NCBI GenBank assembly: GCA_021324575.1 | Contig: JAJPIW010000026.1 | Coordinates: 1 to 64,000 of the forward strand | Source of the DNA: Intrasporangiaceae bacterium | Lineage (GTDB): Bacteria; Actinomycetota; Actinomycetes; Actinomycetales; Dermatophilaceae | Length of the DNA: 64,000 nucleotides | Direction: 5' to 3' | Part shown: piece after piece, positions 1-64,000 of the stretch | Layout of the letters: the number at the start of each line of letters is the position of its first letter | Numbering within the stretch: position 1 is the first letter of the stretch | Translations under genes and position numbers: made by a program | Notes under the pieces: generated by a model | What the model saw: only the letters and a program-made list of their open reading frames with translations | Databases searched by the model: none | What the model was told of the DNA's origin: nothing

Positions 1-170
1 CCAAAAGAGGCATCGGCACTGTTGGTCACCCAGATCCCGCCATCCCACAGGTCCGCCTGATGCACCACCGCCCCCTCCGACCGCAACGCGAACCACCCCA
101 ACAGCGACGCCACCAGGGCGACGACAACACCCGACGCGACGGCCGTCGACCGTCGTGCTGGACCTGCCAT
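1..170 (-). CDS. N-terminal fragment (runs off window start) of a membrane-anchored or secreted protein; MAGPARRSTAVASGVVVALVASLLGWFALRSEGAVVHQADLWDGGIWVTNSADASF
   Basis: ATG on minus strand at 170; hydrophobic segment then HQADLWDGGIWVTN, typical of actinobacterial beta-propeller/Ig-like surface proteins. Confidence 0.55.
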   Translation of the reverse strand, partial: MAGPARRSTAVASGVVVALVASLLGWFALRSEGAVVHQADLWDGGIWVTNSADASF

Positions 171-222
171 GTCTTCTCCCCTTGCACCCGAACCCGGGCT
201 CAGGGTATCCGCCCATCCCGTG

Positions 223-1473
223 TCACGGGGAGGGTGCCAGCTCCCGGCGAACCATGCGGTCCCTACCCAGCTCCGCGGTCACCACCCCCGCGATCGGACC
301 GGCCATGACGACGAGCAGGCACACCGGGAGGGACGCGCCCGCGGAGGCGAGCACGACCGCGACCACGAGGATGGCGACCTCGAGCGTCTTGGTGCCGACC
401 ACGGACCGGTTCAACCCGACGAGGACCTGGAAGAGCCCGGCGAGCGACACGGTGTAGACCCCGACGGGCACGGCCACGGCCAGCACCGCCCCGAGCGTCG
501 ACAGGTGCGACTCGCCGGACAGGACGGTGGCGGCGACGTGCAGCCCGGCGCCGATCGCCGCGATCGCCCCGAAGACGACGATGTGGAGGTAGCCGAACCG
601 GAAGCCCTTGTCGCGGTCCGCCTCCAGCGCCTCCCCGCTCGGTAGGAGGAAGTACAGCCACCACAGCCCGAAGGCCAGCCCGGTGCCGGCCAGCCCCACG
701 AGGGCCACGTCGAGGGTCCAGCCGTGCTCAAGGGCCGCGGACAAGGTCGCGATGGTCCCGATCAGGCACTCGCCGAGGGCGATGATCGCGAGCAGGCCGT
801 AGCGCTCGGCGATGTGGTGCGGGTGCCAGGGCGTGGGTGCACCCGCTCTGCGCTCCGCGGCATACGGGACCGCCCCCTCCAACCCGAGCATGACGAGCCA
901 GCCGATGACGGCCGACAGCCCGTGGGCGTGCAGGAGGTAGAAGACGACCCAGCCGGCCTGGGTGACCGCGATGCCCACGGCATACGTGAGGCAGGTGCGT
1001 CGCAGGGCGGGCTCACACTGCGAGGCGGCCCGCAGCCACTGGGCGACCATCGCGACCCGCATGATGATGTAGCCGATGATCATCGTCCCGTTGGCGAGCG
1101 AATGTCCCTCGTCGAGGGAGTGGAAGAGCGGCGTCAGGCCCACGGCCAGGACGAGCACCCCGAGCATCTGGACCATCGTGAGGACCCGGAACACCCAGTC
1201 GTCGGTGTCGAAGGCGCTGGCGAACCAGGTGAAGTTGATCCACGCCCAGACGATCGCGAAGACGGCGAAGCCGAAGCCGAGGACCGCGCCAGAGACGTGC
1301 CCCTCACCGAGCAGGTGCGCGGCCTGGTTGCCGGCAACCCCGAAGGCGATGGCGAAGGTGAGGTCGAAGAACAGCTCGAGCGGCGAGGAGACCCGGTGGT
1401 GCTCCTCAGGGTCGCGACCGGTCATCCTGCGGATGCCGTGGCTCGGCAGGCCGGCGTGGGTCGGGTGCGTCAT
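223..1473 (-). CDS. Low temperature requirement protein A (LtrA) family membrane protein
   Basis: EHHRVSSPLELFFDLTFAIAFG N-terminus and multiple TM segments. Confidence 0.85.
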   Translation of the reverse strand: MTHPTHAGLPSHGIRRMTGRDPEEHHRVSSPLELFFDLTFAIAFGVAGNQAAHLLGEGHVSGAVLGFGFAVFAIVWAWINFTWFASAFDTDDWVFRVLTMVQMLGVLVLAVGLTPLFHSLDEGHSLANGTMIIGYIIMRVAMVAQWLRAASQCEPALRRTCLTYAVGIAVTQAGWVVFYLLHAHGLSAVIGWLVMLGLEGAVPYAAERRAGAPTPWHPHHIAERYGLLAIIALGECLIGTIATLSAALEHGWTLDVALVGLAGTGLAFGLWWLYFLLPSGEALEADRDKGFRFGYLHIVVFGAIAAIGAGLHVAATVLSGESHLSTLGAVLAVAVPVGVYTVSLAGLFQVLVGLNRSVVGTKTLEVAILVVAVVLASAGASLPVCLLVVMAGPIAGVVTAELGRDRMVRRELAPSP

Positions 1474-1499
1474 GCGGGAGATCCTCCCGTATGCCGGCC

Positions 1500-2195
1500 T
1501 CAGCGGGTCGTGGCGAGCTTCGGGTCGACGACGTCGAGGTGGGAGTGGTCGTTGTAGCCGGCCACGAGGGCGCCGGTGCGTGCGCTCGTGGTGATCGTCG
1601 AGACCGAGGAGTTGACGATGGGGTACTGGAGCCGGCCCCACATGACCGGGTCACCGCCGAGGGTGCTCGTGAGCGCCCAGCAGACCGGGCCGGCCGACGT
1701 CGTGACGACGGCCGTGTCGTCCGGGCCGAGACCCTCCAGGACGTGGGCGAGCGCGGCCTCGACCCGCCCGGTGAAGGCGCTGAAGGTCTCCGGGTAGTCC
1801 TCGTCGTGCTCGCCCTCGGCCCAGCGGATCATCGCCTTCTCGAACATGACCATGAACGCGCGGTAGGGGCGGAAGGTGCGAACGAGGTCGGCCTTCATGA
1901 CCGTCATCGACCGGTAGGCGGGCTTGTGGGCGGTGATGATCGCCTGGTGGTCGTACTCGTTCCACCGGGGGTCGGTGTCGACCTCGACGTCCCACCCGGC
2001 GGCGTGGGTCATCCGCGCGACCGTCTGCTGCTGACGCTCGAGTCCCCCGGAGACGACCACCTTGGGCTTGATGCCACGCGCCGCGAGCGAGGTGCCGAGG
2101 ATGGCCGCCTGCCGCTCGCCGAGGGGAGACAGGTGGTCGTAGTCCTTCTTGCCCCACGACGCCTGGCCGTGCCGGACGAGCAGGATTCGGCTCAT
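1500..2195 (-). CDS. Histidine phosphatase (phosphoglycerate mutase-like) family protein
   Basis: ILLVRHGQASWGKKDYDHLSPLGERQA RHG motif. Confidence 0.88.
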   Translation of the reverse strand: MSRILLVRHGQASWGKKDYDHLSPLGERQAAILGTSLAARGIKPKVVVSGGLERQQQTVARMTHAAGWDVEVDTDPRWNEYDHQAIITAHKPAYRSMTVMKADLVRTFRPYRAFMVMFEKAMIRWAEGEHDEDYPETFSAFTGRVEAALAHVLEGLGPDDTAVVTTSAGPVCWALTSTLGGDPVMWGRLQYPIVNSSVSTITTSARTGALVAGYNDHSHLDVVDPKLATTR

Positions 2196-3298
2196 GGTGC
2201 TCCTTCGACGATCCGCTGGCAGGTGTTGCCCAGATAGCGAACCATGTCACCGAACCGGCCGTACGCCGGGTTGGTCGTCTGGCCGTGGAAGAAGCGGTAG
2301 TAGATCTGCTGGCCGATGACGGCGAGCCGGAACAGGCCGAACACCTCGTAGAAGGTCCAGTCCTCCGGTCCGATGGTCCGCCCGGTCCGTTCCCCGTATG
2401 CCGCGACGACCTCCTGGCGGGTCAGCATCCCTTTCGCGTTGGTCGGCTGGAGCCGTAGCGTGATCCGCTGGGGGTCGTCGTCTGCCTGGACCCAGTAGGC
2501 CAGGGCGCCGGCGAGGTCCATGAGCGGGTCACCCACGGTGGCGAGCTCCCAGTCGAGCAGAGCCCTGACCTGGGTCGGGTCGGCTGCGGACAGGACCATG
2601 TTGTCGAAGCGGAAGTCGTTGTGTATCAGGCACATTCCCGCGTCGGCGGGTTGGTGCGCGTCGAGCCAGGTCATGACGTCCTCGAGCGCGTCGACGTCGG
2701 GGGTGCGGGCGCGGCGGTAGCGCTCGTTCCAGCCGCCGACCTGGCGGGCCACGTAGCCCTCGCCCCGGCTGAGGTGCGCCAGGCCGGCCGCCTCGACGTC
2801 GACGGCGTGCAGGTCGGCGAGCCGGTCGATGGCGATGAGGCACAGCCGCTTGACGCCCGCCTCGTCAAGGCCGAGCTCGGGCGGGATGTCGGTGCGCAGG
2901 ATGGTGCCCTCGACCCGCTCCATGACGTAGAACGTGCTGCCGATGACCGACTCGTCCTCGCAGAGCGCGACCATCGTCGGCACGTACGGGTACACCGGCT
3001 TGAGGCCCGCTTGGAGGTTGTGCTCGCGCGCCATGTCGTGGGCGCCCTTGGCCTTCGTGCCGCCCGGGGGGCGGCGCAGGATCAGGTCGCGGCCGGCATA
3101 CGAGAGGAGATAGGTGAGGTTGCTCGCTCCCCCGACGAACTGCCGCACCTCGGGCGTTCCCCCGAGGCTGCCGTCGGTCCGGATCGGCTCGGAAGCGTTG
3201 TGCCGCAACCATTCCGCGACCACCGCGACGTCGAAGGCGTCCTCGCCGCGGACCGCCTTGGCATTGCTGGGAACGTCACTGCTCGGCAGCTCGGTCAC
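2192..3298 (-). CDS. Phosphotransferase family protein (APH / ACAD10-11 kinase-like)
   Basis: FVGGASNLTYLL, LIHNDFRFDNMV, ALLDWELATVGDPLMDLA; GTG start; ATGA overlap with upstream SDR. Confidence 0.87.
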   Translation of the reverse strand: MTELPSSDVPSNAKAVRGEDAFDVAVVAEWLRHNASEPIRTDGSLGGTPEVRQFVGGASNLTYLLSYAGRDLILRRPPGGTKAKGAHDMAREHNLQAGLKPVYPYVPTMVALCEDESVIGSTFYVMERVEGTILRTDIPPELGLDEAGVKRLCLIAIDRLADLHAVDVEAAGLAHLSRGEGYVARQVGGWNERYRRARTPDVDALEDVMTWLDAHQPADAGMCLIHNDFRFDNMVLSAADPTQVRALLDWELATVGDPLMDLAGALAYWVQADDDPQRITLRLQPTNAKGMLTRQEVVAAYGERTGRTIGPEDWTFYEVFGLFRLAVIGQQIYYRFFHGQTTNPAYGRFGDMVRYLGNTCQRIVEGAP

Positions 3299-4110
3299 GG
3301 GCGCCGGCCTCTGCCGTCGGGGTGCAGCTCGCGGTATGCCGCCCGCTCGCCGGCCTCCGTGAACTGCCGGTCGTAGAGCGGCCGGTCGTTGGTCTTGGTC
3401 CAGTAGGTCTGCCGGGCCAGCTCGTCGGGCAGGATGACCGGCTCCTGCCGGTCCATCCCGGCCATCACGGCAGTGGCGATGTCGTCGGCGGTCAGGGGCG
3501 AGTCGTTGATCAGCTTGGCCGCGGTCTTCTCGGCGGCGGCGTCGGCGCCGTGCATCGAGGCGGCCAGGTTGGTCCGGAAGAAGCTCGGGCAGACGACGCT
3601 CGTCGAGATCCCGAACGGGGCCAGCTCGAAGCGCAGCGTCTCCGAGAGCGCGACGACGGCGGCCTTGTTGGCGTTGTAGGCCGACATGACCGGGCCGTGG
3701 ACGAGGCCCGCGAGGCTGGCAGTGTTGACGATGTGGCCGGACCGCTGCGCCTTGAGCATCGGGGTGAAGGTCCGACAGCCCCGGACGGCGCCGAGCAGGT
3801 TGACCGCCAGGCCGCGCTCCCAGTCCTCGATCGTCGAGACGTCGATCCGGCCGCCGGTGGCGATGCCGGCGTTGTTGACGAGGACGTCGAGGCGGCCCCA
3901 TTGCTCGTCGACCCAGGCCTTGGCGGCGGCCCAGTCGGCGTCGCTCGTGACGTCAAGACGTTGGTACGTCACGCCGTTCGGCAGTAGGCCGGGCTCGACG
4001 GCCGCGTCGCGGTCGGTGGCCAGCACGGCGTCGCCGCGCGCGGCGAACGCCTTGGCGAGGGCCAGGCCGAGTCCGCTCGCGGCGCCGGTGAGGAGGACGT
4101 GACGGCTCAT
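3295..4110 (-). CDS. SDR family oxidoreductase
   Basis: VLLTGAASGLGLALA, NNAGIATGG, YNANKAAV. Confidence 0.9.
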   Translation of the reverse strand: MSRHVLLTGAASGLGLALAKAFAARGDAVLATDRDAAVEPGLLPNGVTYQRLDVTSDADWAAAKAWVDEQWGRLDVLVNNAGIATGGRIDVSTIEDWERGLAVNLLGAVRGCRTFTPMLKAQRSGHIVNTASLAGLVHGPVMSAYNANKAAVVALSETLRFELAPFGISTSVVCPSFFRTNLAASMHGADAAAEKTAAKLINDSPLTADDIATAVMAGMDRQEPVILPDELARQTYWTKTNDRPLYDRQFTEAGERAAYRELHPDGRGRRP

Positions 4111-5375
4111 CGGGCGCCCGCCTTCGCGGCATACTTCGCCAGCTCGAGCTTGGCCACGGTCGCGAGGTGGACCTCGTCCGGGCCGTCGGCGAGCCGGAGC
4201 GACCGGGCGCCGGCGTATGCCGCCGCGAGCGGGTAGTCCTCGCTCATCCCGGCGCCGCCGTGCAGCTGGATGGCCATGTCGATGACGTCCAGGGCCATGC
4301 CCGGCGTGGCCGCCTTGATCTCGGCGACCTCGGAGAGCGCGCCACGGGCGCCGAAGGTGTCCAGCTTCCAGGCCGCGTGCAGCACGTGCAGACGCGCCTG
4401 GTTGATGGCGATCCGGGCCTTGGCGATCCGCTCGCGGTTGCCGCCGAGGTCGACGATCGGGGTGCCGAACGCCTGCCGCGAGCTGGCCCTGGTGATGGCC
4501 AGCTCCAGGGCCATCTCGGCCAGGCCGACGAGCCGCATGCAGTGATGGACCCGGCCCGGGCCGAGCCGCCCCTGGGCGATCTCGAAGGCGCGGCCGGGGC
4601 CGGCGATGATGTTCTCGACCGGGACTCGGACGTTGTCGAGGAGGACCTGGCCGTGGCCGATCGGCTCGTCGTACTGGCCCATGGCAGAGAGCATCCGCTC
4701 GATCGTGACGCCCTGGCTGTCGCGCGGGACGACGACCATCGAGTGCCGGTGGTGGCGGTCGGCCTCGGGGTTGCTCACCGCCATGAAGATGAAGACCTTG
4801 CAGTCCGGGTGGCCGGCGCCCGAGGACCACCACTTGCGTCCGTTGAGGACGACGTCGTCGCCGTCGACCGTCGCGGTGGCCGCCATGTTGGTCGCGTCGG
4901 AGGAGGCGACGGCCGGCTCGGTCATGAGGAACGCGCTGCGGATCCGCCCGTCCAGCAACGGTTCCAGCCACTGCTTCTTCTGCTCGTCGCTGCCGTACTT
5001 GAGCAGAACCTCCATGTTGCCGGTGTCCGGGGCGTTGCAGTTGAACATGAGCGGGGCGAGGTAGGACCGGCCCATCGCCTCGGCCACCGGGGCGTAGTCG
5101 ACGTTGGACAGACCGGCGCCGCCGTCGGTCCCGAACTGGACGGCATACGGGCCCTCGTGGCCGGCCGGGAGGAAGAGGTTCCACAGGCCCTCGGCCCGCG
5201 CCTTGGCCTTCAGCTCCTCGACGAGCGGGTGCACGACCCACGGGTCCTCGCCTGCGGCGCGACGGCGGGCCACCTCCTCGCGCATGACCGGCTCGACCGG
5301 CTCGATCTGGTCGCGGACGAAGGTCCGGACCCGGTCGGCGAGGTCCTGTGAACGGGGCGACGGTGCGAAGTCCAT
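4107..5375 (-). CDS. Acyl-CoA dehydrogenase family protein
   Basis: FLMTEPAVASSDATNM, GGAGMSEDYPLA. Confidence 0.92.
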   Translation of the reverse strand: MDFAPSPRSQDLADRVRTFVRDQIEPVEPVMREEVARRRAAGEDPWVVHPLVEELKAKARAEGLWNLFLPAGHEGPYAVQFGTDGGAGLSNVDYAPVAEAMGRSYLAPLMFNCNAPDTGNMEVLLKYGSDEQKKQWLEPLLDGRIRSAFLMTEPAVASSDATNMAATATVDGDDVVLNGRKWWSSGAGHPDCKVFIFMAVSNPEADRHHRHSMVVVPRDSQGVTIERMLSAMGQYDEPIGHGQVLLDNVRVPVENIIAGPGRAFEIAQGRLGPGRVHHCMRLVGLAEMALELAITRASSRQAFGTPIVDLGGNRERIAKARIAINQARLHVLHAAWKLDTFGARGALSEVAEIKAATPGMALDVIDMAIQLHGGAGMSEDYPLAAAYAGARSLRLADGPDEVHLATVAKLELAKYAAKAGAR

Positions 5376-5392
5376 GGCCTTGACAGTAGTCC

Positions 5393-5415
5393 GCTATTGA
5401 GCGACGCTCAATAGC
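5393..5415. promoter_or_regulatory. Candidate TetR operator: GCTATTGAGCG-A-CGCTCAATAGC perfect 11+1+11 palindrome
   Basis: Perfect inverted repeat in the divergent gap between acyl-CoA dehydrogenase and tetR. Confidence 0.85.
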
Positions 5416-6102
5416 GTGAGGCCTCCGTCACCCGATCCACCGGCCGTCCGTCGTGTCCGGATGTCGCCGGAGGACCGACGCCGCCAGCTGTTGGGGATCG
5501 GCTTGGCTCGGCTCGTCGCGAACCCGCTCGACGATGTCCCGGTCGACGTCGTGGCGGCGGAGGCAGGGATCAGCCGCGGGCTGCTCTTCCACTACTTCCC
5601 GACCAAGGCCGACTATCAGCGCGAGGTCGTCGCGGCCGCCGGGCGCCGGGTGCTCCGCAACGTCGCTCCGCCGCGTGGGGCCGAGGGGCGGGAGGCGTTG
5701 CGGCACCTGGTGGTTCGGTTCCTCGAGCAGGTGCGTCGGCGGCAGACGTTCTTCCTCGCGCTCGTCCGCGGTGAGGGGCTGCTCGGGCCGAGCGGCGGGG
5801 CGCAGGTCCACGACACGCTACGGGCCGCGATGACCGAGCGGGTCATGACGTATGCCGCCCTGCCCGACGAGCGTCGACCGGTCGTCCACGCCTGGCTGGC
5901 CTACGTCGAGGACCTCGCGCTGACGTCAGAAGGTGAGCCGCCGGGCACCCGCCAGGCGGGGTCGGCAGGGTCGGCAGGGTCGGCAGGGTCGGCGGGGAGC
6001 ACACCAGCCGATCACGCGCCGACCGGACTACCGCTGGCTGAGGCACTCGCCGACCACGCCCTGGCTGCGCTGGACGCCCTCCTCGCCCTGCCCACCCTCT
6101 GA
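5416..6102 (+). CDS. TetR/AcrR family transcriptional regulator
   Basis: DRRRQLLGIGLARLVANPLDDVPVDVVAAEAGISRGLLFHYFPTKADYQREVV; start may be the ATG at 5461. Confidence 0.88.
   Translation: MRPPSPDPPAVRRVRMSPEDRRRQLLGIGLARLVANPLDDVPVDVVAAEAGISRGLLFHYFPTKADYQREVVAAAGRRVLRNVAPPRGAEGREALRHLVVRFLEQVRRRQTFFLALVRGEGLLGPSGGAQVHDTLRAAMTERVMTYAALPDERRPVVHAWLAYVEDLALTSEGEPPGTRQAGSAGSAGSAGSAGSTPADHAPTGLPLAEALADHALAALDALLALPTL
5959..5994 (+). repeat. In-frame 9-bp tandem repeat (GGGTCGGCA)x4 encoding Gly-Ser-Ala
   Basis: Four consecutive 9-mers, last with one change (GGGTCGGCG). Confidence 0.9.
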
Positions 6103-6276
6103 TCAGGCCACTGCGTTTCTGCGCCCTGGCGCTCCGCGCAGCCACCGGCGCAGCGGTTTCTGCGTGCCTCGTCGGCTTCTGCACCATGGCGCAGAGACGC
6201 GACGCGGTCGAGTCGGCCAGTTGACGATTGCGCGAGTCTTTGACGGCGCCAGGCGGCGGCGGTCAGGCGGGGACGG

Positions 6277-7506
6277 TCAGGCGGTGGCGAGACGCCGGTC
6301 GCGGTCGGCGACGTGGAGACGGACCGAGATGGCGATGACCACGAGGCCGAGCAGTGAGAGGCCGACGCCGACCCAGCTGGGCGCGGTGTAGCCCCAGCCA
6401 CGGGCGATCACGAGCCCGCCGAGCCAGGCGCCGAGGGCGTTGGCCAGGTTGAGCGAGGCGTGGTTGCTCGCCGCGCCAAGGGTCTGGGCGTCCCCCGCGA
6501 CCGCCATCAGCCGCAGCTGGAGCGCCACCACGAAGAACGAGATGACGACGGCGATGAGGAACAGGGTGAGTACAGCCGGCACGGCATACGAGGCCGCCCA
6601 GGTGAACGTCGCCAGGAGGACCGCGGTCCCGATCGAGCCGATCACCATCGTGCGCAGCACGGACCAGTCGACGAGCCGCCCACCGAGCCAGGTCCCGACG
6701 AGCCCGCCGAGACCGAAGGTGAGCAGGAAGATGGGGACCGCGTTCTCGGACAGATGGGTGACATGGGTGACGGTCGGGGCGATGTAGGAGTACATGGCGA
6801 ACATGCCGCCGAAGCCCACCGCGCCGATGAGCAGGGTGAGCCAGACCTGCGGTCGCTTCAGGGCACCGAGCTCGCTGCGGACGGTCGCGTCGGCGTTGTG
6901 CGGCGTGGTCGGGACGAACGCGAAGACCGCGACCGCCGTCGCCAGACCGATGACGCCGACCAGCCAGTACGCGGAGCGCCAGCCGAGGTGCTGCCCGAGC
7001 CAGGTCGCCGCGGGGACGCCGGCAATGTTGGCGATCGGGATGCCGAGCATGACCCGACCCACCGCCCGACCACCGCGGCCCGGCGGAGCCAGGTCGACGG
7101 CCACGAGGGAGGCGACCCCGAAGAACGCGCCGTGTGGCAGCCCGGCGATCACCCGCGCCGCGACGAGCAGGTCGAAGTTGGCGGCCACCGCGGACAGGAT
7201 GTTGCCGACCGCGAAGAGCACCATGAAGGCGATGAGCAGCCGGCGGCGCGGGAACCTGGCCCCGATGACGGCGAAGAGGGGGGCGCCGATGACGACGCCC
7301 GCGGCATACGCGCTGATCGCGTGACCGGCTGTCGGGATGTCGACCCCGACCCCGTCGGCGATCTGCGGGAGCAGCCCCATGGTCACGAACTCGGTTGTGC
7401 CGATGCCGAACCCGCCCAGGATGAGGGCGATGGTCGCGGCCAGGAGGCGGCGCGGGGAGGCGGTCACGGCAGTCAGGTCCAGGGGGCGTGTGTCAAGGAG
7501 GGTCAT
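6277..7506 (-). CDS. MFS transporter (AraJ/arabinose-efflux-like)
   Basis: LILGGFGIGTTEFVTMGLLPQIADGVGVDIPTAGHAISAYAAGVVIGAP. Confidence 0.9.
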   Translation of the reverse strand: MTLLDTRPLDLTAVTASPRRLLAATIALILGGFGIGTTEFVTMGLLPQIADGVGVDIPTAGHAISAYAAGVVIGAPLFAVIGARFPRRRLLIAFMVLFAVGNILSAVAANFDLLVAARVIAGLPHGAFFGVASLVAVDLAPPGRGGRAVGRVMLGIPIANIAGVPAATWLGQHLGWRSAYWLVGVIGLATAVAVFAFVPTTPHNADATVRSELGALKRPQVWLTLLIGAVGFGGMFAMYSYIAPTVTHVTHLSENAVPIFLLTFGLGGLVGTWLGGRLVDWSVLRTMVIGSIGTAVLLATFTWAASYAVPAVLTLFLIAVVISFFVVALQLRLMAVAGDAQTLGAASNHASLNLANALGAWLGGLVIARGWGYTAPSWVGVGLSLLGLVVIAISVRLHVADRDRRLATA

Positions 7507-7647
7507 CGGGAGTCCGGGGGGCTGGGGTGGAGCGCCGGCAACGATGACAGCGAGAGGGACGAAAGGTCCAAGGGTATGCCGTGCGCGGGCATTCCCCGGC
7601 GTCGCCGAGCCCGCTGACCGGGTTGCCGACCGGTCGCTGACCGGCCC

Positions 7648-8232
7648 TCAGGGCAGGAGATAGATGACGGCGTTGTTGCCACCGCGACAGGTGACCAGAG
7701 CCTTGCCCCCGCAGGTGATCGTGTAGGTCGTGTCGGTCACCGTGCTGTGTGCCCGCACCTGCCGGCTGCTGCCGTCGCCGACCCCGCCGGCACCGACGAA
7801 GGCATCCCTGACGGTGAGGGCGAACGAGCAGCTGGTCCGTGGCGTCCCGGCATACGCCCGCAGATCGCCGCCCTTGTCGCACAGGCGCGACCCGCCCGGC
7901 ACGGCCACGGTCGAGGTGGGGCGCGACGTGGTCGTCGACGGTGCCGGCTGACTCGGCGGCGCCGGTGTCGTCGTCGCCCGCGCCGAGGGTGCCGTCGTGG
8001 ACGACCCGACAGCCGTGGGACTGCCCGACCACTGGCCCTTGACCCAGCCCACACCCCAGATCGCGGCGCCGACGAACAGCACGAGAACGACGCCGACCAC
8101 GGCTCTCACCCGCCAGGGCGGGGGCGGCTCGGCGACAGTGCGCGCGCCGCAGGCGTCGCACCGCGCGGCATCCGCGCGGACGGGGGCACCGCACTTCGGA
8201 CAGGTCTGCAGGGGCTCCATGACAGAGCCCAT
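7648..8232 (-). CDS. Zinc-ribbon membrane-anchored hypothetical protein
   Basis: CPKCGAPVRADAARCDACGA then one TM segment and a Ser/Thr/Pro-rich linker. Confidence 0.75.
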   Translation of the reverse strand: MGSVMEPLQTCPKCGAPVRADAARCDACGARTVAEPPPPWRVRAVVGVVLVLFVGAAIWGVGWVKGQWSGSPTAVGSSTTAPSARATTTPAPPSQPAPSTTTSRPTSTVAVPGGSRLCDKGGDLRAYAGTPRTSCSFALTVRDAFVGAGGVGDGSSRQVRAHSTVTDTTYTITCGGKALVTCRGGNNAVIYLLP

Positions 8233-8283
8233 TGTGTCCCTGCGGGTGCTGCCGAAGCGATGTGGGGGCGGCTCGACCTGGCG

Positions 8284-8625
8284 TCAGGTGCCGGATCGAA
8301 GAGCGTCCAGGGGAGCCAGCGCGCCGGGTATCGCCCAGTAGTAGACCCAGGTGCCGCGCCGCTCGCAGTCGATGAGGCCGGCCTCGCGCAGCTTGCGCAG
8401 GTGGTGGGACACGGTGGGCTGCGAGACACCCACGTCCTGGAGGTCGCACACGCAGGTCTGGCCGTCGGCGCCGGCGATCCGCGACCAGATCCGGAGCCGG
8501 ACGGGGTCGGCGAGCGCCTTGAGGACGACCGCGACCGTCTCTGCCTGCGCCTCGGACAGGCCGGGCGCGGCGCAGCCGTCATCACACGTGGTGGCGGCGA
8601 GGGGAAGGGTCCTGGTCGGGCTCAC
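8284..8625 (-). CDS. arsR: ArsR/SmtB family repressor
   Basis: VLKALADPVRLRIWSRI...CVCDLQDVGVSQPTVSHHLRKLREAGLI; GTG start; next to arsC-type genes. Confidence 0.87.
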   Translation of the reverse strand: MSPTRTLPLAATTCDDGCAAPGLSEAQAETVAVVLKALADPVRLRIWSRIAGADGQTCVCDLQDVGVSQPTVSHHLRKLREAGLIDCERRGTWVYYWAIPGALAPLDALRSGT

Positions 8626-8679
8626 GTCTCCATATTGACAACCATCGATGCAGATGGCAAGAATCCCGGTATCGACAGT

Positions 8680-8735
8680 CGTCAATGCAGGCGCGTCGAT
8701 GCGGGCCCGTCGACGCAGGCCCGTCCAAGCAAGTC
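8680..8735. repeat. Four 14-bp tandem units: CGTCAATGCAGGCG / CGTCGATGCGGGCC / CGTCGACGCAGGCC / CGTCCAAGCAAGTC
   Basis: Direct reading; lies between arsR and the FAD oxidoreductase start. Confidence 0.8.
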
Positions 8736-8754
8736 CAGCACGCCGGAGGTCAGG

Positions 8755-10113
8755 ATGCCCACACCGCCCGTTGCCGTCATCGGCGCCGGCCCGATCGGGC
8801 TGGCCGCCGCGGCCGAGCTCGTCCGCCGCGGTCAGGACGTCGTCGTGCTCGAGCGGGGGGCCCGAGCGGCCGCGGGGGTCCGCACCTGGGGTCACGTCCG
8901 GCTCTTCTCACCCTGGGCCGAGCTGACCTCCCCCGCCGCCGTTGCCCTCCTCCAGAAGGCGGGGTGGATCCCGCCCGACCCGATGCGCTGCCCGACCGGC
9001 GAGGAGTGGGCTGACCGCTACCTCGACCCGCTCGCGGCGGCTCTCGGCGACCGGGTGCGCAGCGGGTCAACGGTGGTCGGCGTGAGCAAGGCGGACCGTG
9101 ACCTGCTCGTCGACTCCGGTCGCGACGAGCAGCCCTTCGTCCTTCACGTGCGGGCCGTTGACGGATCCGTATCTCGGCTGGCAGCACGCGCTGTCATCGA
9201 CGCCAGCGGCACCCTGTCCACGCCCAATCCGCTTGGCGCAGAGGGCTACCCGGCAGCCGGCGAGCAGGGCGTCGCAGCCAAGCACACGGCATACGCCATC
9301 CCCCGGCCGGACGACCTCGAGAGGTATGCCGGTCGCGCGACCGCAGTCGTCGGGTCGGGTGCCTCTGCGCTCACCGCGCTGACCAGCCTGACGAGCGACC
9401 CGCTGCACACGCTCGACTCGCGGGTGGTCTGGGTGCTCCGGCGCGAATCGGCAGGCAGGGCGTTCGGAGGTGGCGAGGCCGACCAGCTGCCCGCCCGGGG
9501 CGCCCTGGGCACCCGGGTCCGAGCGGCCGTCGCCGACGGGAGGATCGAGGTCGTGTCGGGCTTCCGGACGAGCGCCCTGGAGGCGCGGACCGACGGACGG
9601 GTCGCCCTCCGCAGCGCGGACGGCCGGGCCGTCGACGGGCTCGACGAGGTGGTCTGCGTGACCGGGTTCCGGCCCGACCTGTCCTTCCTCTCCGAGGTCC
9701 GCCTGGATCTTGACTCCCGCCTCGAGGCGCCCAGCCGGCTGGCGCCGGAGATCGACCCCAACGTCCACTCGTGCGGCTCGGTGCGGCCACACGGGCACGA
9801 CGTCCTCGAGCAGCCGGACCGGGGCCTCTATCTGGCCGGGATGAAGGCGTACGGGCGAGCTCCCTCCTTCCTCGCCCTCACCGGCTACGAGCAGGTGCGG
9901 TCGATCGCGGCGGCGCTCGCGGGCGACCTCGCGGCGGCCGATGCCGTCCAGCTGATGCTCCCGGAGACCGGAGTCTGCGGCGGAGCGGGCACCTTCGACG
10001 AGGCCGACGGCGCCGGAGGCTGCTGCGGAGCCCCGGCCGGCGCCGGGTCGCAGCCCATCGGCCTGGGCGTGCCGGCGGACCGACTGCTCGACCTCTCGCC
10101 GGCGAACGGCTGA
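8755..10113 (+). CDS. FAD/NAD(P)-dependent oxidoreductase of the ars cluster (ArsO-like) with Cys-rich C-terminus
   Basis: VAVIGAGPIGLAAAAELVRRG; VVGSGASAL; tail GVCGGAG...GGCCGAP. Confidence 0.8.
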   Translation: MPTPPVAVIGAGPIGLAAAAELVRRGQDVVVLERGARAAAGVRTWGHVRLFSPWAELTSPAAVALLQKAGWIPPDPMRCPTGEEWADRYLDPLAAALGDRVRSGSTVVGVSKADRDLLVDSGRDEQPFVLHVRAVDGSVSRLAARAVIDASGTLSTPNPLGAEGYPAAGEQGVAAKHTAYAIPRPDDLERYAGRATAVVGSGASALTALTSLTSDPLHTLDSRVVWVLRRESAGRAFGGGEADQLPARGALGTRVRAAVADGRIEVVSGFRTSALEARTDGRVALRSADGRAVDGLDEVVCVTGFRPDLSFLSEVRLDLDSRLEAPSRLAPEIDPNVHSCGSVRPHGHDVLEQPDRGLYLAGMKAYGRAPSFLALTGYEQVRSIAAALAGDLAAADAVQLMLPETGVCGGAGTFDEADGAGGCCGAPAGAGSQPIGLGVPADRLLDLSPANG

Positions 10114-10118
10114 GCCGG

Positions 10119-10799
10119 GTGGCTCGACCCGACCTCGGCCGACGGGCCGTGGCCGAGCTCCTGGGCACCGGCCTGCTCGTCACCGCGGTCATCGGCTCCG
10201 GCATCGCCGCGTCCCGGCTGTCGCCCGGAGACGTCGGTCTCCAGCTGCTCGAGAACAGCGCGGCCACCGGTGCCGCCCTCGTCGCCCTCGTCGTGGCTCT
10301 CGGTCCGGTGTCGGCGTCGTTCAACCCGGTGGTCACCCTCGTCGACCGGGCACGCGGGGCTCTCGACACCCGCACGGCGCTCGCCCTGGTCGCGGCCCAG
10401 GTGGTCGGCGGGGTCCTGGGCGCGGTCGTCGCCAACCTCATGTTCGGTCTGCCCGCCGTGACCCTCGCGACGAAGGACCGCGGCGGACCGGGCCAGCTCC
10501 TCGGCGAGGTGGTGGCCACCCTCGGGCTCTTGCTCGTCATCGCGGGCGCGTCCCGGTCGGCCGGCTCCGGGCGCACCCTGACGACCGGCATCGCCGTCGG
10601 TGGCTACATCGCCGGTGCTTACTGGTTCACGTCGTCGACGAGCTTCGCCAACCCGGCGGTGACCGTGGCCCGGATGCTCTCCGACACCTTCGCCGGCATC
10701 GCCCCGCGATGCGCCCCCGCCTTCGTCGGGATGCAGCTGCTCGGCGGCCTCCTCGCCTTCGGCCTGATCACCTACCTGCACCCGAAGACAGACCGATGA
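10119..10799 (+). CDS. MIP/aquaporin family channel (AqpS-like, ars-associated)
   Basis: AELLGTGLLVTAVIGSG; SASFNPVVT and TSFANPAVTVAR half-repeats; GTG start. Confidence 0.82.
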   Translation: MARPDLGRRAVAELLGTGLLVTAVIGSGIAASRLSPGDVGLQLLENSAATGAALVALVVALGPVSASFNPVVTLVDRARGALDTRTALALVAAQVVGGVLGAVVANLMFGLPAVTLATKDRGGPGQLLGEVVATLGLLLVIAGASRSAGSGRTLTTGIAVGGYIAGAYWFTSSTSFANPAVTVARMLSDTFAGIAPRCAPAFVGMQLLGGLLAFGLITYLHPKTDR

Positions 10800-10851
10800 C
10801 GGACCGATGACGAACCCCGAACCCCGAACCCCGACCCACCGAGGACACCCC

Positions 10852-11271
10852 ATGACCGACAAGCCCTCCGTCCTGTTCGTCTGCGTCCACAACGCGGGCC
10901 GCTCGCAGATGGCCGCCGGCTACCTCGAGCACCTCGCCGACGGACGGATCGAGGTCCGCTCCGCCGGCTCGGCTCCCGGGGACCGGGTCAACCCGGTCGC
11001 CGTCGAGGCGATGGCCGAGGAGGGCATCGACATCACCGCGGCCCGGCCCAAGATCCTCACCCCCGAGGCGGTGCAGGCCTCCGACGTCGTCGTGACGATG
11101 GGCTGTGGCGACGCGTGCCCGTTCTATCCGGGTAAGCGCTACGAGGACTGGGTCCTGGACGACCCGGCCGGCCAGGGCATCGAGGCGGTCCGCCCCATCC
11201 GGGACCAGATCCGCGCCAGGGTCACAGCGCTCATCGCCGACCTGCTCCCCAGCCCTGACGACCGGGGCTGA
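10852..11271 (+). CDS. arsC: Arsenate reductase, low-molecular-weight phosphatase type
   Basis: VLFVCVHNAGRSQMAAGYLEHL; GCGDACPFYPGKRYEDW. Confidence 0.9.
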   Translation: MTDKPSVLFVCVHNAGRSQMAAGYLEHLADGRIEVRSAGSAPGDRVNPVAVEAMAEEGIDITAARPKILTPEAVQASDVVVTMGCGDACPFYPGKRYEDWVLDDPAGQGIEAVRPIRDQIRARVTALIADLLPSPDDRG

Positions 11272-11279
11272 GTACCCAC

Positions 11280-13382
11280 TCAGGACGGGACCTTGGCCTC
11301 GAGCTCGGCCAGCCACGCGGTCGCCGCCGCGTCGGACGGCATCCGCCAGTCACCGCGGGGTGACAGGGATCCGCCGGCCACGACCTTGGGGCCGTTGGGC
11401 ATCGCGGTGCGCTTGAACTGGTTGGCGAAGAAGCGCCTGATGAACACCTCGAGCCAGTGCCGGATCGTCGCCAGGTCGTATGCCGGTCGCTCTCCGGCGG
11501 GGTAGCCGGGCGGCCACTCCCCGACCGCCGCGTCACGCCAGGCCGCCTCGGCGAGGAAGGCGATCTTGCTGGGCCGGGCGCCCCGACGGAGCACGTGGAA
11601 GAGGGTGAAGTCCTGGAGGGCGTACGGCCCGACCGAGGCCTCGGTGGACTGCGGCTTCTCGCCCGGCTTGGTGGGGACGAGCTCAGGGGTGATCTCCTGG
11701 CCGAGGATGGCGCCCAGGATCTCGTCGACGTCCGGCGTGAACTGACTCGAGGAGATGACCCACCGGATGAGGTGCTGGATGAGGGTCTTGGGGACGCCCG
11801 CGTTGACGCCGTAGTGGCTCATCTGGTCGCCGACGCCGTAGGTACACCAACCCAGCGCGAGCTCGGACAGGTCGCCGGTGCCGAGGACGATGCCGCCGCG
11901 CTGGTTCGCCGCGCGGAAGAGGAGGTCGGTCCGCAGACCTGCCTGGACGTTTTCGAACGTGACGTCGTAAACCTCGCCGCCGTCGCCCGCGGGGTGGTCC
12001 AGTGCCTTGAGCAGCTCGGTCGCCATGGGCCGGATGTCGACCTCCTCGAATGTCACGCCCAGGGCCTCGGACAGCCTCGTCGCGTTGCCCTTGGTCCCGT
12101 CGGTCGTCGCGAAGCCCGGCATGGTGAAGGCCAGGATGTGCGAGCGGTCCAGGCCGAGCCGGTCGCACGCCTTCGCGGCGACGATGAGAGCGTGTGTCGA
12201 GTCCAGGCCGCCGCTCACGCCGATGACGATCCGCGGCATACGGGACGGGTCGCCGCCGCCGATGGCCCGCAGCCGCTGCTCGAGCCCGGAGACCTGGATG
12301 TTGTAGGCCTCGTAGCAGTCCTGCGCGAGCCGATCCGGCTCGTCGGGCACGAACGGGAACCGGTCGACGGCGCGTCGCAGCCCGAGGTCGCCGCGCGGCG
12401 GGTCGAGGGTGAGCTCGACGGTCCGGAACCCCTCGCCCTGGTCGGTGTCGAGCCACTCCGCGCGCCGGTTGTCCTCGAACGACCCCTGCCGAATTCGCTC
12501 CTGTCGCAACCGGTCCACGTCGACGTCGACGATGGTGGCGGTCGCCTCGTGGGGGAAGCGTTCGCCTTCGCCGAGCAGGTCGCCCATCTCGTAGACCATG
12601 GTCAGGCCGTCCCAGGACAGGTCGGTGCTGCTCTCCCCGGCCATCGCCGCGGCATACGCGTAGGCCGTGTTGCAGCGCGCCGACGCCGAGCGGGCGAGGA
12701 GATGCCGGTCGTCGGCGCGACCGATGGTGACCGGGGACGCCGAGAGGTTGAGGGTCAGGGTCGCGCCGGCGAGCGCGGCCTTGGCGCTCGGGGGGACCGG
12801 TACCCACATGTCCTCGCAGATCTCGACGTGGACGGTCAGACCCTCGACGTCTGCGACGCGGAAGAGCAGGTCGGGACCGAACGGCACCGCACCGTCGTCG
12901 TCGGCACCCGGCCAGTGCGGCCGCCGGAGGAACTCGTCGCGTGCATCGACGCCGGAGGTGAAGTGCCGCTTCTCGTAGAACTCGCGGTAGTTGGGCAGGA
13001 ACGACTTGGGCGCCACTCCAAGCACCTCGCCGCGGTGGATGACGACGGCGCAGTTATGCAGCCGGTTGCCGTGCCGCAGCGGGGCCCCGACGACGACGAT
13101 CGGCAGCAGCCCCTTGGTCGCCTCGGCGACGGTCACGACGGCCGCGTCGACGGCGTCGAGGAGGACGTCCTGGAGCAACAGGTCGTCGATGGCGTAGCCT
13201 GAGAGCGACAGCTCGGGGAAGAGCGCGACAGCCACGCCGTCCCTGTCCAATGCCCGCACCTGCTCCACGATCCGGGCCGCGTTGGTCGCCGGGTCGGCGA
13301 GCGCGACCGGCACCGTGCAGGCCGCGACCCGGGCGAACCCGTGCCGATAGATGTTGCGGAAGTCCGGGGTGCGAGCGGCCAC
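11280..13382 (-). CDS. nadE: Glutamine-dependent NAD(+) synthetase
   Basis: Nitrilase-like N-terminus; IGVSGGLDSTHALIVA; LGTGDLSELALGWCTYG. Confidence 0.95.
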   Translation of the reverse strand: MAARTPDFRNIYRHGFARVAACTVPVALADPATNAARIVEQVRALDRDGVAVALFPELSLSGYAIDDLLLQDVLLDAVDAAVVTVAEATKGLLPIVVVGAPLRHGNRLHNCAVVIHRGEVLGVAPKSFLPNYREFYEKRHFTSGVDARDEFLRRPHWPGADDDGAVPFGPDLLFRVADVEGLTVHVEICEDMWVPVPPSAKAALAGATLTLNLSASPVTIGRADDRHLLARSASARCNTAYAYAAAMAGESSTDLSWDGLTMVYEMGDLLGEGERFPHEATATIVDVDVDRLRQERIRQGSFEDNRRAEWLDTDQGEGFRTVELTLDPPRGDLGLRRAVDRFPFVPDEPDRLAQDCYEAYNIQVSGLEQRLRAIGGGDPSRMPRIVIGVSGGLDSTHALIVAAKACDRLGLDRSHILAFTMPGFATTDGTKGNATRLSEALGVTFEEVDIRPMATELLKALDHPAGDGGEVYDVTFENVQAGLRTDLLFRAANQRGGIVLGTGDLSELALGWCTYGVGDQMSHYGVNAGVPKTLIQHLIRWVISSSQFTPDVDEILGAILGQEITPELVPTKPGEKPQSTEASVGPYALQDFTLFHVLRRGARPSKIAFLAEAAWRDAAVGEWPPGYPAGERPAYDLATIRHWLEVFIRRFFANQFKRTAMPNGPKVVAGGSLSPRGDWRMPSDAAATAWLAELEAKVPS

Positions 13383-13416
13383 GATCCCGAGTCTGTCAGA
13401 TCCGTCGCGCGCCCCG

Positions 13417-14457
13417 TCAGAGCGGGAGCGTCAGCTGGTCGGGGTCGACGCGCGCGGGCCGGAAGGTGAACTGGACCCCCAGGAGACTGACCCCACGACC
13501 GTCCTCCTCGTAGGCCGTGTCGGCCAGTGCAGCGAACGCCTCTCGCCGCAGGGTGGCCGGGTCGTCGGTGGCCGGGTCGACCTTGTGCGTCACCCGGCGC
13601 AGCCCGCCGTCGTCGTAGCGGACGTCGACGTCCAGCCGGGTCACCTCGACGTGCGGTTGACCGAACCTCCCGAGCGCGGTCGCGACGAGCACGGCATACG
13701 TCTGCTCGACGGCAGAGCGGGACCGGACCGCTGGGTTGATCGTCCGCGAGGCGCCGGCGGACCGCCGCGGGCCGGGCTTGCGGACCATCGCATCATCGGT
13801 GCCGGCGGCGACCGCGGCGAGGCGCCGGGCGATCATGGTGCCGACGACCGTGGCCAGGTCGCGGACCTCACGCTCCTCCAGGTCGGCGACGGTGTGGATC
13901 CCCGCGGCGCGGAGAGCGGCGACCTTGGTCGGGCCGACGCCCCACACCTCCTCCAGGCGCAGCGCCCGCCGGACGACGCGGTCCTCGACCCGCGAGATGA
14001 CCACCATCCCGTCGGGCTTGGCGCGCCGGGAGGCGACCTTGGCCATCAGCTTGGTCGTGCCCACGCCGATGCTCACCGGCAGCCCGAGGTCGCGACGGGC
14101 CTGGTCCCTGAGGTCGCGGGCGGTGGCGACCGGGTCGAGCCCCTGGGGCCGCACGTCGAGGAACGCCTCCTCCATCGAGCCCGGCTCGACCCACGAGGTC
14201 ACCGACCGGAACAGGGCGAAGAGGTCCTCGCTCGCCTGCTCGAAGCTCCCGTATGCCGGGTCGACGACACGCAGCCCGGGCGCGATCCGCAGCGCCTGTC
14301 CGGTCGGCATGCCGCTGTGGATCCCGATCGCGCGCGCGGCATACGACGGACACGCCACGACCCCGGCGGCCACGACGAGCGGGACCCCACGCAGGCTGGG
14401 GTCGTCGCGCGCGGCGACCGAGGCGAAGAACGCGTCGGCGTCGGCGTGGATGAGCAT
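13417..14457 (-). CDS. dinB: DNA polymerase IV
   Basis: LIHADADAFFASVAARDDP; SIGVGTTKLMAKVAS. Confidence 0.93.
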   Translation of the reverse strand: MLIHADADAFFASVAARDDPSLRGVPLVVAAGVVACPSYAARAIGIHSGMPTGQALRIAPGLRVVDPAYGSFEQASEDLFALFRSVTSWVEPGSMEEAFLDVRPQGLDPVATARDLRDQARRDLGLPVSIGVGTTKLMAKVASRRAKPDGMVVISRVEDRVVRRALRLEEVWGVGPTKVAALRAAGIHTVADLEEREVRDLATVVGTMIARRLAAVAAGTDDAMVRKPGPRRSAGASRTINPAVRSRSAVEQTYAVLVATALGRFGQPHVEVTRLDVDVRYDDGGLRRVTHKVDPATDDPATLRREAFAALADTAYEEDGRGVSLLGVQFTFRPARVDPDQLTLPL

Positions 14458-14536
14458 GCCGCGATCATCGCGCCGCCCACCGACAGTGCTCGGGCGGCCG
14501 CGCGGGGTCGGTCGGCGAGCGGGTGCCCTCGCGTTT

Positions 14537-15031
14537 TCAGCGCCCTACGCGTGAGTCACCACCTGACTCACGCGTAGACGTCACGACGGCCCTGGTCTCC
14601 TTCGAGGCCGGCCCGATGTCGGCCGAGAGCTGCACCGGCACGACCGTCAGGCCGGGGATTCCCTCGAAGTCGCGGGGATTGGAGGTGAAGACCGGCAAAC
14701 CGTGCGCCAGCGCCGTCGCCGCGATGAGCGCGTCGAGAGCCCTGGCGGCTGGCTTGCGACCGGACGCGCGAAGCGCGGCCGCCACTCCACCGAACGCCCG
14801 GGCCGCACTGGCATCGAAAGGGATCGGGTCGAAGTCGGCCTCAGCCCGTTGAAGGTGCACCTGGCGCGCCGCTCGCTCGGCGTCGGTCGCCGCGACCAGT
14901 GGACCAACCGAGAGCTCCGCCAAGGTGATCGCGGTGATCAGGGGTTCCTCGGGCAGATCCGCCGGATCCCACATCCCCAGGTCGATCAGCGCAGAGGTGT
15001 CCAGGACCCCGCGGACGGCGCGATCCGTCAC
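14537..15031 (-). CDS. PIN-domain toxin (VapC-like)
   Basis: GVLDTSALIDLG, ITLAELSVG, ARALDALIAATALAHGLPVFTSNPRDF. Confidence 0.88.
   Translation of the reverse strand: MTDRAVRGVLDTSALIDLGMWDPADLPEEPLITAITLAELSVGPLVAATDAERAARQVHLQRAEADFDPIPFDASAARAFGGVAAALRASGRKPAARALDALIAATALAHGLPVFTSNPRDFEGIPGLTVVPVQLSADIGPASKETRAVVTSTRESGGDSRVGR
14545..14577. terminator. Perfect 14-bp hairpin CTACGCGTGAGTCA-CCACC-TGACTCACGCGTAG at 3' end of vapC-like gene
   Basis: Direct reading; overlaps the last codons of the toxin ORF. Confidence 0.7.
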
Positions 15032-15264
15032 AGGTTCGGGTCGATCAGCGCATCAACGTCGGCTCGAAGGAGGTCTGCATCGACGCGGGGGAGACTCCGT
15101 CGTCTCGCGACGAGTTGCTCCGCCGGAACTGCGCGACGAGGAAGCGGTCCCACCTCCGCCACGGGCTCTCCATCCCGAGTGATGGTCAGCGTCTCACCCC
15201 TGGCAACCCGACCCAGCACCTCCGCGCTCTTGTTGCGCAGATCCCGAACGGTCACGTCAGCCAT
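15028..15264 (-). CDS. Phd/YefM-type antitoxin (VapB-like)
   Basis: MADVTVRDLRNKSAEVLGRVARGETLTITRDGEPVAEV; ATGA overlap with toxin. Confidence 0.87.
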   Translation of the reverse strand: MADVTVRDLRNKSAEVLGRVARGETLTITRDGEPVAEVGPLPRRAVPAEQLVARRRSLPRVDADLLRADVDALIDPNL

Positions 15265-15273
15265 ACGGTCAGG

Positions 15274-15289
15274 GTATCACCGGTGATAC
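15274..15289. promoter_or_regulatory. Candidate TA operator: perfect 16-bp palindrome GTATCACCGGTGATAC
   Basis: Lies 10 bp upstream of antitoxin start codon. Confidence 0.8.
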
Positions 15290-15324
15290 GTCCGGAAGGG
15301 CTGATAGCCGCTGGACTAGCCGCG

Positions 15325-15440
15325 CTAGATCTCCTGGAGCGCCCAGGAGTTGCCGTCCGGGTCGCTGAAGTACGCGTACTTCACCCCGCCCATGTCACTC
15401 ACCTCCGAGACGTCGACCCCCCGCGCTGCGACCGGGGCCT
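15325..15440 (-). pseudogene. C-terminal remnant of a VOC/glyoxalase-family gene (...EVSDMGGVKYAYFSDPDGNSWALQEI*)
   Basis: Minus-strand translation gives FSDPDGNSWALQEI then TAG; similar ending to the intact VOC gene at 60983-61414; no N-terminal half present. Confidence 0.75.
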
Positions 15441-15442
15441 CC

Positions 15443-17656
15443 TCAGGCGGTGGGGACCGGCTGGGCGGCCGGGGTCAGGGAGACGGGGACGCCGTTCATG
15501 ACGGCGTTGGCGCCGACCCCGTCGACGACCTGCGGGTCGGTGAGGTCGTTGACGCTGGCGCCGGGTAGGGCGGTCGCATGTCCCAGACGGACCCCGTCGC
15601 GGTTGTGGCCGTAGCCATGAGGCAGGCTCACGACCCCGGTCATCATGTCCTCGGACGCGGCCACCTCGACCTCGATCGACCCGGCGGCCGACTCGACCCG
15701 GACCTGCTCACCATCGTGTATGCCGCGCGCGGCCAGGTCCTCCGGGTGCGCCAGGAGCTGGTGCCGGGGACGGCCCTTGGTCAGCCGGACCTGGTTGTGC
15801 AGCCACGAGTTGTTGTCGCGCTGGTGCCGACGTCCCACGAGGAGCAGGTCCCGCCGCTCACCATCGCCGAGCTGGTCCACCGAGTCCTGTTGCGCCAGAA
15901 GGGCCTTGGCGCGTGGGAGGTCATCCATGACAATCGGCGGCGCGAGGTCGATCGCGCGAGAGTCGTTCTGGAGCCGGTCGGGCAGCTGACCCCCGCGGAG
16001 CGGTCCGAGGTCCCGCCCGCCGGGGGTGTTCGCGAGCTGCTTGACCGACAGACCCACGTTGCCGAGCCGCAGGAGCGCGTCGACCTGCTGGGTCGGCGAG
16101 AGCCGGAACCGGGCCTCGGTCGCCACCCGGTCCGGCAGTGCCTTGATCGCGCCGATCACGTTGCTGCCACTGGACTTGCTCCCACTGGCCTTCCGGCCAC
16201 GGTCGGCGAGTGCGAGCGCCAGGTCGCGGTAGATCTCCCAGTCGTGCCGGGCTTCCTCTGGCCGGTCGTAGAGCGCCTTGGAGAAGCGGGCCGTGTTGCG
16301 TACTGCGAAGGAGTGGAAGATGAGGTCATAGTGGTCGCGCTCGAGCGGGCCGGTAGGCGGGAGGATGACGTCGGCGTGGCTCGTCGTCTCGTTGACGTAG
16401 AAGTCGACCGACACCATGAAGTCGAGCTCGTCGAGCGCAGCGGCGAGGTGCTGGCCACCGGGCGTCGACGACACCGGGTTGCCGGCCATCGTCACGAGCG
16501 CACGGACCTGTCCCTCGCCGGGAGTCGTGATCTCCTCGGCCAGGGCTGCCACCGGCAGCTCACCACCGAACTCGGGCAGCCCCCGAACCCGGGTACGCCA
16601 CGCGCCCAGGTGTCCCTTGCCGAGCAGGCCACGCCCCACCAGGTCGATGGCCGGGGTCGGGAAGCAGACGCCACCCTCGCGGTCGAGGTTGCCGGTCAGG
16701 GCGTTGAGCGCGTGAATCGCCCACTGGCACAACGATCCGAACGCCTGGGTCGACACCCCCAGCCGACCGTATGCCGCAGCCGCGCCGGCCCCGGCGAAGT
16801 CGCGGGCGGTGCGGCGGATGACATCGGCGGGCACCCGGCATACGGACGCGACCGCCTCCGGGGTGAAGTCCGCAACCGCCTCCCGGACCGCGTCGACGCC
16901 GGTCACGTAGGCCGCCGGGCGCGCGAGGTCCTCGGCGAAGAGGACGTTGAGCATGGCCAGGAGGAGGAGCGCATCGGTGCCCGGGCAGACGAAGTGGTGC
17001 TCGTCAGCGACCTTGGCGGTCTCGGTCCGGCGCGGGTCGAAGACGACCATCCGTCCCCCGCGTGCCCGGAGCTCGCGGAGCCGGCCGGGGAAGTCGGGGA
17101 CCGTCATGATCGAGCCGTTCGAGGCCATCGGGTTCCCGCCCAGGACAAGGAAGTACGCGGTCCTGTCGATGTCGGGGACCGGGATGAGGAACTGGTGGCC
17201 GTAGAGCAGCCACGAGACCAGCTGGTGCGGGAGCTGGTCGACCGAGGTGGCGCTGTAGGTGTTCTTCGAGCGGAGGGTCCGGACGAAGTTCACGCCGTGG
17301 GTGAGGGCGCCGATGCTGTGGACGTTGGGGTTGCCGAGGTAGACCGCGACCGCGTCCCGGCCGTGGCCGTTCTGGACCGCGGCGAGACGGTCGGCGACCA
17401 AGGTGATCGCCTCGTCCCAGGGGATGGTCACCCACTCGTCGCCGACCCGTTTGACCGGCTCACGCAGGCGGTCCTCGTCCTCGTGAAGGTCTTGCAGCGC
17501 AAAGGCTTTCGGGCAGATGTGACCACGGGAGAGCGGGTCGGCCTCGTGTCCGCGCATCGAGACGATCTCCTCGCCGCGCATCTGCACCTCGAGCCCGCAC
17601 ATCGCCTCGCAGAGGACGCACGAGATGTAGCGGGTCTGCGTGGCGTCGTCGCTCAT
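15443..17656 (-). CDS. Molybdopterin-dependent oxidoreductase
   Basis: SCVLCEAMCGLEVQ...SRGHICPKAFAL (4Fe-4S) and MoPterin_binding-like C-terminus. Confidence 0.9.
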   Translation of the reverse strand: MSDDATQTRYISCVLCEAMCGLEVQMRGEEIVSMRGHEADPLSRGHICPKAFALQDLHEDEDRLREPVKRVGDEWVTIPWDEAITLVADRLAAVQNGHGRDAVAVYLGNPNVHSIGALTHGVNFVRTLRSKNTYSATSVDQLPHQLVSWLLYGHQFLIPVPDIDRTAYFLVLGGNPMASNGSIMTVPDFPGRLRELRARGGRMVVFDPRRTETAKVADEHHFVCPGTDALLLLAMLNVLFAEDLARPAAYVTGVDAVREAVADFTPEAVASVCRVPADVIRRTARDFAGAGAAAAYGRLGVSTQAFGSLCQWAIHALNALTGNLDREGGVCFPTPAIDLVGRGLLGKGHLGAWRTRVRGLPEFGGELPVAALAEEITTPGEGQVRALVTMAGNPVSSTPGGQHLAAALDELDFMVSVDFYVNETTSHADVILPPTGPLERDHYDLIFHSFAVRNTARFSKALYDRPEEARHDWEIYRDLALALADRGRKASGSKSSGSNVIGAIKALPDRVATEARFRLSPTQQVDALLRLGNVGLSVKQLANTPGGRDLGPLRGGQLPDRLQNDSRAIDLAPPIVMDDLPRAKALLAQQDSVDQLGDGERRDLLLVGRRHQRDNNSWLHNQVRLTKGRPRHQLLAHPEDLAARGIHDGEQVRVESAAGSIEVEVAASEDMMTGVVSLPHGYGHNRDGVRLGHATALPGASVNDLTDPQVVDGVGANAVMNGVPVSLTPAAQPVPTA

Positions 17657-17753
17657 GCCCGCAAGGCTACGTCGGGCCGTTGCGACCCGACCGCGGCCGG
17701 GGGCTGTGGAAAACCTCACGGTGGATTTGCGACTTTCGGGCATGGTGCGGGCT

Positions 17754-18185
17754 ATGAGCTATCGCGACCTGCCTCCAGACCTGTCCACCATCTCCCTCGA
17801 CGACCCGGCGACCGCCGCCGACGTCATCGACCTGATCCTGGATCCCGACGACCGCGAGCTCGGCTCGGTCGGGATCATGCTGTGCGATGCCGACTTCCGC
17901 GGCCTGCAGCCCGTCGTCGTCGGCGATCTGCCCCGTGACCTGGCGCCCGAGCGCCTCGGCTGGGACCTCGAGCCGATCCTGTCCGTCGTCGCCGAGCACG
18001 ACGGCTCGGTCATCCTCGGTCGCGGCCGCCCGGGCGGGCTGCTGCTCACCGACGACGACCGTGCTTGGCACCAGGCGGTGCTCGACCTCTGCCAGCAGCT
18101 TCGGGTCCCGGTGATCGGGTGCTACCTCGCGTCGCCGTCCGGTGTCCGCGCCTTTCCCCTCCACCTCGCGCGCGCAGCGTCCTGA
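17754..18185 (+). CDS. Conserved hypothetical protein
   Basis: ORF with coherent coding pattern; MSYRDLPPDLSTISLDDPATAADVIDLILDPDDRELGSVGIMLCD. Confidence 0.7.
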   Translation: MSYRDLPPDLSTISLDDPATAADVIDLILDPDDRELGSVGIMLCDADFRGLQPVVVGDLPRDLAPERLGWDLEPILSVVAEHDGSVILGRGRPGGLLLTDDDRAWHQAVLDLCQQLRVPVIGCYLASPSGVRAFPLHLARAAS

Positions 18186-18212
18186 GGGTGCTGGACGCTA
18201 GCGCGGTCTGGG

Positions 18213-19016
18213 TCAGCGGCGCGAGCCGCGAGGCCCGAACACGGGCAGTTCTTTGGCGGCGGCCGCCTTCCGGGTGATCGCCGTGTTCGCCGCGAGGAAC
18301 ATCCGAACCTGTTCGACTCTCTCGTGCGCGAAGGTCAGCCGGGCCGAGGAGGACCACCGCCGGTCGACGAGCCGCTTGGCTGCCGCGAGCGCGTCCGGCG
18401 AGCGGCCCTTGAGGGTCTGCACGTAGGCCAGCGCCGCGGCATACGGGTCGTCGGAGACCTCACTGGCCAGGCCGAGCCGGACCGCGTCGGACCCCGAGAC
18501 GATCTCGCCGGTCATCGCCAGCCGTTTGGCGACGTCCGCGCTGACCTGCTGCTTGAGGGTCTGGATGCCGGACATGTCGGGGATGAGGCCCCACGTGACC
18601 TCCATGACCGACCACTGGGCGTGCGGGGCGGTGAACCGATAGTCGGCCGCGAGCGCCAGCTGCAGCCCGCCCCCGAAACAGTGCCCCTGGACGGCGGCGA
18701 TGACCGGGACCGGGAGTCGGCGCCAGACCCAGCAGGCCTCCTGGAAGGTGTTCGTCCCTCGCCAGGGTCGCGGCAGGAACCGCGCGGCAATGCCGCGTGA
18801 GTCCTTGCCGGCTGTCGCGAAATCCAGTCCAGCACAGAAGGATCGGCCCTCGCCCGTGAGAATGACGGCGCGCAGGGTCCGATCTGCGCGTAGTCGGCGT
18901 CCGGTCGCGACGAGGTCGTCGAGCATCTCCAGCGTCAGGCCGTTCAGCTTGTCCGGACGGTCGAGCGCGACCCGGGCGACGCCGTCGTCGATCGTGCAGG
19001 TCACGTGGCTGGGCAT
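18213..19016 (-). CDS. Enoyl-CoA hydratase/isomerase family protein
   Basis: DRPDKLNGLTLEMLDDL; GEGRSFCAGLDFA; VQGHCFGGGLQLALAADYR. Confidence 0.9.
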   Translation of the reverse strand: MPSHVTCTIDDGVARVALDRPDKLNGLTLEMLDDLVATGRRLRADRTLRAVILTGEGRSFCAGLDFATAGKDSRGIAARFLPRPWRGTNTFQEACWVWRRLPVPVIAAVQGHCFGGGLQLALAADYRFTAPHAQWSVMEVTWGLIPDMSGIQTLKQQVSADVAKRLAMTGEIVSGSDAVRLGLASEVSDDPYAAALAYVQTLKGRSPDALAAAKRLVDRRWSSSARLTFAHERVEQVRMFLAANTAITRKAAAAKELPVFGPRGSRR

Positions 19017-19020
19017 GGCC

Positions 19021-19761
19021 TCACCGTATGCCGGGCAGCCGGCCGGCCTCGGCGAGGGTGGCGCGCCTCTCCGCGGAGAGCGGCTCCTCGACGACGAAGG
19101 ACCCGGTCTGCGGCGCGTGCAGCATGACGCCGGGCTCGGTGACGATGCCGACGTGGTGAGCAGGCTCGCCCGGGCGGGCGAAGAAGTAGAGGTCCCCGGC
19201 GCGGGCCTGCTCGACGGCCAACGGGATGGTCGCCTGCTGTTGGTCGTGCGCGTCGCGCGGCAGGCGGATCCGGACGCTGCGGGCGGCCAGGTGCACCAGA
19301 CCCGAGCAGTCGATCCCGTATGCCGTCATCCCACCCCACAGGTACGGGGAACCGGCGTAGCTGCGAGCAGCCCCGAGAAGCGCCCGAACCGAGGCGGTGA
19401 CGGCGGCCTCTGGCTCGGCCCGCTTCTCGGCGACGCCGAGATGGGCACGACGGGCCCAGCCGGGGTAGCCACGGGAGTCTCGCGAGGACGGCTGCTCCGG
19501 GCAGACGACGCGCACCCAGCCGTCCGTGCCCTCCTCGACCATCACGACTTGCTCGCCCCGAAGCAGCTGCGACTCGAGCCGGTCATGCAGACCGAGCCGA
19601 CCGGCGTACGGGTGGGACGCCCCAGCCAGGTCGAGCGTCGCGCACCAACCGGCGACGTCGGGCCGGTCCTCGACGGCCAGGGCATCGACCGGGCGCGGTG
19701 CGGCCGGCGAGGTCCAGAGCCCGGCGACGGGTACGACCACAACCAGCCCCGCGGAGTCCAT
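19021..19761 (-). CDS. NlpC/P60 family peptidase
   Basis: YLWGGMTAYGIDCSGLVHLAARSVRIRLPRDAHDQ; HHVGIVTEPGVMLHAPQTG. Confidence 0.88.
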   Translation of the reverse strand: MDSAGLVVVVPVAGLWTSPAAPRPVDALAVEDRPDVAGWCATLDLAGASHPYAGRLGLHDRLESQLLRGEQVVMVEEGTDGWVRVVCPEQPSSRDSRGYPGWARRAHLGVAEKRAEPEAAVTASVRALLGAARSYAGSPYLWGGMTAYGIDCSGLVHLAARSVRIRLPRDAHDQQQATIPLAVEQARAGDLYFFARPGEPAHHVGIVTEPGVMLHAPQTGSFVVEEPLSAERRATLAEAGRLPGIR

Positions 19762-19878
19762 GTCCCAACCCTGCCAGCCGCGAGGATGCGGTGGCTGGAC
19801 AAGCGCTGTCATAGCCCGATGCGCGAGAAACGCCAACCGACGAGCACCGAGCTCCTCGCTACTGGGATGCTGAGCCGC

Positions 19879-20400
19879 ATGTCGGGTTACACATGGGAGG
19901 GCATCTCCAGCGAGGCGCGCTTCTACCGCGACGTGCGTAGGCAAGACGTCAGAGACCTACCCGTAATGAGTGATGATGCGCAGGCTCTGCCCTTGGCGAT
20001 GGCCGCACAGAAGGATGGCTTCGAGGTCGCGCCTGAGGCGCCGCTCTGGCTCTTCCTGCCGGCCGTCTGGCCGGTCGAAGCCCGAGCCTGGATTCGCGAC
20101 AACCGAATTCGACACCTCCGCACCATGGTCGAGGGTCGATGGGTTGAGCTGCCCTGGGGGACGGCGGACTACCTCGAGACAGAGGCCGACGAGCAAGCAA
20201 TCCTTCAAGCTTTGGGCTTGCCGCCGCGCCCTCGCGGGCGTGTGTGGTTGTTGCGTCCACCGCCGGGGCGTGCGGATCTGAACGAGACCCTTCAACTGGT
20301 GACGGCCTCCGCTCAGTCTGCGGAGGTGGAAACCGAACTCACTCATGAGTTCCTGGACCACACCGCGCGCACCCTGGGCGCACTGTTCGAGCCCGCCTAG
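19879..20400 (+). CDS. Hypothetical protein
   Basis: MSGYTWEGISSEARFYRDVRRQDVRDLPVMSDDAQALPLAMAAQKDGFEVAPEAPLWLFLPAVWP; lower-GC segment. Confidence 0.6.
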   Translation: MSGYTWEGISSEARFYRDVRRQDVRDLPVMSDDAQALPLAMAAQKDGFEVAPEAPLWLFLPAVWPVEARAWIRDNRIRHLRTMVEGRWVELPWGTADYLETEADEQAILQALGLPPRPRGRVWLLRPPPGRADLNETLQLVTASAQSAEVETELTHEFLDHTARTLGALFEPA

Positions 20401-20412
20401 GGCCAATACCGT

Positions 20413-20667
20413 TCATTTGGGGCCATTTGGATTTGGTAGGTGGGTGCTTGGGGTGGGGGCCACGCCGCGTGGTGGTCGCGTTTGACGAGCCATCTGGGCA
20501 CCTTGCGTGTGATGACCCGAGGGCGGCGCTCGACGGTCGCCGCCCGGGGTCAGGGCTTCGCTACCGGACGTGAGCCCACCGGCGCACGCCACCACGGCCA
20601 GAACAATGGCGGCTACCAGAGACCATCGGCGGCCGTGGTCCCCGGCGGCGAACTTCGGCTCGGGCAC
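20413..20667 (-). CDS. Possible small membrane-anchored protein
   Basis: MPEPKFAAGDHGRRWSLVAAIVLAVVACAGG; single TM; weak evidence. Confidence 0.3.
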   Translation of the reverse strand: MPEPKFAAGDHGRRWSLVAAIVLAVVACAGGLTSGSEALTPGGDRRAPPSGHHTQGAQMARQTRPPRGVAPTPSTHLPNPNGPK

Positions 20668-20715
20668 GAACTCATCCTCGACGTTGAGCTTCTGCCGCTG
20701 GTGTGGCGTCAGCTC

Positions 20716-21063
20716 CTAGAGCTGAAGGTGGATGCGGAGGGCATCGCCTAGCTGCGCCATCTGATGTGCGGGGACCCGGCCGATAACCGGCCCTAAGCGC
20801 TCCACGGATACCGAGCGGATCTGTTCGCCCTGCGCCTTTGAATCCACGCGAAGGCCGGTCTCCTCGGAGCTCAGCAAGACCTGGAACGGGTACACCTGCT
20901 CGACGTTGCTGGTGACCGGCACGATCGTGACGACCCCGCTGCCCAGCCTCGCGGCGCTGGCATTGGCGCGGTCGTTACTCACGATGACCGCCGGGCGACG
21001 CCTGTTTGCCTCGCTGGCCCGTGCCGGATCCAGGTCGGTCAGTCGAATCTCACCGCGCAGCAT
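20716..21063 (-). CDS. MazF/PemK-family toxin
   Basis: [52 protein letters not shown]. Confidence 0.9.
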
Positions 21064-21280
21064 CGGCAAGCCCATCCGCGGTGGTGACCTCCCACGCGGT
21101 GGCTTCACCCGATGCCTGCCACTCGTCCCAGGCGGCTGCGTAGGCAGCCTCCAACTCGGGGTCACGCAGCATCCGAATGGCCCGCTGGATCGCAGCCGAC
21201 CGCGACGGTACGCCTGCCGCCTGCACGTAGCGATCCAAGGCGGCGACGTCCTCCTCGGACAAGCTGATACTCAACTTCAT
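21050..21280 (-). CDS. RHH antitoxin (MazE-like)
   Basis: [38 protein letters not shown]; overlaps toxin start. Confidence 0.88.
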
Positions 21281-21281
21281 G

Positions 21282-21330
21282 CCTCCATGCTACCTTGGGT
21301 AGCATGGAGGATGCTACCTCAGTAGCCTTG
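21282..21330. promoter_or_regulatory. Candidate mazEF operators: CCTCCATGCTACC-TTG-GGTAGCATGGAGG followed by GCTAC-CTCA-GTAGC
   Basis: Perfect 13-bp inverted repeat immediately upstream of antitoxin plus a second half-identical site. Confidence 0.8.
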
Positions 21331-21384
21331 CGTGTAATGCCGGAGGCTGGGCGCCGACTCTGGGCGGCAGACGGCGGTGACTTG

Positions 21385-21759
21385 CTAGGCCGGCGGCGTC
21401 TCGGCTGACCGTGGCTGGACGAATCCGTATGCAGCGTCGCCGATGACTTCCTGTCCGTCGTCCAACCGAACGGTCAAGGTGCTGCGATACGCCCTGCTTG
21501 GGTCGCCCATCGGCGCTGACCGAGCCGCCGTGGCTTGGTCACCCCCGGGTGGCCAGACAGCCACCGCTCGGAACTGATAGCCATCTTGGTCCGCGCGTTC
21601 ATAGGTGAAGGCCACGACGTCACCAGCATGAAGCTCGGCGTAACCGTCGGTCAGAATGGCTGAGTAGTGCGCCCAGCACCCATCCGGTGTCTCCGCCGCC
21701 GCGATGACGCCCCACCCGTCGTCGGCGTGCCATTCGCTGACCCTGCCTTCGGTACGCAC
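21385..21759 (-). CDS. Cold-shock-domain-like protein
   Basis: GRVSEWHADDGWGVIAAAETPDGCWAHYSAI...GDVVAFTYERADQDGYQFRAVAVWP. Confidence 0.7.
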   Translation of the reverse strand: MRTEGRVSEWHADDGWGVIAAAETPDGCWAHYSAILTDGYAELHAGDVVAFTYERADQDGYQFRAVAVWPPGGDQATAARSAPMGDPSRAYRSTLTVRLDDGQEVIGDAAYGFVQPRSAETPPA

Positions 21760-22134
21760 GCCCAGTACTCTTCCTCACCTACCGACCCGCGTCATCCGCA
21801 AGTAGCCGCACTCTGTGACCGCGTGTCCATGCCGTGGATGGTGAGGTCGATCGTGCTGGCGACAGCTCGCGCCAAAATGTGGCATGACGACCGGTTGAAT
21901 CCGCCGACAGTCCTGGCCCTCATAGGGACACCCTGTCGTCAGAGCCGGGTCACTGCACGTCGCCGACGCCGCGGATGGTGCGTTCAACAAGGCCGATCAT
22001 CATCCGCATCGGCGTAGCATTTGACCCTGTGTAGGTCGCGACAAGCGGGCTGAGTTCGTGGCGCTGGCAGCCGTCAACCTCCCCGCTCGGAGTCGGAGTT
22101 GTCAGCGCGGCCGGGGCCTACAGAGAGGAGGCCC

Positions 22135-22407
22135 ATGAAGCTCTACATCTGCTGGAGCACCAACGGGAGCGCTCACCACGACTGCCACAAGGCGCACCAG
22201 GCCCTGGTCGGCGCGGGCCACAAACCCCAGGTCGTGAAAGCCAGAGGACAGGAGCACCTGCCCAAGTTCCTGCAATTCAAGGTCCGCCGCGAGGTTCACG
22301 CCTTGACCGACTCGTTCTTCGTCCCCGTCCTGGTGCTCGATGACGGCACGGCCATCAACAAGCCCGACGAGATCGTGGCCTGGGCACAGGCCCACCCTGC
22401 CCGGTAG
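22135..22407 (+). CDS. Glutaredoxin / GST N-terminal-like protein
   Basis: MKLYICWSTNGSAHHDCHKAHQALVGAGHKPQVV; clear RBS (AGAGAGGAGG). Confidence 0.65.
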   Translation: MKLYICWSTNGSAHHDCHKAHQALVGAGHKPQVVKARGQEHLPKFLQFKVRREVHALTDSFFVPVLVLDDGTAINKPDEIVAWAQAHPAR

Positions 22408-22452
22408 CAGGCCCAGCCCGCCCTGCCCCGCAGGCATCGTTCCCCACAGTGG

Positions 22453-22893
22453 CTAGTCGAGGCAGAACTCGTTGCCCTCCGGGTCGCGCATCGTGATGAA
22501 GCCGAACTCCATGGCCGAGGGGTCGGGCTCGACCCGATAGGCGCGGGTCGCTCCGAGGTCCTGCAGACGCTGCGCCTCGGCCTCGAGGGCGGTCATCCGT
22601 TCGTCACCCGTGAGCCCGGCGGCGATGCGAACATCGAGGTGGACCCGGTTCTTCACCGTCTTGCCCTCAGGCACCCGCTGAAAGAAGATCCGCGGGTGCT
22701 CACCCTCGAGCGGGAGGATCGCCGAGCGGGAGTTCCGCTGCTCGGGCGGAACGCCGAACGCCTCCAGCGCCGCGTCCCACGAGTCGAACCCGGCGGGTGG
22801 TGGCTGAACTTGGTAGCCGAGCGCCTCGGCCCAGAAGGCCGCGAGCCTGGCGGGGTCGGCGCAGTCGAACGTAATCTGAACGTCTCTGGTCAT
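22453..22893 (-). CDS. VOC family protein
   Basis: VQITFDCADPARLAAFWAEALGYQVQPPP; MRDPEGNEFCLD. Confidence 0.88.
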   Translation of the reverse strand: MTRDVQITFDCADPARLAAFWAEALGYQVQPPPAGFDSWDAALEAFGVPPEQRNSRSAILPLEGEHPRIFFQRVPEGKTVKNRVHLDVRIAAGLTGDERMTALEAEAQRLQDLGATRAYRVEPDPSAMEFGFITMRDPEGNEFCLD

Positions 22894-22961
22894 GGGTCCA
22901 CCTTCGCAGGGACCGCCGACACGTGGATCGGGCAGAGATCGGAGCGCAGATCGGAGCAGTC

Positions 22962-23405
22962 ATGGGTCACCAGGTCACCATCGTGGACCTCGTTGCCCGG
23001 CCGACCGCCGTCATCGCCGCGACGACCACCTGGCCGGAGTTCCCGAGGCTCTGGAAGAGCCTGCTGGACCAGGTCTGGGCCTGCCTGCGAGCCGGCGGCA
23101 TCGACCACGGCTGCCCGAACGTCATGCTCTATCTCGATGACGTGCCGCACGTCGAGGTTGGCGTCGAGCTGCGGCAGCCATGCCCCCTCACGCCTCCCGT
23201 CGTGGCCTCGGAGCTACCCGCCGGGCGGGCAGCTGCGACCGTGCATCGGGGGCCCTACTCGGGCATGGGTGCTGCCCATCAGGCCATCCACGACTGGTGC
23301 CGCGCCCAGGGGCTGCAGCTGGCGGGTCCACGCTGGGAGATCTACGGACCCCACTCCGGCGACCCGGCAAAGGTGACCACCGAGATCTACTGGCTGCTCG
23401 CATAG
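22962..23405 (+). CDS. GyrI-like effector-binding domain protein
   Basis: PTAVIAATTTWPEFPRLWKSLLDQVWACL; ATVHRGPYSGMGAAHQAIHDWC; WEIYGPHSGDPAKVTTEIYWLLA. Confidence 0.8.
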   Translation: MGHQVTIVDLVARPTAVIAATTTWPEFPRLWKSLLDQVWACLRAGGIDHGCPNVMLYLDDVPHVEVGVELRQPCPLTPPVVASELPAGRAAATVHRGPYSGMGAAHQAIHDWCRAQGLQLAGPRWEIYGPHSGDPAKVTTEIYWLLA

Positions 23406-23443
23406 CGGCGAGCGCGGCCTGCGGGTGCGTGGCCCGCGGGCGC

Positions 23444-26400
23444 TCAGTCGGCGGTGAGGAGAGCCCGGATGTCGTCGGGGGTGATCACGCCACCCATGGC
23501 ATCTCCGCCCTCGACGACCCGGTCGAAGAGGTCGCGCTTGCGGTCCTGAAGGGCGACGACCTTGTCCTCGATCGTCCCGCTGCTCACCATCCGGTAGACC
23601 ATGACCGGCCGGGTCTGGCCGATCCGGTGCGCCCGGTCGACGGCCTGGGCCTCGGTGGCGGGGTTCCACCATGGGTCGAGGACGAAGACGTAGTCGGCCT
23701 CGGTGAGCGTGAGCCCGGTGCCACCCGCCTTGAGGCTGATCAGGAAGGCCGTCGAGTCCCCGGTGCGGAAGCCGTCGATGACCGCCGGCCGGTTGCGGGT
23801 GCGCCCGTCGAGGTAGGCCGTGGACACTCCGGCCTCGCGCAGCGCCGACTCGACGAGCTTGAGATAGCCGGTGAACTGGCTGAACACCAGCGCCCGGTGA
23901 CCCTCCTGGCGCAGCTCCACGAGGTGGTCGATGAGCTCGGTGATCTTGGCCGACTGGGCCTTGCCGGCGTGCGCCTCGTCGACGAGGACCGGGTCGAGGG
24001 ACAGCTGGCGCAGCCGGGTGAGCGAGGCCAGGATCGCGATCCGGTTGGCGGTCGGGTCGTCGAGCAGCCCGAGGAGGCGCTGCCGCTCACGCTGAAGGTG
24101 CTGGTCGTAGATCCGCTGGTGCACGGGGTGCAGCGGCACCGGCAGGACCTGGACCTGCTTGGGCGGCAGGTCGGAGGCCACCGCCTCCTTGGTCCGGCGG
24201 AGCATGAGCGGGCGGATCCGGCGCCGCAGCCGGGCGAGCAGCTCGGTGTTGCCGTCGACCTCGATCGGGCGCCGGTAGTGCTGGGAGAACTGGTCACGCT
24301 TGGCATACAGGCCGGGCGCTACGACCGACAGCAGGGACCACAGGTCCATGAGCGAGTTCTCCAGGGGCGTCCCGGTGACCACCATCTTGAACGGCGCACG
24401 CAGCCGGCGGGCCGCCTGGTAGGTCTGCGACGCCGAGTTCTTCAGGGCCTGCGCCTCGTCCAGGACGAGCGCCCGCCACGGCAGGGCGCGGAACGCCTCG
24501 GCGTCGATCCGGAACACGGCATACGAGGTGACGACGACCTGCGCCCCGGCGATCACCTCGGCGAGCGATCCCTTGCGCCGCCGGGTCGTCTCCCCGACGA
24601 GGGCGACCGTCAGGTCAGGGGTGAACCGCATCGCCTCGTCGCGCCACGTCGACAGCACCGAGGTCGGAGCCACGACGAGGACCGGTGCGGCCAGCTCCCC
24701 TCTGTCGTGGGCGCGCTGGACGACCGCGAGGGTCTGCAGCGTCTTGCCCAGCCCCATGTCGTCGGCGAGCACCGCGCCCAGCCCTGCGTCCCACAGTGTC
24801 GCGAGCCATTGGAAGCCCTCTCGCTGGTAGGGCCGCAGGTCGGCCTTGACCCCCAGCGGCACCTCGTCGACGGCGGGCGCGATCCCATCGCGGATGGCGA
24901 TCATCCGGTCGGCCCACTCGCGACTCTGCCGGTCGACGATCCCGAGCTCGAGGAGCTCGGCGAACAGGTCGACCTGGAACCGGCTGATCCTGGCCCCGTC
25001 GCGGATCGGGTCGCCCAGCTCGCGGGCCTCCTCGATGAGCCGCCGCAGCTCGTCCAGCGAGGCATGGTCGAGCGAGAACCAGGTGCCCGAGTCCAGGAGC
25101 ATGACCTCGTCGCCCCGCGCGAGCGCCTGGAAGAGCGGCTCGAACGGCACCTTCTCCTCACCGACCGTCACGGTGACGTGCAGGTCGAGCCAGTCGCCCG
25201 CCTCCGCGCCCTCGACGACCGGGATCCAGCGGATGACCGGGGTCTCGGTGGACTCGGCGTATGCCGGGAGCTCGCCGATGACCTCGACCTCCAGGTCCTC
25301 GTCGGCCTCCCAGACGGGCAGCACGTCGCGGACGAAGTCGGCGACCCCCTGACCCCGCACGGTCACCGACGACTCGATCCGCCAGCGCCCTCCGGGCACC
25401 GACCAGCGAACACCCGGCAGCAGGTCGAGAACCGTTGCCCGAGCGAGGATCTCACGCTCGGCGAGGGTGTCGCGGACGGTGGCATCGGCCTCGTCGAGAG
25501 GAGAGACGAGCGTCGGGCCGTCGCGGCCCGGGTAACGCCACGAGCTCGTCACCGCCACGTCGGCGACCGACCTCATCTCGACCCGGACGTGCAGCCGGAC
25601 CGGGTCGGGCTCGGCGAGGTCGACCGACCCGTCGGGCGACACGATCGGCAGCCGGCGCCGCAGCCGCGGGTAGTAGAAGGACAGGAAGCGGTCGACGTCG
25701 GGCTCGGGGATGACGACATCGCCACCGGCGAAGAGCCGGTCGTATGCCGTGGGCAGCACCGGCTGGATCGGTGCCAGGTGGAGGGTGTCGCCGGCGAGGA
25801 CAGCCACGCCGTGGACCGGGTGCCCGAGCGGATGGATGACCACGCCCACGCGCGGCGCGGAGCCGGCGCCGACGAGGTCGGCCACGGCCCTCGTGCCCTC
25901 GACCCCGGGGACACCGAGCAGGTTGGCTCGCAGGGTGAGGCTGCCGTCGGCCGGTGAGGTGGCGGCCAGCTCGACATGGACCGACTCGTGGGCGAGCTCG
26001 ACCGAGGAGACCGGGCGCATGAGCGAGCTGGCCGGCAGCGCACCAGGGGGCCGGCGGGGGCGGGTGCCGTAGCGGGACCCGCCGGGAGATGGACCCTTGA
26101 CCGGGCCGGCGACCAGCTCCACGCCGGCATCGAGGGCCCTGACCAGCCACGGCCAGAAGTCAGGACCGAGCGGGCCGAGGTCGATGGTCTGCGGGCGGTG
26201 GATGTAGCCGTAGCGGGCGGCGCTCTGGTCCATCCGGCACAGCTCGAGCCCGAGGGCGACGTGCTCGCTCAGCAGGGTCCGCGAGCCCATGGCGCCCAGC
26301 GCCTGGTCCCACGACCACGAGGCCGACCAGGTGCCCGCGCGGGACAGCCGGGTCGGCCGCAGGACCAGCCCGAAGACCCGCCGACCGGGCGTGGTCGTCC

Positions 26401-26950
26401 GCTCGACCTGGGTGACCATGAGCCCCAGCGGCTCCCGTGCAGCGTCGTCGTCCAGGTCGGGCTCGGCCGCGACGAGCGGGTCGAGCTCCTGCTGCCAGGA
26501 CGGGGTGACCCGGACGTTCTGGCCCCGCCACTCGCCCTGACCGGTGAACAGCCCTCCGGCCCCGCCGGCCGTGCCGAGCGACGGGGAGGACGACGAGGAA
26601 CCCAAGGCGCCGGCATACGGGTCAGGAGCGTCTCCGACGATGGACCGGGCCGTGAGGAGCACCGCGATGCAGTGCTTGCAGTTGGACCCGACCGGGCATG
26701 AGCAGCGGCCGACCCACGTGGGGGTCTGGCTGTCGGTCATCCGGGTGACGAGGCTGTTGTAGGACTCCCGTCCGCTGCCCGACACCTCGCCGATGAGGAC
26801 GCGGCCCCGGTCGGCCGTGCTGATCGACCTGACCATGCCGGCCTGGGCGTAGGCGCGGCCGCGCGCGAGCGACCCGCTGTCGGTCGACCGCGCGAGCGCG
26901 AAGTCGGTGACGCGAGCCACCCACTCCGCTGCGCCGACGTCGAATGCCAT
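23444..26950 (-). CDS. SNF2-family DEAD/DEAH helicase with N-terminal SWIM zinc finger
   Basis: CSCPVGSNCKHCIAVLL; LADDMGLGKTLQTLAV; DPWWNPATEAQAVDRAHRIGQ. Confidence 0.94.
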   Translation of the reverse strand: MAFDVGAAEWVARVTDFALARSTDSGSLARGRAYAQAGMVRSISTADRGRVLIGEVSGSGRESYNSLVTRMTDSQTPTWVGRCSCPVGSNCKHCIAVLLTARSIVGDAPDPYAGALGSSSSSPSLGTAGGAGGLFTGQGEWRGQNVRVTPSWQQELDPLVAAEPDLDDDAAREPLGLMVTQVERTTTPGRRVFGLVLRPTRLSRAGTWSASWSWDQALGAMGSRTLLSEHVALGLELCRMDQSAARYGYIHRPQTIDLGPLGPDFWPWLVRALDAGVELVAGPVKGPSPGGSRYGTRPRRPPGALPASSLMRPVSSVELAHESVHVELAATSPADGSLTLRANLLGVPGVEGTRAVADLVGAGSAPRVGVVIHPLGHPVHGVAVLAGDTLHLAPIQPVLPTAYDRLFAGGDVVIPEPDVDRFLSFYYPRLRRRLPIVSPDGSVDLAEPDPVRLHVRVEMRSVADVAVTSSWRYPGRDGPTLVSPLDEADATVRDTLAEREILARATVLDLLPGVRWSVPGGRWRIESSVTVRGQGVADFVRDVLPVWEADEDLEVEVIGELPAYAESTETPVIRWIPVVEGAEAGDWLDLHVTVTVGEEKVPFEPLFQALARGDEVMLLDSGTWFSLDHASLDELRRLIEEARELGDPIRDGARISRFQVDLFAELLELGIVDRQSREWADRMIAIRDGIAPAVDEVPLGVKADLRPYQREGFQWLATLWDAGLGAVLADDMGLGKTLQTLAVVQRAHDRGELAAPVLVVAPTSVLSTWRDEAMRFTPDLTVALVGETTRRRKGSLAEVIAGAQVVVTSYAVFRIDAEAFRALPWRALVLDEAQALKNSASQTYQAARRLRAPFKMVVTGTPLENSLMDLWSLLSVVAPGLYAKRDQFSQHYRRPIEVDGNTELLARLRRRIRPLMLRRTKEAVASDLPPKQVQVLPVPLHPVHQRIYDQHLQRERQRLLGLLDDPTANRIAILASLTRLRQLSLDPVLVDEAHAGKAQSAKITELIDHLVELRQEGHRALVFSQFTGYLKLVESALREAGVSTAYLDGRTRNRPAVIDGFRTGDSTAFLISLKAGGTGLTLTEADYVFVLDPWWNPATEAQAVDRAHRIGQTRPVMVYRMVSSGTIEDKVVALQDRKRDLFDRVVEGGDAMGGVITPDDIRALLTAD

Positions 26951-27045
26951 CGACGCACGATAACGCGATCGGCCGACACTGCTTGACCGTCCTCCACAGG
27001 CCCGACCGTCTCCACAGGCGCCGTGCCTAGGATCGAGCCCCGCCC

Positions 27046-27582
27046 GTGCCGCCCAAGGAGCAGCCCGTGTTCGACCAGGTCTTCGGCCTCCCCGTCCACG
27101 CTCTCGTCATCCACCTGGTCGTGGTCCTCGCGCCGCTCGGTGGGCTCACGGCCATCGCGTATGCCGTGCGCCCGGGGTGGCGGTGGTACCTCAAGTGGCC
27201 GACGGTCGCGCTGGCGGTGGTCACGGGGGTCACCAGCTTCGTCGCCGCCCAGAGCGGGGAGCAGCTGGAGCACCGGCTGATCACGACCGCTGCCGCCCGT
27301 AACAGCCCGGCCGGACGGCTGATCGCGGCCCATGCCGACGCCGGGAGCACGATGCGGCTCGTCGGCCTGGTGTTCATGGTGGTCACCCTGGCGGTCGTCC
27401 TATGGGCACTGCCGACCGCTCCGGCCCAGCGCAACGTCACCGACCCCGCGGCGCCCGAGCGCAGCGGGGTGGTCACCGCGGTGGCCGCTGCCGTGCTCGT
27501 GCTCGCCGCTGGCGGGGTCCTCTACCAGGTGGCCGTGACCGGGCACTCCGGCGCCAAGGCGGTCTGGTCGACGACCGGCTGA
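27046..27582 (+). CDS. DUF2231-like membrane protein
   Basis: VFDQVFGLPVHALVIHLVVVLAPLGGLTAIAYAVRPGW; likely start GTG 27067. Confidence 0.75.
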   Translation: MPPKEQPVFDQVFGLPVHALVIHLVVVLAPLGGLTAIAYAVRPGWRWYLKWPTVALAVVTGVTSFVAAQSGEQLEHRLITTAAARNSPAGRLIAAHADAGSTMRLVGLVFMVVTLAVVLWALPTAPAQRNVTDPAAPERSGVVTAVAAAVLVLAAGGVLYQVAVTGHSGAKAVWSTTG

Positions 27583-27637
27583 CCCGAGCGACCGGCATAC
27601 GGGATCCGCCAGGTGAGGGTCGTGACAGAGTGGAGGC

Positions 27638-28477
27638 ATGGTCGAAATCTCCATCCCCTCGACTCGCCTCGCGGACGGGCACGGCATCCCCATGGTCGGG
27701 ATCGGCACGCACAAGCTGCAGGGCGATGAGGGCCTGGCGGCGCTGACCTCGGCGATCGGGCTGGGCTATCGGCTGGTCGACACGGCGGCCCAGTACGGCA
27801 ACGAGGAGGTCGTCGGCGAGGCGCTGCGCGCTTCGGGGGTTCCGCGCGACGAGCTGCAGGTCATGACCAAGCTCCGCGGCAGCGACCACGGCCGCGACGG
27901 GGCCCGGCGCGGCCTCGAGGGGTCGCTCGAGCGGCTCGGCCTGGACCACGTCGAGCACTACCTCATCCACTGGCCGAACCCGTCGCGTGACCTCTACGTC
28001 GAGTCGTATGCCGCGATGCTCGAGCTGCGCGACGAGGGACTGGTCGGCAGCGTCGGGGTGTCGAACTTCAAACCGGCCCAGTTGCAGCGGCTCCACGACG
28101 CGACCGGTGAGTGGCCGGCCATCAACGAGATCCAGCTGTCACCGCTGCTGGCCCGGCGCGAGCTGCGGGCCTTCCAGCGTGATCGTGGCATCGTCACCGT
28201 CGCGTGGGGGCCACTGGGGCTGCGTGACCGGCTCCCGGAGCGGCCGGTCGTCCACGAGGTCGCCCACGAGACCGGGCGCGGGCTCGGCCCGACGATCCTG
28301 CGCTGGGCGGTCCAGCAGGGCATCGTCGTCATCCCCAAGTCCTCCAGCCCGGGCCGTCAGCGCGAGAACGCCGAGCTCTTCGACTTCACCCTCACCGACT
28401 CCCAGATGGCTCGCCTGGACTCCCTCGACCTCGGCGAGGGCGCGGCCTGGGACAGCGACACCCACGAGGAGCTCTGA
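27638..28477 (+). CDS. Aldo/keto reductase
   Basis: IPMVGIGTHKL, GYRLVDTAAQYGNE, LIHWPNPSRDLY. Confidence 0.93.
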   Translation: MVEISIPSTRLADGHGIPMVGIGTHKLQGDEGLAALTSAIGLGYRLVDTAAQYGNEEVVGEALRASGVPRDELQVMTKLRGSDHGRDGARRGLEGSLERLGLDHVEHYLIHWPNPSRDLYVESYAAMLELRDEGLVGSVGVSNFKPAQLQRLHDATGEWPAINEIQLSPLLARRELRAFQRDRGIVTVAWGPLGLRDRLPERPVVHEVAHETGRGLGPTILRWAVQQGIVVIPKSSSPGRQRENAELFDFTLTDSQMARLDSLDLGEGAAWDSDTHEEL

Positions 28478-28480
28478 GAC

Positions 28481-28825
28481 GTGCAGCCGCCGATCTTCCA
28501 CCTGGCCGACCCCGACGAGTGGGCTGCGGCCGTTGCCTCGGGCGGCTACGAGCGGTCCACCCGCGGCCGGACCCTCGCCGACGAGGGGTTCATCCACACC
28601 TCGTATGCCGTGCAGTGGCCGGTCGTCCGCCGCGCCTTCTACGCCGACGTGGCGACGCCCCTGCTGCTTCTCACCATCGACCCGGAGCGGCTCACCTCGC
28701 CCCTGGTCGTCGAGGTCGGCAACCCGGCGACGGGCGAGGAGTTCCCGCACATCTACGGCCCGCTCAACCCTGATGCCGTCGTCGCGGTCGAGCAGCTGGA
28801 CCCCCCGCACCACCTCTCCCCGTGA
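28481..28825 (+). CDS. DUF952 family protein
   Basis: IFHLADPDEWAAAVASGGYERSTRGRTLADEGFIHTSYAVQ; GTG start. Confidence 0.8.
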   Translation: MQPPIFHLADPDEWAAAVASGGYERSTRGRTLADEGFIHTSYAVQWPVVRRAFYADVATPLLLLTIDPERLTSPLVVEVGNPATGEEFPHIYGPLNPDAVVAVEQLDPPHHLSP

Positions 28826-29796
28826 CCGCCGGTCATCGCTCCGCCGCCGCGCTGGACGCCGCCCTCGACCCGGTCCGCGCGCGGGTCGCGACTGCGGTGC
28901 GATCCCGGGTGGCGGGGACCGATGACGGTCGGGCAGAACGGATCTGGCGCACTCCGGGGCCGCGCTGGTTCCGGCCGGGTGACCCGATCTGGCGGGTGCA
29001 CAGCGACCCCTCGATGATGGTCGGTGGGCTCCGGGCGCTCCTCGTCCAGTCGCTCCACCCGCTTGCGATGGCCGGCGTCGCCGGCCACTCCGGCTTCAAG
29101 GGCGATCCGTGGGGTCGGCTGCAGCGCACGAGCTACTTCATCGCCACCACCACCTACGCGCCGATCCCGGACGCCGAGGCACTCCTCGCCCGGATCCGCG
29201 GCATCCACCGCCGCGTCAACGGCGTAGCCGACGACGGATCCCCGTACGCCGCAAGCGATCCGCACCTGTTGGCATGGGTCCACGCCGCCGAGGCGCAGTC
29301 CTTCCTCACAGCGTTCCAGACGTATGCCGCGCGCCCGCTCTCCCCGGTCGACGCCGACACCTACATCGCCCAGATCGGGTCGATCTCGGCCCGGCTCGGG
29401 GTCGCCGCGCCTCCGCAGACGGTCCACGACCTCGATGCCGTCATCACGGCATACGGGCCGGAGCTGCGGGCGAGTGACGCCGCCCTGGCGGCGGCCGACT
29501 TCCTGCTCCACCATCCGCCGCTCGCTGGCGTGGCACGGGCAGGCTACCGGCCGTTCGCCCTCGGCGCCCTCGCCATCACCCCAGCCTCCGTGCGACGGGC
29601 GCTGCAGGTGGACGAGGGGTCAGCGCGGTCGAACCGCGTTGCAACACAACTGTGTTCAACGACGATGCGGGTCCTGCGCTGGGCGATCGACCATCCGGCC
29701 GACCAGGCCCTGCCCGACGGGTGGTCCCACCAACCGGCGATCCAGCCAGCGACAATCAGGCCTGGGACGCCTGCTTCTCGGCGATCTGAGCCTTGA
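28822..29796 (+). CDS. DUF2236 / MpaB-like oxygenase family protein
   Basis: DPIWRVHSDPSMMVGGLRALLVQSLHPLAMAGVAGHSGFKGDPWGRLQRT. Confidence 0.85.
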   Translation: MTAGHRSAAALDAALDPVRARVATAVRSRVAGTDDGRAERIWRTPGPRWFRPGDPIWRVHSDPSMMVGGLRALLVQSLHPLAMAGVAGHSGFKGDPWGRLQRTSYFIATTTYAPIPDAEALLARIRGIHRRVNGVADDGSPYAASDPHLLAWVHAAEAQSFLTAFQTYAARPLSPVDADTYIAQIGSISARLGVAAPPQTVHDLDAVITAYGPELRASDAALAAADFLLHHPPLAGVARAGYRPFALGALAITPASVRRALQVDEGSARSNRVATQLCSTTMRVLRWAIDHPADQALPDGWSHQPAIQPATIRPGTPASRRSEP

Positions 29797-30127
29797 CGTC
29801 AGCCATGTCCAGGCCCTTGATCGAGTCGATGACCTGGGCGAGACCGGCGGGCGGGAGAGCGCCAGGCTGGGAGAAGACGAGGATGCCCTCGCGGAAGCCC
29901 ATGAGCAGCGGGATCGACGTCGAGCCGGTGGCCGCGAAGAGCGCCGGCTGCGCCTCGGTGTCGACCTTGCCGAAGACGATGTCCGCGTGCTGCTCGCTCG
30001 CGGCGTCGAAGACCGGCGCGAACCGCTTGCAGGGGCCACACCAGTCGGCCCAGAAGTCGACGAGCACGATGTCGTTGTCGACGACGGTCTGCTGGAAGGT
30101 GTCGACCGTGAGGTCGGTCGTGGCCAT
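29756..30127 (-). CDS. trxA: Thioredoxin
   Basis: VLVDFWADWCGPCKRFAPVFD. Confidence 0.92.
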   Translation of the reverse strand: MATTDLTVDTFQQTVVDNDIVLVDFWADWCGPCKRFAPVFDAASEQHADIVFGKVDTEAQPALFAATGSTSIPLLMGFREGILVFSQPGALPPAGLAQVIDSIKGLDMADVKAQIAEKQASQA

Positions 30128-30226
30128 GGGAGTCTCCTGTCGGACGTGCGGGATGCAGTTCGGTGCAACAACGCAGGGCCCCGCCATCATCCCCCGCGCC
30201 CTCGCCCGCTCGCCACAATGGGGGCT

Positions 30227-31474
30227 ATGAGCCGCTCTCGGCCCGTGGGACCAGTGTCGGTGGCGGCGGTGGCCGTCGGGATCATGTCCGGTGTCTCCGG
30301 GTCAGTTCTCACGCTTCTCCTGCACGGGGTCCAGCGACTGGCCTTCGGGTACTCCCACTCCACGTTCCTCGTCGGGCTCGAGCACACCCCACCGTGGCGT
30401 CGTGTGGTCGGTACGACGCTGGTCGGGCTCCTCGTCTCGGTCGGCTGGTGGCGGCTGCGCTCGCGAGGGAGGGTGGTGGTCGTCAAGGAGGCCCTGGCGG
30501 ACGCGACGGTCCGGATGCCGCTCCGGCGCACGGCATACGACGCCCTCCTGCAGGTCGTCGCCGTGGGCGGCGGCGCGTCGGTGGGCCGGGAGGCCGCCCC
30601 CCGTCAGGTGGGCGCTGCGCTGGCCGGGTGGCTCGGCCCGAGGCTGGGCCTCGCCCCGCCCGAGCGGCGCCTGATGCTCGCCGCCGGTGCGGGCGCCGGA
30701 CTCGCCGCGGTCTACGGGGTCCCGGTGAGCGGCGCGCTCCTCGCGCTGCTCGCTCTCGGCTCGCTCGCGTCGGCCACCCTCGTCGAGGTGGCGGTCGTGG
30801 CCATCGCCTCGGCCGCCGGCACCGTCGTCGCGTGGCCGGTCACCGGGACGCGCTCCCTGTATGCCGTGCCGGCCGTCCACCTCGACCCTCGCGTCCTCGT
30901 CTGGGCCGCGGTCGGCGCGCCCGTGTGCGTGGGCGCCGCACGGCTGCTCGACGACCTGGCCCACCGGGCGATGGACCGCGCGCCCACACCGTCGTGGCGC
31001 CTCCCGTTGCTGGTCACGACGGCGATGACGCTCGTCGGAGTCGTGGCGATCTGCGCCCCGGCTCTCCCGGGTAATGGCAAGGGCCTGGTCGAGCTGGCTC
31101 TGCGCCCGGGGTCGACCTCGGGCTGGGCGTTCCTGGTCCTGCTGCTGCTCAAGGTCCTGCTCACTGGGGCGTGCCTCCGCTGCGGCATCGTCGGCGGGCT
31201 CATCACCCCGGCGCTCGCGGTGGGGGCGGCGCTCGGTGCGTCGGCTGCTCTGCTCGGCGGCAGCCAAGCCGGGGCCGACACCGCGGCATACGCGCTGGTC
31301 GCGAGCTCCGGAACTCTCGCCGTCAGCCAGCGCAGCGCGCTCTTCGCCGTCGCTCTCGTCTGGGAGCTGACCCGTATGCCGTGGCAGCTCGCAGCCGTGT
31401 GCCTCGGGACCGCGCTGCTGGCCCGCGGACTGGCCCGGCTGGCCTCGGGCCTCCGTGGCAGGGTGGGCACATGA
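30227..31474 (+). CDS. ClC-family chloride channel
   Basis: GGGASVGREAAPRQVGAALAGWL; GAGAGLAAVYGVPVSGALLAL; CGIVGGLITPALAVGAALGA. Confidence 0.88.
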   Translation: MSRSRPVGPVSVAAVAVGIMSGVSGSVLTLLLHGVQRLAFGYSHSTFLVGLEHTPPWRRVVGTTLVGLLVSVGWWRLRSRGRVVVVKEALADATVRMPLRRTAYDALLQVVAVGGGASVGREAAPRQVGAALAGWLGPRLGLAPPERRLMLAAGAGAGLAAVYGVPVSGALLALLALGSLASATLVEVAVVAIASAAGTVVAWPVTGTRSLYAVPAVHLDPRVLVWAAVGAPVCVGAARLLDDLAHRAMDRAPTPSWRLPLLVTTAMTLVGVVAICAPALPGNGKGLVELALRPGSTSGWAFLVLLLLKVLLTGACLRCGIVGGLITPALAVGAALGASAALLGGSQAGADTAAYALVASSGTLAVSQRSALFAVALVWELTRMPWQLAAVCLGTALLARGLARLASGLRGRVGT

Positions 31475-32517
31475 CGTTTCATGCGGACGAGTACAAGGCT
31501 GCAGCCGGGCGCTACGAGGCCGGTATGCCGTACCGCCGGGTCGGGCGATCCGGGCTGTCGCTGCCGGCGGTGTCGCTCGGGTTGTGGCACAACTTCGGCG
31601 ACGACGTGCCGCTCGAGCGGCAGCAGGCGACGCTCCGTCGGGCCTTCGACCGGGGCGTCACGCACTTCGACCTGGCCAACAACTACGGCCCGCCGTACGG
31701 GGCTGCCGAGCGAAACTTCGGGACGATCTTCGCGCGCGACTTCCGCCCGTACCGCGACGAGCTGGTCATCTCCAGCAAGGCGGGCTACGACATGTGGCCG
31801 GGACCGTACGGTCAGGGCGGCGGCTCGCGCAAGTACGTCATCGCCTCCGCCGACCAGTCCCTCGCGCGGCTCGGGCTGGACTACGTCGACATCTTCTACA
31901 GCCACCGCTTCGACGAGACGACGCCGCTCGAGGAGACGATGGGCGCGCTGGACTCCCTCGTGCGACAAGGGAAGGCGCTGTATGCCGGGATCTCCTCGTA
32001 CTCCGCCGAGCGGACCCGCGAGGCGGTCGCCATCGCCCGCGACCTCGGCACGCCGATCCTCATCAACCAGCCGTCGTACTCGATGCTCAACCGGTGGATC
32101 GAAGAATCCCTTCTCGACGCCCTCGGCGAGACCGGCGTGGGGTGCATCGCGTTCAGCCCGCTGGCACAGGGCATGCTGACCAAGAAGTACCTCAAGGGCA
32201 TCCCCGCGGGCTCCCGTGCGGCACAGGGCAAGTCGCTCGACCCGTCGCTGCTCTCCGACGCTGCCCTCAAGCACATCCGGGCGCTGGACCGGATGGCCAA
32301 GGCGCGCGGCCAGTCCCTGGCCCAGATGGCCCTCGCCTGGGCACTTCGCGACCCGCGCGTCACGTCTGTGCTCATCGGTGCCTCGAGCGTCGAGCAGCTC
32401 GACAACTCCCTGGACGCCGTGCAGAACCTGGGCTTCACCGACGCCGAGCTGGCCAGGATCGACAAGCACGCCGTCGACGCCGGCATCAACCTGTGGGCCA
32501 CGTCCAGCTCCAGCTGA
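31471..32517 (+). CDS. Aldo/keto reductase (YghZ/Kvbeta-like)
   Basis: YRRVGRSGLSLPAVSLGLWHNFGDD; FDLANNYGPPYGAAERNFG. Confidence 0.92.
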   Translation: MTFHADEYKAAAGRYEAGMPYRRVGRSGLSLPAVSLGLWHNFGDDVPLERQQATLRRAFDRGVTHFDLANNYGPPYGAAERNFGTIFARDFRPYRDELVISSKAGYDMWPGPYGQGGGSRKYVIASADQSLARLGLDYVDIFYSHRFDETTPLEETMGALDSLVRQGKALYAGISSYSAERTREAVAIARDLGTPILINQPSYSMLNRWIEESLLDALGETGVGCIAFSPLAQGMLTKKYLKGIPAGSRAAQGKSLDPSLLSDAALKHIRALDRMAKARGQSLAQMALAWALRDPRVTSVLIGASSVEQLDNSLDAVQNLGFTDAELARIDKHAVDAGINLWATSSSS

Positions 32518-32565
32518 CCTCACGACCTTTGGAGAGCTCGCCACCTAGGTCGTATCTGGTCGGGC

Positions 32566-33273
32566 ATGATGCCTTTGATGGAGGCCGCAACGTTGACCAA
32601 CCCCGACATTCCACAGGCGGTGCTGTGGGATTTGGACGGGACTCTTATCGACAGCGAACCGCTGTGGCACGCCGAGCAGCAGCAGTTTGTCGAGCACGCT
32701 GGCGGAACCTGGACGGCGACCGACCGGCGCACGCTGGTGGGCATGACGATGATCGAGTCGAGCGCCTACCTGCTGTCCCGTTCACCCCGGCCACCGACTT
32801 CAGATGCCCTTGAGGTCAGTCACCGCATCATCACTGGAGTCATCGCCCGACTGAAAGACCACGTCCCGTGGTGTGCCGGGGCGCGTGCCCTGCTGGACGA
32901 ACTCACCGCGCATCGCATACCTCAGGCCCTGGTCACCAGCGCCTGGCCAGTGTTCATCGAGGCCGCGATTGGTCAATTGCCCCGCGACACCTTCACCCTG
33001 GTGATCGACGGTCAGTCAGTGCAGCACGGCAAACCCCATCCAGAGCCCTACCAGACTGCCGCGCAACGCCTTGGGGTCCGCCCAGTCGACTGTCTGGCCA
33101 TCGAAGACTCCGAACCAGGAGTTCGCTCGGCAACCTCAGCCGGTGTGCCGACCCTGGCAGTCACCCATCTCAGCGCGACGCAGGTCGGAGCCGCGACCCG
33201 GCCCACCCTCGACGGGCTCACCCTGACCTCACTCAGCGCAGCCTTCCACGACGCACGAACACTGCTCACCTAA
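32566..33273 (+). CDS. HAD-superfamily hydrolase
   Basis: AVLWDLDGTLIDSEPLWHAEQQ; KPHPEPYQTAAQRLGV; CLAIEDSEPGVRSATSAG. Confidence 0.92.
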   Translation: MMPLMEAATLTNPDIPQAVLWDLDGTLIDSEPLWHAEQQQFVEHAGGTWTATDRRTLVGMTMIESSAYLLSRSPRPPTSDALEVSHRIITGVIARLKDHVPWCAGARALLDELTAHRIPQALVTSAWPVFIEAAIGQLPRDTFTLVIDGQSVQHGKPHPEPYQTAAQRLGVRPVDCLAIEDSEPGVRSATSAGVPTLAVTHLSATQVGAATRPTLDGLTLTSLSAAFHDARTLLT

Positions 33274-33289
33274 AGGAAAGGCGCCGCTC

Positions 33290-33677
33290 CCGCCTGATTC
33301 AGGAGAACCGTCGCCGTTCAGCGATCCGGTGGGTCCTGGGTGTCGCCGAGCCCATGGTCACGACAGTCCTCAACCGTGCCGAGCTCCTGGCGGGCATGGC
33401 ACTGCTCCCGTCCGGGCGGCGCCGTGATGCGCTCACCGACGCTGTCGACACCGCCCTGTCCCGAGTCGAGGCCACCGTGCCGTTCACCGACGAGTGCGCC
33501 GCGGCATACGCGGAGCTGGTGGCCCTGAATAGGGCCACTGGCCACCCGATCGCGACCATGGATGCCCTTGTCGCGGCGGTCGCTCGCACGGTCTGCGCCA
33601 CCATCGCGACGCGAACCGTGAAGGATTTCAAGGGGCTTGGTGTTGAGGTCGTCGACCCTTGGCGGACGACACCCTGA
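33290..33677 (+). pseudogene. 5'-truncated PIN-domain (VapC-like) toxin gene
   Basis: VTTVLNRAELLAGMALLPSGRRRDALTDAVDTAL...YAELVALNRATGHPIATMDALVAAVARTVCATIATRTVKDF; catalytic N-terminal D-x-S/N-V segment missing. Confidence 0.75.
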
Positions 33678-33719
33678 CCCGCCTGTACCGGAGGCAGGCT
33701 CCGGTGCGACGATGAGGTC

Positions 33720-34202
33720 ATGACGACCCTCTCGGACTTCCACGCCACCACCCTCACCGGCCAGGACCAGGACCTCGCGGCATACGCCGGCAAGGTCGTG
33801 CTGGTGGTCAACACGGCGAGCAAGTGCGGCTTCACGCCCCAGTACGAAGGTCTGGAGAAGCTGTGGGAGTCGCACAAGGACGACGGCCTGGTCATCCTCG
33901 GCTTCCCGTGCAACCAGTTCGGCGGCCAGGAGCCGGGCAGCGCTGACGAGATCGAGGAGTTCTGCCAGGCCAACTACGGCGTGACCTTCCCGATGTTCGA
34001 CAAGATCGATGTCAACGGTCCCGAGACGCACCCGCTCTACCAGTGGCTCAAGGACTCCAGGAGCGGGGTGCTCGGCGGCAAGATCAAGTGGAACTTCACC
34101 AAGTTCCTCGTGGGCAAGGACGGCACGGTCATCGACCGCTACGCCCCGACGACCAAGCCCGAGGAGCTGGTCGACGACATCACCAAAGCGCTCTCGGCCT
34201 GA
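33720..34202 (+). CDS. Glutathione peroxidase
   Basis: [38 protein letters not shown]. Confidence 0.93.
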
Positions 34203-34756
34203 GGCGCCCAGTCGCGCGGGTCGATGAGGGTCTGCCCGGTGAGGTAGGCCTCGAGGTCGAGCAGGTAGCGCTTGCGGCCCAGCCCACCGGCATACCCCGT
34301 CAGTGACCCGCCCGCCCCGACCACCCGATGGCACGGGATGACGATCGACAGGGGGTTCGCCCCGACGATGTGGCCGATCGCCTGGGCCATCCCGGGCTTC
34401 CCGTATGCCGCGGCGAGACGTCCGTAGGTCGTCGTCGCGCCGTAGTCGATCCGCTCGAGGTCGGCCCAGACCGCGCGCTCGAGGTCGGAGCCGTCGGCCC
34501 GGTGCGGTGTGGCGAAGGTCCGCAGCTCGCCTTCCAGGTAGGCCACCAGCTCCTCACCCATCGCGTCGAGCAGCGGATCCCCTTGTCCCACATGGGTTCC
34601 GAAGCCTGTCGCATCGGGGAGAGTCCAGTGGCCCGGGAAGTAGATCCCGGTGATGGCGCCACCGTCAGCGACCAGGGTGAGGTCACCGATGCGGGTTGTG
34701 ATGGTCGTATGCCGGGAGGTGGCGGCGTCGTGCCGGTTCAGGATCATCGTGGTCAT
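34139..34756 (-). CDS. Methylated-DNA--[protein]-cysteine S-methyltransferase
   Basis: [35 protein letters not shown]. Confidence 0.92.
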
Positions 34757-34757
34757 G

Positions 34758-36239
34758 TCAGTTCAACGCGCTGGCAGGTCTCGGTGTGAGTGCCGGCGGG
34801 ACGAACACCATGTCCTCGGTGACGTCGGATGTGCCGATGTCCTTGCGGTCGCGAAGGTAGCTCTGGTGCACCTGCCACGGGTCGACGCCACCGGACATCG
34901 GCAGTGTCGCCTCGGCTCGGCGGATGTAGCCGCTGCTCAGGCCGAGGAGAGGGTTCGGCGTGAGCTGCTTGGTCGGGCTCGGGTAGGCGTATGCCGCGCC
35001 GGTGGCACGCAGGTGGTTGAGCAACCGGCATACGTACTGGGCCGAGAGGTCGGCACGCAGCGTCCAGGAGGCGTTGGTGTAGCCGATGGCGAAGGTGAGG
35101 TTGGGGACGTCCTCGAGCATGAGCCCGCGGTAGAGGTACTTGCTCGCGACGTCGACCGGAATGCCGTCGACGTCGAAGGTCGTGCCGCCGCCGACGCGGA
35201 GGGTCAGACCCGTCGCCGAGACGATGACGTCGGCCGGGATCGTGGTGCCGCTGCTCGTCCGGATCCCTTCTGGCACAACGGAGTCGATGGTGTCGGTGAT
35301 GATCGACGCCGAGCCGTCGCGGAGCGCCCGGAAGAGGTCGCCGTCAGGAACGATGCAGAGCCGCTCGTCCCACGGGTTGTAGCGCGGCCGGAAGGTTCCG
35401 GGTTGAACCGCGACGTCGCTCGTGGCGCGTTCGGCGGCCCGGGACAGCAGCCCGCCGACGAGTCGGGGTGCCCGGCGCGACAGCTTGTAGAGGCCGAGGT
35501 TGACGACGATGTTCTTCCACCGGATCAGGTTGTGGGCCCGCTGCGCGGGCAAGTGCTTGCGGAGCTGGCCGGCGATCGCGTCCTTGCCGGGCAGGGCGAG
35601 GATGTAGCTCGGAGAGCGCTGGAGCATGGTCACCGTCGCCCCCTGCTCGGCGAGGGCCGGGACGAGCGTCACGGCCGTCGCGCCGGAGCCGATGACGACC
35701 ACCCGCTTGCCGGAGACGTCGAGGCCCTCGGGCCAGTGCTGGGGGTGGATGAAGGTACCGTCGAAGGTCTTTCGGCCCGGGAAGTCGGGCAGGTACGGGT
35801 GCTCGTAGTCGTAGTAGCCACTGGCCTGGTGGATCCATCGCGAGGTCAGCCGGATAGGGCCTTGCGGCGTCTCGACCTCGACCGTCCAGCGTGCCCGTCC
35901 GCTGTCCCAGTTGGCATGGATCACCTTGTGCGAGTATCGGGTTCGACCACTGATGCCGTGCTTGTCCGCCGTCTGCCTGATATGGGCCAGGATGCTCGGG
36001 CCGTCGGCGATGGACACGTCGCTCTGCCACGGCTCGAACGGGAAGCCGAGCGTGTACATGTCCGAGTCGGAGCGGATCCCGGGGTACCGGAACAGGTCCC
36101 ACGTCCCACCCATCGACTCGCGCGCCTCGAGGATCGCGTAGGTGCGGTCCGGGCACATGGTCTGGATCCGGTATGCCGCGTCGATCCCCGAGATGCCGGC
36201 ACCGACGATGAGGACGTCGTAGTCAAGCTGCTCCGTCAT
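34758..36239 (-). CDS. Flavin-containing (Baeyer-Villiger-type) monooxygenase
   Basis: VLIVGAGISGIDAAYRIQ; GGTWDLFRYPGIRSDSDMYTLGFPFEPW; VVVIGSGATAVTL. Confidence 0.9.
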   Translation of the reverse strand: MTEQLDYDVLIVGAGISGIDAAYRIQTMCPDRTYAILEARESMGGTWDLFRYPGIRSDSDMYTLGFPFEPWQSDVSIADGPSILAHIRQTADKHGISGRTRYSHKVIHANWDSGRARWTVEVETPQGPIRLTSRWIHQASGYYDYEHPYLPDFPGRKTFDGTFIHPQHWPEGLDVSGKRVVVIGSGATAVTLVPALAEQGATVTMLQRSPSYILALPGKDAIAGQLRKHLPAQRAHNLIRWKNIVVNLGLYKLSRRAPRLVGGLLSRAAERATSDVAVQPGTFRPRYNPWDERLCIVPDGDLFRALRDGSASIITDTIDSVVPEGIRTSSGTTIPADVIVSATGLTLRVGGGTTFDVDGIPVDVASKYLYRGLMLEDVPNLTFAIGYTNASWTLRADLSAQYVCRLLNHLRATGAAYAYPSPTKQLTPNPLLGLSSGYIRRAEATLPMSGGVDPWQVHQSYLRDRKDIGTSDVTEDMVFVPPALTPRPASALN

Positions 36240-36249
36240 GCCCTCCAAA

Positions 36250-36665
36250 CTACCCGCCAGTACCGGCAGCGGTTCGGTCCCGTATGCCGGGTGCTCGGCT
36301 GCCCGCGAACACCCGACCCTTGCGGCGACCCGTCCCGCCGCGTGCCCTGTCGGCCCGGCCTGCTGCGCGGACAGCCCCAACACCTCCGGAGACCAGGTCC
36401 GGCGCATCCAACCGCCGATACCCCAGACCCTGACCGGCCTCCTTCTGGGTGATGACCTCCTCGGTGGCCGCCAACCGGGCCACCGCCAACGTCTGGGCCG
36501 CCTCCAACGCCCGGATCCCGGCCTGACACTCACCGACGAAGTCGACCAGCCCAGCCGAGCCCATCCCGGCCATCGCCACGGCCGGCCGGGCTGCGGCATA
36601 CAGCTGGACCGTGGCCGCGCGGGCCGCGGACGGGTCGAGTGCGGGTGCGGGTGCCGCGATCATAC
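36250..36665 (-). pseudogene. Remnant of a DUF222/HNH-endonuclease-type gene, frameshifted
   Basis: GLVDFVGECQAGIRALEAAQTLAVARLAATEEV...LGYRRLDAPDLVSGGVG then continuation (EVLGLSAQQAG...AARVG) only in another minus frame. Confidence 0.6.
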
Positions 36666-36788
36666 CCTTATCGTACACCTGTCCAAGACATATGTCCAGT
36701 CCCAGACGCTGCCAATCTCGCTGCAGCGCAAGTGAACTCGCTAACAATACGGTGCCCGAGAGGCGGCCGTGCAGTCACTGTCAGGATG

Positions 36789-38048
36789 TCAGGTCGCGGT
36801 GTCGACGGCAGGTCGTCCTGCGCCCCGACCCGGCCGACCACGCCGCGGTCGGTCACCGGACAGACCGGCATACACCGCCATCCATGCGATGGTCGCGACG
36901 AAGCACCACATGACCTGCTCGTTGCTCAGCGCATCGGGGAACGCGCCGACGACGAGCGGCACGATCGCGCAGGACAGAGCCCAGCCGAACAGCCACCGCT
37001 TGGGAGCCTTGCCTGCGACTCCGGCGATGCCCATCACGACGTAGTGCAGCGCCAAACCCGAACACATGACCCACCGCAGCACTCCGTGCAACGGGCGCCC
37101 GGGCTCGGCGGCCAGCTCGCCGATCCCCGCCGCGAGGGCGACGATCCCGAGAGTCGTCAGCAGGTGCATGGGCAGCCCGAACCGTGGCGGGAGCTGCGCC
37201 AGCTGGGAGTGCGGAGCCCCGACGAAGCCGTAGGAGAAGGTCAGCCACCACAGCCCGATGAGCAGCACGAAGCCGGCGATGGCAATGCCGACGAAGGCGT
37301 TGGTCCACTGGTGCGAGGCCGCGGTCAGCACGAGCGCACTGACCGCCTCGCCGAGCACGATGATGACGAACAGGCCGAGCCGCTCGGACAGGTGGCCGGT
37401 CTCGACGTCGACGACCTCCATCCTGGCCGGCGTCCGGTGGCCTGCCGTGGCCAGGTCGGCGAGCCGCTTGTTGGCCTGAGCCAGGTCCCGCTCGCTCACC
37501 GTCCCCCGCGAGAACAGCACGCCGGCCAGGTCGAGGACCAGGCCCAGCCCCCACAACGCGTACTTCCCCGGCGCATCGACCCACATCGCGATGACCCACG
37601 GCAGGGTCGCGCCGCCGAGTTGGAGCAGCGGCCAGGAGACGAGCAGCCGCCCGGTGCCGAACGATGCCCGAGACGTGACGACCCGCAGGAGCAGGAAGGC
37701 GATCGCGAACGCGTTGGCCCGCTCGGCGAAGTGCGACGGAGCCGTCGCGGCCATCACCGCGACCAGCCCCATGGCCAGCATCACGGTCCGGGTGCGCGTC
37801 TGCTGCCGGGCGACGTTCGCATAGAGAACGACGGTCACCCAGCCCAGCCAGATCCCGCCGTAGAGCAGCACGAACAGGCCCAGGCCCCACGGGGTCGGCT
37901 CCTCACGCAGCCCCTCGCTGAGCACCGCCACCGCCGCCACGACGACGAGGTCGAAGAACAGCTCGAGCCACTCGTTGCGCTCGCCCGCCTCCTCCTCGGG
38001 GGCGCCCCCGTGCGCCGACTCCTCGGTCCCGCTCATCAGCTCCTCCAT
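36789..38048 (-). CDS. LtrA-family membrane protein (second copy)
   Basis: NEWLELFFDLVVVAAVAVLSEGL. Confidence 0.85.
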   Translation of the reverse strand: MEELMSGTEESAHGGAPEEEAGERNEWLELFFDLVVVAAVAVLSEGLREEPTPWGLGLFVLLYGGIWLGWVTVVLYANVARQQTRTRTVMLAMGLVAVMAATAPSHFAERANAFAIAFLLLRVVTSRASFGTGRLLVSWPLLQLGGATLPWVIAMWVDAPGKYALWGLGLVLDLAGVLFSRGTVSERDLAQANKRLADLATAGHRTPARMEVVDVETGHLSERLGLFVIIVLGEAVSALVLTAASHQWTNAFVGIAIAGFVLLIGLWWLTFSYGFVGAPHSQLAQLPPRFGLPMHLLTTLGIVALAAGIGELAAEPGRPLHGVLRWVMCSGLALHYVVMGIAGVAGKAPKRWLFGWALSCAIVPLVVGAFPDALSNEQVMWCFVATIAWMAVYAGLSGDRPRRGRPGRGAGRPAVDTAT

Positions 38049-38051
38049 CCC

Positions 38052-38099
38052 GTATGCCGGTCACCCCCGTATGCCGGTCAGCCCCCGTATGCCGGTCAG
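38052..38099. repeat. Three tandem copies of CGTATGCCGGTCA(G/C)CC in an intergenic gap
   Basis: GTATGCCG at 38052, 38069 and 38087, each followed by GTCA. Confidence 0.9.
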
Positions 38100-40060
38100 C
38101 CGCCCACGTGCACCAGCGGACGCCGCCCGGCGTTGGGCTCGGCACGGCGCAGGATCTCGTGGGTGAGCGGCGGGATGTCGCCCTCGCCGCCGACGAGGAA
38201 GCGCAGCGCGTTCTCACCCGGCGCCCGTTCGCTCCACTCGAAGTAGACGTGCGGCGGCACCGGCATCTGGTCGCGGATGGCCAGCAGCACGGCGGCGAGC
38301 GCGTTGGGCACGGACGTCCCGGTGGCGCGGAGGATCGCGTGCCGCCCGACGGTGACGCCGCGGACGGACACCGGCGAGGTGAAGTCACTGGGGTCGGTGA
38401 TCTCGACCTCGAGGAAGATCGCGGCCTGCCAACCCTTGAGGTGGTTGTCGACACGGACCTCGTCGGACTTCTCCTCGTACTCGGCGTCGTCACCGGCGTT
38501 GAGCTTGTTGGCGATGAACCGCACCGGCTGGCTGCCGGCCCTGGCCTTGGCCAGGATCGCCTCCGCCGTCGGGTCGAACACGACCTGGCGCACCCGCAGC
38601 TCGGTTGCTCGCCGGATCCGGGAGAACACCGACACGACGAGGATCATCCCGACGAAGAGCAGCGCGATGACCAGACCGCCGGGGTGGTCGAGGATCGTCA
38701 CGACGAACGTGTAGACGAAGATCGCGCTCACCACGGCGAAGAACGCTGCGGTGCCCCGGTGCCGCCGCCTCAGCTCGGTGAGGAACACCGCCACGGCCGC
38801 CGACGTCATGAGCGCGAGGACGCCGGTGGCATACGCCGAGGCCTGCGAGTCCACGTTCGCGTCGAAGACGAGGGTGACCACCGCGGAGATGGCGGTGAAC
38901 ACGAGCACGAGCGGCCGGGTCGAGCGCGCCCAGTCCGGCGCCATCCCGTAGCGCGGGAGGTAGCGCGGCACGATGTTGAGGAGCCCGGCCATCGCCGAGG
39001 CGCCGGCGAACCAGAGGATGCCCATCGTCGAGATGTCGTATGCCGTGCCGAAGGCCCCGCCGAGCCGCTCGTGGGCGAGGTAGGCCAGGGCGCGCCCGTT
39101 GGCAGGTCCGGCGGGGTGCCCGTTCGCGGCCGCGAGGAAGGCGGAGTGCGGGATGAGCAGGGTCGTGACGAGGGCCGAGCTGATGAGCAGGACGCTCATG
39201 ATGAGGGCAGCCGTCGTCAGCAGCTTCCGGGCGTTCCGGATCCGGCCGAGCGGGTTGGCCACCGTGTCGGTCGGGTCGCCCTTGACCAGGGGCATGACGA
39301 CGACACCGGTCTCGAACCCCGAGAGCCCCAGCGCCAACGCGGGGAACACGAGCAGCGACGCCCCGATGACGCCGAGCGGCATCGAGTGGGTCGCCGTCAT
39401 CGCGTCACGCCAGTCGGCCAGCAGTGCGGGATGCCGCAGCACGGCATACAGACCGTTGCCGATGACCACTGCCGACAGCGTGAGGTACGCACCCACGAGG
39501 ACGACCGCGATGCTGATCGCCTCCTTGAACCCCTTGAGGAACACGCCGGCGAGCGCGGCCAGCAGGACGAGGGTCACCGTCAGGTGCTGGCCGCCCAGCG
39601 CACTCTTGACGAGTGGGTTCTCCACCAGGTGCGCCGAGGCGTCGGCGGCCGACAGGGTGATCGTGATGACGAAGCCGGTCGCGACGAAGCCGAGGAGGCA
39701 GAGGACGAGCAGCTTGCTCGGCCAGTACGACAGCAGCCGCTCGAGCATCGACAGCGAGCCGTCGCCGTGTGGGCTCTCCCCGGCGACCCGGCGGTACATC
39801 GGCAGCGCGGCGAAGAGGGTGATGAGGACGAGGACCAGGGTCGCGACGGGGGCGAGGGCACCGGCAGCGAGGGCCGCGATGCCCGGCTGGTAGCCGAGCG
39901 TGGAGAAGTAGTCGACGCCGGTCAGGCACATGACACGCCACCACGGTTGGACGTGCTGCTGGCTGGTCGCCTCGCGCTCGTCCTCGTAGTAGCCGCCGGG
40001 GTCGCCCTGGTCGGCGTCGAGGAGCCATTCGCGCAGTTCGGCGCGGTGGGGTGGGTTCAC
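38096..40060 (-). CDS. APC-family permease (KimA/potassium-importer-like)
   Basis: [51 protein letters not shown]-terminal soluble domain. Confidence 0.85.
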
Positions 40061-40176
40061 AAGCGTCGAGCGTAGGCGGTGTGGCCGCGCCTCCGGTGCC
40101 CGAGCAAGGCACCGGCCGGGGCCGACCTCACGAGAAGCGAGGCGGTCCCGGCCGGGAGATGACGGACTGTGAGGGG

Positions 40177-40401
40177 TCAGCCCGCCTTGTTCTCCAGCGC
40201 CACGAGGACGCCGGCGAGAGCAAAGTACTTGTTCGAGCCGAGGTCCCGCACGGTTTTGATGCCAAAAGTCTCGGCGAGAACGGCGTCGTGCCTCTCGGTG
40301 AGACCGGCGAGGGACGACGGCGGCGCGTCGAGGATGTCCCCCACACTCTTGTCCTCATAGGCCTTGTCGAGGCCCTTGGCGAGGTTGATCTGTACAGCCA
40401 T
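40177..40401 (-). CDS. Small conserved hypothetical protein
   Basis: [74 protein letters not shown]. Confidence 0.75.
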
Positions 40402-40606
40402 TCCCTACCTCCGCGTCGCAGCGGCCCGCCGCCCTGGTGGCGACGGCACCCAGGGACAGCATGGCGGGCCGCCGGGCCTCCGCGCATGAAGGTGACCTGA
40501 GTGTTTGCTGTGAGTTGGCTTTCGGCGCCGGGGCGCGCTCCCGGAATGAAGGACACCTCAGGGCCGTTCTCGACTACACGAGAATGGTTCTCAGAAGGAG
40601 ATCGGC

Positions 40607-40954
40607 ATGACCACCGTCGTCCACGACGCCTATACCCGCTTCCGCCGGGCCGAGCGGATGTTCCGCAACCGCGAGTACGCCGCTGCCGCCAAGCAGCTCG
40701 AGCTCGTCGTCGCCTCCGACGACATCGGCCACGGTCTGCACGAGGCCCGCACCCTGCTCGCCCGCTCCTACTTCCACTCCGCCCAGCTCGGCCGCGCCGA
40801 GACGGTCGCCCGCGCCCTCGTCGAGGAACGGCCCGACGACGCGTATGCCGTGCTCCTCCTCGGTCGTACGCTGCAACGGATGAGCCGACCGGACGAGGCG
40901 GCCCCACACCTGGCTCTGGCCGCGGCATACGGGATGGAGACGAGCAGGCACTGA
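40607..40954 (+). CDS. Tetratricopeptide-repeat-like protein
   Basis: RFRRAERMFRNREYAAAAKQLELVV...ARTLLARSYFHSAQLGRAETVARALVEERPDDAYAVLLLGRTL. Confidence 0.8.
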   Translation: MTTVVHDAYTRFRRAERMFRNREYAAAAKQLELVVASDDIGHGLHEARTLLARSYFHSAQLGRAETVARALVEERPDDAYAVLLLGRTLQRMSRPDEAAPHLALAAAYGMETSRH

Positions 40955-42549
40955 TGACCGACTACGGGCAGCCGATCGAGTTCGGGCTCTTCCCGAGCCC
41001 GAAGGCCGACGCGCTCCAGCACACCCTCGACCTCGCCCTGCGGGCCGAAGTCACCGGGCTGGACCTGGTGTCGATCCAGGACCACCCCTACCAGGGGCAG
41101 TTCCTCGACACCTGGACGCTGCTGTCGGTCATCGGCGCGCGTACCTCGGCAATTCGACTGTCCCCCAACGTTGCCAGCCTTCCGCTCCGCCCACCCGTCG
41201 TCCTCGCCAAGTCGGCGGCAACCCTCGACCTGGTGACCGGCGGGCGGGTCGAGCTCGGCCTCGGCACGGGGGCGTTCTGGGACGCGATCGTCGCGGCCGG
41301 CGGCCCTCGCCGGACGCCCGGTGAGGCGGTCGAGGCACTCGTCGAGGCGATCGAGATCATCCGCGCGGTGTGGGCCGGCGGCACGGTCCGCGTCGAGGGA
41401 GCGCACTACTCGGTGAGCGGGGTGCACGGCGGGCCCGTCCCCGCCCACCCGATCCCGATCTGGCTCGGCGCCTACAAGCCGCGCATGCTGCGCGTCACCG
41501 GCCGGCTCGCCGACGGCTGGGTGCCGAGCATGGGGTATGCCGACCCGCCGGCTCTCGCGGACCTGTCGGCACAGGTGGACGAGGCGGCGCTGGCGGCGGG
41601 GCGCTCGCCGGCCGCGATCAAGCGGATCTACAACATCTTCGGCAGCTTCGGGACCGGGTCGGGCTTCCTCCAGGGGTCGCCGGCCAACTGGGCCGAGGAT
41701 CTCGCCGGGCTTGCTCTCGACGAGGGCCTGAGTACGTTCATCCTCGGCACCGACGACCCTGCCGTGCTCGAGCGGTTCACCGCCGAGGTGGCGCCGGCGG
41801 TGCGGGACCAGGTCGACGCCGAGCGCGCCCGCCGTCATGTTTTTGACCCCAGGTCAGGTCCGGTGACGGTCGGGGCGGACGTGGCACGTGACGAGGGGTC
41901 AGCAGCTGGACGGGCGGCGGCCGTCGCCGTCACGCCGACCCCGGACGACGGTGTCCGGCTGTCCGACGAGCGGCTCTGGGACGAGGCGACGCGGCCCACC
42001 ACGCTCGGCGTCGCCGACGGGAGAGGTGAGCACCCGGCATACGACGAACGTGGTGCCGCCACGGCTCAGCACCTCATCGACGTCCATGACGCACTGCGGG
42101 CCGAGCTGGCCCAGGTGCGGTCCATCGTCGAGCAGGTCCGCGACGGCCACCTGACCATCGGGGCCGCACGGTCGGTCATCAACACGATGACCATGCGCCA
42201 GAACAACTGGACCCTCGGCGCCTACTGCGAGTCGTACTGCCGCGTCGTCACCAGTCATCACACCCTGGAGGACCGCAGCATCTTCCCGCACCTGCGCCGG
42301 GCCGACCCCTCGCTCGTCCCGGTCATCGACCGGCTCGAGGAGGAGCACCACGTCATCGCCGACGTCCTCGAACGCGTCGACCGGGCACTCGTCGCCGTCG
42401 TCGACCACGACGACCCGGGCGCGGCCGGGCGTGAGGCGCTCGACTCCCTCCAAGCCACCGTCGACGTCCTCACCGACACGTTGTTGTCCCATCTGGCCTA
42501 CGAGGAGCGCGAGCTCGTCGGCCCCCTGGCCCGGAACGGCTTCGCCTGA
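40954..42549 (+). CDS. LLM-class flavin oxidoreductase fused to a C-terminal hemerythrin (HHE) domain
   Basis: IEFGLFPSPKADALQHTLDLALRAEVTGLDLVSIQDHPYQ; C-term HHTLEDRSIFPHL...EEEHHVIADVL...HLAYEERELVGPL. Confidence 0.87.
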   Translation: MTDYGQPIEFGLFPSPKADALQHTLDLALRAEVTGLDLVSIQDHPYQGQFLDTWTLLSVIGARTSAIRLSPNVASLPLRPPVVLAKSAATLDLVTGGRVELGLGTGAFWDAIVAAGGPRRTPGEAVEALVEAIEIIRAVWAGGTVRVEGAHYSVSGVHGGPVPAHPIPIWLGAYKPRMLRVTGRLADGWVPSMGYADPPALADLSAQVDEAALAAGRSPAAIKRIYNIFGSFGTGSGFLQGSPANWAEDLAGLALDEGLSTFILGTDDPAVLERFTAEVAPAVRDQVDAERARRHVFDPRSGPVTVGADVARDEGSAAGRAAAVAVTPTPDDGVRLSDERLWDEATRPTTLGVADGRGEHPAYDERGAATAQHLIDVHDALRAELAQVRSIVEQVRDGHLTIGAARSVINTMTMRQNNWTLGAYCESYCRVVTSHHTLEDRSIFPHLRRADPSLVPVIDRLEEEHHVIADVLERVDRALVAVVDHDDPGAAGREALDSLQATVDVLTDTLLSHLAYEERELVGPLARNGFA

Positions 42550-42577
42550 GCGGCGGCACCTGCCTGCCGCGTCCCGC

Positions 42578-42653
42578 GTCCGCTTCCTTCCCCGTCCGCC
42601 CTTCCCGGTCCGCCCCCTTCCCCCAGTCCGCCCTTCCCCCGTCCGCCCTACCC
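42578..42653. repeat. Degenerate pyrimidine-rich tandem repeat, about five units of GTCCGCCCTTCCCC
   Basis: Direct reading. Confidence 0.75.
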
Positions 42654-42720
42654 CGCACGTGCGGGGTTGTTCAGGCAGATCGGTGAATCCGGCCTGAACA
42701 AGCCCGCACGTGCGGGGTTG
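42651..42720. repeat. Long inverted repeat whose arms each contain the palindrome CCCGCACGTGCGGG
   Basis: CCCCGCACGTGCGGGGTTGTTCAGGC / 15-nt loop / GCCTGAACAAGCCCGCACGTGCGGGG, one mismatch. Confidence 0.9.
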
Positions 42721-42765
42721 CATGGTTTGCGCCAGCGCCAGGGTCCTTACGGTTGCGGGCCTGAC

Positions 42766-42822
42766 CGGCATACGGAAAGGGCGCCTCTCCCGAGGGAGAG
42801 GCGCCCTTCCTGCGTATGCCGC
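42766..42822. terminator. Bidirectional terminator hairpin AAGGGCGCCTCTCCC-GA-GGGAGAGGCGCCCTT bracketed by inverted CGGCATACG/CGTATGCCG
   Basis: Lies between convergent genes; 15-bp perfect stem extended by the inverted octamer pair. Confidence 0.88.
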
Positions 42823-42831
42823 GTGCTCGGG

Positions 42832-44463
42832 TCAGTGCATGATGACCGGGGCGCGCTCGGCGTCGTCGTCGAGCAGGTGGCTCACCTCGGACTTGCGGGG
42901 GAGGAAGTAGGCCGGGATGAGGGTGAGCGCCACGAGGAACGCCGCCACCCAGTAGGTGTGTGCGAACGACTGGGCCATGAAGTCACGCACGGCTGCGAGC
43001 AGGCCAGCCTGAGCCGCGTGCTGGTCCTGACCGAACTTGGCCAGCACCGCGGCCACATCGGGGAAGTTGGCCAACTGCGCCTGGATGGCGGCCGGGTCCT
43101 TGAGCCCCTTGGTTTTCTCACCGAAGGCCTGCGCCTGACCGATCAGTTTGTGGCTGTTGAAGGCGTTGGTGAGTACGACCGACATCGTCGCGACACCGAT
43201 GGACGAGGCGATCTGCTGGGTGATGTTCAACAGGGTCGAGCCCCGAGCCACCTCGTGCGCCCGCAGGGTCTTCAGTGCGGAGGTCATGATCGGCATCATC
43301 GTGCCGCCCATGCCGAGGCCCATGATGAACAGGACCGGGATGAGGAATCCCCAGTACGACGAGGTCGACGTGATCTGGGTGAGCGCGAACATCCCGCCGA
43401 TGATGCCGACGAGCCCGAACGGGACGATCCGCCCGACCGGCATCTTGTCCGTCAGCGCGCCGGCGAGCGGCATGGTGACCATCGCACCGAGCCCCTGGGC
43501 GGCCATCAGGTAGCCGGCGTGCTCGACGGACTCCCCGCGGACGATCTGGAAGTAGGTCGGCATGAGGAGCAGGCCGCCGAAGAAGGCCGCGGCGAACAGG
43601 AACATCGTCGTGATCGAGATCGCCAGGTTGCGGTTCTTGAACAGCCGCAGGTCGAGCAGTGGGTGCTCCGGCCGGAAGCTGTAGAACACGAAAGCCACGA
43701 CGAGCGCGAGCCCGAGGATCGCCGGGATGAGCACCTTGGCCGATGCGATGGTTCCCTCACCGGGGATCGAGGAGACGCCGTAGAGGAACAGGGCCAGACC
43801 GGGGCTCATCATGAGCATGCCGACGAAGTCGAAGGACTCGGTGGGGTGCGGGTTGTCCTTGGCCAGCACGAGCTGGGCATAGACGAGGGCGATGACGCCG
43901 AGCGGGATGTTGATCAGGAAGATCCAGTTCCAGCTGTGGTGCTCGATGAGGTAGCCGCCGAGGATCGGGCCGCCGATCGGCCCGAGCAGCATGGGTACGC
44001 CGAGGATGGCCATCAGCCTCCCCATCCGCTGCGGGCCGGCCGCACGGGTCATGATCGTCATGCCGAGCGGCATGAGCATGCCGCCGCCGAGGCCCTGGAG
44101 GGCACGGAAGGCGATGAGCATGTTGATCGAGGTGGCCGTCGCACACAGCGCCGAGCCGAGGGTGAACAGCAGGATGGCCAGCATGTAGAGGCGCTTGGTG
44201 CCGAACCGGTCGGCCGCCCAGCCGGATAGCGGGATGACGGTGGCCAGGGCCAGCGTGTAGGCCGTGACCGTCCAGGCGACCGTCGAGTAGGCAACGAGGT
44301 CCCCGCCCTTGGCGAAGGCGGTCTGGAAGGTCGGCAGGGCGACGTTGACGACGGTGATGTCGAGGATCGACATGATCGCGCCGAGGACGACGACGCCGGC
44401 CACCTTGAGGACGGCGCCATCGATCTTCTCCGGGTACACCACGGGTGCAGGTGTGGCTGACAA
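42832..44463 (-). CDS. DHA2-family MFS drug transporter (EmrB/QacA-like)
   Basis: SILDITVVNVALPTFQTAF; GTKRLYMLAILLFTLGSALCATATSINMLIAFRALQGLGGGMLMPLGM. Confidence 0.93.
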   Translation of the reverse strand: MSATPAPVVYPEKIDGAVLKVAGVVVLGAIMSILDITVVNVALPTFQTAFAKGGDLVAYSTVAWTVTAYTLALATVIPLSGWAADRFGTKRLYMLAILLFTLGSALCATATSINMLIAFRALQGLGGGMLMPLGMTIMTRAAGPQRMGRLMAILGVPMLLGPIGGPILGGYLIEHHSWNWIFLINIPLGVIALVYAQLVLAKDNPHPTESFDFVGMLMMSPGLALFLYGVSSIPGEGTIASAKVLIPAILGLALVVAFVFYSFRPEHPLLDLRLFKNRNLAISITTMFLFAAAFFGGLLLMPTYFQIVRGESVEHAGYLMAAQGLGAMVTMPLAGALTDKMPVGRIVPFGLVGIIGGMFALTQITSTSSYWGFLIPVLFIMGLGMGGTMMPIMTSALKTLRAHEVARGSTLLNITQQIASSIGVATMSVVLTNAFNSHKLIGQAQAFGEKTKGLKDPAAIQAQLANFPDVAAVLAKFGQDQHAAQAGLLAAVRDFMAQSFAHTYWVAAFLVALTLIPAYFLPRKSEVSHLLDDDAERAPVIMH

Positions 44464-44631
44464 GGGATCTCCATCAGAGTTGTGACGGCCCGGGTCATCG
44501 GTTCTGCCCGGGTTCGACGCGCAGCTGTGCGCGAAAAGGTTGTGCTGTGCAAGTAACCCTACGCCAGCAGCGGACGGTACGGAACCGTTTTATCCCGGGT
44601 TTCTGGCGACCTGGACGCAGACCTGAACAGC

Positions 44632-45399
44632 TCAGCGACCGGCATACATGAGCGAGCCGGGAGTCGTGAGCAGCTCCCCGGTCTCCAGCCAGGTCTTCAG
44701 GCCGGACAGCATCATCGGCCAGCCGCCGTACATCATCTGGTGGACGCCCTCGCGCAGGTCGGAGTGCGTGACGAGCAGGCAGCAGGACGCGCTGTCGTCG
44801 ATCTGGTTGATCTCCCAGGTGATCGTCGACTCCGGCTCGTCCGCGACCTCCGGGGCGAACAGCATCTTGGCCCGCTGGACGAGCCGGTTGGGTGGGTCGA
44901 CCTCGGCGAAGACGCCGGTGCCCAGGATGACGTCTGGAGCGCCGGGGTTGGTGATCTGGTAGGTGCCGCCCTCTCGGACCTCGCCGTCGATGACGTTGCC
45001 GAACTGGAACCGGCTGTACCCGTCGGCGGTCGTGATCGCCTCCCACAGCCGTTCGGGGGTGGTGCGGATGTAGATCTCGAAGACCTTTTCCATGGTGCTC
45101 TCCAAGTCGTGCTTGAGGTCCGCGAGGCCGGCGACCCAGGGCTCGGCGTACTTGCTCACCCAGCGGTCGTGGACCAGGCGGATCGGGACGGGGTTGAGGT
45201 AGTGCAGCTTCTCCCGGCCGCGTCGCTTGCTGACGATCAGGTGGGCCTCCTCGAGCAGCTTGAGGTGCTTGGCGACCCCGAACCGGGTCATCGCGAAGCG
45301 AGCCTCCAGCTGCCCGGAGGTCTGCCCGTCGTCGGCGAACAGTGCGTCGAGGATGCTGCGTCGGGTGGGGTCCGCGAGTGCTCTGAAGACCTCATCCAT
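44632..45399 (-). CDS. ArsR-type HTH fused to SRPBCC (AHSA1-like) domain
   Basis: MDEVFRALADPTRRSILDALFADDGQTSGQLE; VFEIYIRTTPERLWEAITTADGYSRFQFG. Confidence 0.87.
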   Translation of the reverse strand: MDEVFRALADPTRRSILDALFADDGQTSGQLEARFAMTRFGVAKHLKLLEEAHLIVSKRRGREKLHYLNPVPIRLVHDRWVSKYAEPWVAGLADLKHDLESTMEKVFEIYIRTTPERLWEAITTADGYSRFQFGNVIDGEVREGGTYQITNPGAPDVILGTGVFAEVDPPNRLVQRAKMLFAPEVADEPESTITWEINQIDDSASCCLLVTHSDLREGVHQMMYGGWPMMLSGLKTWLETGELLTTPGSLMYAGR

Positions 45400-45453
45400 G
45401 TCCTCGAGAATACGTGACCATTTGGTCACCTGTCAACGAGTCCCCATCACCTC

Positions 45454-45538
45454 ACTTTCCCGCCCCATCCGGGAAAGTCATCTTCGCCGGGGATATCAAC
45501 CCTTGCGGAGATGGGATTCCCGGATGGGGCGGGAAAGT
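45454..45538. repeat. Inverted repeat with self-complementary arms (CTTTCCCGCCCCATCCGGGAA ... TTCCCGGATGGGGCGGGAAAG)
   Basis: Direct reading; each arm itself contains CTTTCCCG/CGGGAAAG-type complementarity. Confidence 0.85.
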
Positions 45539-45607
45539 TGAGGGGGGTGGGACGGGAAGGTGGTGGGCGCGCCCGGTCGACTCCGTATGCCGAGGCGTTC
45601 AGCAGGC

Positions 45608-46285
45608 CTAGGCGCGGTCCTGCCAGGTGCAGATGCACGCCTCGTTGCCCTCGGGGTCGGCCAGCACCCAGAACGCCCGCGCCCGGGCATCGCTGACCAG
45701 CCGGCCGCCGGCGGCGAGCGCCGCCTCGAGCCGGGCGTCGGCCACGTCGTGCGGGACGACCACGTCCAGGTGGATCCGGTTCCGCTGCGGCCGCGGCGAG
45801 TCCAGCTGCTGGAACCACACCGCCGGCCCGATCCCGGTCGGGTCCTCGACCTGCCGGACGATGTCGCCCTCCACACCGGGGCGGGCATCGACGTAGGCGA
45901 GCACCGCCTTCCAGAACGGCCGCACCACGTCGATGTCCATCGCGTCGATGGCGATCTCGGTCGACGCCGACCCGGTCGGTAGCTGGACCGTCGCCCCGTC
46001 CTCGGCAGCCGCCGCGCTCACCGCCTCGGCCAGCCGGACGTCCCGCCGCGAGACCCCGTGGACGTCGTGGCTCGTCGACACGACATGGACCACACCGGGA
46101 TAGGCGACGTGGATCGTCGGGTGGTGGTTCTGCGCGTCCGCGAGAGCCGCGACCCGGCCCGCGAAGACGCCGGCCGCGGCATACGACCCGAACCGGAAGT
46201 TCGCCTCGATCGTCCCGACGAGGAACCGCCAGTCAGCCAGCCCGAGGTCGTGGAACGCCGGCCCGGACAGTCGCGTGTCAGCCAT
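45608..46285 (-). CDS. Pterin-4a-carbinolamine dehydratase-like domain fused to VOC domain
   Basis: ALADAQNHHPTIHVAYPGVVHVVSTSHDVHGVSRRDVRLAEAVSAAA then VOC; ADPEGNEACIC. Confidence 0.8.
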   Translation of the reverse strand: MADTRLSGPAFHDLGLADWRFLVGTIEANFRFGSYAAAGVFAGRVAALADAQNHHPTIHVAYPGVVHVVSTSHDVHGVSRRDVRLAEAVSAAAAEDGATVQLPTGSASTEIAIDAMDIDVVRPFWKAVLAYVDARPGVEGDIVRQVEDPTGIGPAVWFQQLDSPRPQRNRIHLDVVVPHDVADARLEAALAAGGRLVSDARARAFWVLADPEGNEACICTWQDRA

Positions 46286-46340
46286 CCCTCCACGGTAATC
46301 CGCCCGACCGCTGTCGGAGCGACTGATTAGTCTCGAACTC

Positions 46341-47141
46341 GTGGCCACCATCGTCTACCTCCATGCCCACCCCGACGACGAGGCGTCCCAGACCTCCGGC
46401 TCGATGGCCCGCGCCGTCGCCGAGGGACACCGGGTCGTCACGGCATACGGGACGAGCGGCGAGCAGGGAGAGGTGCCCAAGGACCTGGCCGAGGGCGAGA
46501 CCCTCGCCGACCGCCGCCGCAAGGAGGCCCAGGCGAGTGCCGACGTCCTCGGCGTCCAGCGCGTCGCGTGGCTGGGCTACGCCGACTCGGGGATGCGCGG
46601 CTGGGAGCAGAACACCTGGGACGGCGCGTTCGCGGCGGCCGACCTCGACGAGGCTGCCGGGCGGCTCGCCGCGATCCTCGACGAGGAGGACGCCGACCTG
46701 GTCATCGGCTACGACTGGCACGGCGGCTACGGCCACCCCGACCACGTCAAGGTCCACGGCGTCGTCCACCGGGCCGCCGAGCTGGCGGCGCGCCGGCCGA
46801 GGGTCCTGGACTCGACGATGAACCGCGACCTCATGCGCCGAGGCGTCGAGGCGGCCAAGGCGGCGGGCCTCGAGGGCTTCGAGGACTGGGACCCCGACCA
46901 GCCGATGGACGACGGGAACCCTTTGGGAGAGCCGGAGTCCGCGATCAGCTGGCAGGTCGACGTCGCCGCCTACATCCCCCAGCGCCGGGCCTCGCTCGCC
47001 GCACACGCCAGCCAGGAGACCGACATCAACGGCTTCCTCTCGATGCCCGAGGACACCTTCGCAGCGATCTTCTCCCTCGAGCACTACATCGAGGCCGGCC
47101 GTCCCGACGGCATGCAGCAGGGCTGGTTCCTCGACTCCTGA
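46341..47141 (+). CDS. PIG-L family deacetylase (MshB/Mca-like)
   Basis: TIVYLHAHPDDEASQTSGSMARAVAEGHRVV; GYGHPDHVKVHGVV. Confidence 0.88.
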   Translation: MATIVYLHAHPDDEASQTSGSMARAVAEGHRVVTAYGTSGEQGEVPKDLAEGETLADRRRKEAQASADVLGVQRVAWLGYADSGMRGWEQNTWDGAFAAADLDEAAGRLAAILDEEDADLVIGYDWHGGYGHPDHVKVHGVVHRAAELAARRPRVLDSTMNRDLMRRGVEAAKAAGLEGFEDWDPDQPMDDGNPLGEPESAISWQVDVAAYIPQRRASLAAHASQETDINGFLSMPEDTFAAIFSLEHYIEAGRPDGMQQGWFLDS

Positions 47142-47170
47142 ACCAGCCCCGCGGCATACGAGAACGACAC

Positions 47171-48204
47171 TCAGGACGTGTAGGGCACCCGCTCCCAGGA
47201 CAGGGTCGACCCCGCGCCGGGGCGGTTGATGGTCACCTTGAGCCAGTCCTTGTTGTTGCTCGAGCCGTCCACGGTGATGCGGTGCAGGTTGTCGGCCGCG
47301 CCGGTCACCCCGTAGGTGGACAGCCAGTGCGAGCCGCTCGCGAGCGGCTGGTCGGAGTTGTAGAGGTGGCTGTCTCCGTTGAACAGGTAGACGTCGCCGT
47401 CGAACGAGGACGACTCGGTGACGAGCGCCTGGACGAGCGGCTGGAACGCCGAGACGTCGTTCCACGTGGGCGTGTACGTCGGGTCGAACATGTCGGCCTG
47501 CAGATAGATGGCGACGGCCCGGTCCTGCTTCTGCCGGGCCGTGGCGAAGCTCGCCCTCACCTGGTCGATGGCGTTGCCGATCCGGGAGTGCTCCTCGGCG
47601 ACCTGCTCCGGGGTCGCCGTCGTCTCGCCGATCCCGGTCCACGGCTGGAGGTCGTCGTTGGAGCCGATGACGTGGATGACCGAGAAGTCGACCCCCTGGC
47701 GGCGGAAGGCCACGTTCTCGGGGAAGCCGGCTGCGGCCTGCGAGGTCACCGTCATCGGGTTCTGGCCCAGGCTGGTGCCGGGGTGGGTGAAGAAGACCGC
47801 GCGGTCGAAGGCCAGCCGCTCCAGAGGGTGGTAGGCGCCGTTGTTTGCGCGGTGGCAGTCGGTCCACTCGTTGTCGCCGGGGGTGTAGACGAGAGGGCCG
47901 GTGAAGGTGCCGAAGTCGTCCTTGATCATCGAGTAGTAGGGGTCGTCGCAGCGGGTCGACCCGTTCTTGATGTCGCCGACGTGGATGGTGAACTGCGGGT
48001 CGGCGGCGTTGATCTGCTGGATCCAGCCGGGGAAGGCGGCGATCTGGTCGGCGCCGTAGGGGATGTCGCCGATGACGGCGAAGGAGAGAAGTGCCCGTCC
48101 TTGCCCTGGCCGTCGGCGGCATACGCGCTGGTGGCGCTGGCGGTGAGGGTGAGCGACGCGACGGCGAGCGCGTAGGCCGCGCGGCGGGTGGTCGAGGTGC
48201 GCAT
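47171..48204 (-). pseudogene. Secreted metallophosphoesterase with an apparent 2-nt frameshift just after the signal peptide
   Basis: Signal peptide MRTSTTRRAAYALAVASLTLTASATSAYAADGQGKDGHF in one frame; SFAVIGDIPYGADQ...HVGDIKNG...YTPGDNEWTDC in another; junction at a (GA)n run near 48084-48090. Confidence 0.75.
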
Positions 48205-48621
48205 GGGAGGCCCCTTGGTCAAGGTGAGGGAAGCGAACACCCCACTCTGGCGAGAGCTCGGCTGCCGGAGTGTGAACGGCGTCGGTCGGTTCGGTGAAGA
48301 GCGGGCAACGCGTTCGTATGCCGGTCGCACAGGTCTCCCGCGGACTCGCCACAGCGAGGTCTCAGCATTCGGGCGGACCGTGGGGTCGTTGCCGACGAGA
48401 AGGGTCGATGTCTTGGAAACTGCTGCCGGAACCCTCCGTAGAACCCTCCCCCGCAGCCTGCGCAGGACCCGCCGCTGGCTGGTCGCCCCGCTGGCCGCCG
48501 TCCTCGTCTCCACCGGGCTGATCGGGTTCCATCTCACCGATGCCCGCGCGACCGAGATCGCGGCTCGGGTAAGCGCCACGACCCCACACGCCTGAGCGGA
48601 CACCCGCATAGGGTGTCCGCC

Positions 48622-51201
48622 ATGAGCAGCGACGTGGCGGAGCCGGACGGCGGGGTCGTCGGCCGCTACCGGTCCCGCCTCGCGGTGACGGCGCGCGGGC
48701 AGCAACCGCCGACCGACGAGCTCACCGGACCGGCCGGCATACGGGAGCACCAGAACGCCGTCGTCGATGCGCTCGACGCGCTCGGGCTGCACGGTCTGCG
48801 CAGCGCCCAGGCCGAGGCGCGGCGGTTCGTCCGCGACGACGGGGTCCGCTACGGCTCCGCGACGGCCAAGCGACGCACCGGATCCGCCCGCCCGGTCCGG
48901 CGCTGGGAGATCGACCCGATCCCGGTCCTGATCCCGGCCGCCGAGTGGTCCACGCTCGAGGCCGGCCTCCAGCAACGCGCGCTCCTCCTGGACAAGGTGC
49001 TGGCCGACCTCTACGGGGAGCAGCGCCTCCTGCGCGAGGGGGTCATCCCGCCCGAGGTCGTCTACGGGCACCCCGGCTTCGTCCACCAGGCCGTCGGCAC
49101 CGGTGGAACCCCCCAGGGTCGGCTCGTCCTGACCGCGGCCGACCTCGGTCGGGGCGCGGACGGCAGCTGGCAGGTCATCGCCGACCGCGACGAGACCCCG
49201 GCGGGCGCGGGCTACGCGATGGCCAGCCGCCGGATCACGACCCGGGTCATGGCCGCCCTGCACCGTGGCAGCGACATCGTCCGGCTCCGCGGCTTCTTCC
49301 ACACGATGACCCTGGCTCTGCAGGACGTGAGCGTCACCGGGGCGACACGGCCCCGCATCGTCCTGCTGTCGCCGGGCGCCGACAGTGATACCGCGTTCGA
49401 GCAGTCGTTCATCGCGACCCTGTGCGGCTTCCCCGTCGTCGAGGCCGAGGACCTCGTCATGCGCGACGGCCGGGTCTGGATCGAGACGAGCGACCGGCCC
49501 GAACCGGTCGACGTGATCCTCCGCCGGGTCGACGCCGCCCTCTCCGACCCGCTGGAGCTGCGGGCCGACTCCGAGGTCGGGGTGCCCGGCCTGATCGAGG
49601 CGGTTCGTCGCGGGCAGGTCACCGTGGCCAACCCGATCGGGGCCGGGCTGCTCGACAACCCCGGGCTGCTCCCCTACCTGCCCCGAGCCGCGCGCCACCT
49701 GCTCGACGAGGACCTGCTTCTCCCGTCGCCGCAGACGTGGTGGTGTGGCGACCCGGCCGCCAGGGGCCATGTCCTCGCCCACCTCGACAGCCTCATCGTC
49801 AAGCCGATCGCCGCCGACGGTCCCGGGGAGAGCCGCTTCGGCTGGCGGCTCAGCGCCACGCAGCGTGAGGAGCTCCGGCGTGCGATCGAGCTGCGCCCCT
49901 GGGCTTGGTGCGGCCAGGCGGCGCTGCCGCTCTCGACCGCTCCGGTCGTCACACCGTCCGGCCTCGAGCCGCGTCGGCTCGTCCTGCGCACCTTCACGGT
50001 CACGGCGCGGGGCACGGCCCACGTGCTGCCCGGCGGCCTCGGCCGCGTCGCCCCGCGCGACGGCGACTCCTATGTGTCGACGGCCGCCGGCGCGCTGGCC
50101 AAGGACGTCTGGGTCGTGGCGGCAGACGGCGCCGATGGCCTTGTCCCGCAACCGATTCCGATCGACGCAGCCCAGCGCACGGCATACCGGACGACACCCT
50201 CGCCGCGTGTCGCCAGCAGCCTCTACCGCGTCGGTCGGCAGGCCGAGCGGGTCGAGGGGACGGCGCGTCTGCTGCGCGTCACGGCCGACCTCGTCGAGGA
50301 CCACGGCACCCGGCCCGGAACCCCCGGCGCGGCCGCCATGGCCGCCCTGCTCGGCGCCGTCACCTCGATCACCGGCACCGGCATCGGCTCGGGCCCGGAC
50401 GAACGCGCCGCCACCGAGGACTCCCTCACCCTCCTGCGCCGGCTGCTCGTCGACGTCGAGACCCCCGGATCGGTCTCGTATGCCGCCGCCCGGTTGGTCC
50501 GGGCGGCCCAGGAGGTGCGCGACCAGCTCTCCGGCGACGCCTGGATCGTGCTCTCCCGGTTGGAGCGGACCCTCGGCGAGACGCCCGGTGACGACGTCCA
50601 GCTCCAACCGCAGCTGGCCCACGTCCTGGAGTCAGGGCTGGCCATCGCGGGAATCGTCGTCGAGAGCATGGTCCGCGACGCGGCGTGGGGGTTCATCGAC
50701 GCGGGCACCCGGATCGAACGGGCCCAGCACACTCTCGCCCTGCTCGGCCGGACCCTCGCAACGCCTCGGTCGCCGGTCACCGACGGCCAGGTCACCGAGG
50801 CCGTCCTCAGCGCGGGCGAGAGCATCATCACCCACCGCCGCCGGATGGTCACCGGCGAGGGGCCCGCCTCCCCCATCCAGTCGGCCGTCACCCTCCTGCT
50901 CGTCGACCCAGGCAACCCGCGGTCGGTCGCGTTCTGCTTCGCCCGGCTCGCCGAGGACCTGCGGCTCGTCGGCGACGAGACGCTCGCGACCCGGGCCGAG
51001 GCCCTGCTCGACAGCATCCGGGCCCTCGACATCGACGAGCTGTGCGCCGGCGACCGCAGCGGCCTCGCCGAGACCCTGAGCCGGTTCTTCGACGACACGC
51101 ACGGTCTGGGTCTGGCGATCACCAAGGCGCACTTCACCCGTCGTGCGCCGCAGCACACGCTGCGCACCCAGTGGGCCACGGCGACCGAGACGGTGGGCTG
51201 A
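48622..51201 (+). CDS. Circularly permuted type 2 ATP-grasp protein fused to alpha-E domain
   Basis: RRWEIDPIPVLIPAAEWSTLEAGLQQRALLLDKVLADLYG; C-term helical alpha-E region (RIERAQHTLALLGRTL). Confidence 0.87.
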   Translation: MSSDVAEPDGGVVGRYRSRLAVTARGQQPPTDELTGPAGIREHQNAVVDALDALGLHGLRSAQAEARRFVRDDGVRYGSATAKRRTGSARPVRRWEIDPIPVLIPAAEWSTLEAGLQQRALLLDKVLADLYGEQRLLREGVIPPEVVYGHPGFVHQAVGTGGTPQGRLVLTAADLGRGADGSWQVIADRDETPAGAGYAMASRRITTRVMAALHRGSDIVRLRGFFHTMTLALQDVSVTGATRPRIVLLSPGADSDTAFEQSFIATLCGFPVVEAEDLVMRDGRVWIETSDRPEPVDVILRRVDAALSDPLELRADSEVGVPGLIEAVRRGQVTVANPIGAGLLDNPGLLPYLPRAARHLLDEDLLLPSPQTWWCGDPAARGHVLAHLDSLIVKPIAADGPGESRFGWRLSATQREELRRAIELRPWAWCGQAALPLSTAPVVTPSGLEPRRLVLRTFTVTARGTAHVLPGGLGRVAPRDGDSYVSTAAGALAKDVWVVAADGADGLVPQPIPIDAAQRTAYRTTPSPRVASSLYRVGRQAERVEGTARLLRVTADLVEDHGTRPGTPGAAAMAALLGAVTSITGTGIGSGPDERAATEDSLTLLRRLLVDVETPGSVSYAAARLVRAAQEVRDQLSGDAWIVLSRLERTLGETPGDDVQLQPQLAHVLESGLAIAGIVVESMVRDAAWGFIDAGTRIERAQHTLALLGRTLATPRSPVTDGQVTEAVLSAGESIITHRRRMVTGEGPASPIQSAVTLLLVDPGNPRSVAFCFARLAEDLRLVGDETLATRAEALLDSIRALDIDELCAGDRSGLAETLSRFFDDTHGLGLAITKAHFTRRAPQHTLRTQWATATETVG

Positions 51202-51203
51202 GC

Positions 51204-52094
51204 ATGGCCAACCACTACGAGGTGCGACACCGGACGACCTACACCTACGACGACGACGTCGAGGCCTGCTACGAACGCGGCCCGCTCCGCCCCCGCGACA
51301 CCCCCTACCAACAGGTGCAGTCGCACGAGGTCACCGTCAGCCCCGAGCCGGACCTCGTCACCGACCACACCGACCACTTCGGCAACCACACGCAGTACCT
51401 CGAGATCCGCACACCCCACACCGAGCTCGTCGTCGACAAGCGGACCGTGGTCACCGTCGACTGGCCGACCCCGGACCCGGCCGTGCTCGACGCCCACACC
51501 GTCGCCGACGTCGCCCTGCGCACGACCGGCCAGCCGGACGCCCCACTTGTGCACACGGCATACCGGCTGCCCTCCCGACTGGTCGACATCGGCCCGGAGG
51601 TCATCGCGTATGCCGCACCGATCCTCTCCCCCGACCGTCCGTTCGGGGAGGCGCTCGCCGCGCTCTACGAGGCGGTCTACTCCGACTTCCGGTACGAGAA
51701 GGGGGCCACGTCGGTGCGTACGACGTTGCCCGAGCTGCTCGAGCTGCGGGCCGGCGTGTGCCAGGACTTCGCCCACCTCGCCCTCGGCGCCCTGCGCTGG
51801 GCCGGGCTCACCGCCCGCTACGTGAGCGGCTACATCGAGACGACCCCGCCGCCCGGGCGGCCCAAGCTGGCCGGCTCCGACGCGACCCACGCCTGGGTGT
51901 CCGTGCTGGCGCCGGACGGCACCTGGGTCGACCTCGACCCGACGAACAACCACTTCGCCGACTCCCGCTACATCGTCAGCGCGTGGGGCCGCGACTTCGC
52001 CGACGTGTCACCGCTCAAGGGCGTCGTCTTCACCGAGAGCCCGACGTCGCGGCTCAAGGTCGGCGTCGACGTCATCCCGCTCGACGCGTCGTAG
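51204..52094 (+). CDS. Transglutaminase-like family protein
   Basis: YEVRHRTTYTYDDDVEACYERGPLRPRDTPYQ; ELRAGVCQDFAHLALGALRWAGLTARYVSGYIET; ATHAWVSV. Confidence 0.9.
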   Translation: MANHYEVRHRTTYTYDDDVEACYERGPLRPRDTPYQQVQSHEVTVSPEPDLVTDHTDHFGNHTQYLEIRTPHTELVVDKRTVVTVDWPTPDPAVLDAHTVADVALRTTGQPDAPLVHTAYRLPSRLVDIGPEVIAYAAPILSPDRPFGEALAALYEAVYSDFRYEKGATSVRTTLPELLELRAGVCQDFAHLALGALRWAGLTARYVSGYIETTPPPGRPKLAGSDATHAWVSVLAPDGTWVDLDPTNNHFADSRYIVSAWGRDFADVSPLKGVVFTESPTSRLKVGVDVIPLDAS

Positions 52095-52228
52095 CTTCTG
52101 CTAGCAAAGGTTGGGTCTCTTAGCGCAGGTTGCACCCTGTGCTGAGTGACCCGAGGTCTGCTGAGTCATGCGCCGGGGACCGCACCAACCCACCTGGCTC
52201 GGCGACGTGGCCGCATCACGGGCGACGT

Positions 52229-53140
52229 TCAGGCGGCGGCCCGTCGGCCGTGGGCCACCTCGTGCAGGACCGCGACCGCTCGGGCCACCGCAGGGTTGGC
52301 GTCGCTGCCCTCCCGGACGAAGGTGACGATGCGCCGGGTCGGGGTGGGGTCGACGATGGTCAGGGCCCGAGCACCGGGGGGGAGGACCCCGACAGCAAGC
52401 CGCGGGATGGCGGTCAGGCCGACACCGGCCGCGGCGAAGGCGATGGCGGCGTGGTGGTCACTGGCGCGCGCGACGTAGCGCGGCGTGAACCCGGCCGCGC
52501 GCCACGCCTTGGCGAGGATCCGGCCGCAGGTCGTGTCCTGGAAGTCGTCGTCGATCCAGCGCTGGCCGGCGAGCGCGGCGACCGACACCTCGTCGCCTGC
52601 CGCGAGTGGGTGGTCGGCCGCGAGGATGAGCGCGTAGGGCTCCTCGAGGAGGACGTGCCGGCGGTAGCCGGGCAGGGCGGTCGGCTCGTCGTCGGGGTCC
52701 TCGGTGCGTAGGTCGATGTCATAGCCCTGCTTGGCCGTCCCGGGGTACTCGTTGAGCCCGAGGGTGAGCATCACGTCGGGGAACTCGCTGATCAATGTCC
52801 TTGCCACCAAAGGGATCCAGGTCTCCCCCGCCGAGGCGAAGGTGCCGATCGACAGGTTGCCCGTGCGCCCGTCGCGCAGGTCGTCGACGAGGCCACCGAG
52901 CCGGCTCAGGCTGTCCATGACCTCCTCACTGCGGGCGGCGAGGAGGCGGCCCGCGGCCGTGGGGGCGATGCCGCGGCCGGACTTCTCGAAGAGGGCCAGG
53001 CCGGTCTCGCGCTGGAGCGCGGTGATCTGCTGGCTCACCGCCGAGGGGCTGTAGCCGAGGTGGTTGGCGGCCGCCTGGACGGTGCCGCTGGCCACGACGG
53101 CACGGAAGACACGCAGGCGCTGGACGTCGAGAACGGACAT
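52229..53140 (-). CDS. LysR-family transcriptional regulator
   Basis: LDVQRLRVFRAVVASGTVQAAANHLGYSPSAVSQQITALQRETGLALFEK. Confidence 0.92.
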   Translation of the reverse strand: MSVLDVQRLRVFRAVVASGTVQAAANHLGYSPSAVSQQITALQRETGLALFEKSGRGIAPTAAGRLLAARSEEVMDSLSRLGGLVDDLRDGRTGNLSIGTFASAGETWIPLVARTLISEFPDVMLTLGLNEYPGTAKQGYDIDLRTEDPDDEPTALPGYRRHVLLEEPYALILAADHPLAAGDEVSVAALAGQRWIDDDFQDTTCGRILAKAWRAAGFTPRYVARASDHHAAIAFAAAGVGLTAIPRLAVGVLPPGARALTIVDPTPTRRIVTFVREGSDANPAVARAVAVLHEVAHGRRAAA

Positions 53141-53222
53141 GACTCGACCATACAGCAGATAAGGATGGTCGTTAAGAAATCATCGCTTGTCCTTTCGAAT
53201 CAACGGGAGCAGGGTTGAGGTC

Positions 53223-53417
53223 ATGAACACCTACTCCTTCCCCCTCGGAACCGACCACGACGACTACGACGCCACCCGGGTGGCCGCCGACCTCCGCGCC
53301 CAGCGCGGCTCCGCACAGGCCACCGGGTCGAGTCGCTCGCGGCGGCCCCACCTCTCCGACCTGCTCGGCTTCACAACAGGTCGGGCGGCGTCTCGGGGCC
53401 ACCGCGTCGCTCGGTGA
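53223..53417 (+). CDS. Small hypothetical protein divergent from lysR
   Basis: MNTYSFPLGTDHDDYDATRVAADLRAQRGSAQATGSSRSRRPHLSDLLGF. Confidence 0.5.
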   Translation: MNTYSFPLGTDHDDYDATRVAADLRAQRGSAQATGSSRSRRPHLSDLLGFTTGRAASRGHRVAR

Positions 53418-54279
53418 CGGCGACGACGACGATCCCCACGAGGATCAGCCCCAGCCCCACCCAGGACCCCACGGTCAGCACCTCGCCGACCACGACGACG
53501 GCGAGCAGGGTTGCGACGAGCGGCTCGGCGAGCGCCAGCGTCGTCGCGGTCGAGGCGGCCAGGGCCCGCAGGCCGTAGCCGAACAGCAGGTATGCCGCGG
53601 CCATCGGCAGTACGGCGAGATAGCCCAGCACGACCAGTCCCCGGCCCGAGAGCAGTGGCCCCGGCCGGCCGAGCACGAACCACGGCAGCAGGACCACAGC
53701 CGCCAGGACGAACATCGACGCCATGACCGCGCGCGAGGGTGCGCCGGCCGCGATCAGCCTGGACCCGGCATACGAGTAGACGGCGTACCCGAACCCGGCC
53801 CCCAGCGCGAGGAGAACCCCCACCACGGGGCTGTGGCCGGGCGCCGCGTGGGCGCCGTACGCGAGCAGTCCCATCCCCACGACGGCGACGCCCGTGGCGA
53901 GCAGCCACGGGAGGCGCACCCGGCGGCGGTCGAGCACGAGCTCGAGCAGGGCCGCGAAGACCGGCCCCGAGCCGAGCGCGAGGACGTTGCCGATGGCGAC
54001 CCCGACTCGCGCCATCGACGCGTAGTACATCGACGCATAGAGGATCACCCCCACCGCTCCGGCGGCCAGCGCGCCGCGGGCCGAGCGGTCGCGCAGGAGG
54101 CGGGTCGTGGACCGTGCGTCGACGGCATACAGGATCAGTGCGCCGACGCCGAACGTCGACAGCCCGATGAGGGTCGCGCTGGAGCCGGCGGGGGCATAGT
54201 GCGCGACCGTGCCGGTCGTCCCCCAGAGCACGCAGGCGGCCAGGACCGATGCCGTATGCCGGGTGCTCGCCGTCGCCAT
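53371..54279 (-). CDS. EamA/DMT-family transporter
   Basis: VLAACVLWGTTGTVAHYAP; ALAEPLVATLLAVVVVGEVLTVGSWVGLGLILVGI. Confidence 0.9.
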   Translation of the reverse strand: MATASTRHTASVLAACVLWGTTGTVAHYAPAGSSATLIGLSTFGVGALILYAVDARSTTRLLRDRSARGALAAGAVGVILYASMYYASMARVGVAIGNVLALGSGPVFAALLELVLDRRRVRLPWLLATGVAVVGMGLLAYGAHAAPGHSPVVGVLLALGAGFGYAVYSYAGSRLIAAGAPSRAVMASMFVLAAVVLLPWFVLGRPGPLLSGRGLVVLGYLAVLPMAAAYLLFGYGLRALAASTATTLALAEPLVATLLAVVVVGEVLTVGSWVGLGLILVGIVVVAVTERRGGPETPPDLL

Positions 54280-54313
54280 GGACGCGACCCTAGGCGCTCC
54301 CTAGGCTCTCGGC

Positions 54314-55600
54314 ATGACTGGTGTGCAGCGCGGACCCGGGCGGGCTCGGCAGGGCACGATCTACCGGGCCGGGGTTTTCGGGCACCATCCGTCGGTGCCG
54401 ACCGACGCGGCCTCGCTGGAGCGAAGGGCCCTGCGGGCGATGTCTCCGGTGGCGCGGGCCTATGTCGCCGGCGGGGCGGGTGAGGGCGCGACGATGCGGG
54501 CCAACCGGGAGGCTTTCGACCGGTGGCGGGTCGTGCCGCGGATGCTCCACGGGGTGACGTCGCGGGACCTGTCGACCTCTGTCCTGGGGACGGAGCTGCG
54601 GGCTCCGTTGTTGCTGGCTCCGGTCGGGGCCGGATGCCTCGTGGCGTCGGACAGCGACGTCTTGATCGCGCGGGGGGCCGCGGCGGCGGACGTGCCCTAC
54701 GTCTTCAGCAACCAGGGCTGCAACCCGCTGGAGGAGACGGCGGCGGCGATGGGGTCGACACCGTTCTGGCAGCAGCTGTACTGGTCCACCGACGAGGCGC
54801 TCGTCGACTCGATGATCGGCCGGGCCGAGGCGGCGGGCGCTCGCGCGCTGGTGGTCACCATCGACACGACGATGCTCGGCTGGCGGCCGCAGGACCTCAA
54901 CCTCGGTTCGCTGCCCTTCGCCCGCGGGATGGGCATCGCGCAGTACACGAGCGACCCGCGCTTCCGTGCCCTGGTGGCCGAGCGGCTTGCTGCGGCGTCC
55001 GGCCCACGGGCCAAGGTGGAGGTGACCGTCGGGGCGGTCCGGACGCTCCTCACGATGTCGCGAACCCACCCCGGCGACTTCCGCGAGAACCTCCGCTCCC
55101 CCGAGCCGCGGGCGGCCGTCGAGACGTTCCTCGACATCTACTCCAACCCGGCCCTCTCCTGGTCACACCTCGCGACCCTCCGCCAGCGGACGTCGATCCC
55201 GGTGCTGCTCAAGGGGATCCTGCATCCCGATGATGCGCGGCGGGCGTTCGACGAGGGGGTGGACGGGGTGATCGTCTCCAACCACGGCGGGCGTCAGGTC
55301 GACCGGTCGGTCGCCTCGCTCGATGCGCTCGTGGCCGTTCGTGCGGCCGTGGGACCGGATCCGGTCGTGTTGCTGGACAGCGGAATCCGGACCGGTGCCG
55401 ACCTGTTTGTCGCGCTCGCGCTGGGCGCCGACGCCTGCCTGCTCGGGCGACCGCACATCTACGGGCTGGCCCTGGACGGTGCCGATGGAGTCCGTCAGGT
55501 CGTCGAGAACGTCATCGCCGAGCTCGACCTCACCATGGGCCTCGTCGGTATCGACTCGATCGCGGCGATCACCCGCGACCTGCTCGTTCCCGTCGTGTGA
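54314..55600 (+). CDS. FMN-dependent alpha-hydroxy-acid oxidizing protein (lactate 2-monooxygenase-like)
   Basis: WRVVPRMLHGVTSRDLSTSVLGTELRAPLLLAPVG; VDGVIVSNHGGRQVDRSVASLDAL. Confidence 0.92.
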   Translation: MTGVQRGPGRARQGTIYRAGVFGHHPSVPTDAASLERRALRAMSPVARAYVAGGAGEGATMRANREAFDRWRVVPRMLHGVTSRDLSTSVLGTELRAPLLLAPVGAGCLVASDSDVLIARGAAAADVPYVFSNQGCNPLEETAAAMGSTPFWQQLYWSTDEALVDSMIGRAEAAGARALVVTIDTTMLGWRPQDLNLGSLPFARGMGIAQYTSDPRFRALVAERLAAASGPRAKVEVTVGAVRTLLTMSRTHPGDFRENLRSPEPRAAVETFLDIYSNPALSWSHLATLRQRTSIPVLLKGILHPDDARRAFDEGVDGVIVSNHGGRQVDRSVASLDALVAVRAAVGPDPVVLLDSGIRTGADLFVALALGADACLLGRPHIYGLALDGADGVRQVVENVIAELDLTMGLVGIDSIAAITRDLLVPVV

Positions 55601-55759
55601 CGCCGGACCCAGGGTCCCGGGGAACGCAACTTCCGATCCGCCGAACAGGCCGGCTCGACTCAGCCGTTCCGCTCATTGACTTTACCGTGTCTTTACTGTT
55701 TCTTTAACCTTGTTAGACCATCTGGCGAGCAGGTGGGAGTCCGTTACGAGGTCGGTGAC

Positions 55760-56125
55760 ATGGGTTTCTTCGAACGCAGCAGCTTCCGGTTCTCCCGGTC
55801 GATGCCCGATGCCGACGACCCCGGTCGCGGACCTGTGGCCGAGGCGCAACCGGGCACGACAGATCCCTCGGGCGACCCCGGCCCGCTTGAGCCGTCCGGG
55901 GCATCGGAGGGTCTGCCGCGGATCACCCGTGTCCAGGGGGGTCGCTATGTGATCACGGACGGCGCTGGTCGTCAGATCGGCACGATTCGCGGTGACTACG
56001 TGATCGGCTTCACCGTGACGTGCTGGGACTCACAGCGCCGGTTCAGCGACCTCGATCAGGCTTCGGCCGCGATCTCGGCCGAAGCGAACGCTCGCATCAT
56101 GGCTCGGCTGCCCGCCCCGTCCTGA
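55760..56125 (+). CDS. Conserved hypothetical protein
   Basis: ITRVQGGRYVITDGAGRQIGTIRGDYVIGFTVTCWDSQRRFSDLDQASAAISAEANARI; AT-rich upstream region. Confidence 0.7.
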   Translation: MGFFERSSFRFSRSMPDADDPGRGPVAEAQPGTTDPSGDPGPLEPSGASEGLPRITRVQGGRYVITDGAGRQIGTIRGDYVIGFTVTCWDSQRRFSDLDQASAAISAEANARIMARLPAPS

Positions 56126-56183
56126 CCGGTCACCGACCACCGCAGCGAGCGGCTCTGCGCCGGGCACCTCGCACGTCCGTGGA

Positions 56184-57116
56184 TCAGCGGCTGCCGCGGC
56201 GGCCTCGTGGCCTCAGCCGGACACCAGGGAGCGCCGGGGCCGGAATCCTTTGTCGCACACCGGTGTAGCCCTCCACCACACCGAACCGGTCGCCCTCCGC
56301 CTCCCACTCCGCGCGGAACGTCTCGATCTCCTCATGGCTACGGCCCACGAAGTTCCACCACATGACGAGCTCCTCCTCGAACGGCGCGCCCCCGATGAGC
56401 ACCATCCGCGCCCCCTCCGCACCGGCCTGCAGCGTGACCTCCCGGCAGCCAGTCTCGAGGAAGCCGAGCTCGGTCGCCCCAACCCGCTCCTCGTCGACCC
56501 AGATCTCGCCCTGGTCGACGAGGAAGCCGTGCTCGTATGTCGGGTCGAGACTGAGCCTGAACGACGCCCCCGACACCAGGTCGAGCTGGGCGCCGACCAG
56601 TGGTGTGTGCGTCTCCACCGGACTTGACCCGACGCCATCCAGCGAGCCGAGGAACACCCGCGCGTGACCGGCATACGAGGGCAGCTCGACGGGCTCCGCG
56701 GCGAAGTGGGCGAAGGCACGCGGGGCGTCCCGGGCCTCAGCCGGGAGCGCGACCCAGAGCTGAACCCCATGCAGGACAACGGTTTCCGGTGTCGACACCT
56801 CCGAGTGGGCGATCCCGTGACCACTGGTCATCAGGTTGACCTCGCCGGGCCGGACCATCGCGTGGTTCCCGGCGCTGTCGCGGTGCTCTATCTCGCCGGT
56901 GAACAGCCAGGAGACGGTCTGCAGCCCGGTGTGCGGGTGCGGGGCGACGTCCATGCCGGGTCCGTCAGCGCCGACCCGGGTCGGGCCGTAGTGGTCGGCG
57001 AAGCACCAGGCCCCGATGAACGCGCGCTCACGGCCGGGCAGCGTGCGCCGCACCGTCATCCCCCGTAGCCCGCCGAGCGGCACCTCGCGGGCCTCGACCA
57101 CCTGGAGCCCAGCCAC
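56184..57116 (-). CDS. Pirin family protein
   Basis: RTLPGRERAFIGAWCFADHYGP; DVAPHPHTGLQTVSWLFTGEIEHRDSAG. Confidence 0.92.
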   Translation of the reverse strand: MAGLQVVEAREVPLGGLRGMTVRRTLPGRERAFIGAWCFADHYGPTRVGADGPGMDVAPHPHTGLQTVSWLFTGEIEHRDSAGNHAMVRPGEVNLMTSGHGIAHSEVSTPETVVLHGVQLWVALPAEARDAPRAFAHFAAEPVELPSYAGHARVFLGSLDGVGSSPVETHTPLVGAQLDLVSGASFRLSLDPTYEHGFLVDQGEIWVDEERVGATELGFLETGCREVTLQAGAEGARMVLIGGAPFEEELVMWWNFVGRSHEEIETFRAEWEAEGDRFGVVEGYTGVRQRIPAPALPGVRLRPRGRRGSR

Positions 57117-57130
57117 CGGGACGCGCCCTG

Positions 57131-57475
57131 TCAGCTGAGGTCGAACTCGGCGCGCCGGTCCGGCGGCACGAGGTCGAGGTAGTCGGGGTGCTTGGCGATG
57201 AAGCCTCGCACCGACGGGCAGTACGGCAGTACCGACAGGTGCGCCGCCCGGGTCTGGTCGAGCGCGTCGCGGATCAGCCGCTGCGCGAGGCCACGCCCCT
57301 GGTAGGCCGGGTCGACCTCGGTGTGCGGGAACGCTCGGACTCCGCCGGGCCGCTCGCGGTACTCGGTGAACCCGGCCAGCGCACCGTCGACGTGGACCTC
57401 GAACCGGCCCATCGCCGGGACATCGACGACCTCGACCACCTCTGGCGCATCGGCCTCCGGAGCTGCTTCGGTCAC
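57131..57475 (-). CDS. GNAT-like N-acetyltransferase (YjdJ type)
   Basis: GRFEVHVDGALAGFTEYRERPGGVRAFPHTEVDPAYQGRGLAQRLIRDALD; GTG start. Confidence 0.87.
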   Translation of the reverse strand: MTEAAPEADAPEVVEVVDVPAMGRFEVHVDGALAGFTEYRERPGGVRAFPHTEVDPAYQGRGLAQRLIRDALDQTRAAHLSVLPYCPSVRGFIAKHPDYLDLVPPDRRAEFDLS

Positions 57476-60090
57476 GGCCCTGACACTACGCCGTATGCCG
57501 CGGTGCAGCTCGAGCTCGCCGGCGACACCCCCAACGCGTCGGCGGCTGACCGGGCGCGGCTGCGACCGAGGTTCCAGGCGAGGGCGTCGTCGCTGTCCGC
57601 GGGCGTGCCGGCGCTGACCAGGCACGCCTTGAGCTCGCTCGGCAGGGAGCTGCCCGCGATGGTCGGGACGGCATCAGCGCCCAGCTGGGCGAGGTATATG
57701 GCGTCCAGCTTGCCGGTGAGGTGGTAGCGGGCGATGTTCTGCGCGGCGACGAAGCCGTCGGGGTTGAGCAGGCCGAAGCCGAGGGTGAACGCGGCACCAC
57801 TCGCCACCGCCGCGCGCGGCAGCCAGGAGGCCCGCTCGACCAGGACGGCCGCGAGGACGCACGCCACGAGCAGACCGAGCCAGAGCTCGAAGCCGTCGAC
57901 GAACAGCCGCAGCGTGGTCCAGCCGTAGGCGGACTGGTAGAGCGACATCCGGTGCAGTGCCGAGGCGACGACACAGAGGGTGAGGACGCAGAGCACCGCG
58001 GTCATCGCCCTGAGCGCGAACCGGTCCCGAGACATTTCGACCGATGCCTTGCGACGGACGAGCGCGACAACGGCGAGGGTGAGCACCGTGACGACGGTGA
58101 GCTGCCCGAACCCCTGGTGCACGTAGTCGGCATACGTCAGACCGGTCGTCCGCTGCACGTAGTCGTGACCGCCGAAGAGGGCGACGCCCTGCGCGGCGAG
58201 GAACGCGGCATACGTCGCGATGACGAGCCCGAGCGGTACCTGCCACTCCCAGGCCTGCGCGGTCCGGCGGCCAGCCGGGAGACCGAGGTCGTCGACGGTC
58301 GGCGGGTTGAGGGCGAGGTAGCAGCCGGCCAGGGTGATGCCGCCGGCGAGGACGAGGACGAAGGTCCGGAGGGTCAGGCTGCTCCACGCGAGATCGGGCA
58401 CGAGGCGCTGCGCCCACGCCCCGAGCAGGGCATCCGCCGAGGCGAAGAGCCCGCCGAAGAGGACGAGCGCGACCAGTGAGATCGCGGCCGTCCGGATGAC
58501 CGGCCAGAGCAGGCGCTGGCTCGTCATCGCACCGAGAGTGCGGCCGAGGAGTGGCAGTCCGCGCATGCCGGAGAAGACCCACGCGACCCCACTGGCGACC
58601 ATTCCCGCAAGGGTGCGTGCGCCGGTCAGGGCGACCGCTGCGACCGCGGCCGCGGTGGCGACCGACAGGATGGCCACAGCGGGTCGGTCGCGCAGCACGA
58701 CGACCAGGCCGAGAGCGACGCAGGTGACCACACTCCCCAGCGTCCACAGGCTGCGGCGGGTCGGTGATGCGTGCCAGATGGTCGCGCCAGCCAGGAGGAG
58801 GACGGCCAGCACGCCGACACCGAGGTTGCGGTAGGGCAGGACGACCGCGCCGACGACCCCGACCGCCAGGGCCGACCAGACGTAGCGCGGCTGCGGGGCC
58901 GGGTCGCGCTCGGGCCAGCGCTCCGCGAACAGCGGCTCGATGACTGGCGGTGCCGGGGGCAGGCTGCCGTATGCCGTGCGCGCGGCAGGGCTCGTCGGCG
59001 GGGGTTCCGCTGTGGTTGCCGATGTCCTTGTGGCAGAGCCTGGTTCAGCTGGCTGGGAAGGCGTCATGATGGGCTCCTTGCGGGTCGGTGGCTGAACGGG
59101 GAGGACGGCGCGGATGGTCGCGCCGGGATGGTCGGCATCGGTCGGGACGGCCGAGATCCGGCCGCCGTGCAGGTCGCAGACCCAGGCGGCGATGGCGAGG
59201 CCGAGGCCGGTCCCGCCGGAGGTGTCGTCGCCGGTCCCGAACCGGCTGAACAGACGGTCGGTGGCGCCGGCGGGCAGACCCGGGCCGTCGTCGGACACCT
59301 GGAGGAACCAGCGCTCCCCCTCGTCGCGGCCGGCCGTCACGCGGACCTCACCGCCGGTCGGGCTGTGCCGGATGGCGTTGTCGAGCAGGTTGGCGACCAC
59401 CTGGGAGAGGCGGTCCGGGTCACCGACGACCCGGAGGTCAGACGGCTCGACGTCGACCGTGAAATTGACGTCCCGGCCCTGCAGGCGGCCCTCGGCCACG
59501 GACTCCTCCAACATTGCCCGGACGCCCAGAACCGTTGTCCGCAAAGCGGTCTGGCCACCGTCGATGCGGGAGAGGTCGAGCAGGTCACGGACGAGAGCGC
59601 CGAGGCGCTCGGACTGGACGAGCGCCGATCGTAGAGTCGCCTCGTCCGGCTGGACGACCCCGTCGGCGAGGTTCTCCAGGAGCGCCTGCTGGGCCGCGAG
59701 CGGTGTCCGGAGCTCATGGGAGACGGTGGCGACGAGCTCGCGGCGCTGGCGGTCCACTGCGGCGAGCTGCGCGGCCATCGTCGTGAACGAGCGCGCCAGC
59801 AGGCCGACCTCGTCGTTCGAGGTCGTCGTGACGGGCACCGTGTGGTCGCCCGCGGCCAGCCGGCTCGCGGCATACGTCATCTCCCGCAACGGCGCGGTCA
59901 TCCCCCGGGCCAGCCACTGGGTGACCCCGAGGGCGGCCGCGATGGTCACCGGAAGACTGAGCCACAACGGCACCCGAGCCTGCTGGCCGATGCCGACGAC
60001 GAGGGCCGCCGCGATCACGGAGAGGCCGACGAGCAGGCCGAGCTTGACCTTGATCGAGGTGACCTGGTCGAGCGGTCGGTCAGGGTTCAC
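57472..60090 (-). CDS. Sensor histidine kinase fused in frame to DUF4173-like membrane protein; internal ATG with SD at 59067
   Basis: HAMP, ELVATVSHELRTPLAAQQALLENLADG, GTGLGLAIAAWVCDLHGG; then polytopic DUF4173-like region without intervening stop. Confidence 0.8.
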   Translation of the reverse strand: MNPDRPLDQVTSIKVKLGLLVGLSVIAAALVVGIGQQARVPLWLSLPVTIAAALGVTQWLARGMTAPLREMTYAASRLAAGDHTVPVTTTSNDEVGLLARSFTTMAAQLAAVDRQRRELVATVSHELRTPLAAQQALLENLADGVVQPDEATLRSALVQSERLGALVRDLLDLSRIDGGQTALRTTVLGVRAMLEESVAEGRLQGRDVNFTVDVEPSDLRVVGDPDRLSQVVANLLDNAIRHSPTGGEVRVTAGRDEGERWFLQVSDDGPGLPAGATDRLFSRFGTGDDTSGGTGLGLAIAAWVCDLHGGRISAVPTDADHPGATIRAVLPVQPPTRKEPIMTPSQPAEPGSATRTSATTAEPPPTSPAARTAYGSLPPAPPVIEPLFAERWPERDPAPQPRYVWSALAVGVVGAVVLPYRNLGVGVLAVLLLAGATIWHASPTRRSLWTLGSVVTCVALGLVVVLRDRPAVAILSVATAAAVAAVALTGARTLAGMVASGVAWVFSGMRGLPLLGRTLGAMTSQRLLWPVIRTAAISLVALVLFGGLFASADALLGAWAQRLVPDLAWSSLTLRTFVLVLAGGITLAGCYLALNPPTVDDLGLPAGRRTAQAWEWQVPLGLVIATYAAFLAAQGVALFGGHDYVQRTTGLTYADYVHQGFGQLTVVTVLTLAVVALVRRKASVEMSRDRFALRAMTAVLCVLTLCVVASALHRMSLYQSAYGWTTLRLFVDGFELWLGLLVACVLAAVLVERASWLPRAAVASGAAFTLGFGLLNPDGFVAAQNIARYHLTGKLDAIYLAQLGADAVPTIAGSSLPSELKACLVSAGTPADSDDALAWNLGRSRARSAADALGVSPASSSCTAAYGVVSGP

Positions 60091-60791
60091 GCGACGGCCT
60101 CCAGGGCGTAGCCGACGCCGTGGACGGTCCGGATCCGGTCGGCGCCGACCTTGGCGCGCAGGGCTTTGACGTGGCTGTCGAGGGTCCGCGTGCCGAGGCT
60201 GTCGGTCCAGCCCCAGACCTCCTGGAGGATCGCCTCGCGGCGCAGGACGACGCCCGGCTGGGTCGCGAGGAGGGCCAGCAGGTCGAACTCGGTGGGCGTG
60301 AGGTGGACCTCGACCCCGCCGGTCTCGACGCGGCGGCCGGCCCGGTCCAGGGTGAGGCCCCCGATGTGGAGGGCCGGCTCGGTCGACCCGGCCGCGGCCA
60401 GCTGCTGAGCTCGCTCGACCCGGCGCAGGAGCGCGCGGATCCGGGCGACGACCTCGCGCATCCGGAACGGCTTGGTGAGGTAGTCGTCGGCCCCGACGCC
60501 CAGCCCGACGAGGATGTCGGTCTCCTCGTCGCGGGCGGTGACCATGAGGACCGGGACCGGTCGGTCGGCCTGGATCCTGCGGCATACCTCCAGCCCGTCG
60601 AAGCCGGGGAGCATCACGTCAAGCACGACCAGGTCGGGGCGGTAGGTCTCGTATGCCGCGACCGCACCCGGCCCGTCCCAGGCCTGGTGCACCGAGAAGC
60701 CCTCTGCGACAAGGCGATCGGCCAACGCCTGGTTGATCGTCGGCTCGTCCTCGACGACGAGGAGGACGGGGCGCTGCGTTCCTTCGGGCAT
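60087..60791 (-). CDS. OmpR-family response regulator
   Basis: VLLVVEDEPTINQALADRL; LDVMLPGFDGLEVCRRI; winged-helix C-terminus. Confidence 0.94.
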   Translation of the reverse strand: MPEGTQRPVLLVVEDEPTINQALADRLVAEGFSVHQAWDGPGAVAAYETYRPDLVVLDVMLPGFDGLEVCRRIQADRPVPVLMVTARDEETDILVGLGVGADDYLTKPFRMREVVARIRALLRRVERAQQLAAAGSTEPALHIGGLTLDRAGRRVETGGVEVHLTPTEFDLLALLATQPGVVLRREAILQEVWGWTDSLGTRTLDSHVKALRAKVGADRIRTVHGVGYALEAVA

Positions 60792-60982
60792 GGCATCGAC
60801 CCTAGGTGGCCGGGGCTGAATGCCTCGGGTGGTCGATGTGGAGATTCCCTGCAGATCCCCCCGGCCGCGCTGCCGCGCCGTCACCCCCGCCCGGCCCCGC
60901 CCCGCCCGTGATGGTTGCGTCTGCGGATGTGAGGGCTCCAGCGCCCAGATCCGCAGACGCAAGGGACTCGGCGGTCGCTGGG

Positions 60983-61414
60983 CTACTCGGCGCCGAAACG
61001 GCCGCGCGCCTCGACCGGGATGAGCGGCCTGTCGGCGCGCACCTTGAGCTGCTGCACCGCCCAGCTGTTTCCGTCGGGGTCGGCGAACCCGAAGAAGGTG
61101 CCACCGTCCCGCTCGTCGAAGACGGTGACCTCGCTGCACTCGACGCCCCGCTCGACGAGCTCGGCGCGCGCGGCCTCGGCGTCGGCGACGACGAGCTGGA
61201 CGCCGTGCAGGCTGCCGGGGGCCATGGCGTTCTGGCTGGGCAGGCTGCCGATGACGATCGAGCACCCGGAGCCGCGCGGGGTGAGCTGCGCGACGTCCAT
61301 AAACTCGTTCGTCGTGCGGTGGTCGAGGTCGAAGCCGACCTGGTCGCGATAGAAGGCGATGCTCGCGTCCAGGTCACTGGCGGGGACGATGACGACTTCG
61401 AGGGTCCAGTCCAT
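60983..61414 (-). CDS. VOC family protein
   Basis: VPASDLDASIAFYRDQVGFDLDH; FGFADPDGNSWAVQQLK. Confidence 0.9.
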   Translation of the reverse strand: MDWTLEVVIVPASDLDASIAFYRDQVGFDLDHRTTNEFMDVAQLTPRGSGCSIVIGSLPSQNAMAPGSLHGVQLVVADAEAARAELVERGVECSEVTVFDERDGGTFFGFADPDGNSWAVQQLKVRADRPLIPVEARGRFGAE

Positions 61415-61488
61415 GTGCTTTGTCTCCTTGCAGGTCAGGCGTTCTCGGGTTGCAGTGGGTGTTGCGCGGGGAGGTCGGGCGTTTGGGG

Positions 61489-61974
61489 TCAGCGGGCGGT
61501 GACGATCTGCTCGAGCCGGTCGTAGCCCTGGGCCATACCGGTTTCCATCCCGCTCTGGACCATGGCGTCGCGGCCCTCGACGGTGCGGCCGACGCTGCGC
61601 CCGCGAAGGCGGGTCCGGCCGTCACCGAGGTCGTCGAACCAGAGGAACTCGATGGCGACCTCGTCCGGCATACCCTCGAACTCGAAGGTCTGGACGGCGA
61701 AGTCGTTGGCGCGCACGGTGTGGAACATGCCGCGGAAGCTGAACGAGCCGTGGTCGGGGGTGTGGTGGGTGTAGCGGTACGTGCCGCCGCTCACGAAGTC
61801 GTACTCGTCGATCTCCATCTCGTAGCCGTCCGGGCCGAGCCACCGCTTGACGACCTCGGGGTCACGGTGGGCCTCGAAGACGGCGGCGACGGGCGCGTCG
61901 AACTCGCGGGTGAAGTCGATCCACGGCACCCCGGCCGGGATGTCGAGGGTGAGGGCGTTGGTCGTGGTGGTCAT
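61489..61974 (-). CDS. SRPBCC (AHSA1-like) family protein
   Basis: IDFTREFDAPVAAVFEAHRDPEVVKRWLGPDGYEM. Confidence 0.9.
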   Translation of the reverse strand: MTTTTNALTLDIPAGVPWIDFTREFDAPVAAVFEAHRDPEVVKRWLGPDGYEMEIDEYDFVSGGTYRYTHHTPDHGSFSFRGMFHTVRANDFAVQTFEFEGMPDEVAIEFLWFDDLGDGRTRLRGRSVGRTVEGRDAMVQSGMETGMAQGYDRLEQIVTAR

Positions 61975-62333
61975 GGCGTCTGCTCCTTGGGGCTGGTGTC
62001 GCGGGAGGTGCGGGCGAGGACGGCGTCGAGCCGCCGGAACTGGTGCTCGTGGACCAACCGGTAGGAGTCGATCCAGGCGGTGAGGCGCTCGAGGGCGGCC
62101 GGGTCCAGGTGGACCGGTCGGCGCTGGGCGTCGCGGGTGCGCGTGACCAGGCCGGCCTGCTCGAGCACCTGGATGTGCCGGGAGACCGCCTGCTTGGTGA
62201 TCGCGAAGGGGTCGGCCAGCTCGTTGACGGTCGCCGGGCCCCGGGAGAGGCGGGCGATGATCTGCCGCCGCACCGGGTCCGCGAGCGCGGCGAACGCGGC
62301 ATCCAGCCGCTCCTCGTCGCTGCGTTCCGACAT
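61971..62333 (-). CDS. ArsR-family transcriptional regulator
   Basis: LDAAFAALADPVRRQIIARLSRGPATVNELADPFAITKQAVSRHIQVLEQAGLV. Confidence 0.92.
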   Translation of the reverse strand: MSERSDEERLDAAFAALADPVRRQIIARLSRGPATVNELADPFAITKQAVSRHIQVLEQAGLVTRTRDAQRRPVHLDPAALERLTAWIDSYRLVHEHQFRRLDAVLARTSRDTSPKEQTP

Positions 62334-62351
62334 CGTGGTCAACTCCCTCCT

Positions 62352-62373
62352 TGATCAACTGATATGTTGATCA
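62352..62373. promoter_or_regulatory. Candidate operator TGATCAAC-TGATAT-GTTGATCA upstream of arsR-type gene
   Basis: Perfect 8-bp inverted repeat 19 bp before start codon. Confidence 0.78.
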
Positions 62374-62427
62374 TGCGCGTATGCCGGTGCGCCTGTCAAC
62401 CCCAGAACCTCACCTTTTCGCGTGACT

Positions 62428-62493
62428 ATCTGACCCAATTGTTCCGGTAGTCACGGGGGCAGGCCCGTGACTACCGGAACAATTGGGTCAGAT
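62428..62493. terminator. Perfect about 30-bp stem: ATCTGACCCAATTGTTCCGGTAGTCACGGG / CCCGTGACTACCGGAACAATTGGGTCAGAT
   Basis: Very long perfect inverted repeat with about 6-nt loop; overlaps stop codon of WYL gene. Confidence 0.85.
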
Positions 62494-63462
62494 CGTGACG
62501 GCGGCGAGCGCCAGGCGGGTGGCCCAGCCGGCGAGCGCCTCGCGCACGGCCGGGCTCGCCTCCTCGACGACGACATCGACTCCCAGCGCACCGATGCCGA
62601 AGACGGCCCAGGCCGGCGAGCGAACCTCCATGGCCACCCGGCACGACGCGTCGTCGATCGGGGTGACGGTGCCCCAGCGGCCGATACCCGTCTCGATCAC
62701 CGAGGCGGGCGCGGCGGCTCGGACGACGACCCGGCCGGACTCCTCGTTGCGTGAAAGCCCTTGCCGCACGTAGGTGGCCGCGTCGCCGCCCGGGATCTCG
62801 CGGGGCCGGAACATCGACCTGGTGCCCATCGGCTCACGGAGCCGGTCGAGACGGAACGAGCGCCAGTCCTGCCGGTCGAGGTCGTATGCGACGAGGTACC
62901 ACCGTCGCCCCACCGTGACCAGGCGGTGTGGCTCGACGTGCCGGCGGACGTCCTCGCCGGCCACCTGCCCACCTCTCGCGCGATAGACGAACCGGACCCG
63001 CTCGCTGTCGCGCGCCGCTTGCGCGAGGGCGGCGAGGACCTCGGCCTCCACCTCGGGCGCCTCACCGAACGGGGAGTCGACGGTGACCGAGCGCAGCGCC
63101 TCGGCCCGTCGACGAAGCCGCGGCGGCAGGACCTGGACGACCTTGGCGAGCGCCGACAGCGAGGCGTCGGCGAGCGCCCCACCGGCAGCACCGGCCGAGC
63201 CCCCGAGTGCCACGACCAGGGCGATGGCCTCGTCCTCGTCGACGACGAGCGGGGGCATCGACGCGCCCGCGCCGAGCTGGTAGCCGCCCTCGACTCCCCG
63301 CGAGGACCGGACCGGGTAGCCGAGCTCCCGCAGCCGCTCGACGTCGCGGCGCAGCGTGCGGTCGCTCACCTCGAGCCGGTCGGCGAGCTCGTTGCCCGGC
63401 CAGAACCGATGGGTCTGGAGGAGCGACAGCAGACGCAGGGTCCGAGAGCTGGTGTTGGCCAT
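62488..63462 (-). CDS. HTH/WYL-domain (YafY-like) transcriptional regulator
   Basis: RTLRLLSLLQTHRFWPGNELADRLEVSDRTLRRDVERLRELGYPV. Confidence 0.92.
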   Translation of the reverse strand: MANTSSRTLRLLSLLQTHRFWPGNELADRLEVSDRTLRRDVERLRELGYPVRSSRGVEGGYQLGAGASMPPLVVDEDEAIALVVALGGSAGAAGGALADASLSALAKVVQVLPPRLRRRAEALRSVTVDSPFGEAPEVEAEVLAALAQAARDSERVRFVYRARGGQVAGEDVRRHVEPHRLVTVGRRWYLVAYDLDRQDWRSFRLDRLREPMGTRSMFRPREIPGGDAATYVRQGLSRNEESGRVVVRAAAPASVIETGIGRWGTVTPIDDASCRVAMEVRSPAWAVFGIGALGVDVVVEEASPAVREALAGWATRLALAAVTI

Positions 63463-63564
63463 GCAGCCCATCTTGCTCGGAATAGCGGTCAGAAAGTGTC
63501 CGGAACGGTTCCTAGCGTGGGTCAGGTCAGGGAAATCCCCACGAGACCTCGCCAAGGAGACCTC

Positions 63565-64000
63565 ATGAGCACCACCGCTCCCGCTCGGCCCGATCCGGTC
63601 GAGACCCACGTACCTCATCCAGACCTCAGCAACGCCACCTCCGCCGACCCCACAACCGTCGCCCTCGGCCCGCTCCCCGTCGGCCGGGCTCGCACCGCGG
63701 CACTGATCTCGCTCTTCCTCGCCTCGTCGATGGAGCTGCTCGATGTCAGCATCGTCAACGTCTCACTCCCGACGATCGAGAAGGGACTGCACGCCTCGGC
63801 GACCCAGCTGCAGTGGATGATCGCGGCATACCCGCTCGCCTTTGCCATCGCCCTGATCACCGGGTCCCGACTCGGTGACCGGTTCGGGCGCAAGCGGCTG
63901 TTCGTCATCGGACTCATCGCTTTCACCCTCATGTCGGCGGCGTGCGGCTTCGCGCCGACGGCCGGCGCGCTCGTCGCCTTCCGCGCGCTGCAGGGGCTGG
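63565..64000 (+). CDS. MFS transporter, DHA2-like (truncated by window end)
   Basis: LFLASSMELLDVSIVNVSLPTIEKGLHASATQLQWMIAAYPLAFAIALITGSRLGDRFGRKRLFVIG. Confidence 0.9.
   Translation, partial: MSTTAPARPDPVETHVPHPDLSNATSADPTTVALGPLPVGRARTAALISLFLASSMELLDVSIVNVSLPTIEKGLHASATQLQWMIAAYPLAFAIALITGSRLGDRFGRKRLFVIGLIAFTLMSAACGFAPTAGALVAFRALQGL

Follow-up and report, generated by a model that had tools for sequence, protein, structure and literature searches.

Only two families, both of them Gram-negative, have been reported to have uptake words (PMC5031613), and the hallmarks of the USS and DUS have been published (PMC1626085 and PMC3630211). The actinobacterial word considered here, GTATGCCG, agrees with these hallmarks point by point. 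Like it, the DUS of the Neisseriaceae (Frye et al. 2013, PMC3630211) are non-palindromic, are found on both strands about one to two times per kb, exist as genus dialects that differ by one or two letters (with two dialects in some genomes), form intergenic inverted pairs and are missing from some genomes inside the same family. For Micrococcus luteus, the actinobacterial model of competence, an uptake word is not mentioned (PMC8467076, PMC6370729). We found no report of an uptake word in Actinobacteria in the open-access literature, nor a relevant paper among those listed for the letters of the word, in agreement with the earlier note on this DNA, which knew of none described in this group.

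The window, that is, the whole stretch of 64,000 nucleotides that was analysed, comes from a member of the Dermatophilaceae/Intrasporangiaceae, a relative of Phycicoccus, Knoellia, Terrabacter and Ornithinimicrobium. A highly iterated non-palindromic word with some 90 copies had been claimed for it, and we could count 93 exact copies of GTATGCCG/CGGCATAC (47 on the plus and 46 on the minus strand) versus a mean of 1.00 and a maximum of 6 in dinucleotide shuffles (Table 1). The coordinates given earlier were exact on the plus strand and one or two bases off on the minus strand. An Rfam search of the window gave no match. The density of this 8-mer, which differs from its own reverse complement, was 1.45 per kb in the window and 1.11 per kb genome-wide, the 4.24 Mb genome containing 4,724 copies (2,376 plus and 2,348 minus) versus 388 of the reversed word (186 plus and 202 minus). 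It is often found as CGTATGCCG, with a C directly before the word in 71 of the 93 window copies, and the only other conserved feature of the flanks was a weak preference for G two bases after it. That these are copies of a mobile repeat (a REP/BIME-like element) is extremely improbable: the copy number is high and three copies stand in tandem at 38052-38094, but little beyond the word is conserved and most copies are scattered over genes unrelated to one another, where they favour a few frames.

Table 1 Copies of the word and related features in the window
Feature	Position	Strand	Remarks
Whole set of 93 GTATGCCG/CGGCATAC copies	858..63831	both	rows below representative
Word copy	858..865	-	
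Word copy	978..985	-	
Word copy	1489..1496	+	
Word copy	2396..2403	+	
Word copy	3094..3101	-	
Word copy	3334..3341	+	
Word copy	4127..4134	-	
Word copy	4215..4222	+	
Word copy	5141..5148	-	
Word copy	5850..5857	+	
Word copy	6582..6589	-	
Word copy	7302..7309	-	
Word copy	7574..7581	+	
Word copy	7848..7855	-	
Inverted word pair	9287..9331	9287-9294 -, 9324-9331 +	spacer 29 bases
Word copy	11478..11485	+	
Word copy	12234..12241	-	
Word copy	12650..12657	-	
Inverted word pair	14251..14344	14251 +, 14337 -	
Inverted word pair	16769..16843	16769 +, 16836 -	
Longest word-free gap, 5.2 kb	19326..24516		length only marginally unusual (P about 0.045); G+C lower (0.65-0.69) over about 19.7-23.2 kb; contains a PemK/MazF-like ORF
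Word copy	30859..30866	+	
Inverted word pair	31284..31381	31284 -, 31374 +	
Inverted word pair	34989..35033	34989 +, 35026 -	spacer 29 bases
Three direct copies, CCCCGTATGCCGGTCA-type units	38052..38094	+	17-18 bases apart; separate two minus-strand genes (36789-38048, 38096-40060)
Inverted word pair	40843..40930	40843 +, 40923 -	
Inverted word pair around G+C-rich hairpin	42766..42821	42766 -, 42814 +	between convergent genes
Word copy	46177..46184	-	
Word copy	46441..46448	-	
Inverted word pair	51556..51615	51556 -, 51608 +	spacer 44 bases
Word copy	58128..58135	-	
Word copy	58206..58213	-	
Inverted word pair	60580..60658	60580 -, 60651 +	
Word copy	63824..63831	-	

The codon nulls were based on 386 kb of genome G000 and 440 kb of its congener G001. 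Synonymous codon shuffling gave an expectation of 22.5 +/- 4.8 genic copies (maximum 36) versus the 295 found, and the word ranks first among all 8-mers over this null, with an enrichment of about 13-fold. The genic copies are locked to a few frames, encoding Tyr-Ala in sense (144) and Ala-Tyr (96) or Gly-Ile (32) in antisense. Two frames thus hold most of them, as would be expected if the word simply followed from codon or dipeptide usage or from mutation bias. This explanation, whose dipeptide version the earlier note had itself raised, has practically no probability left. The dipeptide objection fails because the context xxG-TAT-GCC-Gxx was found 144 times and xxG-TAC-GCC-Gxx only 17, despite TAT representing only about 9% of Tyr codons outside the word; the codon null, the rarity of the reversed word and the higher density in noncoding DNA (1.66 per kb versus 0.93 per kb in genes, p 9e-7) also speak against it.

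The word is also kept exact. G000 contained 407 perfect copies versus 266 of all 24 single-mismatch words together (256 by chance), and two control words gave 24 versus 378 and 22 versus 1,104. The P. elongatus locus had 22 perfect and 10 single-mismatch copies, and the congener G001 had 291 and 496, the neighbour word GTATGCGG being itself enriched there. Copies less than 100 bases apart were inverted in 40 of 49 pairs (p 9e-6), and the ratio of inverted to other close pairs in relatives, dialects included, was 16:2, 8:1 and 11:1. Some of the inverted pairs sit between convergent genes, as at 42766-42821, an arrangement like the terminator-like layout described for inverted DUS. A transcription terminator or RNA hairpin element would account for such pairs, but about 72% of the copies are inside genes and most are single, and for DUS themselves the same terminator role has been reported as secondary (PMC3630211), making this a very improbable primary function.

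An orientation signal read by RecBCD/AddAB (Chi-like) or FtsK (KOPS-like) would also be an iterated, lineage-specific word, these being established as 7-8 bases long. However, the copies split evenly between strands both in the genome and along the single contig of a congener (141 plus and 143 minus in 420 kb sampled round the contig), indicating that there is no replichore bias. The orientations had been described as equal and independent of gene strand; the balance between strands was borne out, while within genes there is a mild sense excess (164 sense, 131 antisense). The inverted pairs, the noncoding preference and the size of the enrichment over the codon null are equally unlike an oriented signal. 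We consider it highly unlikely that the word belongs with Chi or KOPS rather than with DUS/USS, because it has no orientation bias; the earlier note likewise found it to resemble DUS/USS or HIP1 more than these strand-biased words.

Comparison of related genera showed a word shared family-wide, with clade-specific dialects. GTATGCCG recurs across the Dermatophilaceae/Intrasporangiaceae and is absent from scattered lineages; elsewhere it is replaced or joined, at similar density, by GGATGCCG, GTATGACG, GTATGCGG or CGATGCGG, and a second family has the dialect CGGATGCC(T/G)CG. Most of the sister families sampled showed no iterated word of this kind, the word-free relatives being judged on sampled stretches in which weak dialects could be missed. 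On a ComEC tree the distribution of the word was deep but patchy, and both GGATGCCG rows were sisters. At orthologous sites of 70-75% identity the word was kept in 37% of cases versus 20% for permuted words (the pairs are phylogenetically non-independent), and one-mismatch forms were half as many as for the permuted words. The word was depleted in four islands with an integrase, relaxase or transposase present (L137, L138, L125 and L162), and the Tetrasphaera phage TJE1 has 2 copies in 49 kb. Searching viral contigs for the word as a hairpin gave at least 120 matches, hardly above the 106 of the reversed control, and there is therefore no sign of viral use.

As to a com/T4P-like gene set, comEA and comEC were near-universal among the relatives examined, word-free ones included, and a Tad cluster with flp and TadE- and TadF-like pilins adjoins prfB, while PilM, the T4a pilus marker, was absent from nearly all bearers. 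None of these could be retained as a correlate of the word: ComEA and ComEC were rejected as near-universal, T2SSF/Tad as universal and PilM for its absence. Competence genes do not discriminate the bearers, since comEA, comEC and Tad are also found in word-free relatives. Of the bearers, 33 of 35 had an intact TadF-like pilin, as did 18 of 25 non-bearers (Fisher p 0.027, with kinship ignored, the sorting into bearers and non-bearers being our own, and with G058, which carries the CGATGCGG dialect, counted as a non-bearer). With its C-x4-C loop this pilin had at first seemed confined to bearers, but the loop was also found in the word-free Dermacoccus, so that it was dropped as a bearer-specific receptor and kept as a lead only. 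It may not be the receptor, because the word-bearing G018 and G027 had no strong match to it. We know of no member of the family that is naturally transformable.

HIP1 of cyanobacteria (GCGATCGC) is a palindromic octamer. It is found genome-wide about once per kb, as is GTATGCCG, and an iterated word of this type could owe its maintenance not to uptake but to some other process acting on the whole chromosome, for example as a site for a DNA methyltransferase or repair protein or in nucleoid organisation, with the recognition shifting between genera. The genome-wide, strand-neutral and exact distribution in dialects would fit, and so would the failure of competence genes to separate bearers from non-bearers. 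Nevertheless, we regard this as rather unlikely, because GTATGCCG is not palindromic; it is also missing from recently acquired islands, and its close copies form inverted intergenic pairs as in DUS. Furthermore, a fully specified non-palindromic 8-mer is, by established knowledge, unusual for a methyltransferase.

We conclude that this lineage probably uses GTATGCCG as its self-DNA uptake sequence, in the manner of the DUS of Neisseriaceae or the USS of Pasteurellaceae. The likeness to DUS/USS noticed earlier is supported by how abundant, strand-balanced and exact the word is, by its excess over the codon null and by its noncoding preference and inverted pairs, and further by the dialects, the depletion in islands and phage and the orthologous conservation. 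As a match of sequence hallmarks, this makes the word a putative member of the DUS class. A competence component, possibly a minor pilin of the Tad/Flp pilus or an accessory of ComEA, would bind word-bearing double-stranded DNA and pass it to ComEA and ComEC for integration into the chromosome by homologous recombination. Word-bearing fragments would enter more often, and biased uptake and recombination would spread and repair the word where coding allows (molecular drive), leaving recent imports and phages without it. A shift in receptor specificity would rewrite the word genome-wide into a dialect, and loss of competence would let it decay.

With somewhat less confidence, we favour the view that this uptake-sequence system arose independently of the two known ones, as the third of its kind and the first in Gram-positives. 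It would comprise order-wide dialects with a shared ATG core (GTATGCCG, GGATGCCG, GTATGACG/GTATGNCG, GTATGCGG, CGATGCGG and CGGATGCC(T/G)CG), a Tad/Flp-pilus competence machine as the reader in Actinobacteria, and repeated dialect switches and losses across some fifty genera. Such a tag system, if confirmed as the first found for a Gram-positive group, would mean that self-recognition in DNA uptake evolves repeatedly, also in monoderm Actinobacteria without outer membrane or T4a pilus, and that natural transformation is both ancient and still active in a family with phosphorus-accumulating members from wastewater as well as soil bacteria. The natural series of dialects would be useful for finding the receptor, and the word could serve in practice as a tag in the transformation of bacteria that are difficult to manipulate.

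Compared with the DUS, which have 10-12 bases, the actinobacterial word is shorter (8-9) and belongs to a different phylum and cell envelope. The DUS system has ComP, whereas none is known for the actinobacterial word and almost no bearer has PilM. The first six letters of the neisserial DUS are ATGCCG, but the core essential to it is CTG, and the resemblance to the word is therefore probably due to chance. The USS of Pasteurellaceae (Redfield et al. 2006, PMC1626085) have extended AT-rich flanking repeats not seen around the actinobacterial word. They have in common with it a density of about one per kb, the lack of orientation bias, the noncoding preference, the excess of perfect over single-mismatch copies, clade-specific variants and competence genes in all members. 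Finally, the transformation of Micrococcus luteus, also a high-GC Gram-positive, involves comEA, comEC and tad (PMC8467076, PMC6370729), and the same comEA-comEC pair and Flp/Tad genes are found here.

The non-palindromic 8-mer GTATGCCG and its reverse complement CGGCATAC occur 93 times in the window (47 and 46 copies on the two strands), while shuffles give an expectation of 1.0; a C lies directly 5' of 71 of these 93 copies. The same balance was found genome-wide (4.24 Mb, 103 contigs) with 2,376 + 2,348 copies, compared with 186 + 202 for the reversed control, i.e. the letters of the word read backwards. The earlier note had put the count at about 90, far above chance and about equally divided between orientations, and all of this was confirmed. 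The word is a real, strong and lineage-wide phenomenon.

The word is not a by-product of codon usage or of a dominant Ala-Tyr/Tyr-Ala dipeptide, the alternative that the earlier note had raised. Genes were predicted with our own codon-usage model in 386 kb, the codon nulls thus covering about 10% of the genome, and 295 of the 407 copies found there are genic. Over 200 shuffles of synonymous codons within each gene, 22.5 +/- 4.8 copies remained (never more than 36), and under this null the word came first of all 8-mers. Two reading frames account for most genic copies: xxG-TAT-GCC-Gxx with 144 (Tyr-Ala) and xCG-GCA-TAC with 96 (Ala-Tyr). In the Tyr-Ala word context Tyr is encoded 144 times by TAT vs 17 by TAC, while elsewhere TAT makes up ~9% of Tyr codons. 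Density was higher in noncoding (1.66/kb) than in genic DNA (0.93/kb, p 9e-7).

The 24 single-mismatch neighbours sum to 266, with 256 expected when the word is masked, and therefore perfect copies outnumber all the mismatched ones. Control words showed the opposite ratio (24 perfect vs 378 single-mismatch, and 22 vs 1,104). In aligned word-bearing loci of 70-75% identity the word was retained exactly in 37% of cases vs 20% for permuted controls, and one-mismatch forms amounted to 13% vs 26%; the difference in exact retention appears in every identity class, the pairs of loci being non-independent. Closely spaced copies are mostly inverted, with this arrangement in 40 of the 49 neighbouring pairs separated by fewer than 100 bases (p 9e-6), and the bias recurs at word-bearing loci elsewhere (16:2), among genomes with GGATGCCG (8:1) and in a second family (11:1). 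Against this background one direct triplet in the window is unusual.

Word-poor stretches of the genome carry a phage integrase (L137, 0.15/kb; L125, 0.16/kb) or a TrwC relaxase (L138, 0.4/kb), and the only copy-free 20-kb sample of the congener G001 includes genes for an RHS protein and for a Mutator transposase. In phage TJE1 of Tetrasphaera jenkinsii, a host that may or may not bear the word, 49 kb contain 2 copies, about the chance level.

Features located in the window and in compared genomes
Location	Strand	Feature
Window, 19.3-24.5 kb		Longest word-free gap; left part lower in G+C
Window, 20716-21165	-	ORF resembling, by eye, a PemK/MazF-type toxin; inside the low-G+C word-free gap
Window, 23444-26950	-	SNF2-family helicase, 1168 aa (Pfam SNF2-rel_dom, Helicase_C); distant likeness to ZorD/DrmD-type helicases, scores far below family cut-offs
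Window, 38052-38094		Three direct tandem word copies, 17-18 bp repeat units, between two genes
Window, 42766-42821		Inverted pair between convergent genes, terminator-like
Genome G077, contig C1:28082-31265		GTATGCGG ~53 times at regular 61-bp spacing over 3.2 kb; probably a CRISPR array whose repeat contains these letters
Genome G038 (without word), contig C3:541518-541811		Partial TadF-like minor pilin match with internal TAG

The genome belongs to the Dermatophilaceae/Intrasporangiaceae group, judging from its named ComEC relatives. The comEC locus carries iterated copies of the word in Phycicoccus elongatus Lp2, Knoellia remsis, Intrasporangium oryzae, Humibacillus xanthopallidus, Terrabacter sp. 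Root85, three Ornithinimicrobium and several Tetrasphaera-like MAGs, and lacks the word in Janibacter indicus, Intrasporangium flavum, Dermacoccus abyssi, an uncultured Phycicoccus and other actinobacterial orders. About half of 60 family genomes contain from several hundred to more than 3,000 copies (4,724 in the window's own) and the rest are at background. Differently spelled words, or dialects, were sought by taking the 8-mer that ranked highest against the codon null in samples of 20-80 kb and counting it genome-wide, a procedure that weak dialects in 'word-free' genomes could escape. All are strand-balanced, and GTATGACG always co-occurs with GTATGCCG.

Dialects of the word with genome-wide counts (forward/reverse)
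Dialect	Genome	Copies	Reversed control	Remark
GGATGCCG	G017	1966/1850	224/168
GGATGCCG	G027	1977/1972	140/149
GGATGCCG	G045	1104/1091	95/112	alongside GTATGCCG
GGATGCCG	G095	2229/2262	78/81	another family
GTATGACG	G028	987/967	36/51	weaker in others
GTATGACG	G005	754/803	75/76
GTATGCGG	G021	591/613	54/53
GTATGCGG	G001	397/444	138/153	alongside GTATGCCG
CGATGCGG	G058	1026/981	84/88	single contig, 2,785,024 bases
CGATGCGG	G068	656/746	56/57	third family
CGGATGCC(T/G)CG	G079

Samples of 40 kb from each of ten further families of the order gave no obvious such word apart from weak CGATGCGG-like words in G068, nor did the open-access literature, to which our search extended, yield an earlier report from Actinobacteria. 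GTACG-type words (GTACGTCG, GTACGCCG, ACGTACGC), which may represent a different iterated word, are enriched in Kribbella, Nocardioides, Marmoricola and two genomes of the window's family (loci L058, L061, L065, L079, L082; also G041, G049). At locus L073 (uncultured bacterium, Loclat_bin-11151) GGCAACGG occurs 19 times in 17 kb vs 1.4 expected; it may be a further iterated word or a local repeat.

On a midpoint-rooted tree of the single gene comEC the word occurs on the family's deep branches and is missing from scattered ones, its states requiring at least 10 changes vs 19.9 when shuffled; the two GGATGCCG rows in this tree are sisters. Such a pattern is consistent with an old origin followed by repeated losses and switches.

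Micrococcus luteus transformation uses comEA, comEC and Flp/tad pili (PMC8467076, PMC6370729). In the window's genome comEA adjoins comEC and a TadF-like pilin is found on contig C43; in relatives a Tad cluster (tadA-tadB-tadC-flp-TadE-TadF-TadE2) adjoins prfB. Presence of comEC (54/58 genomes), comEA (91/98) or Tad/T2SSF genes (T2SSF 97/98) does not distinguish bearers from non-bearers. Intact copies of the TadF-like pilin occur in 33 of 35 bearers vs 18 of 25 non-bearers (Fisher p 0.027, ignoring kinship), one non-bearer copy being interrupted by a stop, and we consider this pilin a lead and not a receptor.

The best-supported account of the accumulation is biased uptake followed by recombination. 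Word-bearing DNA would be preferentially taken up and then recombined into the chromosome, the word accumulating and mutated copies being repaired. This proposed process would explain the exactness, the orthologous maintenance and the tolerance of both strands, as well as the noncoding preference, the absence from new DNA and the dialects. The nearest rival is a HIP1-like chromosomal function that keeps the word. Under biased uptake we infer that these bacteria are competent and that a protein reads the word at uptake. As far as can be judged from sequence, the word works like the DUS/USS uptake sequences, a reading that the earlier note had suggested, with which its exactness, inverted pairs, dialects and depletion in foreign DNA agree. 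An 'unusually strong consensus' is a puzzling attribute common to USS and DUS (Redfield et al., PMC1626085), and the terminator-like look of some inverted pairs between convergent genes is likewise known for DUS (PMC3630211).
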